Assembly (NCBI GenBank): GCA_035771165.1
Contig: JAWNZC010000344.1
Location: 795,001-859,000, forward strand
Origin: Paragorgia papillata
Taxonomy: Eukaryota > Cnidaria > Anthozoa > Scleralcyonacea > Coralliidae
Direction: 5' to 3'
DNA: 64,000 nucleotides
In this document: piece after piece, positions 1 to 64,000 of the stretch
How the letters are laid out: the number at the start of each line of letters is the position of its first letter
Numbering within the stretch: the stretch's first letter is position 1
The notes under the pieces: generated by a model
The model's input: the letters and a program-made list of their open reading frames with translations, nothing else
The model's database searches: none
What the model was told of the DNA's origin: nothing
Position numbers and translations under genes: made by a program

Positions 1-2007
1 TATCTTCAGCTCTCCTATCAAAATCCTATCATTACTACAAATACGTCTAAGGCGAAGCGCCTGGCTAAAAGGAATAGCACGTTTGACATGGCGAGGATGA
101 CAAGATTTACTATCTAAGTACTGGTGAGTGTCAGTAGGTTTGTAATACAAAGCAGTAACAAGTTTACCATCCTTAGCACTCACCAGTACATCTAAAATTA
201 TAACGACTTAGAAGAAATAGTATATGTAAACTTAATAGAAGAATGAAAACTATCAAGTTTACTAAGAAATACATCAAGGCGTGCTCGGCCATGAGTCCAG
301 ATGGCAAAAATATCGTCTAAGAATCGTCACCATATCCAAGGTTTAAAACATAAAGTATCTAGAAAATTCTTTTCCAAATCGGCCATAAATAAATTTGCAA
401 AAGCTGGGGAAAATTTGGTACCCATGGCAGTGCCCAACGTTTGATGAAAAATCTTGTCATCAAATTCAAATTTCAAAATAATTATTTTCCGTACGTGCCA
501 GGTCAATTAAAGATGTAGTAGAAACATTAGCGTAAGAACGATTATTAAGTGCTTTGGTAAGAGCTTCCAATCCCTCATGGTGTGGGATATTGGAGCACAA
601 GCCAACAACATCAGTAGTAACTAATATAAAGTCATCAGGTAAAATACCTAAATCATCAAGTTTACAAAGAAAATCAGAAGTATCTTTAATGTACGAAGGA
701 ATATCCTTGACCAGTGGCTGAAAATGGAAATCCTCGGAAGTGCCTCGGAGTGGCAAAAACTCGGAAATTTTTTCTGTGGGCATACCACAATTAGAAACAT
801 TGGGTCTTCCTGGCACTTCACCCTGAACTAAACTTTTATGAATTTTGGGTAACAAATAAAATTTTCCTAATTTAGGACTAGGAACTTGAAGATATTCGAA
901 ACAATTTTTGTCAATAAAACCAGAATTAAGAAGCACAGTTAATTTGTCCAAGATAAGAGAGGCAACATTAACAGTAGGATGAGAAATAACAACTATAAAC
1001 CGTAGAGTCGTTGAGTTGGCAATAGGCTTCTTTACAATAATCAACCTTATCCAACACAACCACAGCCGACCCTTTATCCGCCTGTTTAATAATAATATCA
1101 GTATATTTTTTAAGGTCAGAAAGCGCCTGCCTCTCCATGGCAGAAAGATTACAGAAATTGCGGCCCCTCTCATCCATGGCTAATAACCGCTTTTCAAGCT
1201 CCTCGAGATATAAATTCAAAGCCGGCTCCGAAATATTAGGTGTCCAATTAGATTTAGTTTTAAATTTAAGATGCAAATCAGAAACATTATTGGTAGATTG
1301 ACTATGATGAGAAAATAATTTGCATTTCAGTCGTCTACCAAAATCAAAAATATCCTTCTGTAGCTGGAAACGATTAATATTTTTTGGGGTTGGACAAAAA
1401 TGCAAACCTTTAGAAAGAATATTAACTTCTGATGATAATGTAAGAATATGACTAGATAAATTGAATACATTTGAAGAAGGATGTTCAGTATTTAAGTCTA
1501 AATTATGTCCGTGGGCTTCCTCTTCACTTACTTCATGGTCTTCTTCACTTCCTTCACGGTCAGGATTATCAGTTTCAACAAGTGGTGGATTATTTTCAGT
1601 ATAAGGTGGAATACTTCTGGTATTTAGGACAGGTAGAGGTAATGGTAATGTAACAAAGCGAGTGTTAAAATGTTCCACTTCGGCAAGTTCATCTTGAACA
1701 CGAGATATATCGCTGCTAACGAAACAGTTGGCCGTGTGGAGTCAGGAATGATTTTGCACCACTTTTTAGAACGTCGGTATTTGAGGCCATGTTCGAGTTG
1801 TTGGTATTTTGTCGAAACATCGTTAGAGATCTTATCTCGAATGTCCACTCCCAAGGAAGTAGTCCAAACGTCAAGCAACTGATTTCGCTTTTTCTCTAAG
1901 GAGGCTACCACGAGGTCAACTTCAGATTTTAACAAGGACACGAGAGACGATTCTGTTTGATAGAGTGGTATGCCCACAGAAAAAAATTCCGAGTTTTTGG
2001 ATTCCAT
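1..2007 (-). pseudogene. Penelope-like element, N-terminal region and reverse transcriptase (copy A)
   Basis: Read on the minus strand from 2007 to the window edge. It encodes a leader, the PLE segment before the RT containing KQADKGSAVVVLDK, the finger motif YLLPKIHK, motif A (TTDVVGLCSNIPHHEGLE), the motif GTAMGTKFSPAFANL and the catalytic box RFLDDIFAIW near 315-335. These are the ordered RT motifs of Penelope-like retroelements. The frame changes near 1675, near 1000 and near 466, and a stop precedes RFLDD, so the copy is dead. The 3' part (linker and GIY-YIG endonuclease) would lie off the left edge. It is joined head to head with copy B. Confidence 0.88.
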
Positions 2008-2732
2008 TTTCAGCCACTGGTCAAAGATATTTCTTCGTACATTAAAGATACTTCTGATTTTCTTTGTAAACTTGATGATTTAGGTATTTTACCTGATGAC
2101 TTAATATTAGTTACTATTGATGTTGTTGGCTTGTGCTCCCGTATCCCACACCATGAGGGATTGGAAGTTCTTACCAAAGCACTTAATAATCGTTCTTACG
2201 CTAATGTTTCTACTACATCTTTATGGCACGTATTGTCTTAGAAAATAATTATTTTGAAATTTGAATTTGATGACAAGATGTTTGGGCACTGCCATGGGTA
2301 CCAAATTTGCACTAGCTTTTGCAAATTTATTTATGCAAATTTATTTATGGCCGATTTGGGAAAAAAAATTCTAGATACTTTGTTTTAAACCTTGGATATG
2401 GTGGCAATTCTTAGATGATATTTTCGCCATCTGGACTCATGGCCGAGCACGCCTTGATGTATTTCTTAGTAAACTTAATAGTTTTCATTCTTCTATTAAG
2501 TTTACATATACTATTTCTTCTAAGTCGTTATCATTTTTAGATGTACTGGTGAGTGCTAAGGATGGTAAACTTGTTACTGATTTGTATTGCAAACCTACTG
2601 ACACTCACCAGTACTTAGATAGTAAATCTTGTCATCCTCGCCATGTCAAACGTGCTATTCCTTTTAGCCAGGCGCTTCGCCTTAGACGTATTTGTAGTAA
2701 TGATAGGATTTTGATAGGAGAGCTGAAGATAT
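1..2732. repeat. Inverted repeat with ~730 bp arms (PLE head-to-head pair)
   Basis: The sequence at 1-728 recurs in reverse complement at about 2004-2732, with only scattered differences. The ends match directly: line 1 starts TATCTTCAGCTCTCC and the plus copy ends with its inverse at 2732. The ~1.27 kb between the arms is the PLE 5' region present only in copy A. Inverted partial copies like this are a known outcome of PLE insertion. Confidence 0.85.
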
Positions 2733-3615
2733 GAAATCTTGGTTTTCTAAAAGAGGTTATGAGGGGAAATTCCTCGATTCGCAAATTCAGCGTGCTAAAC
2801 GAAAATCTCGAGATGATATTTTAAAACCCAAGCAAAACGGTAGGAAGAGGGCCGGTAATATTCCCTTGGTGTTGAATTTCCATCCCTCTTTGTCAAAGGT
2901 TTCATCTATTCTTCAGGAACTCCAGCCTATTTTATCCAATTGTTCCACCACCAGGGCCTTATTTTCGGATAAACCTATTCTTCCATTTAGACGTCCTCAA
3001 AATATTAAAGATTCTTTAGTGCGGGCCAAACCTCCTCGTACACGTTGTCCAGTGAAGTCTATGGGTATGCTCCCATGTGGAAAATCTAGATGTCAAATTT
3101 GTAGATTTGTCGTCGAGGGCGTACCTTTGGGGATTCTTCTGGCGCGTCAACGTATTATGTTAATTATAATTTTAACTGTGATTAAAACTTGTGCTATCAG
3201 GTAAAAAATGTGATAAGAAATATGTGGGCAGCACTATAACATCTTTCCGTAAACGTTTTAATAACCATAAGAGTAGCTTAATTAGATTTGGTAAAGGACA
3301 AAGTAATATTGCCGGCGAGCATCTTTACCCTCATTTTTATAGTGCTGGCCATGAGGGACTTTCTGATGTTTGTGTAACTATTATTGATAAGACGGATATT
3401 AATAACCCTACTGACCGTGAAGGATTCTGGAGTTACAAACTTAATACTTTTACACCTATGGGACTTAATTTACACGATTTCTTTTAATTTTAATTTATGT
3501 AAATAATTATATAAGTTGCTTCACTTCTCTTGTATAATTGACCTGAAGAAGGGGCTAGACCCCGAAACGTTGTGAATTGAATTGAATTGAAGATTAAATA
3601 AAGTTCCTCTTGAAA
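2004..3615 (+). pseudogene. Penelope-like element, 5'-truncated RT plus GIY-YIG endonuclease (copy B)
   Basis: Plus-strand PLE that begins inside the RT: motif A as TIDVVGLCSRIPHHEG at about 2110-2160, then a frame-broken palm and thumb. A better-preserved linker follows (2731-3150), with the PLE signature LPFRRPQNIKDSLVRAK and a CGKSRCQIC cysteine cluster. The GIY-YIG part is at 3191-3487 (KKYVGSTITSFRKRFNNH, then WSYKLNTFTPMGLN). The first 730 bases are the inverted duplicate of 1-728. A short 3' UTR with a hammerhead-like motif ends before a (TA)n tract. Several frameshifts make it non-functional. Confidence 0.88.
3543..3570 (+). ncRNA. Hammerhead-like motif in PLE 3' UTR
   Basis: CTGAAGA, a GGGG/CCCC stem with a five-base loop, then GAAACGT. 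This matches the hammerhead core CUGANGA-stem II-GAAA. There is one extra A before stem II, and stems I and III are not resolved. Hammerhead ribozymes are known in PLEs. Self-cleavage here is an inference. Confidence 0.5.

Positions 3616-3617
<2 letters not shown>

Positions 3618-3646
<29 letters not shown>
3618..3646. repeat. (TA)n microsatellite after the PLE tail
   Basis: About 13 TA units directly after the PLE 3' end and before the next PLE fragment. Confidence 0.9.
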
Positions 3647-3651
<5 letters not shown>

Positions 3652-3673
3652 GAGGTTTTTTTGCAGAAAGAGT

Positions 3674-4298
3674 TGACACTGACTGGAGACAAAAACTTTA
3701 AGGTGTTGAAAAGTTCTTATTGGTACGTTTCGGTTTAAATACTAAAACCTTCTTCAGCCTATGTGAAGACTAAAATAATATATGGTTAAAAATTTTTTGT
3801 ATACATTATATACCTGCGGTTAATTAAAACTAGAATTAATTAGTTAACATATTATACACCCTAGGGACTTGTATATGTTCGTTGATGGAATGCCACGCTT
3901 CGAGAAATAATCGGCCAGTCCATTGTTTACATTGATCAATTATACTAACATCATTAAAATCAAATTCATGTTTAGTTTCTTCTTGATGTTGCGGCAAAAG
4001 AGAGTTCTTGTCCTGTAGAAATATCGCTCGTTTATGTTCTTTAACTCTGGTCTTTAAAGCACGGCCCGTTTGGCCGATATATACTTTCTCACAATTTTTA
4101 CAATTAATTTTATAAACGACAGCTGTAGATGATTTTTATCTGGCTTATCTTTTGGTTTCTTCATTATTGCACCGACCGTTTTTATGGGTTTGTAGGCCAC
4201 TTTCACGTCATGTTTGCTTAGCGTTCTACCAATTCTTTCGGATACACCTTGAATATAAGGAAGGACCACCAAACCTTTTTGTCTCCAGTCAGTGTCAT
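3674..4298 (-). pseudogene. Penelope-like element 2, GIY-YIG tail, inverted
   Basis: On the minus strand, 4272 to about 3840 reads a PLE linker followed by a GIY-YIG domain containing NCKNCEKVYIGQTGRALKTR and an H-x3-R helix (KEHKRA). One frame change falls near 4130. The sequence TGACACTGACTGGAGAC is found at both edges in opposite orientation (3675 on plus, about 4276-4298 on minus), so the piece is bounded by a short inverted repeat. It abuts the plus-strand RT of the same family. Confidence 0.78.
3726..3757 (-). ncRNA. Hammerhead-like motif in PLE2 3' UTR
   Basis: The minus strand reads CTGAAGA, then a GGTTT/AAACC stem with a loop, then GAAACGT. The layout is the same as at 3543, but the stem sequence differs and base pairing is kept. 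It lies just 3' of the GIY-YIG domain. Confidence 0.5.
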
Positions 4299-4309
4299 CT
4301 CTTTCTCCA

Positions 4310-5674
4310 AAAAACTCAAACTATGCCTGACTACGCTTATAGTATTTTCAAACTTATCGTGAAGCCCTGGGAATCTCCACCTACAGAAGCCACTTATATT
4401 TTAACCATAGGCTGAAAGAAAACAAGATTCTTCCTTCAAGTCTCCACTTCAATCCACCGGTCAAGTGTAAAGAAGGCTACAACATCACTAAGAAAGCTGG
4501 TTTTGCCTATTTACGGCTTCGTATTCAGCAGTGCCATACCACGATCAACGAACATACTGAGAAGTTAAGAAGAGTCGAATCTAACATCCAACATTTACTC
4601 GATGGAGAAACCATGCAAACATTGAAGAACACCATCGCACGTAAGGTCAAATACGAATGTGATCGCAGAAAGACGAACCAGCAAAAGAAGCTAGAACGAT
4701 TATTACACGGCCGTCATAAGAACAATATCACTCAAAATGACAAATGAGTTGTTAATTTATCCAGCAAACAATTAACCAAGATTCAAGAAGAAGTTTTAAA
4801 ACTCGGCAATAATTTCTCCATTACACCCAACAGAATACCGGTTGCCCACATCCTCTCATCCATAGAACGCCCTCGATGGCCAAATATTTCAAAAAAACAT
4901 CAAGATGCGCTAAAGATCTTAGCTAATGACCCAACTGTGACTATCCTTCCTGCAGATAAAGGTCGTGCAATGGTAGTTATGGACAGTGAAGATTACAATA
5001 ACAAGATCGAGAATTTGGTACAGGATACGAATACTTATTCTAAGATTACAGATCGACGCAGGAATCCCACCTCTAGTACAGAGAAAGCTCTGAACCAACT
5101 GCTCAAAGGAATCAAAAGTCTCCGTACAATCTGGGAAAAGCACAATTAGAAGATAATTTGTATTACAAATTACGCAGTACCGACGCCGTTCCTGCAACCT
5201 TCTATGGCCTTCCAAAAGTACATAAAATAAGTGTTCCTTTGAGGCCTATCACCAGTTCCATAGGCTCTCCCACCTACCAAATTTCTAAATATCTAGCTGA
5301 TCTCCTGTCCCCGCTTCAGAACAACAGATATACAATCAGAAACAGTCAAGAATTTGCTCATAAAGTCGTGACGTACACTGTTGAAAATGACGAATGCCTG
5401 GTGTCTTTTGACGTGGTGTCTTTATTTACATCCATTCCTGTTCATTTGGCTTTGGAAATAACGGAAGAGCGTCTCCAGTCTGACCTGAGTCTTTGTGAAA
5501 GAACCAATTTATCTGTCGACAATATTATGAAACTTCTAAAATTCGCGTTAAACAATAATTATTTTATCCTACAAAATACATACTATTTTTTTTAACAGAT
5601 TTTTGGATGCCCTATGGGTTCGCCAGTCAGCGCCATCCTTGCTAATCTCGTCATGGAGCATGTGGAAGAAATGG

Positions 5675-5690
<16 letters not shown>
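4310..5690 (+). pseudogene. Penelope-like element 2, N-terminal region and RT, truncated
   Basis: A plus-strand PLE reading frame with several breaks. The N-terminal helical region (KENKILPSSLHFNPP, about 4410-4740) ends in a TGA at 4745. Next come ILPADKGRAMVVMDSEDY (4937-5000), a break near 5148, FYGLPKVHK and LRPITSSIGSPTYQ (5158-5300), motif A VSFDVVSLFTSIP (about 5395-5435) and GCPMGSPVSAILANLVMEH (5600-5665). The copy is cut at a (TA)n tract before the YxDD-type box. It shares its family with the inverted GIY-YIG piece to its left. Confidence 0.85.

Positions 5691-5705
<15 letters not shown>
5677..5705. repeat. (TA)n microsatellite
   Basis: A pure TA run that truncates the PLE2 reverse transcriptase. 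Confidence 0.9.
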
Positions 5706-5707
<2 letters not shown>

Positions 5708-6136
5708 CTTTTTTGTACGCCGGACGGTGATTAACAAGCTTCCGGTTGTACGCCAATCCAGTCGCGGCGTTTGTACGCCAGTCCTGATGTGCGACGGCGT
5801 TTGTCAAATTAAGAGGAGATTTTTTTCAGAATTGCGTAACTCGCGCTCAAAACCAATCAGAGTGGCGAGAATGGATGTACGTCATGTAGTCAGTCAGAAT
5901 GTTAAAACATGGCGGTTGTGAGTGTCAACTGTGGTACCGTTCCACGTCTTTAAACACATCAAGAATAACTTTTAAACTGTAAATAATATCTGAAATGCAA
6001 AGTAAATGCAGCAGTGTATCTACGAGAAGAAGATGGCGTCATAAATAGCGTAATCTGATGCGAATCTAACTCTTTCAAGTCTGTTGATGCACGTCTGGCC
6101 CGTGCCTTTTGTAAAGATCACAAGTATTTACAACAG
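5706..6136 (+). promoter_or_regulatory. Candidate promoter and non-coding first exon
   Basis: A CpG-rich island of about 400 bases in AT-rich surroundings. It contains CCAATCAG (a CCAAT-type box, about 5850) and repeated GTACGCCAGTCC-like words. It ends in a strong splice donor, ACAACAG|GTACGTTT, at about 6136. No long reading frame crosses it. It could be the 5' exon of a host gene whose next exons I cannot identify. The role is inferred from composition and the donor only. Confidence 0.35.
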
Positions 6137-6329
6137 GTACGTTTATATTTTTGCTGTTTGTTTTTACACACTGATAAGTAGAAAATGTTTATCAGTTAGG
6201 TCAGAGTTCCGTTACAGTGACTGGGAATAATTAAGCATTAGATATCGGTTTTATTGATTCAGAAACATTGGTCATATTTAAGTCAGTTTGACTGTTTTAA
6301 TACGTTTCTGTCTCGACTTGTCTCAAATA

Positions 6330-7345
6330 TAACTAAAAAATGTTTTCATTAAAACGCAGCCGATCAAACTGCATTATATCTTATGCCATACTTTAGTTAT
6401 TACAGTTGGTGACAATTGTGATCTTAATGGCATTTCGGTGAACGGTCCCAGGTGATTTTTTAATATTTCAAAGATGCTTGATTAGCATTTAGCAAATATG
6501 TTGAAAACTCGTTTGTACTGTAAACGTTGGATTTATAAGTTTGTTTTTGTTTTGTCTTCAATGTAAAACCAGCTTTCATTACATAATGCTTGCAGAGTCA
6601 AGTTTTCATCATATGTTTTATTTCTTGGAGGAGACCCTTAGCTAAAAAAAAGTCTGCATACAAGATGATTTAGTGCCAACATCGGTGTCATCTTTGTCTT
6701 TTAGTTATAATATTTGGCCAAAAACTGTTTTAAGAACTCTGAAATTCAACCTCCAAAAATATTTAATAAAATGTTTCTGATCAAACTAAATCATATCCCA
6801 TAACAAACTTTGGTTCTCCTACTATAATAAAATTGTGATTTTAATCAAATTTGGGTGGACGGTCCAAGGTGATTTTTTTACATTTTCACAATACACCTGA
6901 ATTGCTTAATTGGAATGTATTTTCTGAATATACTGTACAATGCATTATTTGGCTTATAGGTTTATGTTTATGTGTTGTTTATTTTAAGTGACATTGAATA
7001 ATATTATTCACTGTGTACACACACATCTTTTCAGATGTTTTCTTGGAAGTAAAACCCTGAGTTATAACATGAGGTTGTTTTGGCAGTACAAATAGAATGT
7101 TCAATGTCAGCCATATTTTCCAGTAAATGGAGGTCATGATGTGTGTTTTGCCTTCATCTGAAATTCAACCTCCAAAAATATTTAATAAAATGTTTCTGAT
7201 CAAACTAAATCTTATCCAATAACAAACTTTGGTTCTTCTACTATAATAAAATTGTGGTTTTAATCAAATTTGGATGGACGGTCCAAGGTGATTTTTTCAC
7301 ATTTTTACAATACACCTGAATTGCTTAATTGTAATGTAGTGTATT
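6330..7345. repeat. Tandem repeat, ~418 bp period, about 3 copies
   Basis: GAAATTCAACCTCCAAAAAT to the GGTCCAAGGTGATTTTTT block occurs at 6741 and 7160 with near identity. A more diverged copy starts near 6335 (GATCAAACTGCATTATATC, then CGGTCCCAGGTGATTTTT). Spacings are about 417 and 419 bases. There is no coding potential. It lies downstream of a splice donor, so it may be intronic. Confidence 0.75.
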
Positions 7346-7814
7346 TGTAATGTATACATTTGACTTGTGAGCTCATTATATTTATGTTATTTGGTAACAT
7401 GAAACTGAATAACAATGTACACTGCCACGGGTATATATATTTTTTGAGAAAAAACTATAAACTTGAAACAAAACCCCAAGATTAGATATTTATATCAACC
7501 AATTTTAGATTAAAAAAAAAGCTGCAACTTGAATGAAATTTATTCACAATGTATATCCTAATGCTAGCTATTTAGTGTAATATAAAAAAACTTCTTTTAT
7601 ATTTACAGGCATATTTCATTCAAAAAATCTGATTATCTTGGAATAATCAAAATCAATGGAAATGTTTTACCATGCATGGGTATCATCTTGAATACATTGT
7701 TGTATATACATATTAATGTAAAATACAAAATGAACATTTAGTTATTTTGATAAAACAAATCATGTCTTACATAATTATTGTACTGTATATATATATATAC
7801 ATTGCTACAACTAC

Positions 7815-7917
7815 ATTAACTCTTTCTTGTCCGAATTGGTCTTTAGTATTTTATTTTGGCTAACGCCAGACGATTTTATTCACCTCTGGGGAAGCCCCCA
7901 GACAGGAATGAGTTAAT
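7815..7917. mobile_element. Short MITE-like element with 17 bp inverted ends
   Basis: It begins ATTAACTCTTTCTTGTC and ends with the inverse of ATTAACTCATTCCTGTC, giving 15 of 17 matches. The body is about 100 bases and non-coding. Confidence 0.55.
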
Positions 7918-8069
7918 ATAAAAAATATTGAAAAATTAATTTTAGGTCTTATTGTATTAATATTAATTTAAGGTGGCTCAACACAGTTTGTCTCAAAGAC
8001 TGTGTATACAGTAGTAGATCACAAGAGGAAAATGATACTGAATGTTCAGATCTTTTTGCCTATTCTGTA

Positions 8070-8262
8070 ACAAACAGTTGGTTATTTGCCATTCCAAAGT
8101 TGCGTTAGTGGCCTGGTAATAGCGAGGTTGACAATGCATCACAGGACCATTTTAGGGGAGGGGCTTATTGTTTGCATTTCCTAAAACAGTCTCATGGTGC
8201 TTGGCCAACCTTGCTATTACCAGGTCTCCAGCACAACCTTGGAATGGCCAATTCTTGTTTGA
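8070..8262. repeat. Imperfect palindrome / foldback element
   Basis: The left arm (CCATTCCAAAGTTGCG, CCTGGTAATAGCGAGGTTG) pairs with the right arm (CAACCTTGCTATTACCAGG, ACAACCTTGGAATGG). The arms are about 75 bases with a ~50 base centre. A solo terminus TTAAGGTGGCTC at 7968 resembles the ends of the element at 43110. Confidence 0.65.
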
Positions 8263-8429
8263 CACAATTTGCACTTTTATACGACAACTTTTATACAACT
8301 AAATTACACCATTGCTGAGCTCTTGAAACCCTATATTAAGAGTTTATATACTGTAGAGAATAATACATGGGTGTGTGGAAATTTGATATATTTTTCGAGT
8401 GCTGACCAGGATATCTCACAAGTGAGCAA

Positions 8430-8602
8430 AGCGAACAAGTGAGATACCCCGTTAATACGACCAACCTCGTTATTACGACCACTTTTTTCTGGCCTGAATA
8501 CATTCTAAGTAGTGTAATACTCCCCCGTTAATACGACCACCCCGTTATTACGACCACATCTTTTGGCCCGACGGTGGTTGTATTAACGAGGTTCCACTGT
8601 AT
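8430..8602 (-). mobile_element. pogo/Tigger-like transposon terminus
   Basis: On the minus strand from 8602 it reads CAGTGGAACCTCGTTAATAC, with CGTTAATACGACCACC / CGTTATTACGACCAC words repeated subterminally. CAGTGGAACCTCG ends are typical of Tigger/pogo-group Tc1-mariner elements. No second terminus or transposase is visible, so it is a solo end or a relic. Confidence 0.5.
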
Positions 8603-8694
8603 CAAAATTGGATTACATTACAGGATTAGATTATATTGCAACCAAAATACTATTTTTAAAAGTTTGAAATGATCTTATGCTGTGATATAACGTG

Positions 8695-11600
8695 TCACTT
8701 TTTTTGTAGCTTCATTTTTCTTTTTTTATATGCACTCCAGTAGCTTGCTATTTGAGTTTCACTTAAAACCGTTTTTTCTCCCAGTTTTCTTTCCAATAGT
8801 TTTCTACACTTAGAAACAGTACATCTTTTCTTCTTGTCATATTCTCCTTCATCGAAACATAAATCCATAATTTCTTTTTGTTGCATAGTGAATCTCTTTG
8901 ATACTTTCGAACATTTCTTTCGAGCACTTCCTTTTAGCATTTTATTGAAAAGGCTTTGCGCAATCGTGTTAGTGTTCGTCAACATATTAGATGCTGGTGC
9001 CTCAAGCTTTCTCACTTTTGCGGCGATTCCTAATGCTTCACTGACCGGTAGTGATTCTCGTAATTCTATTAGTGTTTTGCTAACGGTTGATTTTGTCCGG
9101 TCCTTCGCTTTATTAGTACACAAATTGGAATCGAGGTGTTTTTGCAAACAACCTATTCGCAAAAATGCCTTTCCACAATTTATGCATACCGCATACGTTG
9201 TCTTCCGTATTCCCATCCGGTTGATTGGCGGCCATGTCCGTGGATTTTATTTTTTCTCCTTCGGCTTTTTTACGAAACGTGGCTGTACGTTATCGTGTTC
9301 GTTACCATCGTAGTCAAAGATTACTCCAGTTGAGATGGTATCCGATGTTAGGTATGAGGGCCAAAGTTTGACGAGCTTCTCCTTGGTAAAGAGGTTGGGT
9401 TTACATTTACTAGTTTGCTCTCTTGCCTCAATTGCGCTGCATCCTGAGTGATCGTAAATGAAAGTGTTATTCCGTTCCATGTTTTTGCACTTGCCGGCTC
9501 TTTCGATCTGTCGATGTGTATTTCGTAGACATGAGTGCCTTTCAGATGGTCTTTTGTTCCATTTACAATATCTTCGCTTTCTAATATGTCATTTCCCTTT
9601 TTCATCCAACCTTTCAAGACAAACTTGAACGTGGCAAAATGCGAGTCCAACGAAGTCTTTCCCTTTTGGGCTTCAAAAAAAGAGTATCTTTCAATTTTAA
9701 TGGGACACAATTCTGAAAAGCGCATCAGCCACAGAATAATTTATGTATTGTGGTAATGAGGACCATTGTCAGACCATATCACCAGAGATGTTATATCTTC
9801 ATGTTTCAAAGAGAAATTTTTGAGTATAGCTTCAAAAGCACTAGCTGTAAAAAACCAATTCTAAACACGTCATGAATTTCAACTTCGATTTCAGACGAGT
9901 TGGAAGACTTATAAAAAAACATACTTCCGTGTATCGATACACCTTTCTTAGCGTACCAGTCTCGCTGAGGTTCTCTGAACTTCTGAAGTAAAAGTTTCAT
10001 CATGTAGTCGCAAACAGCGATTGTCTTACCAGGTTTGAGCTCCTCAATTTCACGCATGAATCGTAACCTTTGGTACTTTCCGCGGACTAGGTGGCCGATA
10101 TATGACTGCAACTTCTCTTGCACTTCGGAAATCTTATTCCGAAAGTAAATCTTCTGACTTTCAGGGAGTTTGCTCATAGAGATTGTTGCATGTAAGTCGT
10201 CGAATAAGTTGAATCTTTCCACACAAATTTCACAAACTTTCTGATTTGCACACGTTGCATTTTTCTCCAGAAGCCAAGACATGCAATGAAAGAGACAAGG
10301 TGACTGCATTTCTAATTCGTTGACGAATTTGGAAAGTAGATGCCCTTTCAACACTTTAGCTCTTGTTAAGAAGTCGGTCATAGAACCATCTTTGTTGCAC
10401 GCGTAATCAGGAAGCTTAAGAGAAACTCCGACAGGGATCATTAAAACTGGAGAATCTTTAGGTAATGGATTCCATTGCTGATATTCAGTGTCTTGATCTG
10501 TGATATCAACCATGACTACCTTCGTTTTGTCTGCGACGTTCACGAATTCAGTTTCTTCGTCGTTTTCCATGCGCTGTTGAGAATCATGATCACTTGGTAT
10601 TTTGTTTACTAGCGATTTATCAGATAATTCTTGGCGAGTTTGTTAATTATGTCATCAAGATTATCCCAATTGTGTGCTCCAATCTCATCACAGATGTTAC
10701 ATAGGCCAACCATTTGCGCCATCTCTCTGAAATTTCCTGCATCGAGTCCTTGGCGAAACTTTGTTTCAGATATAGCTCGTCTACCAGTTTTTAAGCATTC
10801 TTCTTTATACTTAGCGTATAAATGGTTCTTGCTATCCTTAAGCCACATGACGGGCTGTTTTTGCTCTTCGAACAAATCCGATAACCATGACGACTTTTTT
10901 CCTTCACAAGAAGCCATCCTGTGAGAAGACCTTGTAACGTTATCTGGGTGATGAAGAAAGTTGACCAAGAATGCGAGATCTTCAACAGGCATCTTGTATC
11001 GTGTAACACGTGTACGTTTGGGAGGTGTCACACCAGCTCCTATAAATTTTGTGTGTCGGCGTGCTTCAGTTATTTCGTTGTCGGAACACGGAAAAGCTTT
11101 TTTTAACTCTTTGTTGCTAAAATGACTTGCCACTGTGCTTAGCAGTCTGATTCGGCCAGACGACCCGTGGTTTTCTTTGCCGTACGACTTGGTCAAGTCA
11201 TCGAGGATTTTGGTTAACTTGGGCGCTTCTTTGCTTTGTTGTTTTAGAGGTGTCTTTTTGATAACGTCGTCAAGCAATTCCCATCCATCACCTTGGGAAA
11301 TTTCGTTGCATTTTCCAACCATATCATTCACGACACTCGTTGCTGACGCTCGCATCCTTCTCTTACTTGCTTTACTTGCGTTAGAGTAACTCACTCGCGG
11401 CCGTCCTGATTTTTGTCGTGTTTCTGCAGACGAAGTTAAGTTTTGCTGGTTTCCAATGCCAATGTCGTTTCCTTGCGTTTCTTTGATTCCATCACCTGCG
11501 CTGACTCTATCACCTTCCGTCTTTTCCAGCAGGTTCTGTTCCTCCGGCTGGTTTGGTTCTTCCAACATTCTTTTTCTGTGCGCTAAAGTCTTGTGATAAC

Positions 11601-11949
11601 ATTTTTGGCAAATTTTCTCGTTTTCTTGAACATTTAGATTTGTCAATAAACGACGCCTCATGTCTTCATTGAGAGAGTCGACTGGCGGAAAGTAGAGCCT
11701 TGTCAGATGTCGTCGGCTTGTTGTGCAACTGGATACAGCACATGTATTTTTGCATGTTCTGACTGTTTTGGATATCCAGCACGTTTGACAAATAACAGAA
11801 TTTTTGGCCACCAAAAAATTATCATCGTGAACGCCCAGTTGTTTATAATTACTCTGAGTAACGGTTCTTCTTCAGTTCCCAACTGGAGGGGTTGTGTTAC
11901 AAAAATAACATTTGTCAACTAATGCGCACGTGACTTCTCTTTTACTCAT
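8695..11949 (-). pseudogene. Broken DDE-transposase gene with zinc-finger ends
   Basis: One minus-strand gene can be followed from ATG 11949 to stop 8695. The N-terminus has C-x2-C pairs (CYFC, CQTC, CQKC). Mid-gene at about 10000, the motif CDYMMKLLLQKFREPQRDW has an aspartate followed by a basic helix. At about 9750-9800 comes WSDNGPHYHNT, and at 9640-9690 FFEAQKGKTSLDSHFA. I read these as the D, D and E of an RNase H-fold transposase. The C-terminus has a single C2H2-like finger (CINCGKAFLRIGCLQKHLD, about 9120-9190). Breaks are a TGA at 11874-11872, a frameshift near 10628, a frameshift near 9850, a TAA after HNT, a frameshift near 9430 and a TAA at about 9247. I know this protein type from invertebrate genomes but cannot name its superfamily, and I found no terminal repeats. 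Confidence 0.72.
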
Positions 11950-12776
11950 ATTTCTCCTTCGCCTAGTAATGAAAGAGATCACGAAAATCTGACAGAGAAC
12001 ATATTTGGTTGCTATATTTACGTGCCCCTCTAGGGAAGCTGAAGCTCCCACCCGGCTAAAGGTTCCGTAGGGATAATATTCCCAGACTCATCATGTGTCA
12101 CGTGAACAAGTATTTTTCCATGTGACTGATGTGAGTCGAACTCGAATCGGTTTCATCATTCATTCACTGGATGTTTTTTTCACTGCTGTGCTCCGATTTA
12201 AACGGTAATCAAATGGTTTGGAACAAACAAAAGAGCGAAGACGATCGGGGTACACTTGCTTTTTTAACTAATTATATTAACTTGGATCTTAAAAAGGGAA
12301 ATATAAAGCATGCTTTCATAGTCATGCTTTAGACTACCTTCATCTCGACATAAGACTTATAAGGTTTAAGTTTTATATTCGATTAGAAGTAGGGCTTAGT
12401 CGAGAGTTAAAAAATACTTTATTTATAAGTAAAGGATTTGAAAAAGGTTGTCAAAACTACCGAGACTTTTTTTCACTTCATGTGAATGTGATGTAGTTTT
12501 ACAAAAACGGACTTTTCAGTCAACTATTCCATAGCCTTTTGCATTTATTCGGTCAGAAGCAAACAGTCGTCAGTTAAAAAAATACTTTATTTAACTTATA
12601 TGTAACGATTGGACATTCTTATATATATAACATTAGCGAACTATATTTGATAAAGCCACTGACACTTTATGTGCTGTAGTTTTAAAAAAACGAATTTTAA
12701 ATGCTAGGAGAAAACAGCGCGGAAAAAGATTACAACGTTCAAAGGATGTTTTTATCATGACGTTATCTATGTGTTC
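11950..12776. other. Non-coding stretch with a weak direct repeat
   Basis: No gene is seen. Two diverged copies of a block (AGTTAAAAAATACTTTATTTA followed by TGTAGTTTTACAAAAACG) start near 12405 and 12573. They are about 170 bases apart. Confidence 0.4.
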
Positions 12777-13127
12777 TTAAAATATTTCTCCTCGTATAAT
12801 TGCAGCCAAAAGAAGTCTTATGTGGTTGTACGTGAAGAGGTTTCCCAGTTCGTCGCGTATATTTCGTAGGGACGTGCCATGTCTCTTGATTCCATCACAC
12901 ACTTTTTCTACATTAGCAGGTGAAAGCTTTATTCTATCAGATAATTTTGCAAACGACAGTGGAGCTCCAGAGCAATATCCGTCAATGGTATAGACTTCTG
13001 CCGTCGCGACAGCTACACCAAGGACTTTTGCTATTGCAGCAAAGTCCCCGTTTCCTTTCAAAAAAAGTTTCACGGCCTGGATCTTTTTGGGCGAAGGCTT
13101 GTTTGGTCCGTATAAGGATTTATAACT
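12777..13127 (-). CDS. Small helix-turn-helix protein, RQC-like
   Basis: The ORF opens at 13190, but the first 21 residues are hydrophobic and unlike the rest. I choose the ATG at 13127, giving about 116 residues. Visible parts are a KIQAVKLFLKGNGDFAAIAKVLG helix pair like a small HTH, then LSDRIKLSPANVEKVCDGI and a conserved-looking end NHIRLLLAAIIRG. The end recalls C-terminal HTH segments of RecQ-like helicases found as stand-alone or transposon-borne fragments in invertebrates. No helicase motifs are nearby, so this may be a gene fragment. The identification is tentative. Confidence 0.4.
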   Translation of the reverse strand, partial: SYKSLYGPNKPSPKKIQAVKLFLKGNGDFAAIAKVLGVAVATAEVYTIDGYCSGAPLSFAKLSDRIKLSPANVEKVCDGIKRHGTSLRNIRDELGNLFTYNHIRLLLAAIIRGEIF

Positions 13128-13190
13128 CATAACTGAATAAGAAAGTACAAGTGCCAAAAGGGTAAACGAAATATTTTGATAAAAAAACAT

Positions 13191-15272
13191 TTAGTTGTAC
13201 GTGAATTTTCCGTTTTATATATTGTCGTTGACAATTTCAATGTGCATATTAAAAAAGTTATTTATTCATAGCACAAATGAAGTAGTTTGGTATGTAAAAT
13301 TAACGCAAATTCAGACTATTGTTTAATCCTGACCAAGTTTGGTAGTTGCTTTCGTTCTGTATTTCTAGAGTTACGTTCGTGAACAACTAAATTGTCATTA
13401 TTCCTTGTTTAAAGCTACAACTTGCTTTTTCGCGCCATTAGACAACAACATTACGGACTACCGGGGCTCCGGTGACTTGCAAGATAAACAACAGTTTATT
13501 TCGCCGTTTTAATGTGCCACTGTGTTTACCAAACGTATATATATTTTTGCACATATGGGTCTTCAGTGTCAGTGGCAATATCTAAGTCAATTATATTTGT
13601 AAAAAAAACATTCACACGTTTACAAAATGGATATTTTAACTACGTGCCGACTCTTTAAATTACAAGCCGTATCTTGCAAGAGACCGGCTTTTACAACTCC
13701 AAGAACAACAGAATTACGAATTAGTTGTAGAAAATAGTATATATAAATAGTTCTGTTAACTCACCTTTCAAAATACAAATGTTGAAATCTCAAAATAAGT
13801 GTCACTTTTTAATCTGTTCAAAATATTATCGCTTCAGACTCTACCACTGTAACCTTTTGGAAAAAAATTGCCATATCCCCGAAATTGCCTGGTTACCAAG
13901 CTTTGAGCGATTTCAACAAAAATTGCGCGATGTTGCAAAAAATCTCCTCTTAAGCATATTAGGCGTTTTTGAGACATGGACGGTGACCGGAAGAACAGGA
14001 ATACAATACAGAACTACTGAACCGCGCATTCTTTTTTACACAAAACAAAGGCTATGAATAATCAAATATCTAAACTGTTAGCTCATGAGCTTAAAGTTCA
14101 TCTTTATACAAAAATACAGATCCTTTATTTTATATTGTAATGTAATGAAATTACCCCCCTTAAAATAAAAATTTTCTACTTTAAAAGTATGTCTCATTGT
14201 AGAAAAACTTTGCTCTTGGAATTTTAAATTGCTCATTATCATTGTTTTGAATGAAAAATGCTATTGAATTAAAACGCCGTCTGTGGCTGTAAAAACGTCT
14301 GTTGCTTAAGCTCTCTAATATCTCCAGGCAGCGACATAGAACATAATTACATATTCTTGCACGCGGTTCATGCATTTGGCGTCCCGCGTGAACGCGCGGG
14401 CCACGGCAGCCTGGTTCCCAAGCCTCTCTTTATAACGTCGAGCGGCAGACCGAAATTGTGAGAGACCTGGAATAAAATATTTTCCTTGGCCCCAAATCTG
14501 CCCCAAAACTGGCCCCAAATTATACAGGCACCAAACGGCCGTTTGGCGGAAAACCAAGGCAGATAACACTCACGTCGGTATGCACAATTCTTTATAACAT
14601 CATATAGCAAGGTTGGTCTACTGCCGAAATGTTAAAATAGCATATTTCGATTTGTATCAATGTGTTTCAACACAATCACTTTCAATCAATTCACACCGAA
14701 CACTACTTTATAAAGCCTGGTAGGTAACAACCTTTTAAAGTAATGTAAAACAAACAAACATACTCGTTTGCTGTCTGCTCTCAAGAAGAAGTTTATTTAA
14801 GTGCCCTCGTTCATAAAAATTAAAGAATCCGAGCTCCAGCATGCAGCAGGATTCATGATACAGGGGAGGATTTAAACTACGTCAAGTTAGTCACGCGACG
14901 AAGTGAAAAAATTCAAAGGAAGTAATATCCGGTCTTCGCTGTTTCGCAATATCGAGAGCTCGAAAATACTGCCAAGGGACCTGGGGAAAGCAGGCAACCT
15001 GAGCGCAGGCTTGACACAGGAAGTCCTTAGATCCCGAGGAATTTTGATTAAAGTTGACTAAGTTCGGCCATTTTGACGAGTTTCTCGAGGGTGTAATGTT
15101 AATACAGTGTTTCTGATTGGTTAAGAGCGTACAATTTCTCTACCATTGCGAGTTATGATTGGTGCAGAGACTCCGACGCCATATTGACTAATTTGAGCCT
15201 GTTTTGACTAGTTTATGGTTAGCGGTTTCATACGCAAATCATGCAAATTTCTTCCCGCTCGATTGCTTGAAC
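13191..15272. other. Unassigned region
   Basis: Several ORFs of 60-92 codons on both strands show no recognisable motif. 14370-15200 is richer in CpG and precedes the exon at 15273, so it may contain a promoter. Nothing else is supported. Confidence 0.3.
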
Positions 15273-15523
15273 ATGGCTAGCATGCAAGAACGAGTTCACA
15301 GTGCTTTAATAAGCAAGGATGAAGCAAGTTTGAGACAGCTTTACGATGAAATGTCTGCAAGACTTTCGTCAAGTGCTTTATGCACTAGAGCTGATCTTAT
15401 CAACCGCATTGGAACGAGTGTTTTCAGGGATATCAATGCTGAAATTTTTATTCCTGATTATGCAAAGCAAAGCCACAGGAAGAATCCAAAGAAGAAAGGA
15501 GAAAGTGTTTTGTTTGCTTTGAG
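15273..15523 (+). CDS. Possible first coding exon of an unrecognised gene
   Basis: It opens at ATG 15273 (MASMQERVHSALISKDEASL) and is open for 83 codons. It ends at a consensus splice donor, TTGAG|GTAAGA (GT at 15524), in phase 2. The sequence is a soluble helical segment followed by a basic stretch (HRKNPKKKG). A longer in-frame start exists at 15204. I did not find a matching acceptor: the candidate exon at 16172 does not keep the frame. The product is unknown. Confidence 0.4.
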
Positions 15524-17270
15524 GTAAGAAGGCTTTAATAAGCTTAATCTTTGCATGATATGTGTTATCTTTGCTGTGTTTTGTTCATTTGACTTGTGGA
15601 GGGCAATTTTTGTGGTACATGTAAGGGTTGTACCAATGGGTGATATTCCTAATATAATTAAAAAATTAAACTGCATTGCTTTCATTGTGAAGAGCAGAGG
15701 AGTCTTTCTGATTGTTATGGTATCATTAAACCTAAAATTAATTTAAAATAATTAAATAAATAAACTTGAAAAACATTTTCATCTAGATTAATACATGTTA
15801 CACTACACTTAATGACTAAATAGATAAAAATCTGTTTCACTTTCCTTATTACATACATGTTTCTTATTATTTGGGCAGTGATTAGGCTCTGCTTATGCCA
15901 GCCTAGAATGGAGAAGTAAGGCGACTCCTTCCCTCCACTAGTCTGGGTGTTCACCTTGGACAAGTGATAGTAGACCCTAGCCTCCCATGCCAGGGATACT
16001 GTCACTGTGAAGTCATCGACAAGACAAGACATTAGTAAATGTAACATATAAGGTTCTTATATACTTTCTAACTACATATACTGAACAAATATTCCTCAGA
16101 CTAGAGGGGTGGTTTTTAGGGGATTTCTTCATGCTTTTGTTCAGCAAGGGTTTGCTTACTTAATAATCAGCATTTAATTACGCACGATATTCAATCTGTG
16201 AAGAAAGGTGGTTTGAATAGTGATGAACTACAAAGAAATTTCAAGAAGTGGTCCAAAGAAAGCACAAAACATTTCTCAACTCAGGCTAGGCCCTGTCCAT
16301 TGGCCAAGCCGTCCATGTCGGAATCATTGGCTACATCAGCAAGGTGTTTTCAATGTTTCCTAGGCATGCTGATGAGCTCTGACATGGAGCAAAACGGTCT
16401 GACTTGTGGTCATTAGTTTAATAGTTTTGTTTGTTCTTTGTAATCTGTTTTAGGTTGAAGCAATTGCATGACGTACATGTATAACGAGATATTTTTATCC
16501 CTATCAAATTATGAAGAAATAAAATGGCAACAGTTCTTGAAAAAGATGGTAGTGATTATTAAAAATGTGCATTGAGACACTTGCATTTTGCCCTGCAAGA
16601 GTGCCTCAGAATGCAGGAAATGGCATTGCCGGGATCTCAGATTTGAAAATTTTGTGATGAAAATGTTACCCCATTTATAATTATTGTTTTGGGGGAAAGT
16701 TATACAGTTACTAACTAACAAAAAGGTCACTCAGACAACGATAAAAATAATTATACGCAAAACCATTTTTTCAGTCTGGACAAAAATTTTCTTCAAAAAA
16801 GTGATAAAATGTGCTATTAAAGACACAATTTTAAACTTTAGATTTTCTTTAAAAGTGTTGTCAGAATGCAGGAAATGCCATTTCAGACACCCAAATTTGG
16901 TTGTAAGTGGTGAGCATGCGACACATTGGACCTTGTGCATGTGCATGTGCATGTGCGTCACATGTGTTACCTTCAACACTCTATGTGTAGCTAAATTTAG
17001 GGTGTAAAACACCATATCTGCATCACACTTGTTTTCATAACCATATTAGGGTGTAAACACCATATGCGTCACATTGGACCTTGAGCGCTCTGTGGGTGTA
17101 AATCAATGTAAACACAAGTGTAAGATTAAATTAGATTAAGTTAGTAAGACAAAAACCAACAAAGAATGTTAATTCGTTAGAACTGATCGCACCACACATG
17201 AAACTTTCTTCCCTATCAACAGATGTTTTCTGATGAATTATATTTGTGTTGGACATAGCTAGTGGAATGC
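15524..17270. other. Non-coding, intron-like region with small repeats
   Basis: No gene is recognised. AATGCAGGAAATG followed by CATT words occur at about 16610 and 16865. A CATGTG-rich run sits at 16935-16965. GGGTGTAAA(A)CACCATAT occurs twice (16999 and 17048). Confidence 0.35.
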
Positions 17271-17316
17271 AGGTGTGTATATGTCTTATAAATCAAATAA
17301 AAAAAACAAATTTATT

Positions 17317-17613
17317 TCAGAATTCATATATTTCATTAAAGTTATATACACATTTATTGTAATCCTTTTCGATTACATGGGTATGATTAAAATAATTTAT
17401 ATGTCCTGTTTGACTAAATGGATACACATTTTCATATATAGGCTTGTCAGTATAACATGGTATATAACATGTACTGCAAAATAACAATCTTTTTTCCTTG
17501 TTATCAAATCTGTGATATCTATTAAACATACAACTACAGCATATTTTACTGATTTTACAGACATGTTTTATAAATTTGCTCACATACAGCTTACATACAG
17601 AACAAGTGATCAT
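17317..17613 (-). CDS. Cysteine-rich hypothetical protein
   Basis: 98 residues starting MITCSVCKLYVSKF. Cysteine pairs CSVC, CCSC and CSTC, with further single cysteines, suggest one or two zinc sites. It is intronless, AT-rich and last in a minus-strand series with the ORFs at 17644-18273 and 20278-21036. I do not recognise the family. Confidence 0.4.
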   Translation of the reverse strand: MITCSVCKLYVSKFIKHVCKISKICCSCMFNRYHRFDNKEKRLLFCSTCYIPCYTDKPIYENVYPFSQTGHINYFNHTHVIEKDYNKCVYNFNEIYEF

Positions 17614-17643
17614 TTCACGTAATATCTCTGAATACTCAAAGAA

Positions 17644-18273
17644 TCAAAACTTGTACAAATAAGCTCTCTCTCTGTTTCATTTTCGATCATGTTCATAAAT
17701 TCAGGAAAACTGCTTAGCCAGCTCTATTTAAAAACATAATTCAAACATTTCTTATCTTTAGTTTTAACCATTACCTTATTTTGACCGGGTTTGCTACACT
17801 TTAATGTACATCCAATATGAAATAACGAATTCTTCGGTTCAACATAACCAGGGACAGTTATAAATTGCATGCTTACTTTTCCATATAGATAAATATTGTC
17901 ACGACAACAAAATTCGTATTAAATTCGTATTAAAAAGTATTAAATCGAATTGTTTTTTATTATCAGATCGTACATATATTCGACGAGACCATTCCACAGG
18001 AATTTCATATAAAAAACTCATAGAATCAGTTTTCAACTTAACGACACATGTACATTTACTGTTGTTCAGATTAAAAAATATTCCTTCATAAGAATAGTCA
18101 CTGTCCGTATTATTCACATCTCGATGATCGTCCCACAATTTTTCCCATCCATCGTCTCGATACGGTATCTTTGTGATGCAACGCGTCTTTCCATCCAGCA
18201 ATGGCTGCATCAAAGGAAGGGGTTTGCACAGCTTGTACAATACCCATAAGATTGGGTGAAAAGGAAAATTCAT
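17644..18273 (-). pseudogene. Unrecognised ORF with a frameshift, minus strand
   Basis: It starts MNFPFHPILWVLYKL and stays open to about 17905. Coding-like sequence then continues in another frame (containing YLYGKVSMQFITVPGYVEP) to about 17700. A short direct duplication, ATTCGTATTAA, lies at the frame change, so a small tandem duplication probably broke it. It is rich in beta-prone residues with no catalytic motif. The start lies only 20 bases from the Crypton-flanking hairpin. Confidence 0.4.
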
Positions 18274-18294
18274 AAGTTTATTATATTGATTTTG

Positions 18295-18430
18295 AAATCA
18301 ATGGTGTTTCTTGCAATTTGATTGGCTGAAAATAGTGCGATTAATTCCCAAATCGCACTATTTTGAGCTTTAATCGCATCATCTTCAGCTGTAATCGCAT
18401 CATTTTTGAGCCAATCAGATTGAAGCTCTG
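18295..18430. repeat. Hairpin-forming repeat left of the Crypton
   Basis: CAATTTGATTGGCTGAAAA pairs with TTTTGAGCCAATCAGATTG. Inside it, AATAGTGCGATT and AATCGCACTATT form a second hairpin. Confidence 0.6.
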
Positions 18431-18553
18431 CACCAAGACAACCAATCAGGTTTAATAGCTTAGTAAAAACTAACCAATCAAATTAAAGAGGAAAAAGGCA
18501 CAAAATTTTAGTTTTTTAAATTTTTTAAATGCCCCACTTAAATTTAGTCCAAA

Positions 18554-19905
18554 ATGGATGAGTTAAATTACTTACAATTTCTTGACGATGACAATGAGCT
18601 CTTGGAAGCTGCGAATTTGTTTGAAGAACATAATCCCCCATTTGATAGTACACCAGAAGAATATTTTCCTTTGAACGGCGACGTTTTGCATCCTCTCGAG
18701 TGCAATGAAAGCAGTACAAATGCGCAAGAAACAACAACAAATGAAGCTTTTCAAAACAGCGAAGTAGATGTATCTAGATTTCCAGAACTTGGCACTGAAG
18801 ATATAGAAGAACTACGGTCTTTAGCTGTAAATAATAACACCTCTCGTTCGACAGAACAGTGGATGAATGTGTTTAAGAGCTGGTGCACATCCCGGTGAAT
18901 TCAAAATGTAAACATTGAAACAATGGCGCCGGAAGACCTTGACAAACTCCTCGGGAAATTTTACGCAGAATAGGACGGTGAAGACTACGAGCCAGAATCA
19001 CTGACAATTATGCAATCTGCTCTTGAACGACATCTTAAAGAAAATGGTTATCAAATAAGCATCCTGCGAGGTAGAGAGTTTCGGAAATCACAAGAAATCT
19101 TGAATGCGAAAGCCATTTTCCTTCGTCAACAAGGAAAGGGAAAACGACCTAACAAAGCTCAGCCATTGGCACCAGAGGAAGAGTCAGCGTTGTGGGAAAA
19201 AGGTCAGCTTGGCGATTTTAATGCACGGGTTCTGACAAACACCAACTTTAAAAATTTATCCGAGCAACTTGGTTTACGCGGCCGTCAGGAACACTATGAT
19301 TCTTACGTGGAGGACTTCATCGTAAGACAACAAGAAGACGGGAGTGAAGTCGTTGAATTTCGCGAAGGTCCAACAAAAACTCTAAGTGGTGGTCTACGTA
19401 TAAGACGACGATCGACACCCCAGCTTATGTTTAGCACAGACGGCGGAGAAAAAGATCCTGTACGCCTATTCAAGCTGTGGTTGTCTAGAGACCCGAGGGA
19501 ATGAAAGACAACGGCCCGCTCTATTTGTCTATTACAAATCGCCCGAAATCATCTGAAGTGTGGTACACTAAAGTTCGAATGGGCCAAAATACCATTGGCA
19601 ATATCGTGAAATCCATGGTATCCTGCTTGAACACAAATAAAAGGTTAACCAACCACAGTATGAGAAAAACTCTCGTCTCGAAGCTGAAGAAATCCGGGCA
19701 AGCGCGTAATGTTATCTGTGAAATAACCGGTCACTCACGAGAGTCTTCCTTAGACGACTACGACCAAATTGATGAAAATCAAAGGCAAAATTTATCACAT
19801 ATCATCAGCGGATACCAAGGGTCCAAAGGTAATGATGCGGAAATGTCGGCGTCAACTAGCGTTTGTTTGAAAACTGTTGAACTGATTGCTCGTTGGGATC
19901 ACTGA
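18554..19905 (+). pseudogene. Crypton-type tyrosine recombinase (DUF3504-like), inactivated
   Basis: From ATG 18554 the frame runs through an acidic N-terminus, the segment RSTEQWMNVFKSWC and an SAM-like core (PEDLDKLLGKFYAE, then LTIMQSALERHLKENGY). The catalytic half follows: TNHSMRKTLVSKLKKSG (H-x2-R box) and GHSRESSLDDYDQ (H and nucleophilic Y). This order is that of Crypton tyrosine recombinases and their domesticated DUF3504 relatives. In-frame stops occur at 18896-18898 (TGA) and 18971-18973 (TAG). A frame change with an ATGA stop/start overlap occurs at 19501-19504. The copy sits inside an AT-rich ORF cluster with hairpins on both sides. Confidence 0.82.
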
Positions 19906-20059
19906 TCTGGGATTGTGTCATATGACATTTTTGTCACATGACTTTAAATTTAATATGCAAATATGTTATGTAAATACAATTTCCGGTTTTCTGGATCAAT
20001 TAAATAAACTTGTAGTGTGATTTCATTTCTTGTGTGATTTCAAAATGCATATAATAAAG

Positions 20060-20198
20060 TGGTAATTGAACTTCGTGTCGTGCAATTTTGGTCTGAAATC
20101 AAACTTGTGATTACAAATCGCACTCCCGCTTCGCGTGCGATTTTGTAATCACGCGTTTGATTTCAGACCAAATTGCACTCCACTCAGTTCAATTACCA
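20060..20198. repeat. Near-perfect palindrome right of the Crypton
   Basis: GGTAATTGAACT...TTTGGTCTGAAATCAAAC pairs with GTTTGATTTCAGACCAAA...AGTTCAATTACC. The arms are about 65 bases with inner TGATTACAAA and ATCGCAC pairing. It is a hairpin element or a recombinase-target-like structure. Confidence 0.75.
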
Positions 20199-20277
20199 TT
20201 ATAAACACTCATCGCTGCTACGGTTGAATTGTCCTTAACCATTATTCCTCGAGGTGCTGTTTTCTGACTTTGTTAAA

Positions 20278-21036
20278 TTAACTTGTGTCTCCCAAGCGTT
20301 GAAAGATATAGGTCGTAAACACGATCACTTCATACCTTGAGCAATGGTATTGTTTTCTAGTTCATCGTGTGTGATGAGAACAACACTTCTCACCCAATTT
20401 ATACTCTTGGCATAGTGTTTCATACTTGGATGCGTCGAAATTTTCCAAATTAATACACAACACATTCAGTTTCGTGCATAAATTTCGTTCGTAGATACCA
20501 CCTTTAAATCCTATCACGCAATTACCTTTTTCTGTTAAAATCTTTAAAAATTCCATCACCTCTCCTTGTGTGTAATAGTTTGCGTTTTTTTTAGTATATA
20601 ATTTTAATCCGTGAATATTGCGAACTTGATAATAAACACACTTTCGCTCGTATTCACGCAAATTAAAATAAGGTTTCAAATCTTCATTATATATTTGAAA
20701 ACTGTATACCCTCAATGTGTGTAAATCGTAAATCGACACTTCACGATAATAACAATTCTTTCCGATTTGAAAAGATTCTATATCTAACACATGCGTGACT
20801 AGCTACAAAATCTCACAACCTGATGTAGATTTTAAATTTTTATGTTCTTCGCTAGACAATTGATTATAATTTTTTGCGTAGACATTCGTTTGAAGCGATC
20901 TAAAAATAATCGTATCCATATTAAAAAAGATAATAACTTTATCCTCAAATTTTTCAAATTCTGTAAATTCCTTTGACCTTGAGAGTTCGTGATCAAATAA
21001 AAATAGATTTGTCAACATGACAATAATAAATTTCAA
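20278..21036 (-). pseudogene. Unrecognised AT-rich ORF with in-frame stops
   Basis: One minus frame runs from 21036 to 20278 with stops at about 20803 and 20362. The strongest part starts MLDIESFQIGKNCYYREVS at 20790, has REYERKCVYYQVRNIHGLKL mid-way, and after the second stop continues through HCSRYEVIVF. A DIES-type acidic start and a C-x2-H...C cluster recall a family of short proteins with an exonuclease-like first motif in invertebrate mobile DNA. I cannot name it. It is divergent from the ORF at 21256. Confidence 0.4.
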
Positions 21037-21264
21037 TTTCTTTCTTTCTCTCTTCTCAAACCATCACGTGTACATTCACATGTTATTTTATAATCTAATC
21101 TAATCGTAATCCAGCACTCGAATATATGCCAAGGTGAAAAAAAAGCAACTTATTATTGGTTAGTGTATAATTACGTACAACCATTTCATTGGATGTAAAA
21201 ATATTATAAAAACCTTGCAAATAATAAAACAATTTGTATCATTCTCATCTACTCGGTGTTAAAC
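21037..21264. promoter_or_regulatory. Candidate divergent promoter
   Basis: About 230 AT-rich bases separate minus-strand ORF 21036 from the plus-strand start at 21256/21265. A TATA-like AATATTATAAAAAC is at about 21197. This is inferred from position and the TATA word. Confidence 0.35.
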
Positions 21265-22291
21265 ATGGGAAATTTTACTCAAAGGTTTAACATGCAAAAC
21301 CTTTCCACAGATGAAAAAATAATCGCGATGTATCAAACTCTACAGAGAAAACTAAAATACCGTTCTTCTTCACCGCCAACCGATCCAAGATCTTCCAACG
21401 CCCTCTTCTCCACCAAACAATCTACAGCAAGAAAAGATTCAACATCCTAACCAAAGTTACCCTTCTTTTTCACCACCAAATGAAGAATCCGAAAACGGTA
21501 TGAATGAAGAAGACGCTGAAACAGGCGATAAGAGAACAACAGTACCACTGTTTACCATTCCAAAAAAAGAATCCCTCCTCAATTCTTACCAGCAATTCAC
21601 ACCAATTTCTCCACCACTACCACAACCAAAAGGTAAAGACATTCGATTATTGCAAGCCCTGCACAATGAAGAATCGGAAAACGGTATGAATCAAGAAGAC
21701 GCCGAAACAGGCGATGAGAGAACAACAACAACAGTAACACCGTTTACCATTCAAAAAAAATCCCTCCTCAATTCTTACCAGCAATTCACACCAATTTCTC
21801 CACCACTACCACAACCAAAAGGTAAAAACATTGAATTATTGCAAGCGCTGTACAATGCCGAAGAATCAGACAACGGTATGAATGAAGGAGACGAAGACGA
21901 AGAGGAGGAAGAAGAAGAAACAAAAGAAATTATCCAAGTAAAAGACGATGAAATGTGTTGTGAAACAACCGATGAAAACGAAACAGTTGTATCGCGTAAA
22001 CGGGTAAAGAGATTGGTTAGATATAAACGTCAATTAGTATTTATAAAAAGATCAATAACCGGTGAAGAACGTATCGAAGCACAGACAAATATACTCACGC
22101 AATCGAATGAGAACATTCATGTATACTCACACGTAAAATATAGAGAACTGCGGCGAATATTACTTTTAAAAGAAACGTACGTTACTAAATTAGAACGCTT
22201 TAAAGAAATAGTGAATGATTTAGAATTAATTGAACGAAGACTTATTATAAAAGACATAAAAAAAAATTCAATCCTAAAAAAAGCAACGTAA
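21256..22291 (+). CDS. Acidic repeat protein, unrecognised, one frame change
   Basis: It starts at ATG 21256 or 21265 (MGNFTQRFNMQNLSTDEK) and changes frame near 21370. It then reads to 22291. Two tandem ~85-residue repeats carry LLNSYQQFTPISPPLPQPKG, followed by an E/D run and a basic helical C-terminus (SRKRVKRLVRYKRQL, then LERFKEIVNDLELIERRL, coiled-coil-like). It is intronless. The proline-rich and acidic arrangement suggests a structural or regulatory protein. The family is unknown. Confidence 0.45.
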
Positions 22292-22708
22292 AAATATCTA
22301 CTATGTAAAATAATTTTTTTCTCTCTTCAATAAAATACTTTTGCCTTGTCTCATACCGTTTGTAATCAAATATCGTTAAATTTGGATATCAAAAAAACAA
22401 ACAAAACCAAAACCAAAATATCCTGAATTTGATATAAATAAATCATTCTCAGTATTCCCTTCTGGGCATCAAGATTAATTTACATCCGGAATATTCGAAA
22501 CTAGAATAATACGTTCAACCCCCCACGCACTCGCAAATGCAATTACTCGTATTGCAAAAAAAATAATTTCTTTTATTACACACAACTCAAAGCTATGACA
22601 TCAATCCCGCTGTGCAATGATCCAAAATAAATATTACTTACACACACAACAATTAAAGAACAAATAAAAGTGTTGACAACCAAGGTCAAAGGATCAACAA
22701 GGTGTTGA

Positions 22709-22710
<2 letters not shown>

Positions 22711-22768
<58 letters not shown>

Positions 22769-22800
22769 ATATATATATGTATATATATATATATATATAT
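22711..22800. repeat. (TA)n microsatellite
   Basis: About 90 bases of TA with a few GT interruptions. Confidence 0.92.
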
Positions 22801-22900
22801 TAACAAAGTAAGGTAAATGTCTGCGGTGAGACAGAGTGCTCAATACCTAGTAGGTAGAGCGAAAGATAGGTTAAATGAAGGAGTTTGTTGCTACTCGGAG

Positions 22901-22925
22901 TTTCACGTTGTTACACGATCATCAG
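22901..22925 (-). ncRNA. Hammerhead-like motif, canonical CTGATGA form
   Basis: The minus strand reads CTGATGA, a short CGT/ACG stem with a loop, then GAAACTC. It lies 3' of the GIY-YIG ORF at 23084-23734, the same relative place as in the PLEs. Stem II is only about 3 bp. Confidence 0.4.
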
Positions 22926-23083
22926 GCAACTGAGTATGATCTGCTTCTCTTGTGGTGACATGACTCTGCTCGGAGGTGTTGATTGAGTGGGAGGTTGATT
23001 GGCGACGTATCACATTTTTCTTTCGGCATTTTGAGACGATTTCTGCTCTTTTGTTCAGTAGGTGTTCATTATAAAATCAACAC

Positions 23084-23830
23084 CTAACATCTTAGCTGTG
23101 ATCCGTGGTCTGAACTGTGTCGTATGGCGGCTGCCTGGAGCGCCTTTGATATGCCTCGACACGGCCACGTTGATCTGCGTCCTTCGCAATTCAGCTGCTG
23201 GCTGCAAGTAAGGATGATTAGCCCCCCCAGTCCTTTATTATTGGCTTTCAAAATCTGTAATTTCTCTTCGAGGCAAAGGTTGCATCGGGTTGATCCGGCG
23301 GTGTACGGGGTGGCGCGTTTCAGGATAGACCAGGTGATAACAGGGTGGTTGTCATTTCCCTTTAGTTGCCAAACGTATTTTGAAAGTTCGGTTTCGTTGG
23401 AATATCTTCGGTCATTAAAAGATTTCTGGTGGTTATTGTATCGCAACTTAAAAGTGTTCGATGTCATCCCTATATACCGTTTCGTGGTCGGCTCACCGGC
23501 GCTTGTAACTTCGGCTTGGTAGATGACACATGCTGCCAAGCAGTTACCTTTCAACGGGCATTCGGTTTTCTTTCTGCACTTACATTTAACATCGTTGGGT
23601 TCGGGGATGGGGTTCATTATGCATGATAGGACTCGGGAATTATGTTTGGAGATGGCGCTCTTAACGCTATTCATGCAACTATAACTGACTTTTACATTGT
23701 TTCGGTTGAATATCTTGCCGAGTTTCGATGACAAGAAATGGCGGTCGATAAGATTCAGAAATTTGCGTCCAACATTGGTTTTGACACTTTTACTAAACGG
23801 TTTGGTCGCGGTGTGGCGCTTGGTTAATCG
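23084..23830 (-). pseudogene. GIY-YIG endonuclease tail of an RT/PLE-like element
   Basis: The minus strand carries the linker (FLNLIDRHFLSSKLGKIFNR), a cysteine cluster (KCKCRKKTECPLKGNC) and a GIY-YIG domain (KRYIGMTSNTFKLRYNNHQK, then ETELSKYVWQL). It ends CNLCLEEKLQIL. The upstream RT is missing. This differs in sequence from the other PLE tails here and matches the fragment at 25955. Confidence 0.75.
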
Positions 23831-23933
23831 TTGGGTGTGAATTGAAGGTTGGCGTTGTTAAAACAACTGCGTTTTAAATATGGAATTGTTCCCACTTTTC
23901 TACAGTGGATACAAGGCTCGTTCTTTGCCCTCA

Positions 23934-24644
23934 TTAAACCAAAAAAAAACATGGGTGGCTTTCATCTAGGCATATCCAGTATAATTGTGGACTTTTGTAG
24001 CCTATATTTTCTAAGAAAACCAGAACCTCAGACCAACAAGATGGCCACAAAATTAACATATGCTCATTGTTTGCACAGTGTAAATTCCGACCCCAAATCA
24101 GCAGATCTTCCAAAGTTTTAAGAGAAAACCCTGCCTCGCCCTTCATTTCTACTAGTCTGAGTACAGCATCCAAAACAAATTGTTTAATGGCTTCTTCTCC
24201 ATCTAATTCATCAATATCATCATCTTCGTCAGGATCAGGATCATCATCTGATGGTTCAGAGTTATCATCACCACCTATAGGATCTCTACCATTATCATCA
24301 CTACTGGAATCGCAACCATTATCAGCATCCTGCTGGTAGTAATGTTCATCTAAATTGTGTAAATTTTCATCATTGTCATGTAAATCACTGCCACCATCAG
24401 AATTAATTGACAATCGTTCTTCGTTTTCCTCATTATTAAGAATGATATCATGGTCATCCGCAGGTTGGTCCTCGCCAAACGGTAGCCTTTCTCTTTGCAT
24501 ATGCCTCCATGCAGGGTACACCGCCTTGCCAACACACAAAGTACATTGGCAATGAACATGGGCATTTCCCATGGATGATATGTTTTCCACCTCCGTACTG
24601 TCTAAACATCTGCAAAGGTTCCTTTGGGACGAACATGATACCAT
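23934..24644 (-). pseudogene. N-terminal fragment of a tnp2/KDZ-like transposase protein
   Basis: The minus ORF contains a CQCTLC...H cluster (HVHCQCTLCVGKAVYPAW), a long Asp/Glu/Asn-rich linker and a conserved-looking block. That block is FVLDAVLRLVEMKGEAGF, LLIWGRNLHC, and then IGYKSPQLYWICLDESHPC. Such blocks precede the catalytic region of tnp2-like (CACTA/Plavaka-type) transposase proteins as I remember them. The frame ends there and no catalytic part follows, so it is a fragment. The family label is tentative. Confidence 0.45.
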
Positions 24645-24893
24645 ATAGATATATATTCTGTCCGGTAAAAACTTTAATTCATTCTCTTAGCTGCCTGAAA
24701 CCTTGCATATTGCAAATTTTTCTGAATCCCAGCATTCTTTGGGAGTGTTCAAATCTCATAGAGGCTGGTGCCTACTGCCGAGTTCATTTTCCCGCGCCAT
24801 TTTGCATTCTGTACTTCGAAGTAATCGAAGAGGCGCTTGACTCCGGCACTCTGCTCCGTTTCTCATCTCTTATTCATACATCCAGAACTTGAA

Positions 24894-24992
24894 ATGTCAT
24901 CTGGTGACAAACCAACCAATGAAATCAACCTGGACGAAATAGAAGATGACGCAAATAGGACAATTGAACGCGACAACACTTTTATATTTTGA
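24894..24992 (+). CDS. Possible 32-codon ORF or first exon
   Basis: MSSGDKPTNEINLDEIED starts at 24894 after a CpG-bearing upstream stretch (24770-24890) that looks like a 5' leader. It ends at TGA 24992. There is no family match. Confidence 0.22.
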   Translation: MSSGDKPTNEINLDEIEDDANRTIERDNTFIF

Positions 24993-25435
24993 CGATGGGA
25001 AATGTGGTTTAATATGTGATCGGTATATATCTAGGTCATGTACTGTATTTCGTATATTAACTATGACTATTAATGTAACGAACGGTAATTTATATGAAGT
25101 GAAGCCAATTTCATTCGTTGGGAAGCAATTGAACGAGAGACTAGTGACAGTTTATGCCTTTTGTCTTTATATATATACTCAATATATTTCAATTTGTTAT
25201 TTGGTCTAATTGCCTGAAATAATGTCACTTTCATATACTATGAAATGTTACTTTTATATACTTTTATATATGATCCCAATAAACAGAGTATGCGTATTAA
25301 AATTATTATCTATAAGTATTAAAATATTACCTAAAATTAGGGAAAGAAATGAGAGAAAATGTTTGCTGTTTATCGTCCCCCTACATTTTGTTTTTCCTAG
25401 AAAATGTGTCCCTTTTGCCAAAAACGTTTTGTATA
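24993..25435. other. AT-rich non-coding stretch
   Basis: No recognisable gene. ORFs here are low complexity. Confidence 0.4.
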
Positions 25436-25437
25436 GT

Positions 25438-25476
<39 letters not shown>

Positions 25477-25478
25477 TC

Positions 25479-25510
<32 letters not shown>
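25436..25510. repeat. (TTTA)n microsatellite
   Basis: About 18 units with one TTTATC variant. Confidence 0.95.
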
Positions 25511-25512
<2 letters not shown>

Positions 25513-25954
25513 CGGCCATCATCAGTGGAATAACAACGTAAACAAAAATATACAACGGCACAGGAACACCAACACAGCTTGAGCCAATGATGTTAGAGAT
25601 CTATAACTCTTAAATTACACTAATAAAAATAACACTAATAAAAATATTTAGATAATATGCATTTAAGTTTAATATGCGTTTAATATGCATTAAAGTTTGT
25701 TTATAAATACTATTCATCAATTCCTATTTTTATGTCTTAACAGCACACAGTATTACTGGGAAAAGCATTTTGCTGCTTGAAAAGTCAGACTTGAAAGAGA
25801 TGGATATATTGATGGGAAGGAGGTTGGAACTCTATGAAAAGGTAAAAGGCCTTGATTAAAAAAAGCAGGCAGTTGATAATTTGCAGGGAAAATATAGTAT
25901 AATGGTGAGTTTACCGACTGTCAATATGATGTGTTAGGGTTATATATATATATA

Positions 25955-26265
25955 GAGAGAGAGAATTCAAGACAAGATTTCACAACCATAAGCAGTCATT
26001 TAATAACAAAAAATATGCATCAAGCACAGCGTTGTCTAAGTACATATGGGAATTAAAGGAAGCAGAAACGAAGTACACAATCAAATGGTCAATTTTAAAA
26101 CGGGCGAATGCGTACAGAAGTGGAGTGAAACAATGAAACCTTTGTCTGGCGGAGAAACTTTCATTTTAAAAGCAGGAAAACATATTTTAAACAAAAGGAC
26201 TGAACTTTTATCTAAGTGTAGGCACAAAAACAAATTTTATGTTATTAATCTTAAACCCCCGTAAC
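25955..26265 (+). pseudogene. GIY-YIG fragment, same family as 23084
   Basis: The plus frame reads EFKTRFHNHKQSFNNKKYAS, then ALSKYIWELK and WSILKRANAYRSGVKQ. A stop follows, then NLCLAEKLSF. It is parallel to the minus-strand ORF at 23084. The catalytic GIY-YIG strand is missing, cut by a (TA)n(GA)n tract at 25940. Confidence 0.65.
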
Positions 26266-26422
26266 TCTTAACCCGTTTTTAGTCTGATGAAACTTGAGTC
26301 ACCGCCTTTTTTAACATGTACATAGTTTTTACTTATCCAATGTTTTAAATTAAATGCTTTATCATCGCTCTACTTTGTATTGAGCACTCTACAAGCTACT
26401 GGTGGCAAACACTTTGTTTTAA

Positions 26423-26463
<41 letters not shown>

Positions 26464-26484
26464 AAATATAAAGTAGCGTGCTGC

Positions 26485-26957
26485 GTAGGCAGTGTAGAAA
26501 CAACAATCGAAATATACTAAGGTTAGATATACTGCCGAAACAGAGAACGTAGGAATCTAACGTTTCGAGCGAAGGACCTTCGTCAGAGAGAAACGTAAAG
26601 AGCGTAAACAAACAATGAGCTGATATACGAAAGGTAATCATGTGACCAAAAATAAGCCAATCAGATAAAAATGACAATAACAAATTGAAAATGAGATGCG
26701 AAAAATTAGCCAATAAAAGCAAAATAACAATAACAAATGGATAATGAGATGCGAAAGACATTTGCTATTCATACCGTCGATGAGTAAAAAGGAGTGGGTG
26801 TAAAAAGGATGAGCGAGAGTAAAAATAGATAAATTAATAAAGTGAAAACGCTGTTTATGTCCGCCCTTGCTGAACAGAAACAACGTCTTCAGAGGTGTTA
26901 AATAAAAGAAAAACGTTCGTTGAGTCCGTGGGGATGAATGGTACCATGATACCAACA
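26485..26957 (-). mobile_element. PLE3 3' tail, inverted copy
   Basis: The reverse complement matches 27641-28085 almost base for base: the last GIY-YIG codons, 3' UTR, hammerhead-like motif and tail. Its tail end (ATATCTAACCTTAGTATATTTCG) is an uninterrupted version of the site disrupted at 28078/61363. It therefore serves as an empty-site reference. Confidence 0.85.
26561..26586 (-). ncRNA. Hammerhead-like motif in PLE3 inverted tail
   Basis: The minus strand reads CTGACGAAGGTCCTTCGCTC then GAAACG. This keeps CUGANGA and GAAA around a GAAGG/CCTTC hairpin. Confidence 0.45.
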
Positions 26958-26962
26958 AATGT

Positions 26963-27706
26963 TTGGAAATGAGTTTTTCTGTCCAGCGTGGCTATCCCAA
27001 CCACCTGTTAGACACTGCTATTAACAAAGCATCTAGTATTCCTCGTCCTGACACTTTAAAACAACCTTTAGAAAGAGTTTCTGATAATAAAATACTATTA
27101 GTTCTCACATTTCATCCTTTCAACTACAAAGTTAAGGATATCATTAGCCGCAATTTTCATATCTTAAAGAATGATCCTGAAACGTCAGCTATTTTCACCA
27201 ATAACCCTTTAATCTCTTTTCGGCGTAATAAAAATATTCGTGATGGTTTAGTGCGTAGTGCCCTTAGGGAAAATCTACTGGCACCAGCGGGTACCTTTTC
27301 TTGTTCCCGTACCCGTTGTTACACGTGTTCCTTTCTTAACTCCGCTACATGTATTTTGGGACCTAAATCTAATTTTGTTATTCAGCAAAATTTTACTTGC
27401 ATCTCTTCTAACATCATTTACTGTATTTCTTGCAATAAATGTTGCATGCTTTACATCGGTGAAACTGGCAGACGTTTATCTGACAGGTTTGCTGAACATC
27501 TTCGTTCCGTGAGGAACAATGATGTTGACAAGCCTGTTGCCCGACATTTTAATAGTGCCAACCATTGTATTTCAGACATGAAAGTTTGTGCCATCTCACC
27601 CATTTCTGGCGCTAATGTCAGCCGCAAAAGACTAGAAAAGTGTCTCATTTTCAAAATTGGTACCATTCATCCTCACGGACTCAACGAACGTTTTTCTTTT
27701 ATTTAA
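26963..27706 (+). CDS. PLE3 C-terminal ORF: linker and GIY-YIG endonuclease
   Basis: An intact 247-codon frame. It has the PLE thumb/linker (SFRRNKNIRDGLVRS at about residues 92-106), a cysteine cluster (CSRTRCYTC) and a full GIY-YIG domain. The domain reads CISCNKCCMLYIGETGRRLSDR, then the H-x3-R helix EHLRSVR and ARHFNSANH. The nuclease nicks DNA for target-primed reverse transcription in PLEs. The RT is absent, so this is a 5'-truncated insertion whose ORF has happened to stay open. Confidence 0.85.
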   Translation: MEMSFSVQRGYPNHLLDTAINKASSIPRPDTLKQPLERVSDNKILLVLTFHPFNYKVKDIISRNFHILKNDPETSAIFTNNPLISFRRNKNIRDGLVRSALRENLLAPAGTFSCSRTRCYTCSFLNSATCILGPKSNFVIQQNFTCISSNIIYCISCNKCCMLYIGETGRRLSDRFAEHLRSVRNNDVDKPVARHFNSANHCISDMKVCAISPISGANVSRKRLEKCLIFKIGTIHPHGLNERFSFI

Positions 27707-28085
27707 CACCTCTGAAGACGTTGTTTCTGTTCAGCAAGGGCGGACATAAACAGCGTTTTTACTTTATTAATTTATCTATTTTTACTCTCGCTCATCCTTT
27801 TTACACACCCCCCCTTTTTACTCATCGACGGTATGAATAGCAAATGTCTTTCGCATCTCATTATCCATTTGTTATTCTTATTTTGCTTTGATTGGCTAAT
27901 TTTTCGCATCTCATTATCAATTTGTTATTGTCATTTTTATCTGATTGGCTTATTTGTGGTCACATGATTACCTTTCGTATATAAGCTCATTGTTTGTTTA
28001 CACTCTTTACGTTTCTCTCTGACGAGGGGCCTTCGCTCGAAACGTTAGATTCCTAGGTTCTCTGTTTCGGCAGCATATCTAACTT
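27707..28085 (+). mobile_element. PLE3 3' UTR and tail, interrupted by the giant element
   Basis: Non-coding tail matching the inverted copy at 26485. It contains CTGACGA, GGGGCCTTCGCTC and GAAACGT (28019-28045, hammerhead-like). It stops at TCTAACTT (28085) where the giant element begins. The remaining ~15 bases (ACTATATTTCGATT) lie at 61365-61378. Confidence 0.85.
28078..28085. other. Left target-site duplication TCTAACTT
   Basis: Identical to 61356-61363. The related intact PLE tail at 26485-26530 has TCTAACCT at this position once only. Confidence 0.9.
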
Positions 28086-28214
28086 ACCACTGTGAAGTAT
28101 GCACCACATTCAGCCTTCGATTCAGCCTTCGATTCGGCCTTCGATTCAGCCGTCGATTCAATTATCACATCTTATTACGAAGTTATCTCCATATTCATCA
28201 GGTGGTCGCTATTG
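28086..28214 (+). repeat. Left terminal inverted repeat, outer unique part
   Basis: Starts ACCACTGTGAAGTATGCACC. It has four 12 bp repeats of ATTCAGCCTTCG at 28108-28155, then a 60-base stretch (TATCTCCATATTCATCAGG) joining the satellite. Confidence 0.92.
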
Positions 28215-31200
28215 CAGAATATCATACAAAAACACAATTTTCTCAGGCGTTATTCTATAGGATTTCTTCAAATTAACATATCTTGTACAGAATTTCATGC
28301 CCTTTAATCTAGTATAAGTTTCCAGAGTGGCATAAACCCATGAACGACGCAGGCAAGCTTTAAACAAATAGCGGCGCGGCGTTATTTATACGACTGACGG
28401 ATGTTATGTTGTATATTTCAGATTTCCTCAGAAAAAGTACAAATTTCTCAGCCGCTATTCTATACGATTTTTTTAAATTTACATGTTATACAGAATTTCA
28501 TGCTCTTTAATCTAGTATAAGTCACCGGAGTGGCATAGACCCATGAACGACGCAGGCAAGCTTTAAACAAATTGCGGCGCGGCGTCATTAATACGACTGA
28601 CGGGGATTATGTTGTATATTTCTTATTATATCAGATATAAACACAAATCTCTCAGCCGCTATTTTATACGATTTTTTTTAATTTACATATGTTATACAGA
28701 ATTTCATGCTCTTTAATCTAGAGTAAGTCCCCAGAGTGGCATAGACCCATGAACGACGCAGGCAAGCTTTAAACAAATTGCGCCGCGCCGTCATTAATAC
28801 GCGCTGACGGCGGTTATGTTGTATATTTCAGATTTCTTCAGAAACAGTACAATTTTCTCAGCCGCTATTCTATACGATTTTTTTTAATTTACATATGTTA
28901 CACAGAATTTCATGCTCTTTAATCTAGTATAAGTCCCCAGAGTGGCATAGACCCATGAACGACGCAGGCAAGCTTTAAACAAATTGCGGCGCGGCGTTAT
29001 TAATACGACTGGTGGAGGTTATGTTGTATATATCATATTACATCAGATATAAACACAATTTTCTCAGCCGCTATTCTATACGATTTTTTTAAATTTACAT
29101 ATGTTATACAGAATTTAATGCTTTTTAATCTAGTATAAGTCACCAGAGTGGCATAGACCCATGAACGACGCAGGCAAGCTTTAAACAAATTGCGCCGCGG
29201 CGTCATTAAAACGACTGACGGCGGTTATGCTGTATATTTCAGATTTCCTCAGAAAAAGTACAAATTTCTCAGCCGCTATTCTATACGATTTTTTTTAATT
29301 TACATTTGTTATACAGAATTTCATGCTCTTTAATCTAGTATAAGTCACCGGAGTGGCATAGACCCATGAACGACGCAGGCAAGCTTTAAACAAATTGCGG
29401 CGCGGCGTCATTAATACGACTGACGGGGATTATGTTGTATATTTCTTATTACATCAGATATAAACACAAATTTCTCAGCCGCTATTCTATACGATTTTTT
29501 TTAATTTACATATGTTAAACAGAATTTCATGTTCTTTAATGTAGTATAAGTCCCCAGAGTGGCATAGACCCATGAACGACGCAGGCAAGCTTTAAACAAA
29601 TAGCGGCGCGGCGTTATTTATACGACTGACGGATGTTATGTTGTATATTTCAGATTTCCTCAGAAAAAGTACAAATTTCTCAGCCGTTATTCTATACGAT
29701 TTTTTTAAATTTACATATGTTATACAGAATTTCATGCTCTTTAATCTAGTATAAGTCACCGGAGTGGCATAGACCCATGAACGACGCAGGCAAGCTTTAA
29801 ACAAATTGCGCCGCGGCGTCATTAATACGACTGACGGATGTTATGTTGTATATTTCTGATTTCCTCAGAAAAAGTACAATTTTCTCAGCCGCTATTCTAT
29901 ACGATTTTTTTAAATTTACATATGTTATACAGAATTTCATGCTCTTTAATCTAGTATAAGTCCCCAGAGTGGCATAGACCCATCAACGACGCAGGCAAGC
30001 TTTAAACAAATAGCGGAGCGGCGTTATTTATACGACTGACGGATGTTATGTTGTATATTTCAGATTTCCTCAGAAAAAGTACAAATTTCTCAGCCGCTAT
30101 TCTATACGATTTTTTTTAATTTACATATGTTATACAGAATTTCATGCTCTTTAATCTAGTATAAGTCACCAGAGTGGCATAGACCCATGAACGACGCAGG
30201 CAAGCTTTAAACAAATAGCGCCGCGGCGTCATTAATACGACTGACGGATGTTATGTTGTATATTTCAGATTTCCTCAGAAAAAGTACAAATTTCTCAGCC
30301 GCCATTCTATACGATTTTTTTAAATTTACATATGTTATACAGAATTTCATGCTCTTTAATCTAGTATAAGTCACCGGAGTGGCATAGACCCATGAACGAC
30401 GCAGGCAAGCTTTAAACAAATAGCGCCGCGGCGTCATTAATACGACTGACGGATGTTATGTTGTATATTTCAGATTTCCTCAGAAAAAGTACAAATTTCT
30501 CAGCCGCTATTCTATACGATTTTTTTTAATTTACATATGTTATACAGAATTTCATGCTCTTTAATCTAGTATAAGTCACCAGAGTGGCATAGACCCATGA
30601 ACGACGCAGGCAAGCTTTAAACAAATTGCGCCGTGGTGTCATTAAAACGACTGACCGCGGTTATGCTGTATATTTCAGATTTCCTCACAAAAGGTACAAT
30701 TTTCTCAGCCGCTATTCTATACGATTTTTTTTAATTTGGATATGTTATACAGAATTTCATGCTCTTTAATCTAGTATAAGTCACCGGAGTGGCATAGACC
30801 CATGAACGACGCAGGCAAGCTTTAAACAAATTGCGGCGCGGCGTCATTAATACGACTGACGGGGATTATGTTGTATATTTCTTATTATATCAGATATAAA
30901 CACAAATCTCTCAGCCGCTATTCTATACGATTTTTTTTAATTTACATATGTTATACAGAATTTCATGCTCTTTAATCTAGAGTAAGTCCCCAGAGTGGCA
31001 TAGACCCATGAACGACGCAGGCAAGCTTTAAACAAATTGCGGTGCGGCGTTATTAATACGACTGGTGGAGGTTATGTCGTATATATCATATTACATCAGA
31101 TATAAACACAATTTTCTCAGCCGCTATTCTATACGATTTTTTTAAATTTACATATGTTATACAGAATTTAATGTTCTTTAATCTAGTATAAGTCACCAGA

Positions 31201-34200
31201 GTGGCATAGACCCATGAACGACGCAGGCAAGCTTTAAACAAATTGCGCCGCGGCGTCATTAAAACGACTGACGGCGGTTATGCTGTATATTTCAGATTTC
31301 CTCAGAAAAAGTACAAATTTCTCAGCCGTTATTCTATACGATTTTTTTAAATTTACATATGTTATACAGAATTTCATGCTCTTTAATCTAGTATAAGTCA
31401 CCGGAGTGGCATAGACCCATGAACGACGCAGGCAAGCTTTAAACAAATTGCGGCGCGGCGTCATTAATACGACTGACGGGGATTATGTTGTATATTTCTT
31501 ATTACATCAGATATAAACACAAATTTCTCAGCCGCTATTCTATACGATTTTTTTAAATTTACATATGTTACACAGAATTTCATGCTCTTTAATGTAGTAT
31601 AAGTCCCCAGAGTGGCATAGACCCATGAACGACGCAGGCAAGCTTTAAACAAATAGCGGAGCGGCGTTATTTATACGACTGACGGATGTTATGTTGTATA
31701 TTTCAGATTTCCTCAGAAAAAGTACAAATTTCTCAGCCGCTATTCTATACGATTTTTTTAAATTTACATATGTTATACAGAATTTCATGCTCTTTAATCT
31801 AGTATAAGTCACCAGAGTGGCATAGACCCATGAACGACGCAGGCAAGCTTTAAACAAATTGCGCCGCGGCGTCATTAATACGACTGACGGATGTTATGTT
31901 GTATATTTGTGATTTCCTCAGAAAAAGTACAATTTTCTCAGCCGCTATTGTATACGATTTTTTTTAATTTACATATGTTATACAGAATTTCATGCTCTTT
32001 AATCTAGTATAAGTCACCAGAGTGGCATAGACCCATGAACGACGCAGGCAAGCTTTAAACAAATAGCGCCGCGGCGTCATTAATACGACTGACGGATGTT
32101 ATGTTGTATATTTCAGATTTCCTCAGAAAAAGTACAATTTTCTCAGCCGCTATTCTATACGATTTTTTTAAATTTGGATATGTTATACAGAATTTCATGC
32201 TCTTTAATCTAGTATAAGTCACCAGAGTGGCATAGACCCATGAACGACGCAGGCAAGCTTTAAACAAATTGCGCCGCGGCGTCATTAAAACGACTGACGG
32301 CGGTTATGCTGTATATTTCAGATTTCCTCAGAAAAAGTACAAATTTCTCAGCCGTTATTCTATACGATTTTTTTAAATTTACATATGTTATACAGAATTT
32401 CATGCTCTTTAATCTAGTATAAGTCACCGGAGTGGCATAGACCCATGAACGACGCAGGCAAGCTTTAAACAAATTGCGGCGCGGCGTCATTAATACGACT
32501 GACGGGGATTATGTTGTATATTTCTTATTACATCAGATATAAACACAAATTTCTCAGCCGCTATTCTATACGATTTTTTTAAATTTACATATGTTACACA
32601 GAATTTCATGCTCTTTAATGTAGTATAAGTCCCCAGAGTGGCATAGACCCATGAACGACGCAGGCAAGCTTTAAACAAATAGCGGCGCGGCGTTATTTAT
32701 ACGACTGACGGATGTTATGTTGTATATTTCAGATTTCCTCAGAAAAAGTACAAATTTCTCAGCCGCTATTCTATACGATTTTTTTAAATTTACATATGTT
32801 ATACAGAATTTCATGCTCTTTAATCTAGTATAAGTCACCAGAGTGGCATAGACCCATGAACGACGCAGGCAAGCTTTAAACAAATTGCGCCGCGGCGTCA
32901 TTAATACGACTGACGGATGTTATGTTGTATATTTCTGATTTCCTCAGAAAAAGTACAATTTTCTCAGCCGCTATTGTATACGATTTTTTTAAATTTACAT
33001 ATGTTATACAGAATTTCATGCTCTTTAATCTAGTATAAGTCCCCAGAGTGGCATAGACCCATCAACGACGCAGGCAAGCTTTAAACAAATAGCGGCGCGG
33101 CGTTATTTATACGACTGACGGATGTTATGTTGTATATTTCAGATTTCCTCAGAAAAAGTACAAATTTCTCAGCCGCTATTGTATACGATTTTTTTTAATT
33201 TACATATGTTATACAGAATTTCATGCTCTTTAATCTAGTATAAGTCACCAGAGTGGCATAGACCCATGAACGACGCAGGCAAGCTTTAAACAAATAGCGC
33301 CGCGGCGTCATTAATACGACTGACGGATGTTATGTTGTATATTTCAGATTTCCTCAGAAAAAGTACAAATTTCTCAGCCGCTATTCTATACGATTTTTTT
33401 TAATTTACATATGTTATACAGAATTTCATGCTCTTTAATCTAGTATAAGTCACCAGAGTGGCATAGACCCATGAACGACGCAGGCAAGCTTTAAACAAAT
33501 AGCGCCGCGGCGTCATTAATACGACTCACGGATGTTATGTTGTATATATCATATTACATCAGATATAAACACAAATTTATCAGCCGCAATTCTATACGAT
33601 TTTTTTTAATTTACATATGTTATACAGAATTTCATGCTCTTTAATCTAGTATAAGTCACCGGAGTGGCATAGACCCATGAACGACGCAGGCAAGCTTTAA
33701 ACAAATAGCGGCGCGGCGTCATTAATACGACTGACGGGGATTATGTTGTATATTTCTTATTATATCAGATATAAACACAAATCTCTCAGCCGCTATTCTA
33801 TACGATTTTTTTTAATTTACATATGTTATACAGAATTTCATGCTCTTTAATCTAGTATAAGTCACCAGAGTGGCATAGACCCATGAACGACGCAGGCAAG
33901 CTTTAAACAAATTGTGCCGTGGTGTCATTAAAACGACTGACCGCGGTTATGCTGTATATTTCAGATTTCCTCACAAAAGGAACAATTTTCTCAGCCGCTA
34001 TTCTATACGATTTTTTTAAATTTGGATATGTTATACAGAATTTCATGCTCTTTAATCTAGTATAAGTCACCGGAGTGGCATAGACCCATGAACGACGCAG
34101 GCAAGCTTTAAACAAATTGCGCCGCGTCGTCATTAAAAGGACTGACCGCGGTTATGCTGTATATTTCAGATTTTCTCACAAAAGGTACAATTTTCTCAGC

Positions 34201-34330
34201 CGCTATTCTATACGATTTTTTTTAATTTGGATATGTTATACAGAATTTCATGCTTTTTAATCTAGAGTAAGTCCCCAGAGTGGCATAGACCCATGAACTA
34301 CTCAGACAAGCTTTAAACAAATTGCGGCGC
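28215..34330 (-). repeat. Left satellite array, ~205 bp monomer, about 30 copies
   Basis: Each monomer carries CATAGACCCATGAACGACGC, GGCAAGCTTTAAAC (a HindIII site) and a GC block (GCGGCGCGGCG or GCGCCGCGGCG). It then has one of two alternative halves: TCCTCAGAAAAAGTAC or CATCAGATATAAACAC. The unit pattern recurs with a 1026-base higher-order period (31234-32259 versus 32260-33285). The innermost monomer (34260-34330) is the most diverged. Short ORFs in the repeat are by-products. Confidence 0.95.
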
Positions 34331-34380
34331 CAGTCGCGTATTGACGTGTATTGGTTATTTGCTCGCTGGGAAATTGTTTA

Positions 34381-34583
34381 GACTTGTACCAAGTCTGCAT
34401 CTTGATTGTTTCGAAATGGGTTTGTTTCTAGATGTTATGTTTTGATTTAATTAATTCAGTATGTGTGGGAGGCAATATATTCCACATTGCCTCCCACCCA
34501 AACATACTGTATTTAAATCAAAATAATACGTCTCACAACAAACCCGTGTCGAAACAACCAATAGGCAGACTTGGAGCAAGTCT
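34381..34583. repeat. Foldback element
   Basis: GACTTGTACCAAGTCTGC...GGGTTTGTT pairs with AACAAACCC...GCAGACTTGGAGCAAGTC. The inner arms read GTATGTGTGGGAGGCAAT and ATTGCCTCCCACCCAAACATAC. The arms are about 95 bases. Confidence 0.75.
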
Positions 34584-35178
34584 AGGAAATTGTTTTGCAG
34601 TTATAGTTACACCGCATTTTCGATTGCAATTAAAGTTAAAGATAATGCTCACTATTTTATTAATAAATTGAATAACGTACAAGACACAGAATTACAATTT
34701 ACCCAAAAAGAACCCAATGAAATTAAAGATCAAATTAAACACGAAAGCGGGTAAAGATTACACTGCATTTCCGGACTGTTTTAATCAAACCGATTTATGT
34801 TTTAGGTTTTAAGAATAGAAAAAACAGTCAACGAAATTGTATATTGGACTTTTTTCATTATATACTGTCACCGTAAGCCATTTATAACTTGATGACTGTG
34901 GTGATATTTTAATCAGTTTATAATCACGGGCTGTGTACGTATCTTTTGTTCAGCTTTAATGAGTATATTTAACCTTAATAAAAATTTTAATCAATTTCGT
35001 ACGTTTGTTTGTTTTTCTATTTTGCTCGTAAATGACCTAATTCTTTCATATTAACTATGAAATACCAGATTATTTATGGCGTATCTAAAACATCAATCGG
35101 TCTGATTAATAGCCGGGCGTGAATGCAGCATTGCTATTAAGCCCTCAAAAAGTAAATAACAAGAAAAAGTATAAAGTC
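34584..35178. other. AT-rich interior of the giant element, no gene seen
   Basis: No ORF or repeat can be supported. Confidence 0.4.
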
Positions 35179-37338
35179 CTAGAAATAAAAATTCACATTT
35201 CTGTCTCTTTTTCCTCCTCTTCTTCCACCTCTTCCGCCTCGTCTACCTCGCCTTGGATTGTCCGGGCAATTTCTTTTTAAGTGCCCCTGCCTATGGCAGT
35301 AGTGACACGATCTATCTCCAACAAAAAAAACAGACGGAATTTGACGTACTCACTGTAAGCAAAAGTAGTTAAAATCGGTTTTGGTACGCTAATGAACATA
35401 TGTGCAATCCCATACAAATCTCATTTTCGTTGTAAGAATTGCAAAAAATGAATTCTTAACAAAATAGTATATAGCAATTATACATATGAATATATATGTA
35501 AAAGTTAGACTTTTATATGTATAAGCGATTCTTTTATAGGAAACAGAAGAACAATTTAACTAAGAAAGATTAAAATCTTAATAAATGTTTTAACAAGAAG
35601 GCACTTGGAGACAGTATATACTGTGCCTCCGCCAGCGAATTATTAGAGACGTTCAAAAAGAAATTGTTTAACTGAGATAATGAGCTATCCCGCTGGCGTA
35701 TAGCGTACGAGACTTACACGAGCATAAAGTCGGATGCCGCCAGGAAATAGTTAAGTGATGTCGGATCCATTTATGTATACGCCTCTGCAACAATTAGTGG
35801 TCGGTAGAATTGTCTAGAGTTCCTTATATAAACCCTATTAAAAATTGAGCTAGGAATAGGCAATTGTTAATCTTTACTCAATTTACCGTGTGAGTCAATG
35901 AGGCAATTCTATATGAACCGCAAGTGTTGTGAGGGCGTATATGCTTGATTTAATATAATATGCCTGATAAAGTCGTTTTTATATTAAGCGATTTTTTAAC
36001 AAAGGGTAACGCCTATGTCAAACGTCGCTCTTCTCATGTGCCGAAATCAGCATATTAATTAAACAAAGGATTAGGTTCGGCGCATAAGAAAAGTGACGTT
36101 GACATAGGTCTAAGAAAACTTTCTGTTTTGTCTTCTAAAAAGATCGCCAAAAGAAAACTGGCTTAAGTTATCCTGATTGTCAGTGTAGCACTGCAAAGCG
36201 CCGTAAAATATAAATCCGACTTAACTGTGCCGCATGTGTGTGACACGTCACAGATTCTTATGCGCCGCCTTTCCTGTTTTTGGTAACTGTCTTGACTCGA
36301 GTAAAACAATCGGCAACAATCCAAACTGCGACTTTCATTTAACGCAACCAATAGCTCGCATTCTCCAATTTTCTTCAACAAGCTGAATAACCCGTAACTG
36401 CATGGTTAATGATATACGTTGTTTTTAGAACAGAACTAGACGAATTATCCATTACATCGATCTATTTGCTGAGATATAAAAACGGGTAACATTCCAAAAA
36501 TGGTTTTGTAGGTCAGAACTGTGGCTCATGTTATGCCGACGGGTTTTTATTTTTTCAATCTTAATCGTGCATTGTCTTTATCTCGACAACTCTCTGTTGT
36601 ATTAGATTTTCAGTATAAAAACAAGATAATTTTTTTTTGTTAATTTGGCATGAGCCGAGTGTATTACTTGGTGACAGATTGGAGCCAGTTCTAGGTCGAA
36701 AGGGAAACCGCCTGTGAGGATTTGTAGCCTATGTCAAATTTGCGCAAAATACTTTAGAACATTATTATGCTAGCGTCTGGCTAGCATTCAGAAGGTTGCG
36801 GGTTCGAGTCCCGCTTAGAGCTCAGAGTTTTTCTGAGTATTAGTAACTAACACAGCTTGTACAGCAAACAGCAAACAACTGACAATTGTTATATTCATAA
36901 CTATACAGTTAGAAACGAATTAGAATTAGATACATAATTTAATGCCTATATTATCACTATTTGTAACTTTACTTTAAAATCAATTTACAGTTGATTTCAT
37001 ATAACTTCGCCCTCCTTCAGTGTTCCGACTATGTAAACGTTGACAGTTATCCAATGAAACGAGCTTTGATTAAAAGCTCGCAATTTGATTTGATAATTTG
37101 GTTTGTTTACGTAGTTCCCAAGCTCTGAACTTTCCGAACTTCCTAACGAACTTCGCAACACACGGGGATAAAGTAATATGGTAAATATCTCACCTTCCGT
37201 TTTTTCTGGCAGCTGTGACCCAACTGTTGTTGCCTCTGGCAGCTGTGCCTCGGCTGTTGTCACTTGTACTGGGTAGCTATAGGGACGACGTTTTTTTTCT
37301 TCTAATCTTCTGATTAGCTCCCTGTTGAACGTGGTCAT
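35179..37338 (-). CDS. CCHC zinc-knuckle / RGG protein, two spliced exons
   Basis: Exon 1 (37338-37194) starts MTTFNRELIRRLEEKKRRPY and ends at GAAG|GTGAGA, phase 1. The last exon (35315-35179) follows a polypyrimidine tract and TTGGAG, and keeps the frame. It encodes CHYCHRQGHLKRNC, an exact C-x2-C-x4-H-x4-C knuckle at 35307-35266, then a GRRGGRGGRRGG tail and stop at 35181-35179. The joined product is 93 residues. Knuckles with RGG tails bind single-stranded nucleic acid, so it may coat or chaperone element RNA or DNA. The knuckle is seen directly. The direct join of these two exons is inferred, and extra exons in the 1.9 kb intron are possible. Confidence 0.6.
36012..36108. repeat. Hairpin element
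   Basis: CCTATGTCAAACGTCGCTCTT pairs with AAGTGACGTTGACATAGG, with GTGCCGA and TCGGCGC inside. Confidence 0.65.
36755..36832 (+). ncRNA. tRNA-derived sequence (3' half, anticodon-like AGC)
   Basis: It has an anticodon-like arm (TCTGG-CTAGCAT-TCAGA), a perfect T arm (GCGGG-TTCGAGT-CCCGC) with the pol III B box GGTTCGAGTCC at 36801-36811, and a T5 run at 36828-36832. The 5' acceptor strand and D arm do not pair, so it is a tRNA relic or SINE head rather than a working tRNA-Ala. Confidence 0.5.
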
Positions 37339-37714
37339 TTCTACATTAAGTAAACAAGAATTCAGTGATCGGTTATAGTTATGTTTATACGATTTTTTTT
37401 CACAAGATCATTATCACTATTCAGACACACACATCTCAACTTTTGCTTTCTTTTCCTTTTGGTGTTATGTTTACTTAATTAAGGCGGTTTTTGTTTTTGC
37501 TTTTGATGCTGGAATATTAACAAGTCTAACAACCCGCTCTATTCGTGTTAAATTAATTGATTGTTTGGCAAATACCTTCCATTTTCTCCATCATTGTTTT
37601 CAGTACGTCTAGAAATAAATGAAAGTTCTTCGTTACGTCAATATTGTTTTTAATTAACATTATATGCTCTAGAGACATTGACTTATGAGATCATGCGCAT
37701 GCACTCGTCATATT

Positions 37715-38048
37715 TCAAGAAAGATTACGCCAAAGATTATCCATACCACCCAATGCTCCACTTTCAGGATTTTGCTCTGCAAATAAAAAGGAGCAAGTAT
37801 GAGCGTTTCAGCGTTATTGTCCATAGTTCATTGTTATAAATTACAAATAAAATAAATTAGCCATGCAATTGATTAGTTACGAAAAGTGTTTAGCGAAACA
37901 ATTTACCTCTACTCTCTTGATGCTCCTGATCACCTGCGATTGAAAGAAAATTCGTATGCGAGTTAAAATATTATATATATAAACGTTTGTAATAGTACTT
38001 GTTATTTATTTACTTACTTTCCATTTGTGTTTCGCGTGAATCCGCCAT
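37715..38048 (-). CDS. Spliced micro-gene, 39 residues
   Basis: Three exons with consensus junctions: 38048-38018 (MADSRETQME, donor A|GTAAGT), 37933-37907 (CGCAG|GTGATC to AGAG|GTAAAT) and 37776-37715 (TTTGCAG|AGCAAAAT to TGA). All phases agree (phase 1 at both). The product is polar, Q/E/S-rich, and ends GGMDNLWRNLS. I recognise no family. It is transcribed away from the large plus-strand gene, with 264 bases between the two starts. Confidence 0.5.
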
Positions 38049-38312
38049 ACTATTTTCAACCTCTTTCCTTGTTCAATATACTAACACCAAGTGATTGAAT
38101 TAATCAAGTTACCAACGAATGCCTTACACACGCCCCCAGCATTCATTTACGTCATAAATGATATGATACTATTGTCACGGATATTTCCTATTACTTTTTC
38201 ACTTAACCTCTATCTGAGCGTTATATAGTGAATACAACCCGTCAGATTCGTATTGATCAGACTCAAACGCTAGATTGTTCTCAGTCATTATTAATATCTG
38301 AAGTCATTGAAT
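38049..38312. promoter_or_regulatory. Candidate bidirectional promoter of the giant element
   Basis: It lies between the divergent starts at 38048 (minus) and 38313 (plus). GTTATATAGTG at about 38220 could serve as a TATA box for the plus gene. Inferred from position. Confidence 0.45.
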
Positions 38313-41300
38313 ATGGTAAGTAATGAATTGTGAATTGAACCTTAAATTTGAAGGAATTCGTACGAACTTATATTAAAAAAAATTTTTTTTTCTTCTTATG
38401 GTAAGGGGTTTTCGAAAGTAAAGCACTTTCATGATGTTAACAAAATGGTGAAATCCATGATTGAATGTTCTGGTGACAAGACAGAAAGTTGGAGAAAGCC
38501 CCTTGGCTACTGGGGAAAGGTTGCTCTAAAATATGGTTTTCATAATAGTGTTTACAGACGAAAAGGCCTCTACATGGCATGGCGCCAGAACAAGGATGAT
38601 GTACAGGAAAAATATTTTGCTCTTGAAGCAGGTCGTGCTGCTAGAGCATTAGAGTCAGAAGGAGAGGTAACAACCTAGAAAGTTATTATAATAATATTTA
38701 CGTATATTGTCTAAAATTACAGAAATGACTAATTGCATGTTACATCAATAGAAATCTAACAGATTGTGCTTAAATAGCTTTTCAAGTATCTTATACTCTA
38801 ACAAAGCCAACGGCTAAAATTATAGACTAAAGCCGGTTTTCTACAAGGAGGAATTTTGCGCGCGGAGCGGAGTTTTTCTTTGTCTTTTCTAATTATAATT
38901 CCACCCGAGAAGTCACCAGACAAAGAAAATTTCCACTTCGCGCGCAAAATTCCGCCTCGTGGAAAACAGGCTTTACCGCATCGGGTTGTAATAACTGACA
39001 AATGAAATAATATCACGGCTACCTCGGTTTTCATTGTTCCCACAGGGACATTTAATCTCTAAATAACCTGATGCATAAAGATTAGGTAAGATTAGTAACT
39101 AATCATACCTAATCTTTACGCCAAAGTTCGCTTATGCATGTAATAACTATCAAATACATGAAGTGAACACTTATCGAATTCCCATCACAACTCAATAATT
39201 TATTCACTTTGAAGTTGTTGACTCCGCCAAAAGTGTTCTTGTTTTACTCTCCTTCTTCCTCGGAAACCGTAATATTACAAAGTGATAGCATGGCATTTCG
39301 GTTGATTAGTGATCAAATGTCCCTCAAGCCTCGGGAGGTTTAGTAGAAGTCCTCGGGACTTTTACTAAACCTTCCTCGGCTTTCGGGTACATTTAATCAC
39401 TATTCAACCTCAATGCCATGCTATGTATAGGTTAGTGACCAAAACCGAGGTCACAACGATGGTTATTAATCCCGAGGCCCGCAGGCCCGAGGGTAATAAC
39501 CAGCGTAGTGACCGAGGTTAAGGTCACTAACCGACTTCATTTATTCATGACACAGACGATATTTGTCGTTATTTAACAAAAAAATGGTATTCTAGACGTA
39601 GTTTTAAAGCGATATAGTAGGTCATTTAATATGCAAGGTCAATAACCTATTTATTAACCGCGGCACATCAAAGATAATTTATGCATGATAAACTAATATT
39701 ATAATAATAACATGACTTGAGGGAAATTAGCGATTAAATTTCCCGCAGCCGAGGAAAGGTTTGTGAAAATCCGAGGGCCGCAAGCCCGAGGACTTCTAAA
39801 AATCTACCCGAGGCAAATGGTATTAGTTTGTAATATTATGATCGCCGAGGAAAACTTTGAGAATCTTACCGACAGGAAATTTACACTGTTGATCAGAGAA
39901 GTTGCATCTAATAATTTTCCCGTGCATGTCGATGAGGGAAAATATATGCAATCGGGAAATTTAGGATTTCTTTGTCTTGTAATTTTCTCTCATCAACGAC
40001 AGTGCACGGGAAAATTAGAAGACAAAGGAAAAATTTCTCTCTTGCATGAGCAATGAGGAAAATACGAGGTTTACATTCCTTCGGAGAACAAAACGGAATC
40101 CGAGGCGATCATGGTATTACTTATAATTTCATAAAATGTTTCTGCTAAAACTATCGAAAAGGAGTTCACCACACGTGCCAGTCAACATGCAGGTGTCCCG
40201 GGGTCCAAGTCTACTAGTAAATATGGACCCCCGTTGGCGGATTTGGACCCCCCCCCCCTCCAAAAGTTAAATATATGTAGTGTGAACACAATAATATAAA
40301 CGAAATTCATAATAGCGAACAGTCTGAAGTTTTTTTGTCACTTTGTATTAGTGATAAAGAACACAAACCGTAAAATAGAAACCACCACCAGAGTTAGTAA
40401 TGCGATCTCCACGCTCTCCAGAGCACGGTGAAGAACGCTGGTGATTTATACGGTCGAGCTAACAGCGTATAGAATAAATAAGATATAATTCAGTTGCAAT
40501 GGGTAATGGATATACCAGGCGGGAAACGTAATTTAAAAATCAAAATCAATGTCTTCAAGTTTGGTGCGCTCTAACACTAAGCACGATGTATAAACCTAAG
40601 GCTAAGACGCGAATAAGTATTTCGTGCTCTTCAGATCATATGGTAACTTTACGTCTTAATAGGATGCGTCTTTGAGAATAGAGACTTATATTTGTCCGTT
40701 TATCTCACAAGTTTGTTCTATTTGTTCGCTTGCAAACTGACTAAAAATGTAATTAATAATAACACACCACCATGCATGTATATCAAAACACAGAAGTGAC
40801 TTTTTACATAGGTTCAGGGTTCCTATTGATAACAGTATTTAATTTATTGCTGAAGAGAATACTGTGACTAAAATCTATCTATCATCTTGGCCAATATCCC
40901 AACGCGTATCCGCTAATAGGTTTTTAACAAAAGCGATAGAAATGGCAATTAGCATTAGGACCAACGCGATTCCATGAATGCTTGTAAACAATAAGTGATG
41001 ACTCACCAGTAGTCTTGTGAAGCTATAAAACTGTTTCAGTGTCATTTATCTTTTGAACGTGAACCTAAACTATCCTCTCTGTTGTACGCAATATATATAT
41101 GGCTAAATTGACTGCGTACGAAGAAGTTTTTCATTATCTCCGTGACAACGAGTATCCCGATTTTTACACCAAAGACCAGAAGAGGAACTTGCGAAAAAGA
41201 TCCCACAAGTTTGTTTTGGAGAATGGTGTGTTGTTTTATACAGGATTGGACAGATTTTTGAATTTAGATGATGTTACTGGCAATAGAATTTTATTTGATG

Positions 41301-44300
41301 CATGTACGTCAACGAACCAAATTGAAAATGTTTTCTATGTTTTTTTATTCGCTATTGCAACACAATAAGCTCGACTATGTGGGGTTTATAAGTGGCTTTG
41401 GATATGAAAATTATTGAATGTAACATATTCATCGTTTTCTGGGTTTTGGGAATAAAAAATGTTTAAAAAGGGGGGTCCAAATCCGCTAAAGGGAGGGTCC
41501 GAATATACTGGGTGGTCCAAATCCGCTGTGACACAGGTATGAAATTTGCCAAACACCAAACTTTATGAACAGATTAACAGTGCGTCGTGGAGTGTTCCAT
41601 AATCAGAATAAAATTCGGTGCTGGGCTACAAGAAAACCTTTTTTATGCTTCGTCTAGCCTCGGCTTAAGCGAATTTGCTAAAGTCAAGCTTTGATTTTCA
41701 TAGCCAGGGAAAGCAGACTGTTCCTCGGCCGCTCTCTACCATACTTTCATAGTGGCTCTTAACAACGTTACAACATGTTGCCTGTTGTAACAGAATGTGT
41801 TTTGTAACCGTAAACCCAACTGCTGCATGAAAACATTTGAAAACATGATTTTGTAATAACAGTCAACTAGTTGGTTGATTATATATATTCTATTTATTTA
41901 GGCGTTAAATGACGGAATTGAACTGTTCAACTCTTTTGCAAGTCTAGACGACGAATTGGTATGCTATTATCTATTTTTCTTAATGAATTATTATTTATGT
42001 GTCTACTGCGCATAATCGGACTATTTAAACAGCGAATAGAAAGAACCGGACACGGTGTGCCTGTCATCTGGTCATTTCTTTTGATCATAGCTAATAGAAA
42101 CTAAATATGGTTTGGAAGCTACAAAAGTAATTGTTTTATGTTTTTGTTCAGGTTTATGTAAATTTGTGCACTTTCACGGTTACTTAACATATTGTGTTTT
42201 CTGTATAATGAAGCAATCATCCAATAGCAAAGTTTGAGATCAATCACTCAACCGCACTGTTTAAATATTAATAAACCTAAAACAAAGGATTTATGCACCT
42301 TCAGGTACCTTTCAACATGAAGCGTATAGCTTTTTTGTTAACCGCTTTAAATTGCCTATGAAACGATAATTAAGTTTGTCTTATTTGGAAGAACACTTAA
42401 AATTATAGAATAACATCTTTTGCAGGTTTTCGTTTCCTTGCTTCGTTCTTGAGATATTTCAGGTTGTTTGATATGCAAATTAAACATTTTGACGTCGTAA
42501 GGAGCATAGCATAATGAGCTATCGGAGAAGGTTAGATATCTTTTCTATTATCAAACCAAAATGAATTTGAATTCGAATGAAGCATGTGGACGTGTTTCAC
42601 CCACAACACTAAACATGTAGATTTTCAAGTGATTAATATATTTGATAATAGCAAAAATATATAACTTTTTCGATAACTCATGCACCTACGACGTCAAAAC
42701 CTGTAATTTGCATATCAAACAAAATAAAATATTTCAAGACCAAAGCAAGGAAACGAAAAAGTGCAAAAGATGTTACTTTATAATTTTAAGTGTTCTTTTA
42801 AATAAGATACACTTAAATTTCGTTTCATAGGCAATTTAAAAATTTAAATGTGAACGTACACAAGTGTTTACGTTTGCAAACATTCATTGGTAGTATTAAC
42901 AGTTTTGGTTACTAACTCTCTTAAACATTGAGTTAGGGGGAAGAGCGCATCTCTCCCAAATAGTTGGGCAAGTCAGATATTTTTGGACAAAAAGATGTTT
43001 TGGGCAACTGGTTTGCAATTTCATCATGTCAGTGCTTAAGTGTGTTTTACTGTAAGTTCTGTCGCCCATTTACGTGCTTTCAATTTGCAAAGTATACGAG
43101 TTAATTTAAGGTGGCTCCATACAGTTTCTTGAAAAACAGAAAATACAAGTTTGAGAGTCCAAAATACGTGATTAAACAATTCGGAAAAAGAATAAAACTA
43201 AATGTTATGCTTAGTTAAACAGACTGACAATCAAAAACTGTTACAAAATAAATAGCAACAGTTGTTGCTATGGCAACAATGACGTTTCAAAATGGCTGCC
43301 AGTATCCTTCAAACTAGTTTAATTCGAAAAAAACTTTGGTGACCCCCAATTTTTTTTTCATTTAAAACTTTTCTTGCAGTATGAGTAATCAATAGGTCGA
43401 TTTTAAAAAATTCGTAATTTTTTTTTTAAATTAACAAAAATTATTCGTTCTACAGAATTTTTTTTAAATCGGCCTATTGATTACTCATACTTCAAGAAAA
43501 GTTTTAATGAAAAAAAAATTGGGGGTCACCAAACTTCTTTTCGAATTCAATTAGTTTGAAGGGTAATTGGCAGCCATTTTGAAACGTCATTGTTGAAATA
43601 GCAACGACTGTTGCTATTTATTTGGAAGCAGTTTTTGATTGTCAGACTGTTTAACTATGCATAACATTTAGTTTTATTCTTTTTCCGAATTGTTTATGTA
43701 CGTGTTTTGGACTCTCAAACTTGTATTTTCCATTTTTCAAGAAACTGTGTGGAGCCACCTTAGGAAGAAATATCCTTTCAGAGATTCAATAATTTTTAAA
43801 CATTTCCGGGGGTGAATGCTTACTGACTTTCATTTTTGTCATGTTTCAACGAAAAAGTGCATGTTTTAACAAATATTTACTATAGTAAATGTATAGTCTA
43901 GCTACAAGGCTGCTGTTTAAATGACGTAGTATATATCACGTCATTATAATTTTCGAAAGTTATGTTTACTCATACATCTCCTACAAAAAATTGCCCTGCA
44001 CGCGCATATGCTATTTTATGTTAATATATCAGTGTTTAAAGCAAAATGTTTTATTATATTAGCTTTGTCATGACAAAATGTCATTAATTTAATTATGTAA
44101 TATGATATTAATTTAACTGTATATCTATGTATATAATATATGTCAATATTCCTATTAGGATTTTGAAAAGGATGGTCACGACATAAAAGAACAACATGAA
44201 GACAATGTGATCTGGATAAATAACGTAAGTTATAATAATGAACAGAGTAGTAATAATTTAAAATTACCCGCATACTACAGTACATGTATTAAGATTATAA

Positions 44301-47300
44301 GTTTAAATTGTAAATATTATAAAAATAATTGAAATAAAGAATCAGAATGCATTTAATCATCAAGAAACCATTAATTATTTAACAGAGAATGGGTGGTTGA
44401 AACATTTTGGGACTTTAAATTTTGCGCACTACTTAAAGAGGGGGCCTCTTAAATCATTAATAAGTTATTATTTTTTTAAAGTTCTTTGAAATATTCATAT
44501 TCACACTTGTATGCCAAGCAGTTTTAACTAATTTACCAATATTTTTGTTACTATTTTCACTATGAGGAATGACGATTGACTGTTATGAATTTATCATTTT
44601 ATCGGTAGGTTAAGTTATATAGTATGTCATCTTGTGGATGTTTCTGCTGTGGGAAAAAAACTTGTTTCTGTGAAATGTGGAAAGAGCAACTCGAGCTAAC
44701 CATTCATAGGAAACTCCTTAAAGTTATCAATATTTTATGGCATTGTAATTAATAGAACGGTAGGGGAGGGAGGGGCACTGAAATTATTTCGAATAGAATT
44801 GGACGTTCTTAAATATTTGAGTACCCGAAAGAAGAGAGCAATTTCTTACCTATCTCCTTCCCTCCGTTAAATAATCACCAGTCCCCAAAAGACACAATTT
44901 AAATAAATGACTCAGAACGTATAAGCATTAGAATTATATTCACTCAGCTGTTTTGGACTTGTTATTGTTATTGTTATTTTATGAAAAAACGAATGCAGAT
45001 AACAGAGCACATGCACCCGTGGATTGGCTTCAGTCACATAAACTTTCTAAAACCATATTTCATATCCGGTATTTTAAACATGCTATAATAGCGAATTCCA
45101 TTTCATCATGCACAAACAATTTAAACATCTCATTTTTAAACCTTTGCCCATCTTGGCACCTTACTAAGAGAATCATTACATTTTACTCTATTATATATAG
45201 GGGATCGGTTCGACAATTCCCATTGACAACGACCGTAGGGGCCGAGCGCATGAACATAAGATTGGTAAGGAAATTTTCGATAATGTTAATACTCATTGCA
45301 ATACGGTAGATAAAAATGTAGATGTTTTAAAATTGCAGTATGAAGATTTTCCTCCTCTAGAAACAGGTATAACAAATATTTCTGTGAGAAGAGTGTCGAA
45401 TGGAAAAGGGCACTTGCTCAAAGTATGCGTTCCAATTTCTAAAGAAAGCAAGTGTAGTTTCGGCCAGCAAGAAAACTCATCAAAAATTCGTCAAGAACTG
45501 CCAAAAACTGATACAAACAGCGAAAACGATGAAGATACCAATGAAAGTGGAGACAACGAAGATGATGAAGAAAGCGAAGAATTCCTAGGAAGCGAAATGA
45601 ATGAAGAATTTGAGGGAATTAGTGACAGCTCCGACGAAGATGAAGAGTTCGTTCAACATAAAGACGACGAAAACTACATGTATGAGGAAATCGATGAAAC
45701 TAGAGAAAGCGCTTATGACATAAAAAAAGAAGAAAAACTCGATCTAATTACAGAACAAGAGGAAAATGTGATTGTTGAAAAAAATACAGACAGCGAAAAT
45801 GATGAAGATCCCAATGAAAGTGGAGACAACAAAGAAAGCGAAGAAATCATAGAAAGCGAAACGAACGAAGAAATGGAAGGAATTAGTGACAGCTGCAACG
45901 AAGATGAAGATTTCGTTCAACATAAATACGGCAAAAACTATGAGGAAATCGATGTCAACGAACTTAGCTACAGCGAAGAAGCGATCGAAAGCACTGATGA
46001 CATCATAAGAGAAGAAAAACCCTTTATATTTACAGAACAACAGGAAAATATGGGTGTTGAAAAAAGTACAAACATCGAAAACGATGAAGATCCCAATGAA
46101 ATTGGAGACAACGAGGATGAAGAAGAATGTGAAGGAATCCTAGAACGCGAAATGAATGAAGAATGGGAGGTAATTAGTGATAGCAGCGATGAAGATGAAG
46201 ATTTCGTTCAACATAAATACGAGGAAAACTATGAGGAAATCTATGAAACTAGCGACAGCGAAGAAAGTAAAGAACACGATGAAATACCGGACGACAAACA
46301 TGTCGATGAACTCGAAGAAGAAGAGATCGAAAGCGCTGATGACATAAAAAAAGAAGAAAAAAAACTAGAAATAATTACAGAACAAAAGAAAAATATGGGT
46401 GTTGAAAAAAATAAAGACAACGAAGACGATAAAGAAATCGAAATAAAATTACAGAACGAGGATGAAGAACTGCAGGATAGAGTTAGGGAAAACAAAGAAG
46501 ACGACAACATCGGAAAAACTAAGAACGCCAGAAAAAGTGAGGAAGTCGAGGATATTAGCGACACAAATGAAAACGAAGATGTGACTATTAGAGAAAACCA
46601 TGATAAAGAGGTTGACGAAGCTATCAACATGGATGAAAATGTCCAGGAAGTTAGTTATACCAAAGAAAAGAAAAACGTCAAAGAAACTAAAAAGTTTACA
46701 AAAAATGAAAAACTCGCGGGAATTAGATACAACGAAGATGGAGAAAGTGGTGAAGGCGAAGATAGAGTAAGAGAGTCAAAAAGAGAGAGGCGTATGCCCA
46801 AAGTGTATACTCCTAACTACAATGATAACAAAGTTTATTGCTTCTGTCAACAGGAAAATATTTCGTGGTACATCTGCTGCGACATTCAAAAGGATGGATG
46901 CTTGCTCTATTATCACCCTAAATGCGTTGGCTTAGAATGGATAAAATCACCTGACAAAGCAGACAGGTTTAGCAACTGCGCAGATGGAAAATCATACAAA
47001 TGTCCATTATGTTCAAGTAAACAAGAATTAAAAAATCATCAGGAACTACAAAGAGGGAAACGTAAAAAGAAAGATGTACATCAAACGACGACAGAATGGA
47101 CAGAAGAACAAATCCCATATGGTGAATCTGCTGAGTCCACAGAGTTCACATTTGGAGAAACTCCAAAATCATTTTTCAGACAGACACCTCGCATTATACC
47201 CAGATTTCAAAGTAATCTGGATAAAATCTCTGATGTAACCTCAGAAGATGAAGACGAGAGTGTAGGTGATCCATCTGATGTTTGGTCCTTCCATACTAAT

Positions 47301-50300
47301 GATATAAAAACAACACCGACTATGAGCGATGAATGCATATCTGAATATGAGTTAACAAACGTAAAAGACGAAAATGTAATAGACGAAAAACAATGTAGCG
47401 AAAATGAAGATATGTATTTTAATTCTGAATATATAGATGACATTGAGATTACTTTATCAGATTGTGAACACATTGATAATGTCACAGCGTCATTCACAGA
47501 AACCAACAATGATGTTGCGTCACAAAACCCGGCAAAACCACCAGTGTCTTTTGAGACAATTAGTCGAATGATGGACTGTCCAAACTTACCCAGAAAGGCA
47601 TTCTTCGTAGCCGATATACCACACAAAGCTCAATTCCAATTAAGCGACTATGAGTGGGACAGAATTAAACCAAGTATATTACAACCAAATAGACTGCAAC
47701 CTGTCTGGACGGACATAATGGCTTGCCACATGGCAAAGTCCAACGATTCTTGTACGTTTCGCTTTAAAAGACATTTTATCCAAAAGGATGGGTCCCGCAA
47801 GAGAACGAATGTATTTGCTTTTACAGCATCTGGACTTTGTATTTTTGAAGATTGTTCTTGTTCTTTCAAGTTAACTATGAGAAAAGACCAGTTCGTAGAT
47901 AAACTGATAACGGTTACATACCAGGGATCAGTGAAACATGCCACTGGTGAGAGACATTCTCGCTTCATCCAGAACGATGTAAGGAAAGCAATGGTTAATC
48001 AATTTCATAAAGGAACTGATAAACCTTCTAAAGTTTATCAAGAGGTTAAAGAGGAGTTGTCAAGTAATGCTAAAGCGTCTGGAAACAGAACTGGTTGTGG
48101 AGTTCAGGCTACTACGATAAGAAAGATTGCTAGCGAAGGTCATCAAAAATCATATATGGACAAAGATATGGTTCGCTCCCTTGATATAGTCCGCAAGCTT
48201 TTGATAGAACAAGAAAGTTCACGGGAAATCCCACCAAAAGTGGTGCAAGGATTCGTTCATATGATTTCCTATTATCCTTTGATTGTTTATATGTGGACAG
48301 AAGACCAGGTACGTCTCTGGCATGAGCTGTCCGAAAAAGATGTTTCTTATTTAGACGCGACAGGAACCATCATTAGAAACCACGATGAAAAAAGGGTTTT
48401 ATATTATGCACTTGTTCTTCGTCATCCTAGTGAGGAAAACCCCCCATTACCAATAGCAGAAATGATCACAAGTGACCACAGTGCCACAAACATACGCAGT
48501 TTTCTTGAAAGATTCAAACGAGATGAATCGAAGGTATTCAATGGGCGTGTAACTACTCCACGACAATTAAACACAGACTATTCTAAAGCAATAATTTTGG
48601 CAGGACTAAAAGTATTTAACAACGAATCACTGGAAACGTTTCTTAATCGAGCATTCCTGATATTGCATAAAGACGCAAACGAACAAGAATTAAGTCTCAT
48701 GATCCCACATGTTGGATGCAGTCATTTTATGAATATTGTACATAGGAATATGATGGCAATATCCCGGGCTAAACGCAACGTAAGTGAAAATCCCGAAACC
48801 GAATCTAACAAAGTATGGTACCGTTTTAACATGTACGCCGTGTCTTTGTTGGTCAACGCAAGAACGTTGGATGAATTTGATACGATATTAGAAAACATAA
48901 TTATCTCCTTACAGAGCGAAAATCAAAATAAATTGGTACGAAATTCCTTCAACTACATTTGGCAAAAAATACATAGCATGGAAAAAGACAAGTTTGATTT
49001 ATCTTCGATTGAAACGGCTATTAAGGTTGAAAAAGATCTTACAAGTGATGCGGATACATCGGCATCGTTAAAAAACAACCCGTTTGAAAAGCATTTCAAC
49101 AAAATAATACAGCGTGTGGAAGAAAATATATCTAATGCAACAAACGAGCGCAAAAGCGGTAAAGCAAACCGTAGTTATTGTCCTCAATCCTTTCAATTTA
49201 TTGTATCTTACCTGCCAGAAATGCCACTGTGGTCTTGCGTCTTGCTAGGATCTCTTGATCGTTACAGAAAAACGAATGAAGTGAAAGCTCAAAATGTATC
49301 AGACAATCATCCCTACCTGTTATTTACATCGGCCAACGCAAAATCAGAAGGTTACATTGAAGGTGTCATGAGACATCTTAAGCAAGAAGATTTCCCTGGA
49401 AAAAAACGTCTTAGACCAGATGATTTTGTATCGCAAAATTATAAGCGAATTAGAAGAAGAGTAAACGATTTTGCTGATCGAATGCACAGCAATCTGCGAC
49501 CCAAACCAAAGAGATCGTATCAAAAACGAAAGAAAAGTAATCGTAAACCACCTGCATCTACGAAAATAGAAAGCGAAAAACAACCAAAAAACGAAAGCTA
49601 TCACATGGCTCAAGAGCCATGGGGAAAGAAAGATCCAGATACCCCGAAAACAAATCCAAAAATTGGGCAGTTTCAGCGATCGCCCACCGTGCCACTTAGT
49701 AAGACACCAGACGTTAAAAAAAGGGGAACACGTACAAATAAGAAATTATCGCCTCGATCATCAGGTTTTTTTGCTTTCCTACAAAAAAATAGGAAAAGGT
49801 TATATCGTCGATATCGGAACATGTCAACCGTATGTAAAGAAGCGTCCACCCTGTGGAAAGACTTACCCGAAGATAAGAAAAAAATGTACGTGAGAATGGC
49901 AGGTAACAAAACCGATATTGGGTTTAAACCAAGCAATAAAGAAACTCGTCCAAAACGCCGTTCAACTATCGATCACTCTGACACAGCAGCGAAAACTGTA
50001 CAGCAGGAAAGCAGCAAAAGTTACACAGCGAACATTTATAATTACAGAGGGTTACAAAACAAGGGTAATGAGTGTTGGCTAAATTCATTGATACAGTGCT
50101 TTAACTCTTTGCCTCTCAAGCGACTACTGGCTTCAGACGAAGGATCATGTTTTTTTCTCCAGTGGTTTCTGTTTTAATTAAAACACTACGGAAACTTGAT
50201 GAAAACCCACACATTCCTTTTTATCCTGGCGAATTGCATAAAATTTTTCAGCGACAATTCCATTATACTCCAGGGGCACAAAATGACATTCATGAAAGTT

Positions 50301-52146
50301 TCACATGTTCATGTTCCGGTGGTGGCAGATACGACAACGCAGTAGGAAGTCATTTTCAAGGCGCAATTCAATATACAAAGACTTGTTCAGAATGTAATAA
50401 GGCAGAAGACGGTAATCCGGAAACCTTTTCAAACCTATTTTTGCATTTACCAAACAACATTAAGCATATAGAGAAAAGTATAGCAGACAGCCTCAACGAT
50501 AGTATTGATATAATGTGTTTCAGATGTAAAAAACAGACGAAACATTACAGGAAAGGAAGTTTTGTGTTGCTACCTGAAACGTTGGTAATAGCGTTCAAGC
50601 GATTCGAACACGTCGCTGGACATGGCAATAAGAAACACTCAAATGTTAAACTAGCATCTGAGATTGAAATAGTAGGAAATAGACCGATTCGATACAGCCT
50701 GAGTGCCTGTTCATTACACCATGGAGTACAGCTTCATAATGGACATTATACGGCATTAGTATTTAAAAATAATAAAGTTATAGAAATTGACGATACAATT
50801 ATTACAGATGTTTCTAGAAATTGGCAGAAGCGGTCTTCAAAGACAGTTTACTTGGCCTTTTTTAGCAAAAAGGACAACTCAGACACTGATGTTTTTGCAG
50901 ATGAAAGAGAGTGCAAGAAAACTGATAATTACGAAATATCGGAAGACCAGGAAGATGTAAAAGAGGAACCTGTCGAGGAGAAAACCAAAAAAAAGCGGAC
51001 TGAAAAAAAGGAAAAGAAACCAAAAACAGAAGAAAATAAAACTTGCCAAACAGACGGCGGTATAGAATATATATGGGATATTTCGTGCAGAGATTCAAAA
51101 CTTTGTGAGTTTAGAGATTTTGGTTATGACCTTTATGGAAGAGACTTCAAAACGTTCGAGTATCCAGTTAGTAATAAAAGCTACGAATTGGAGCATCCAG
51201 GATGGCTTAATGATAGTATTGTTGATGCGTACTTGAAATTATAACGAACATATTGTCAGAGAAGGGTGTAGAGGTGTTTCCATTTAATACCTTTATTTTC
51301 CCGCATCTACGCAATTTAGTATCACGAGAACGCAGCGACTCTTTCTACACTCTAATTTCAAGATTTTTTCGGGACATAAATTTTGAGTCATATGATTGTC
51401 TTGTGATTCCCATTATTTCTAGAAACGGAGAGCATTGGAGTATTGTGTATATTGATGTTTGGAAACAAACAATTCATTATTATGATCCAATGCACGCAGG
51501 TATACAAAATCTAACAGCGATTAAACTAATCAAATTCTATTTTGAACAGCTTTATGAATTTAGATCATGCGAGGTAGATTTTGGGTCAAAGAGACTGGTG
51601 ACCGCATTTGACATATCCTGGGGAAAAACATTTCCCTCACAGAACGATTATTCAAGTTGTGGTGTGTACATACTGATGTACATAAGTTCAAAACTCGGAG
51701 AACTAAATGTCGATTTCTCGAAAGTCAGCTCGAAAGAAATAAGGAAAATGATTGCCGAAGAGCTGTTAAGGAACAAGAAATGTATAGCAGTTCCTGAGAT
51801 TCCGCAAATGGAGACTGAATACGTGCGAGAATGTACCATACCTACACGCTACAAGCAAAAAATAGGGGAAACAGTGGCATTGCGATGCCAATCTTACGGA
51901 TCTTGTCCAAAATCGTATAGATGGATATTTAACAATATGATTGTATCTTTACAGCAGACTTACAACTTCAAATTAACTCGTGAGAAAACAGGAAAGTATA
52001 CTTGTCAGGTCAAATATGACGATGGTGATATTGTGACATCATCAAAATGTGAAGTTGAGTGTGTAACATCTGCAGATATTGGTAAGAATAAAGAGGAAAT
52101 TATTGAGACTTTTAAAGATAGAATAAACAATTTTCATGGTAAATGA
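38313..52146 (+). CDS. Giant-element transposase fused to PHD, HMG, USP, Ulp1 and Ig domains
   Basis: Exon 1 contributes only the ATG (38313-38315). Further exons are 38406-38666, 41902-41958, 44159-44224 and 45201 onward, all with AG/GT borders and phase 0. The long exon encodes, in order: 3.5 acidic repeats of ~95 residues (45510-46420); a PHD finger (46830-47025, KVYCFCQQENISWYICC to YKCPLCSS); and a DDE core with SYLDATG (D at 48354), LNTDYSKAI (D at 48576) and GCSHFMN (C and H at 48717, 48723), the C/D-H mark of the MULE/hAT/P group. Next come an HMG-box-like region (49758-49905), a USP domain (GLQNKGNECWLNSLIQ, Cys at 50073; HNGHYTALVF), a Ulp1 domain (EHWSIVYID, YYDPMH, SQNDYSSCGVY) and an Ig-like domain (51840-52070). 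There is a -1 frame change at T7 (50150-50156) and another at about 51240. The predicted length is about 2,400 residues. The third catalytic residue (E) is uncertain. Confidence 0.82.
38829..38985. repeat. Hairpin element
   Basis: TAAAGCCGGTTTTCTACAAGG and TTTGCGCGCGGAGCGGAG pair with CTTCGCGCGCAAA and GTGGAAAACAGGCTTTA. Confidence 0.7.
39286..39535. repeat. Two adjacent hairpin elements
   Basis: 39286-39427 pairs ATAGCATGGCAT with ATGCCATGCTAT around CCTCGGGA words. 39430-39535 pairs GTTAGTGACC with GGTCACTAAC around a CCCGAGGCCCGCAGG core. Confidence 0.7.
39908..40016. repeat. Hairpin element
   Basis: CTAATAATTTTCCCGTGCATGT pairs with CAGTGCACGGGAAAATTAG, with ATGAGGGAAAAT and ATTTTCTCTCAT inside. 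Confidence 0.65.
40193..41534. mobile_element. Nested transposon (~1.34 kb) with ~70 bp inverted ends
   Basis: The left end GTGTCCCGGGGTCC to GCGGATTTGGACCCCCC is matched by the inverse of GGGGGGTCCAAATCCGC to GCTGTGACAC on the right. GCGGATTTGGACC recurs subterminally. It encloses the ORF at 41099. I could not fix a target duplication. Confidence 0.6.
41099..41368 (+). CDS. Integrase H2C2-like N-terminal fragment or exon
   Basis: 89 codons starting MAKLTAYEEVFHYLRDNEYP. The block FYTKDQKRNLRKRSHKFVLENGVLFY followed by RILFDAC resembles the segment leading into the zinc-binding H2C2 domain of Ginger/gypsy-type integrases. The expected H-x-G-H part is missing. A strong donor (GATGCAT|GTACGT) lies within DAC, so the ORF may be the first exon of a spliced gene. 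It sits inside the nested element and may belong to it. Confidence 0.45.
   Translation: MAKLTAYEEVFHYLRDNEYPDFYTKDQKRNLRKRSHKFVLENGVLFYTGLDRFLNLDDVTGNRILFDACTSTNQIENVFYVFLFAIATQ
42347..42840. repeat. Foldback element, ~490 bp
   Basis: TTTAAATTGCCTATGAAACG at the left is matched by the inverse at 42840. Homology extends through GAACACTTAAAATTAT, CATCTTTTGCA, TTTGATATGCAAATTA and GACGTCGTA. The arms are about 210 bases. Confidence 0.8.
43110..43759. mobile_element. MITE with ~310 bp inverted repeats, TTAA-type site
   Basis: TTAA-GGTGGCTCCATACAGTTTCTTG at the left; CAAGAAACTGTGTGGAGCCACC-TTAG at the right. The arms match over almost their whole length (for example TTGGGGGTCACCAAA near the centre). 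It lies within an intron of the large gene. A TTAA-like duplication suggests piggyBac- or Kolobok-type mobilisation. Confidence 0.8.
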
Positions 52147-53568
52147 TAGACTACCATAGTGCAGAATGTTGTATATAAGGTAAAAACTTTGATTTGCAGA
52201 GTGAATTAAAGTTTTGTCAGATTGCGCAACTGGCAGCAGGAATGGCACGACGCAGCCTGAGAGGAAGATGACATGCGCAACAGGACGCTGGATATGCACT
52301 CGTTATATGCCGGTTTTCTGTTAGCTGCTTTTATTACAAGAATAACCTTTTTTTGAAACCTCAAGAAAAACTAATTATAAAACTATTCAAATACAGAACA
52401 CAAGCACGCGGAAAACTGGTTTTATAACGTTTGTGGCGCCGTTGCAGCTGAAAATGTATGACCTGGCGCGATTGCCTGGAGTACTATTATTACAAATATC
52501 TTTCATATACATTTTATACCCCAAAAAAGTGTTTGCAATAAGTTTGAGATTACATATTTTCAAATAAAAATATTAAACTAAAATTTAAGTTGTTTTTTTT
52601 TAAAAAATGAACCTTATCCAAAAAGCAAATCCCACAAAATAATCTAGCGTGTTTGACTGAATATCATGCAAAACTATAATATTGCTGAAAACGTAAAATA
52701 ATGCTATTTCAGTTATTGCAGTTTCATATTACATACAGGAAAAAATGTTCAACAAAGTGAAACAAACAAACAAACAAACAAACAAACAAACAAACAAACA
52801 AACAAACAAACAAAAGATTATTGACGAATTTATGTAATCTCAAAATATTAGCGCCGTTGCAGCAGAAAGTCTGACGTTAAAACCAAATTACATTTTAATT
52901 TTTTTTTATTAACATTATATAATATTAACTAATTTTATAAAATAAAAACTTTGATTAATTATTCATTTGGAGGAATGGCTGTTACACAATCAGACTGTCA
53001 TGGCTTTGAGAAAAAGGTTAGTAACAGCAAAGCTGACTAATTCAATTTATATATACACAGTCAACTTTTGTCATGTGCAGACCCCGCTTTTAAATACAAG
53101 AGCAAGCCCCAGGACCAGGCGATAATTACAAAGAAAAAAATTACATTTTTAATTTAAATAAATCTTGCTACTTGGTCAGTAGCAACGGATGAACATGCTC
53201 CCGCGTGCCAAGCTCTTGAGGGCCAGATGAAATAAGGACCACAAATGCAGAATATAATATTCAAGAAAAGCAATAAATCATTTAGAAAATTATAAATTTT
53301 AAAATTTTTACACAACAGTCTAGATTTAACATCACAAAATAATGTTAAAACAATCCAGCGGGCCTGCTGCATCGCTTCGGGGACCAAGTATGCAAACTAA
53401 TATCCTATCAACCACTTCAGTTGTTTGGAGCCTCACAATCACGACTTGTTTCAGGGTTCGATAACGCTCCTTAATCAAACCCAGGAAGAGCTTCGACGAA
53501 AACAACACTTTGTTATTTCGGAACATATACTCACTCTCAGGATAAGAATATTTAGCATACAATCAGAA

Positions 53569-53603
<35 letters not shown>

Positions 53604-54130
53604 CTTAATTTGGTGTGACACATGCAAGAATTATTAAGAAATTAACTAAACGGGAACTACATCAAAAAAGCATTGAATGCTGACACAAATCCATTTTCTT
53701 TTCCTTTGCAATGGTCTGACAATGGTGATAACTAATCACATGCATGTTAATTTACTTTATTAGGTGCACGAAATCTAACTGTTGTGTACCAAAACCCCTC
53801 ACGAATTTCACAAGAACGTGTGAGTGAAATGACGCTGAAACTAAAGATACTAGCCAGAATAAAAGAGAAGCACATCGTCTATTTTATACACTGATCAGAT
53901 GAAGCGGGTTTTAGTACGATGTCGAAAATAACTACTATTCCATTCGTGTACATCTACAGAAATGATTATTGGAAAACTTTGAATTATATAAATAATCGAC
54001 AGGTTTGTACAGTTATATTTAATTTATAAAGAGATATAATAACATATTGACAAGAAAAACAACAAAGACAACAACAACAACAACAACAACAACAACAGCA
54101 ACAACAACAACAACAACAACAACGACAACG

Positions 54131-54167
<37 letters not shown>

Positions 54168-55450
54168 CGACGACGATGAACGACGACGATGACGACGACG
54201 ACAATGAGGAGGAGGAGGAGGAGGAGGAGGAGGAGGACGACAACAACAACAACAACAACAACGACGACGACGGCAACAACAACAACAACAAGAAGAACGC
54301 CGCAACCGACGATGACGACAATCGGAATACTATAATTAACAATTAGATAATGAGCGCAAAATCCAACTATATTTGATTGAATAGTTGACGGGAGGGTAGT
54401 AGAAACTGACTTGTGCAACTTAATTATTCCGGATTGTTTCAAAAAACGAAGCATAACTATTGTTTCTGTGTGAAAACTAACGTAAAACAAATATTTCACC
54501 CCTCATCACATTTATGTTGTTTTACTGCACGACCGCGCAGGTCTTGATACTCAATTTCCTCTTCGCTAGATATGTCTATCGACGAATTGGTATCGAGTAT
54601 AGAGTAGTAATCAAATTGGATCGTTTGCAATGGTATACTAGTTAGTTTCTACAAAATGAATAGTAATTATTGAATGATTTGTGATGGACTTATTTTTAGA
54701 TGCGGTTATGAATTACTCCAGATATATTCAAAGCCCTTACTTACTGCTTGGAGAACAGAAACACGGAATTGAGTGTCATTGTATTGTACTTTTCAGAAGT
54801 CAAGAATACTGTTTTCAGAGATTTATCATGGAAGAAGATATTAAAGAAATGAAGGAACATTAAAAACAAGGAATACAATCTTATAATCTTACAGTCAAAC
54901 CCAATCTAATCTTTAGTGGCAATGACATGACCCGGAATGACATCCGGGTATATATATGCATGAGTATATGTGTTTGATATTGTTGTTCATTCAATTGAGT
55001 ATGTAATTGTTTCTTTCGATATCTGACGTTTTATTCTATAACTGACCCTATATCCACAATAAACAACTCAGTGACAAATTTCAAAAAATCTTTAAAGTGA
55101 AACAGCGTCCTTGTGCACAAAGTTAAGGAAATTGTATAACCAACCACATTGTCAGCATATAGTCACGAATTAACAGCTATACTCTTATGGAAAGGACTAC
55201 TATACATGGATTATTAGAAATATGCAAGGGAAGAGCACTATTTAAAAACAAGAACTTTGTGAACCAAGACTGGTACATGTAAAGTAACCGTTCTTCATGC
55301 ACTCGTTGACGACACCAAGATCATCTGGTATAACCAAACTTATATGAAAAACTGCATGGTCGTGACATTAACACGCCATAAAAGAATATAACCATCCCAT
55401 GCAGGTAATGATCTAAGATCTTGCATGTTAATGGAAAATAATAAATAAAC
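52147..55450. other. Non-coding interior of the giant element with microsatellites
   Basis: It contains (CAAA)n at 52761-52815, (TA)n at 53571-53602 and a long CAA/CGA/GAG triplet tract at 54058-54300. ORFs over these tracts are artefacts. A 60-codon ORF at 54681-54863 has no recognisable motif. Confidence 0.6.
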
Positions 55451-55623
55451 ACCAAAGCCTTTCTTTATCTTGGAAGTATTTTGTTTGTTGATAGGCAGCT
55501 TCTTCACGAAATTGCTACCAAAATTTCCAAAGCAAGCTCGTCCTTTGGCAGAGTCACTGAGAGACTTTCAGTACAGCGGGATTGGAAAAACCATAGCATC
55601 AAGCTAGCGGACTATTATATATG
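55451..55623 (+). pseudogene. LINE reverse-transcriptase C-terminal fragment
   Basis: The plus frame reads FLYLGSILF, then LHEIATKISKASSSFGRVTE, then a stop at 55621-55623. YLGS followed by EI...KISKAS-x-FGR is the conserved end of many LINE-type RT proteins. About 57 codons survive. Confidence 0.6.
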
Positions 55624-56623
55624 AAGTGGAGACTATACGTACAGTAGAAACATTCAAAAGCTAAAAAGCTTTTCAGCAAGTATGCTCAAGAAACATATTC
55701 TGCGGACAAATTGAGAAGAAAACGTTTTATAACAATTGAAATTTCGTCTAATACAAAGTGTTACAGTATAGAAATCATCGTCCGCAAACGCAATCTGGAG
55801 TGGCGAATCATTTAGTCAGAATGGATGACGTACGCGCGCTTACCAAGTAAATTTTATATACTAGTATGATGAGATGAAAATGGGCCCAGGAAGTTGGATA
55901 AACCAACGAAACGTTACAAGACATGTTCGCCGATATCAACAAAGAAGTGTGTATTATAGGCCGTTGCCAAGTCACAACGAGAAGAACTTACCCATGCATA
56001 TATATATCGTTCAAAATGAACATAAATAGTCCACACCTTTGTGGAAAAGTTTGAAAAAAAAAGTTCGTATGACATATACCAAAACTACACCTACAGTCAG
56101 TAAATTCATCAGACATCATTTACGGAAGAACTGGTAAAGGCAGGAGAAACAACTTTCCACTGTGGCGTCAGTGACCGACATATTGCGAAAAAAGTGGACT
56201 CTTTGCTCACAGTGTCTCTCACCAACAAAGGAACGAAGAGATAGTGGGAAAATACACGTCATCCATTATCATTATAACAAGGCCAATGACCACTTGTAGT
56301 AATTACATTTAATCAAGACAAAAATGTTCCCTACATAAAAAAGGTTGAAATTTCTTTGCAAATGTGAAATTTTGTGGAGATTTATGTAAACGATTTCCAG
56401 ACTTATCCACGAGATATACTCGAATTATGACGTGCACCGGCGACGCCCATACCACACGAAACTCCGATGCAGATTGCTTCGCATGGTCAATAGCCTAGGT
56501 AAACAGAAACGTCAGATACTAAAAGGAAACAATTTCACACTCAAACTGAGTAAGCGAAAATATTAATATATGTAATCAAATAACAATTAAACCAACGTCT
56601 TTATTTATATGATGTATTAAAGG
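55624..56623. other. Unassigned interior sequence
   Basis: No ORF or repeat can be supported. It is possibly degraded LINE. Confidence 0.3.
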
Positions 56624-57150
56624 TCGACTCAAGGCAAATTACACGTTCCCCTTTATATAATGTATTAAAGCAAGTAGAATCTAAATATGATGAAAACAAA
56701 ATTGTAATGGTATTTTTTTTCTTTGATTTTGGGTTGTTGAATCGACGAATTGTGAAGTATTTTCATAAAAATCCGTGTTGTATAAAGAGTCTGGCACTAG
56801 CAAGTGTGTGAGGTAAACGGGGAACGACTTAACGACCCATTAAAGTAAACACGCTCAAAAAGTGGCAAATACTTTAATACATGTGCGGCTGGAAACTTGC
56901 ACAAGTTCTAGTCATCACAAATCGGCTTTTCTTATGATTTCAATCGTCCATGTTCAACTGTTTACGTCACAAACTTGCTATTGCCAGACTCTTTAAACGA
57001 CACGACTTTTTTTATAATACTTCGTTAAAAAATTCAGAAATCAACAAAAAGTACGGTTTGCTTCAAATTTTTATCATCGCATTTTCGTGTTCTCCACACT
57101 TAGGCGCATATAATAAAGCGAAAAAATAATTTGCCTTGAGTTGACCAAAG
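56624..57150. repeat. Foldback element, ~525 bp
   Basis: GGTCGACTCAAGGCAAATTA at the left and AATTTGCCTTGAGTTGACC at the right. The inner arms pair AAGAGTCTGGCACTAGCAAG with CTTGCTATTGCCAGACTCTT. Confidence 0.75.
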
Positions 57151-57617
57151 AATGTAAGAAGTGAATGACAAGGGGAAAGGGTTTTGGTTTACACCATTAC
57201 GTATAGACTTCATATCGAGTCTGTCTTTCCAAGTGCGTATCAGCATATTTAGGCGAGTTACAGCTGATCAATCGTGCGTGTTTTTTTGTACATGATAAAC
57301 ATATCAATGAGTGACAATGTATCTCTTTTTAATACGTAAGCAACTCTAGTTGCTTAAGTAGTGTACGTATATAGTGGATGAATAAATTTTATTTTCTAAC
57401 ACATAACTCCTTGTTTGTTCGAACTGCATGGTATCAAACACGCTGCGAAAACTTGTACCCAGAGTCTTATCCCGGCGCTCCAGCAACTTATTAGCCTCGT
57501 AAAAAAAACCTGGGTACGAGACTTAAACGCTGCGGTGCTATGCATTTAAAAAGACGGATTATTGGGTAAAATTCCCCGCATTTGGGACAAGCATGATGCA
57601 AGAAACAGGTTGTATTA

Positions 57618-60600
57618 GATTAAAGCGCATGAAATTCTGTATAACAAATCGTATAGAATAGAGGCTGAGAAATTTGTGTTTATATCTGATGTAATATGAT
57701 ATATACAACATAACCTCCGTCAGTCGTATTAATAACGCCGCGCCGCAATTTGTTTAAAGCTTGCCTGCGTCGTTCATGGGTCTATGCCACTCTGGGGACT
57801 TATACTAGATTAAAGAGCATGAAATTCTGTATAACATATGTAAATTAAAAAAAATCGTATAGAATAGCGGCTGAGAAATTTGTGTTTATATCTGATGTGA
57901 TAAGAAATATACGACATAATTCCCGGTCAGTCGTTTTAATGACGCCGCGGCGCAATTTGTTTAAAGCTTCCCTGCGTCGTTCATGGGTCTATGCCACTCT
58001 GGGGACTTATACTAAATTAAAGAGCATGAAATTCTGTATAACATATGTAAATTAAAAAAAATCGTATAAAATAGCGGATGAGAAATTTGTACTTTTTCTG
58101 ACGAAATCTGAAATATACAACATAACATCCGTCAGTCGTATTAATAACGCCGCGCCGCAATTTGTTTAAAGGTTGCCTGCGTCGTTCATGGGTCTATGCC
58201 ACTCTGGTGACTTATACTAGATTAAAGAGCATGAAATTCTGTATAACATATGTAAATAAAAAAAAATCGTATAGAATAGCGGATGAGAAATTTGTACTTT
58301 TTCTGAGGAAATCTGAAATATACAACATAACATCCGTCAGTCGTATTAATAACGCCGCGCCGCAATTTGTTTAAAGGTTGCCTGCGTCGTTCATGGGTCT
58401 ATGCCACTCTGGGGACTTATACTAGATTAAAGAGCATGAAATTCTGTATAACATATCTAAATTTAAAAAAATCGTATAGAATAGCGCCTGAGAAAATTGT
58501 ACCTTTTCTGAAGAAATCTGAAACATACAGCATGCATAACCGCCGTCAGTCGTTTTAATGCGCCGCGGCGCAATTTGTTTAAAGCTTGCTTGCCTGCGTC
58601 GTTCATGGGTCTATGCCACTCTGGGGACTTATACTAGATTAAAGAGCATGAAATTCTGTATAACATATGTAAATTTAAAAAAATCGTATAGAATAGCGGC
58701 TGAGAAATTTGTGTTTATATCTGATGTAATAAGAAATATACAACATAATTCCCGGTCAGTCGTTTTAATGACGCCGTGGCGCAATTTGTTTAAAGCTTCC
58801 CTGCGTCGTTCATGGGTCTATGCCACTCTGGTGACTTATACTAGATTAAAGAGCATGAAATTCTGTATAACATATGTAAATAAAAAAAAATCGTATAGAA
58901 TAGCGGATGAGAAATTTGTACTTTTTCTGAGGAAATCTGAAATATACAACATAACATCCGTCAGTCGTATTAATAACGCCGCGCCGCAATTTGTTTAAAG
59001 GTTGCCTGCGTCGTTCATGGGTCTATGCCACTCTGGGGACTTATACTAGATTAAAGAGCATGAAATTCTGTATAACATATCTAAATTTAAAAAAATCGTA
59101 TAGAATAGCGCCTGAGAAAATTGTACCTTTTCTGAAGAAATCTGAAACATACAGCATGCATAACCGCCGTCAGTCGTTTTAATGCGCCGCGGCGCAATTT
59201 GTTTAAAGCTTGCTTGCCTGCGTCGTTCATGGGTCTATGCCACTCTGGGGACTTATACTAGATTAAAGAGCATGAAATTCTGTATAACATATGTAAATTT
59301 AAAAAAATCGTATAGAATAGCGGCTGAGAAATTTGTGTTTATATCTGATGTAATAAGAAATATACAACATAATTCCCGGTCAGTCGTTTTAATGACGCCG
59401 TGGCGCAATTTGTTTAAAGCTTCCCTGCGTCGTTCATGGGTCTATGCCACTCTGGTGACTTATACTAGATTAAAGAGCATGAAATTCTGTATAACATATG
59501 TAAATAAAAAAAAATCGTATAGAATAGCGGATGAGAAATTTGTACTTTTTCTGAGGAAATCTGAAATATACAACATAACATCCGTCAGTCGTATTAATAA
59601 CGCCGCGCCGCAATTTGTTTAAAGGTTGCCTGCATCGTTCATGGGTCTATGCCACTCTGGGGACTTATACTAGATTAAAGAGCATGAAATTCTGTATAAC
59701 ATATATAAATTTTAAAAAATCGTATAGAATAGCGCCTGAGAAAATTGTACCTTTTCTGAAGAAATCTGAAACATACAGCATGCATAACCGCCGTCAGTCG
59801 TTTTAATGCGCCGCGGCGCAATTTGTTTAAAGCTTGCTTGCCTGCCTGCGTCGTTCATGGGTCTATGCCACTCTGGGGACTTATACTAGATTAAAGAGCA
59901 TGAAATTCTGTATAACATATGTAAATTAAAAAAAATCGTATAGAATAGCGCCTGAGAAATTTGTGTTTATATCTGATGTAATAAGAAATATACAACATAA
60001 TTCCCGGTCAGTTGTTTTAATGACTCCGCGGCGCAATTTGTTTAAAGCTTGCCTGCGTCGTTCATGGGTCTATGCCACTCTGGCGACTTATACTAGATTA
60101 AAGAGCTTGAAATTCTGTATAACATATGTAAATTAAAAAAAATCGTATAGGATAGCGCCTGAGAAAATTGTACCTTTTCTGAAGAAATCTGAAACATACA
60201 GCATGCATAACCGCCGTCAGTCGTTTTAATGCGCCGCGGCGCAATTTGTTTAAAGCTTGCTTGCCTGCGTCGTTCATGGGTCTATGCCACTCTGGGGACT
60301 TATACTAAATTAAAGAGCATGAAATTCTGTATAACATATGTAAATTAAAAAAAATCGTATAGAATAGCGGCTGAGAGATTTGTGTTTATATCTGATATAA
60401 TAAGAAATATACAACATAATCCCCGTCAGTCGTATTAATGACGCCGCGCCGCAATTTGTTTAAAGCTTGCCTGCGTCGTTCATGGGTCTATGCCACTCCG
60501 GTGACTTATACTAGATTAAAGAGCATGAAATTCTGTATAACATATGTAAATTAAAAAAAATCGTATAGAATAGCGGCTGAGAAATTTGTACTTTTTCTGA

Positions 60601-61230
60601 GGAAATCTGAAATATACAACATAACATCCGTCAGTCGTATTAATGACGCCGCGGCGCTATTTGTTTAAAGCTTGCCTGCGTCGTTCATGGGTCTATGCCA
60701 CTCTGGTGACTTATACTAGATTAAAGAGCATGAAATTCTGTATAACATATGTAAATTAAAAAAAATCGTATAGAATTGCGGCTGATAAATTTGTGTTTAT
60801 ATCTGATGTAATATGATATATACAACATAACATCCGTGAGTCGTTTTAATGACGCCGCGGCGCAATTTGTTTAAAGCTTGCCTGCGTCGTTCATGGGTCT
60901 ATGCCACTCTGGGGACTTATACTGGATTAAAGAGCATGAAATTCTGTACAACATATGCAAATTTAAAAAAAATCGTATAGAATAGCGCCTGAGATAATTG
61001 TGTTTATATCTGAGGTAATCTGAAATATGCAACGAACTCCCGTCAGTGGTATTAATAACGCCGCGCCGCAATTTGTTTAACGCTCGCCTGCGTTTTTCAT
61101 GGGTCTGTGCCACTCTGGAGACTTATACCAGATTAAAGAGCATGAAATTCTGTACAACATATGTAAATTTGAAGAAATCCTATAGTATAGCGCCTGAGAA
61201 AATTGTGTTTTTGTATGATATTCTGCAATA
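57618..61230 (+). repeat. Right satellite array, about 17 copies, inverted relative to the left array
   Basis: Same monomer as 28215-34330 but in reverse orientation (GTTTAAAGCTTGCC, GCGTCGTTCATGGGTCTATG). A 624-base three-monomer higher-order unit repeats at 58367, 58991 and 59615. Lengths are about 205-208 per monomer. Confidence 0.95.
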
Positions 61231-61355
61231 GCGACCACCTGATGAATATGGAGATAACTTCGCAATAACTGCGATAATTGAATCGACGGCTGAATCGAAG
61301 GCCGAATCGAAGGCTGTGAGTCGAAGGCTGAATGTGGTGCATACTTCACAGTGGT
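61231..61355 (-). repeat. Right terminal inverted repeat, outer unique part
   Basis: The inverse of 28086-28214, including the 12 bp repeats (61280-61333). It ends GCATACTTCACAGTGGT at 61355. Confidence 0.92.
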
Positions 61356-61363
61356 TCTAACTT
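61356..61363. other. Right target-site duplication TCTAACTT
   Basis: Identical to 28078-28085. It is followed by TACTATATTTCGATT, the rest of the PLE tail. Confidence 0.9.
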
Positions 61364-61440
61364 TACTATATTTCGATTATATATATATATTATTTAAATG
61401 AAATATTTTCTAATTTATACATAGTGTACCAAACTTACTA

Positions 61441-61562
61441 ATGTTGATTTGCATGCTGTCTGTGGCACATTTAGTAGAAAACAAAGTATCATGGAAAAAG
61501 AAAATGACTAAGGCTGATAGAAAAAGTTGGAATGAAAAACAGAAGGCCACATATCTTTCAAA
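61441..61562 (+). CDS. Possible exon, unrecognised
   Basis: MLICMLSVAHLVENKVSWKK and a basic tail run to a consensus donor, TCAAA|GTAAGT (GT at 61563). It lies 80 bases outside the giant element. No family is recognised. Confidence 0.33.
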
Positions 61563-63561
61563 GTAAGTATGTGCTTCTTACCGTAATTGGGCCAACAAAA
61601 AAGCTTTGTAGTTGTGTTTTGTTGTCAAGTTTTCTTTCTCCACCTGGTTTTAGCAACAAGCTCTATTTATAGTTGTTGACGAATTATAGTTGTAGTCTAA
61701 AAATATTCATGATTGTCTCTAAAGATATGTGTACAGACTGCCATGCAAAACTTTAAATATTTAGTAACTAACTTTGTGCTTTTGTAATTTTTTTATTCCT
61801 TTGCAAAAAATATGTTTAGTTTTATAATCTAATTAAGCCATTGCTGCTGCATGTTTCATGCCAGACATTTTTTAGCAGAGCTAAGGAAAATTGTGGTTGG
61901 CCTTAGGCCGAAGTAAAATGTAGGTGCCTGCTAAGAGAGATTGACAACATGGGACACAGTAGGGAGTATAGCATATAGTGATAATGCTATTTTGTCTCTA
62001 TTATATTATTATAATTAATAATTGGATTTTATAACTACATGTATTTTTATAGCACCAAGTGAACTAGTAAATTAGTTTAAGAGTTCAAAATATAACAAAA
62101 TAATAACACTGATTCGGTTCATTAAAATCCTTCTGGTCCGGCCTGATAGTCATCCACTACCAGTGACGGATCATTTTGATTTGTTGTGAACCTGCGAGGT
62201 TTTGACCAAAATTACCCCCTAGGGCTTAAAATGATCCTGAATGATCCCTTTTTAAAATGAGACCTTTATAACGATATGCCATGAAGTATTACCCGAGCTC
62301 TGACCTGAATGCCGGGCTGTTAAAATCCCGTGAGCATCGTGGCATATCGACAAGAAGAAAATGGCTTTTATTTGTCAATATATAAGCGAAACCAACGAAA
62401 ATTTAGGCTCTAACAACTCCGAAAGTAAGTATAAGCATTTGTTTGTTGTAATTATTTCGTAGATTAGCAATAATTTGGTAAAATTTGACGAAAACCATCT
62501 CGGCCGAGCAGGCAAATATCGAACAAAATTTGCCGAGAGTTGTCGGCGAGTTGTCGCCGTTGTAATGGCAATAAGAGTTTACTATCACTCAAAATAACTT
62601 AAAAATCTGAATAGCTGACTTAAAAACGATCTTACCGATGTATTATGGGCGTATGTTCTTGTATAATTCTGTTTTAATTTGTAAATTTCAAAATAAGTTA
62701 TATGATCGCGCGCGGGCGCACCATGGGGGTCACAATGGGGGGGGGGGGGGTGTCTCAATGGAAAATCATAAAAAATCAATATAATATTTGCTTTTTAATG
62801 TATTGCTTTAATTTTTTCAATTTGAATTTGTGAAATGCTGCTTTGGTGGTAAAGTCATTTTCTGGTTAAATATTTAACATTTTTTGGATTATAATAATAT
62901 TAGTAATAATAGTAATTAGCATAAATTAGCATAAGTTGCAAAATGGGTTGTCTGACAAGACCCGAAAACCCAAAATTTGAATAGTAGAGGTAAAAACGAT
63001 TCAAATGATATATTGTGGTATTATTTTTGTGTTATTCTGTACATGTACATGTACATGCAAGTGATCAACACAATCTCCTGATAATTATAAATGTCATGCT
63101 ATTAGTTTGTAATAATATTACTTTAATGAGGATCCAAAATGCAGAACCTAATTGCTCTACCACAAGAAATATGCTTATGACACATATATAGCTAATATAT
63201 AGCTATGTATATAAGGGCTAAATCACAGTGGGGGTGCTGGGTTAAAGACAGGTGTTTAAAAATACCTTAGACTTGCCTAAATATGCCGTACAGTCACATG
63301 CCGTGCTTAAATGAGGGGTAAATTAACATGTTGCTAATTTTAATTGTAGTGGGCCAGTTACTCATCTATCACTGTATTTTATTTTTTTTTCTGTATTTTT
63401 TTTTCAGGTTGGTCTTCACATGGGATTCATGTCCTGTTGACCATACCTTCAACCATGATCAAGTCTTGCATCGTTTTTATTTTTAACTTGTATTAATTCT
63501 TTCGCACACTTGTATGGTTGTAAAGTTAATAAATAAAGTATATATACTGTATCGAATAGTA
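61563..63561. other. Intron-like sequence
   Basis: No gene is seen. A poly-G run sits at about 62737-62750. Confidence 0.35.
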
Positions 63562-63706
63562 ATGCTCAACAAGGAGGCATCGTCATTGTGGCCAGGGAAT
63601 GAGAAAATCCACATCAAGGGCAACACTGGCAATCTTCTAAAGATGGAAGAGTTCTTAGTCCAGAAGGTTCCAGAAAGTACGATATCTGAGATTGGATTTG
63701 GTAGAG
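63562..63706 (+). CDS. Possible internal exon, unrecognised
   Basis: An open frame starts MLNKEASSLWPGNEKIHIKG and ends at GGTAGAG|GTGAGT (GT at 63707). Its composition is coding-like. It could belong with the exon at 61441, but the join is not shown. Confidence 0.35.
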
Positions 63707-63739
63707 GTGAGTGATGTATACAATAAATATTTAATTCTT

Positions 63740-63752
63740 ATAATAATAATAA

Positions 63753-63783
<31 letters not shown>

Positions 63784-63791
63784 AATAATAA
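63740..63791. repeat. (AAT)n microsatellite
   Basis: About 17 trinucleotide units with one interruption. Confidence 0.95.
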
Positions 63792-64000
63792 TTTATTGAC
63801 AGATCAACAAAGTAGCTAGTGCCTCCAGTTAATTATAACATATAATAGTACATTACGAATTTTAACTACATGTACATGTAGGAATAACTATAAACATTAT
63901 GAAAGGCAATAACTGCCAATAAGAATTACTGTAGATAGATAAAAGATATTTATACTGTATATATTACTGATAAAATCCATTTATGGATATTATTGCTTAC

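Follow-up and report, generated by a model that had tools for sequence, protein, structure and literature searches.

A 33,270-bp DNA transposon with inverted satellite-array ends and a multi-domain transposase-like gene in Paragorgia papillata

The element and its insertion site

The window, the whole 64-kb stretch of Paragorgia papillata DNA that was analysed, contains the following features around and within one large element (TRF, tandem-repeat output).

26522..28083: insertion target, an older Penelope-like element with a GIY-YIG-like ORF and a pair of inverted arms, of which the distal one is interrupted by the transposon
28078..28085: left target-site duplication, TCTAACTT, exact
28086..28233, plus strand: left terminal domain of 148 bp, matching the right one in inverse orientation at 95.3% identity
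28108-28160, plus strand: 12-bp minisatellite within the left terminal domain (TRF)
28234..34330, plus strand: left satellite array of about 30 units of 205 bp (TRF 29.7 copies, 92% matches; 30 anchors)
34350..57600: interior region, parts of which recur in internally deleted copies (blastn of other copies)
38828..39532: cluster of short palindromic MITE-like sequences (self-blast)
42346..42840: palindromic MITE-like sequence (self-blast), with TTTAAA on each side of 42352-42834
43107..43762: palindromic MITE-like sequence, its 304-bp arms 91% identical
45201..52146, plus strand: multi-domain transposase-like gene
57646..61206, minus strand: right satellite array, 17 inverted units of 205 bp (TRF 17.2 copies; 17 anchors)
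61207..61355, minus strand: right terminal domain, the inverse of the left
61356..61363: right target-site duplication, TCTAACTT, exact

Positions 28086-61355 were confirmed as a single DNA transposon of 33,270 bp. Comparison within the window showed that the outermost 35 bp at the two ends are exact inverses. The sequence TCTAACTT occurs exactly twice in the whole 64 kb, at 28078 and 61356, giving the window copy a target duplication of exactly 8 bp. The arms of the target (26522-26946 and 27658-28083) are inverted and 96.5% identical. When the flanks of the element were joined, they matched the other, intact arm at 52/56 aligned positions; the right flank contributed 15 bp to this match (14/15 identical), after which an AT repeat follows. 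The initial annotation, which had proposed one transposon with these borders, was thus correct on the inverse ends, the flanking TCTAACTT and the match of the joined flanks. It had also described a Penelope-like tail that was split by the insertion and present in a second, uninterrupted copy. The split is real; the supposed second copy belongs to the same element and is its other inverted arm. The target is putatively called Penelope-like from its inverted arms and from a GIY-YIG match of its ORF (26963-27706) that lies below the cut-off (E=0.0079).

The proposed satellite ends were found on both sides as inverted 205-bp arrays with 30 and 17 anchors, and the inverted ends measure about 6.2 kb and about 3.7 kb. 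Outside the arrays no unit anchor was present in the window, barring a weak 18-base partial match at 5049. The best match of an array unit lay in the same array for 259/337 units, in the element's other array for 22/337 and in another element for 56/337. Because the terminal domain and the consensus of the 205-bp unit have no word of 8 bp or longer in common, a transposase site common to both is not visible. Rfam and tRNA scans found nothing. A palindrome related to that at 42346..42840 is present in copies L011 and L026.

Copies across the host genome

The 30-bp end has 208 exact occurrences in the host assembly, compared with 0 for the reversed-pattern control. Among the best 40 of 791 first-look candidates, full-length end matches were 97-100% identical. 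Of the paired ends, 33 pairs were examined. Perfect 9-bp duplications flanked 18 of these, perfect 8-bp duplications five (the window copy included) and 9-bp duplications with one mismatch three, so that duplications of 8-9 bp were present in 26/33. The remaining pairs had no duplication (two, of 19.4 kb and 9.4 kb), repeated a site already counted (two) or lay in AT repeats (three). When flanks of different copies were cross-paired as a control, 1/870 matched, and that one was a duplicated site; random positions matched in 23/20,000 cases. The 33 pairs leave out L012, L017, L020 and L024-L028, that is, the eight of 20 10-kb stretches that had no second end inside the stretch. L012 and L017 have their right flank in common. 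Duplicate insertions were seen for L014, at the same site as L019, and for the 3.1-kb C87 copy, at the same site as C37.

Since perfect 9-bp duplications were found in 18/33 pairs and perfect 8-bp ones in 5/33, 9 bp is the usual duplication of the family and 8 bp the less frequent one. The perfect 8-bp duplication claimed earlier therefore holds for the window copy, and 8 bp was rejected as a family rule. Likewise, a search of the same genome with the ends had been expected to return the same ends, differing 8-bp duplications and variable satellite numbers; all of this was borne out except the length, which is mostly 9 bp.

Copies with perfect duplications range from 0.86 to 69.8 kb. The largest with unambiguous duplications measure 69,809 bp (CACCAAACA) and 35,455 bp (TCCCAGCTA). 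Several copies are internal-deletion or array-only derivatives, among them deletion derivatives of the interior of the window element, and most copies read lack the gene. The gene forms 24 clusters in the host genome, none of them on the contigs of the 69.8- and 35.5-kb copies. Both gene copies that were followed outwards, C267 and C413, have inverted 205-bp arrays on each side. Gene, both ends and duplication were seen together in the window copy alone, C267 and C413 having been read outwards to the arrays.

These data bear on whether the locus is a transposon at all. Two inverted satellite blocks might also result from inversion, duplication or assembly error; satellite arrays are easily misassembled, and the evidence consists of assembly sequence alone. 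The exact border duplication, the split target with its matching remainder and the 8-9 bp duplications at different sites in 26/33 pairs leave this explanation a negligible probability. A simple inversion or assembly join was rejected on the duplications at many sites. Transposition, as the initial annotation had concluded, is supported by the border duplication, the split target and the recurrence of 8-9 bp duplications.

The gene and its DDE-like core

The gene consists of the following parts, all on the plus strand.

45201..52146: whole gene in three overlapping open frames (45201-50177, 50105-51244 and 51226-52146)
45500..46700: acidic, internally repeated N-terminal region, 30-48% D+E per 50 aa
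46782..47024: PHD-like zinc finger, its first pair C-x-C (phmmer against PDB chains)
47547..49505: predicted DDE transposase core, 653 aa open, with candidate catalytic D 48354, D 48576, H 48723 and E 49347
49755..49910: HMG-box-like segment (PF00505, E=0.0064, below cut-off)
50037..50860: ubiquitin-specific protease domain (UCH, PF00443, E=7.7e-16)
51283..51756: Ulp1/SENP SUMO-protease domain (PF02902, E=1.7e-13)
51859..52056: C-terminal Ig domain (PF13895, E=5.7e-8)

The element accordingly carries its own multi-domain transposase-like gene, as had been claimed, with a DDE-like core next to ubiquitin-specific protease (USP), Ulp1 and Ig domains. In the window copy of the gene the reading frame is broken twice, near 50.1-50.2 kb and near 51.2 kb. 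Among the relatives, the longest are each predicted as one protein, of 1825-1984 aa. No start exon was identified; an acceptor-like site immediately before 45201 and the N-termini of the relatives suggest that one may lie upstream. The Cys box of the ubiquitin protease lies in the first frame and the remainder in the second, and both the Cys and His boxes are conserved. The H, D and C motifs of the SUMO protease are conserved as well, and its PDB match is SENP1 (E=1.6e-9). PDB matches of the Ig domain include Ig chains, MALT1 among them. The PHD-like finger matched partner of snf (Pps, E=0.0011), Death-inducer obliterator 1 (E=0.0042-0.0049) and YNG1 (E=0.013) in phmmer searches of PDB; in the window protein neither Pfam nor a hand-written PHD pattern gave a PHD match. 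For the HMG-like box, relative P0007 has a PF09011 match above cut-off.

The core of the window protein is 52-56% identical to that of nine relatives. In an alignment of 11 proteins, one of which comes from a fish, its D-D-H-E residues do not vary. Core relatives occur in fish, Oopsacas and further contigs and form a broad family, within which the USP-bearing proteins are one clade (support 100/100). Motif comparison showed C-x-x-H in the core of the fish relatives and C-x-H in the clade of the window element; the DDE core of MULEs (Mutator-like elements) has C/D-x2-H between the second D and E.

Pfam contained no transposase match for the core in the window protein and the relatives scanned, the MULE profile included. 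A profile of the core run against PDB found no solved transposase and a single chance match. The NCBIfam scan of five proteins gave one weak unrelated match, and scans of viral-contig and genome-contig collections yielded no relatives. Because neither Pfam nor a solved transposase matches the core, its DDE chemistry rests on residue spacing and invariance, from which it is predicted to be a DDE transposase.

It might be argued that the gene is cargo, captured in one lineage, and that a different, conventional Mutator transposase of the host moves the arrays and ends. MULE-profile places are indeed numerous in the host genome, at least 114 among the best 150 of 303 candidates scored, yet all 114 listed are more than 5 kb away from any core match. 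Similarly, the absence of the gene from most copies read and the tendency of Mutator elements to pick up host gene fragments (PMC6446971) have to be set against its 24 clusters, both followed examples of which are flanked by 205-bp arrays on each side. Moreover, the D-D-H-E residues of the core are invariant, and the core has its own broad family with members in fish and Oopsacas; neither property would be required of a captured host gene. We regard the cargo explanation as improbable.

Zisupton (KDZ) transposons carry an Ulp1 domain, a point in favour of placing the element among them. Zisupton also makes 8-bp duplications (PMC12730594), as found at the window copy, and in Ectocarpus, elements of the KDZ, EnSpm and Sola-1 types may be longer than 30 kb (PMC12477816). 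Nevertheless, the duplications of the family are mostly 9 bp (18 perfect, versus five perfect 8-bp ones), and the KDZ core is unmatched, with no KDZ or CxC Pfam match in the proteins scanned. This identity was rejected on both grounds and is considered highly improbable.

Relation to known transposons and proposed mechanism

The element is very probably a gene-bearing (autonomous-type) copy of a high-copy, foldback-type cut-and-paste transposon family that most resembles Mutator/Rehavkus. The earlier statement that it matches no nameable family was too strong: foldback elements have tandem-repeat inverted ends, Rehavkus combines a PHD finger with a minisatellite, and the 9-bp duplication fits. 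Foldback elements such as Tetris (PMC4079207), Tm1 (PMC3169594) and Galileo (PMC3688188) are characterised by composite inverted ends that contain tandem repeats. The present family has a terminal domain and variable-number tandem repeats in its inverted ends, and duplications within the 8-10 bp of the class in 26/33 pairs.

Tetris of Drosophila virilis likewise has a terminal domain followed by a variable number of units of ~220 bp (PMC4079207), and Tm1 of Meloidogyne has composite inverted ends, with tandem repeats of 13-15 bp (PMC3169594). Both also resemble the window family in their 8-10 bp duplications, gene-less copies and local array expansion (PMC4079207, PMC3169594). Tetris, as described, has no known transposase-encoding copy and ends of at most 1.7 kb (PMC4079207), whereas copies here reach 69.8 kb and a 7-kb gene is present. 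A precedent for size is Ising's composite element of Drosophila, in which units of hundreds of kb moved between foldback elements (PMC6431247). There, host DNA lies between separate foldback elements (PMC6431247); here, a single element contains its own gene and is bounded by continuous satellite ends. Galileo, of the P superfamily, has very long, internally repeated ends, and uses a THAP-domain transposase (PMC3688188); no result here relates it to the window family.

Rehavkus, a Mutator relative, is similar in its PHD finger with a transposase, minisatellite, inverted ends and 9-bp duplication (PMC6446971). These features recur here, the PHD finger by weak matches, in a comparison of described features. 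As described, Rehavkus differs in having one ORF, ends of 26-400 bp and its minisatellite before the 3' end, and the account given of it is without USP, Ulp1 or Ig, unlike the window gene (PMC6446971). MULEs in general duplicate 8-11 bp of their target and have long inverted ends (PMC6446971); both features are found here. Some carry Ulp1, in hydra, lancelet and plants (PMC2836005), and those of arthropods measure 1.4-10 kb (PMC13359780), compared with 33,270 bp for the window element. In Ginger1, transposases are joined to Ulp1 or OTU, in some cases also to PHD, which resembles the fusions of the window gene, but their core is of the Gypsy-integrase type (PMC2836005), which was unmatched here.

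Tandem-repeat ends, 8-9 bp duplications, PHD and Ulp1 thus each have precedents. What is new is that a self-contained element reaches this size, that its gene encodes two deconjugases in a USP+Ulp1+Ig protein, and that its transposase lineage is missed by profiles. The type of element is known in outline and rarely seen at such a size or with such an enzyme. A search of the open-access literature, with Repbase outside its scope, found no published description of it.

Mechanistically, the gene product might bind sites in the terminal domain and the 205-bp units. Each end would then gather many transposase molecules, in line with Galileo, whose tandem-repeat ends were shown in vitro to hold extra transposase binding sites (PMC3688188). 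The transposase would pair the two ends even when far apart, cut them and insert the element with a 9-bp or, less often, an 8-bp stagger. Chromatin choice and DNA bending may be aided by the PHD-like finger and the HMG-like box. USP and Ulp1 could free the transposase, or silenced chromatin over the arrays, of ubiquitin and SUMO. The arrays would expand and contract through unequal exchange, both inside an end and from one end to another, and shorter, gene-less derivatives could be moved in trans by the same protein.

Taken jointly, and only as a tentative proposal, the core may represent a DDE superfamily (or a deep branch of Mutator) that escapes Pfam and NCBIfam, is found in fish, Oopsacas and the present host and has repeatedly been joined with chromatin readers and with ubiquitin/SUMO proteases (Ulp1+PHD, OTU, USP+Ulp1+Ig). 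Here it would drive foldback elements whose satellite ends act as platforms for multi-site synapsis, so that units of up to ~70 kb could be mobilised whole and spread satellite DNA through the genome, and a built-in deSUMOylase/deubiquitinase would counter silencing.

The family joins three questions that are usually separate: the dispersal of satellite DNA, the pairing of distant ends in very large DNA transposons and the acquisition of ubiquitin/SUMO proteases. For this one family, a single assembly offers insertions with recognisable duplications, deletion derivatives, and array-only and gene-bearing copies. Because Pfam and NCBIfam did not recognise its broad transposase family here, profile-based repeat annotation may miss such elements.

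Borders and target of the element

In the window copy, the outermost 35 bp at the left are the exact inverse of those at the right. TCTAACTT abuts both outer ends and was not found at any third place in the 64 kb window. The 148-bp terminal domains share 95.3% identity and contain a 12-bp minisatellite. Interior to them lie inverted arrays of a 205-bp unit, with 30 anchors (the sequence marking each unit) on the left and 17 on the right; outside both arrays, the window holds no anchor save one weak partial match. When joined, the flanks align at 52/56 positions with the second arm of the Penelope-like target, which is inverted and intact. All coordinates in the initial annotation were borne out.

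Features of the window
28086–61355, transposon, window copy, 33,270 bp
26522–28083, Penelope-like remnant, the insertion target: GIY-YIG-like ORF flanked by inverted 426-bp arms, 96.5% identical
45201–52146, + strand, longest coding region of the element, three overlapping frames
38828–39532, 42346–42840 and 43107–43762, palindromic MITE-like sequences within the transposon
1–788 and 1965–2731, inverted repeat pair at the left edge of the window, ~800 bp, 89% identical
19010–19504, + strand, ORF matching PF12012 (DUF3504), E = 8.1e-10
21479–21893, 189-bp tandem repeat overlapping the ORF at 21500–22291

A relative of the 42.3-kb palindrome type is also present in two other family copies, L011 and L026. 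PF12012 is typical of Crypton-like recombinases.

Copies, duplications and arrays across the genome

The species' own assembly (617,864,297 bases in 473 contigs) was searched with the terminal 175 bp, giving 40 full-length matches of 97–100% identity and one short partial match (best 40 of 791 candidates scored). Exact copies of the 30-bp end number 91 on the forward and 117 on the reverse strand, against 0 for the control, and these 208 bear out the expectation of the same termini elsewhere. Among 100 end places listed, adjacent ends less than 100 kb apart formed 25 inward, 5 outward and 1 same-strand pairs.

Duplication length was scored by script over 33 paired ends (all 25 inward listed pairs and eight others, the window copy among them). 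Perfect 9-bp duplications, with an A+T content of 76%, flank 18 pairs and perfect 8-bp duplications five (window, L019, C12a, C63 and C86), while three show 9 bp with one mismatch (L021, C11 and C218b). Three pairs inside AT repeats are uninformative (C23, C225 and C3). Four were classed as other: L014 is the same insertion as L019, and the 3.1-kb C87 copy the same as C37, with small indels in the duplicated sequence, and at C124 and C229 no duplication was found at the two ends. Swapping left and right flanks between copies gave 8–10 bp matches in 1/870 combinations, at the duplicated C37/C87 site, and random positions matched in 23/20,000. The predicted differing duplications were thus recovered (8–9 bp at 26/33 pairs). 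From the 18 perfect 9-bp and five perfect 8-bp pairs, the family duplication is mostly 9 bp, and the 8 bp of the window copy is a minority outcome. Cut-and-paste-like insertion scars are present at many sites. The insertion flanks are the same or nearly so at two sites for C37/C87, C86/C425 and C250 (two places); these pairs are segmental duplications or unmerged haplotypes in the assembly.

The smallest element with perfect duplications measures 855 bp and the largest 69,809 bp (C105); the C218 copy, at 35,455 bp, is another of this group. Several family copies are internal-deletion derivatives of the window element. Beyond arrays, L010, L012 and L017 retain only pieces near 34.4–34.9 and 53.4–53.5 kb of the window, and L021 retains the 53.8–57.0 kb part; L013, L016 and C322 consist of arrays and ends alone.

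The arrays are dynamic within the family. Satellite number varies between copies as anticipated, from 0–1 up to 47 anchors within 10 kb; L009 and similar copies carry a variant unit missed by the anchor, and no array was seen in the 855-bp copies. The 337 units compared come from 21 arrays with five or more units each. The best match lies in the unit's own array for 259, in the array at the element's opposite end for 22 and in a different element for 56. In the left array of the window copy, units 15–16 are identical to units 20–21. This identity and the 259/337 matches within arrays suggest that arrays grow through unequal exchange acting locally, and that some exchange also takes place between ends.

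The multi-domain gene and its predicted transposase core

The gene is located between the element ends. Five of nine relatives (P0001, P0003 and P0005–P0007) are single predicted proteins of 1825–1984 aa with the same domain order; the window copy therefore has two frame breaks, real or from assembly. The other four (P0002, P0004, P0008 and P0009) are either shorter or truncated.

The window protein has an acidic, repeated N-terminus. Pfam detected UCH/USP (7.7e-16), Ulp1 (1.7e-13) and Ig (5.7e-8) domains in it and no PHD finger; the nearest solved structures to its PHD-like finger are Pps, Death-inducer obliterator 1 and YNG1. An HMG-like box falls below the cut-off in the window protein and above it in P0007, and is absent from the Pfam result for P0005. 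The USP Cys and His boxes are present in the window protein and 9/9 relatives. The Ulp1 D and C motifs occur in the window protein and 6/9 relatives, the other three stopping earlier or having no domain. The H pattern is matched by the window protein and three of these six; by eye, P0003, P0006 and P0007 have HW at this position.

Residues D270, D344, H393 and E601 of the 653-aa predicted DDE core are invariant among 11 aligned proteins, one of them from fish at 24% identity. In a core tree of 36/61 rows (25 covering <420 aa of the core were dropped), the window and nine USP-bearing proteins form one group with 100/100 support. The core also has relatives in Oopsacas minuta, in further contigs and among fish proteins, several of which carry Ulp1 and PHD at the C-terminus; another relative bears OTU. 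Of the distant relatives, P0028 has an OTU domain (Pfam), and P0059 a ubiquitin-protease-like tail seen by eye, without Pfam support. Deconjugases may possibly have been gained repeatedly in this transposase family.

The genome contains 57 core matches in 24 clusters, two of which are 38-residue fragments; the window copy alone is open over all 653 residues. Three of the 24 clusters, at C440, C106 and C199, are distant relatives (27–35% identity) and may represent further families of the same kind. Outward of the C267 gene copy, inverted 205-bp arrays are still running at 36.5 and 91.5 kb of the contig, and around the C413 gene copy they occur from ~145.6 kb until past 196.5 kb. In neither case did the stretches followed include a terminal domain.

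No Pfam transposase model matched the window protein or any relative scanned. The genome also contains many ordinary Mutator-like transposase domains, the Pfam MULE model marking at least 114 places when 150 of the 303 candidates were scored; some of these have long open frames. None of the 114 listed is closer than 5 kb to a core match.

Relation to foldback elements and proposed mechanism

By structure and duplication length, the element is grouped with the foldback type, Mutator/Rehavkus being the nearest transposase superfamily. As the listed MULE places lie away from core matches and no transposase model matched the proteins scanned, the claim is limited to working like a Mutator-type foldback element, not superfamily membership.

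Tetris has terminal domains, ~220-bp tandem repeats and 8–10 bp duplications, and is not known to have a transposase-encoding copy (PMC4079207). The ends of Tm1 are composite and its duplications 9 bp long (PMC3169594), and Rehavkus has a PHD, a minisatellite and 9-bp duplications (PMC6446971). Several transposases, Mutator included, are found with Ulp1, OTU, PHD and C19 peptidases (PMC2836005). As to size, arthropod MULEs reach up to 10 kb (PMC13359780), Ectocarpus KDZ, EnSpm and Sola-1 elements can exceed 30 kb (PMC12477816), and units of hundreds of kilobases lie between foldback elements in Drosophila (PMC6431247). The tandem-repeat ends of Galileo bind its transposase (PMC3688188).

In the proposed mechanism, the arrays would load transposase at multiple sites and the element ends would pair across tens of kilobases. 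Copies lacking the gene would be mobilised in trans, and the two proteases would act against ubiquitin/SUMO-dependent control.
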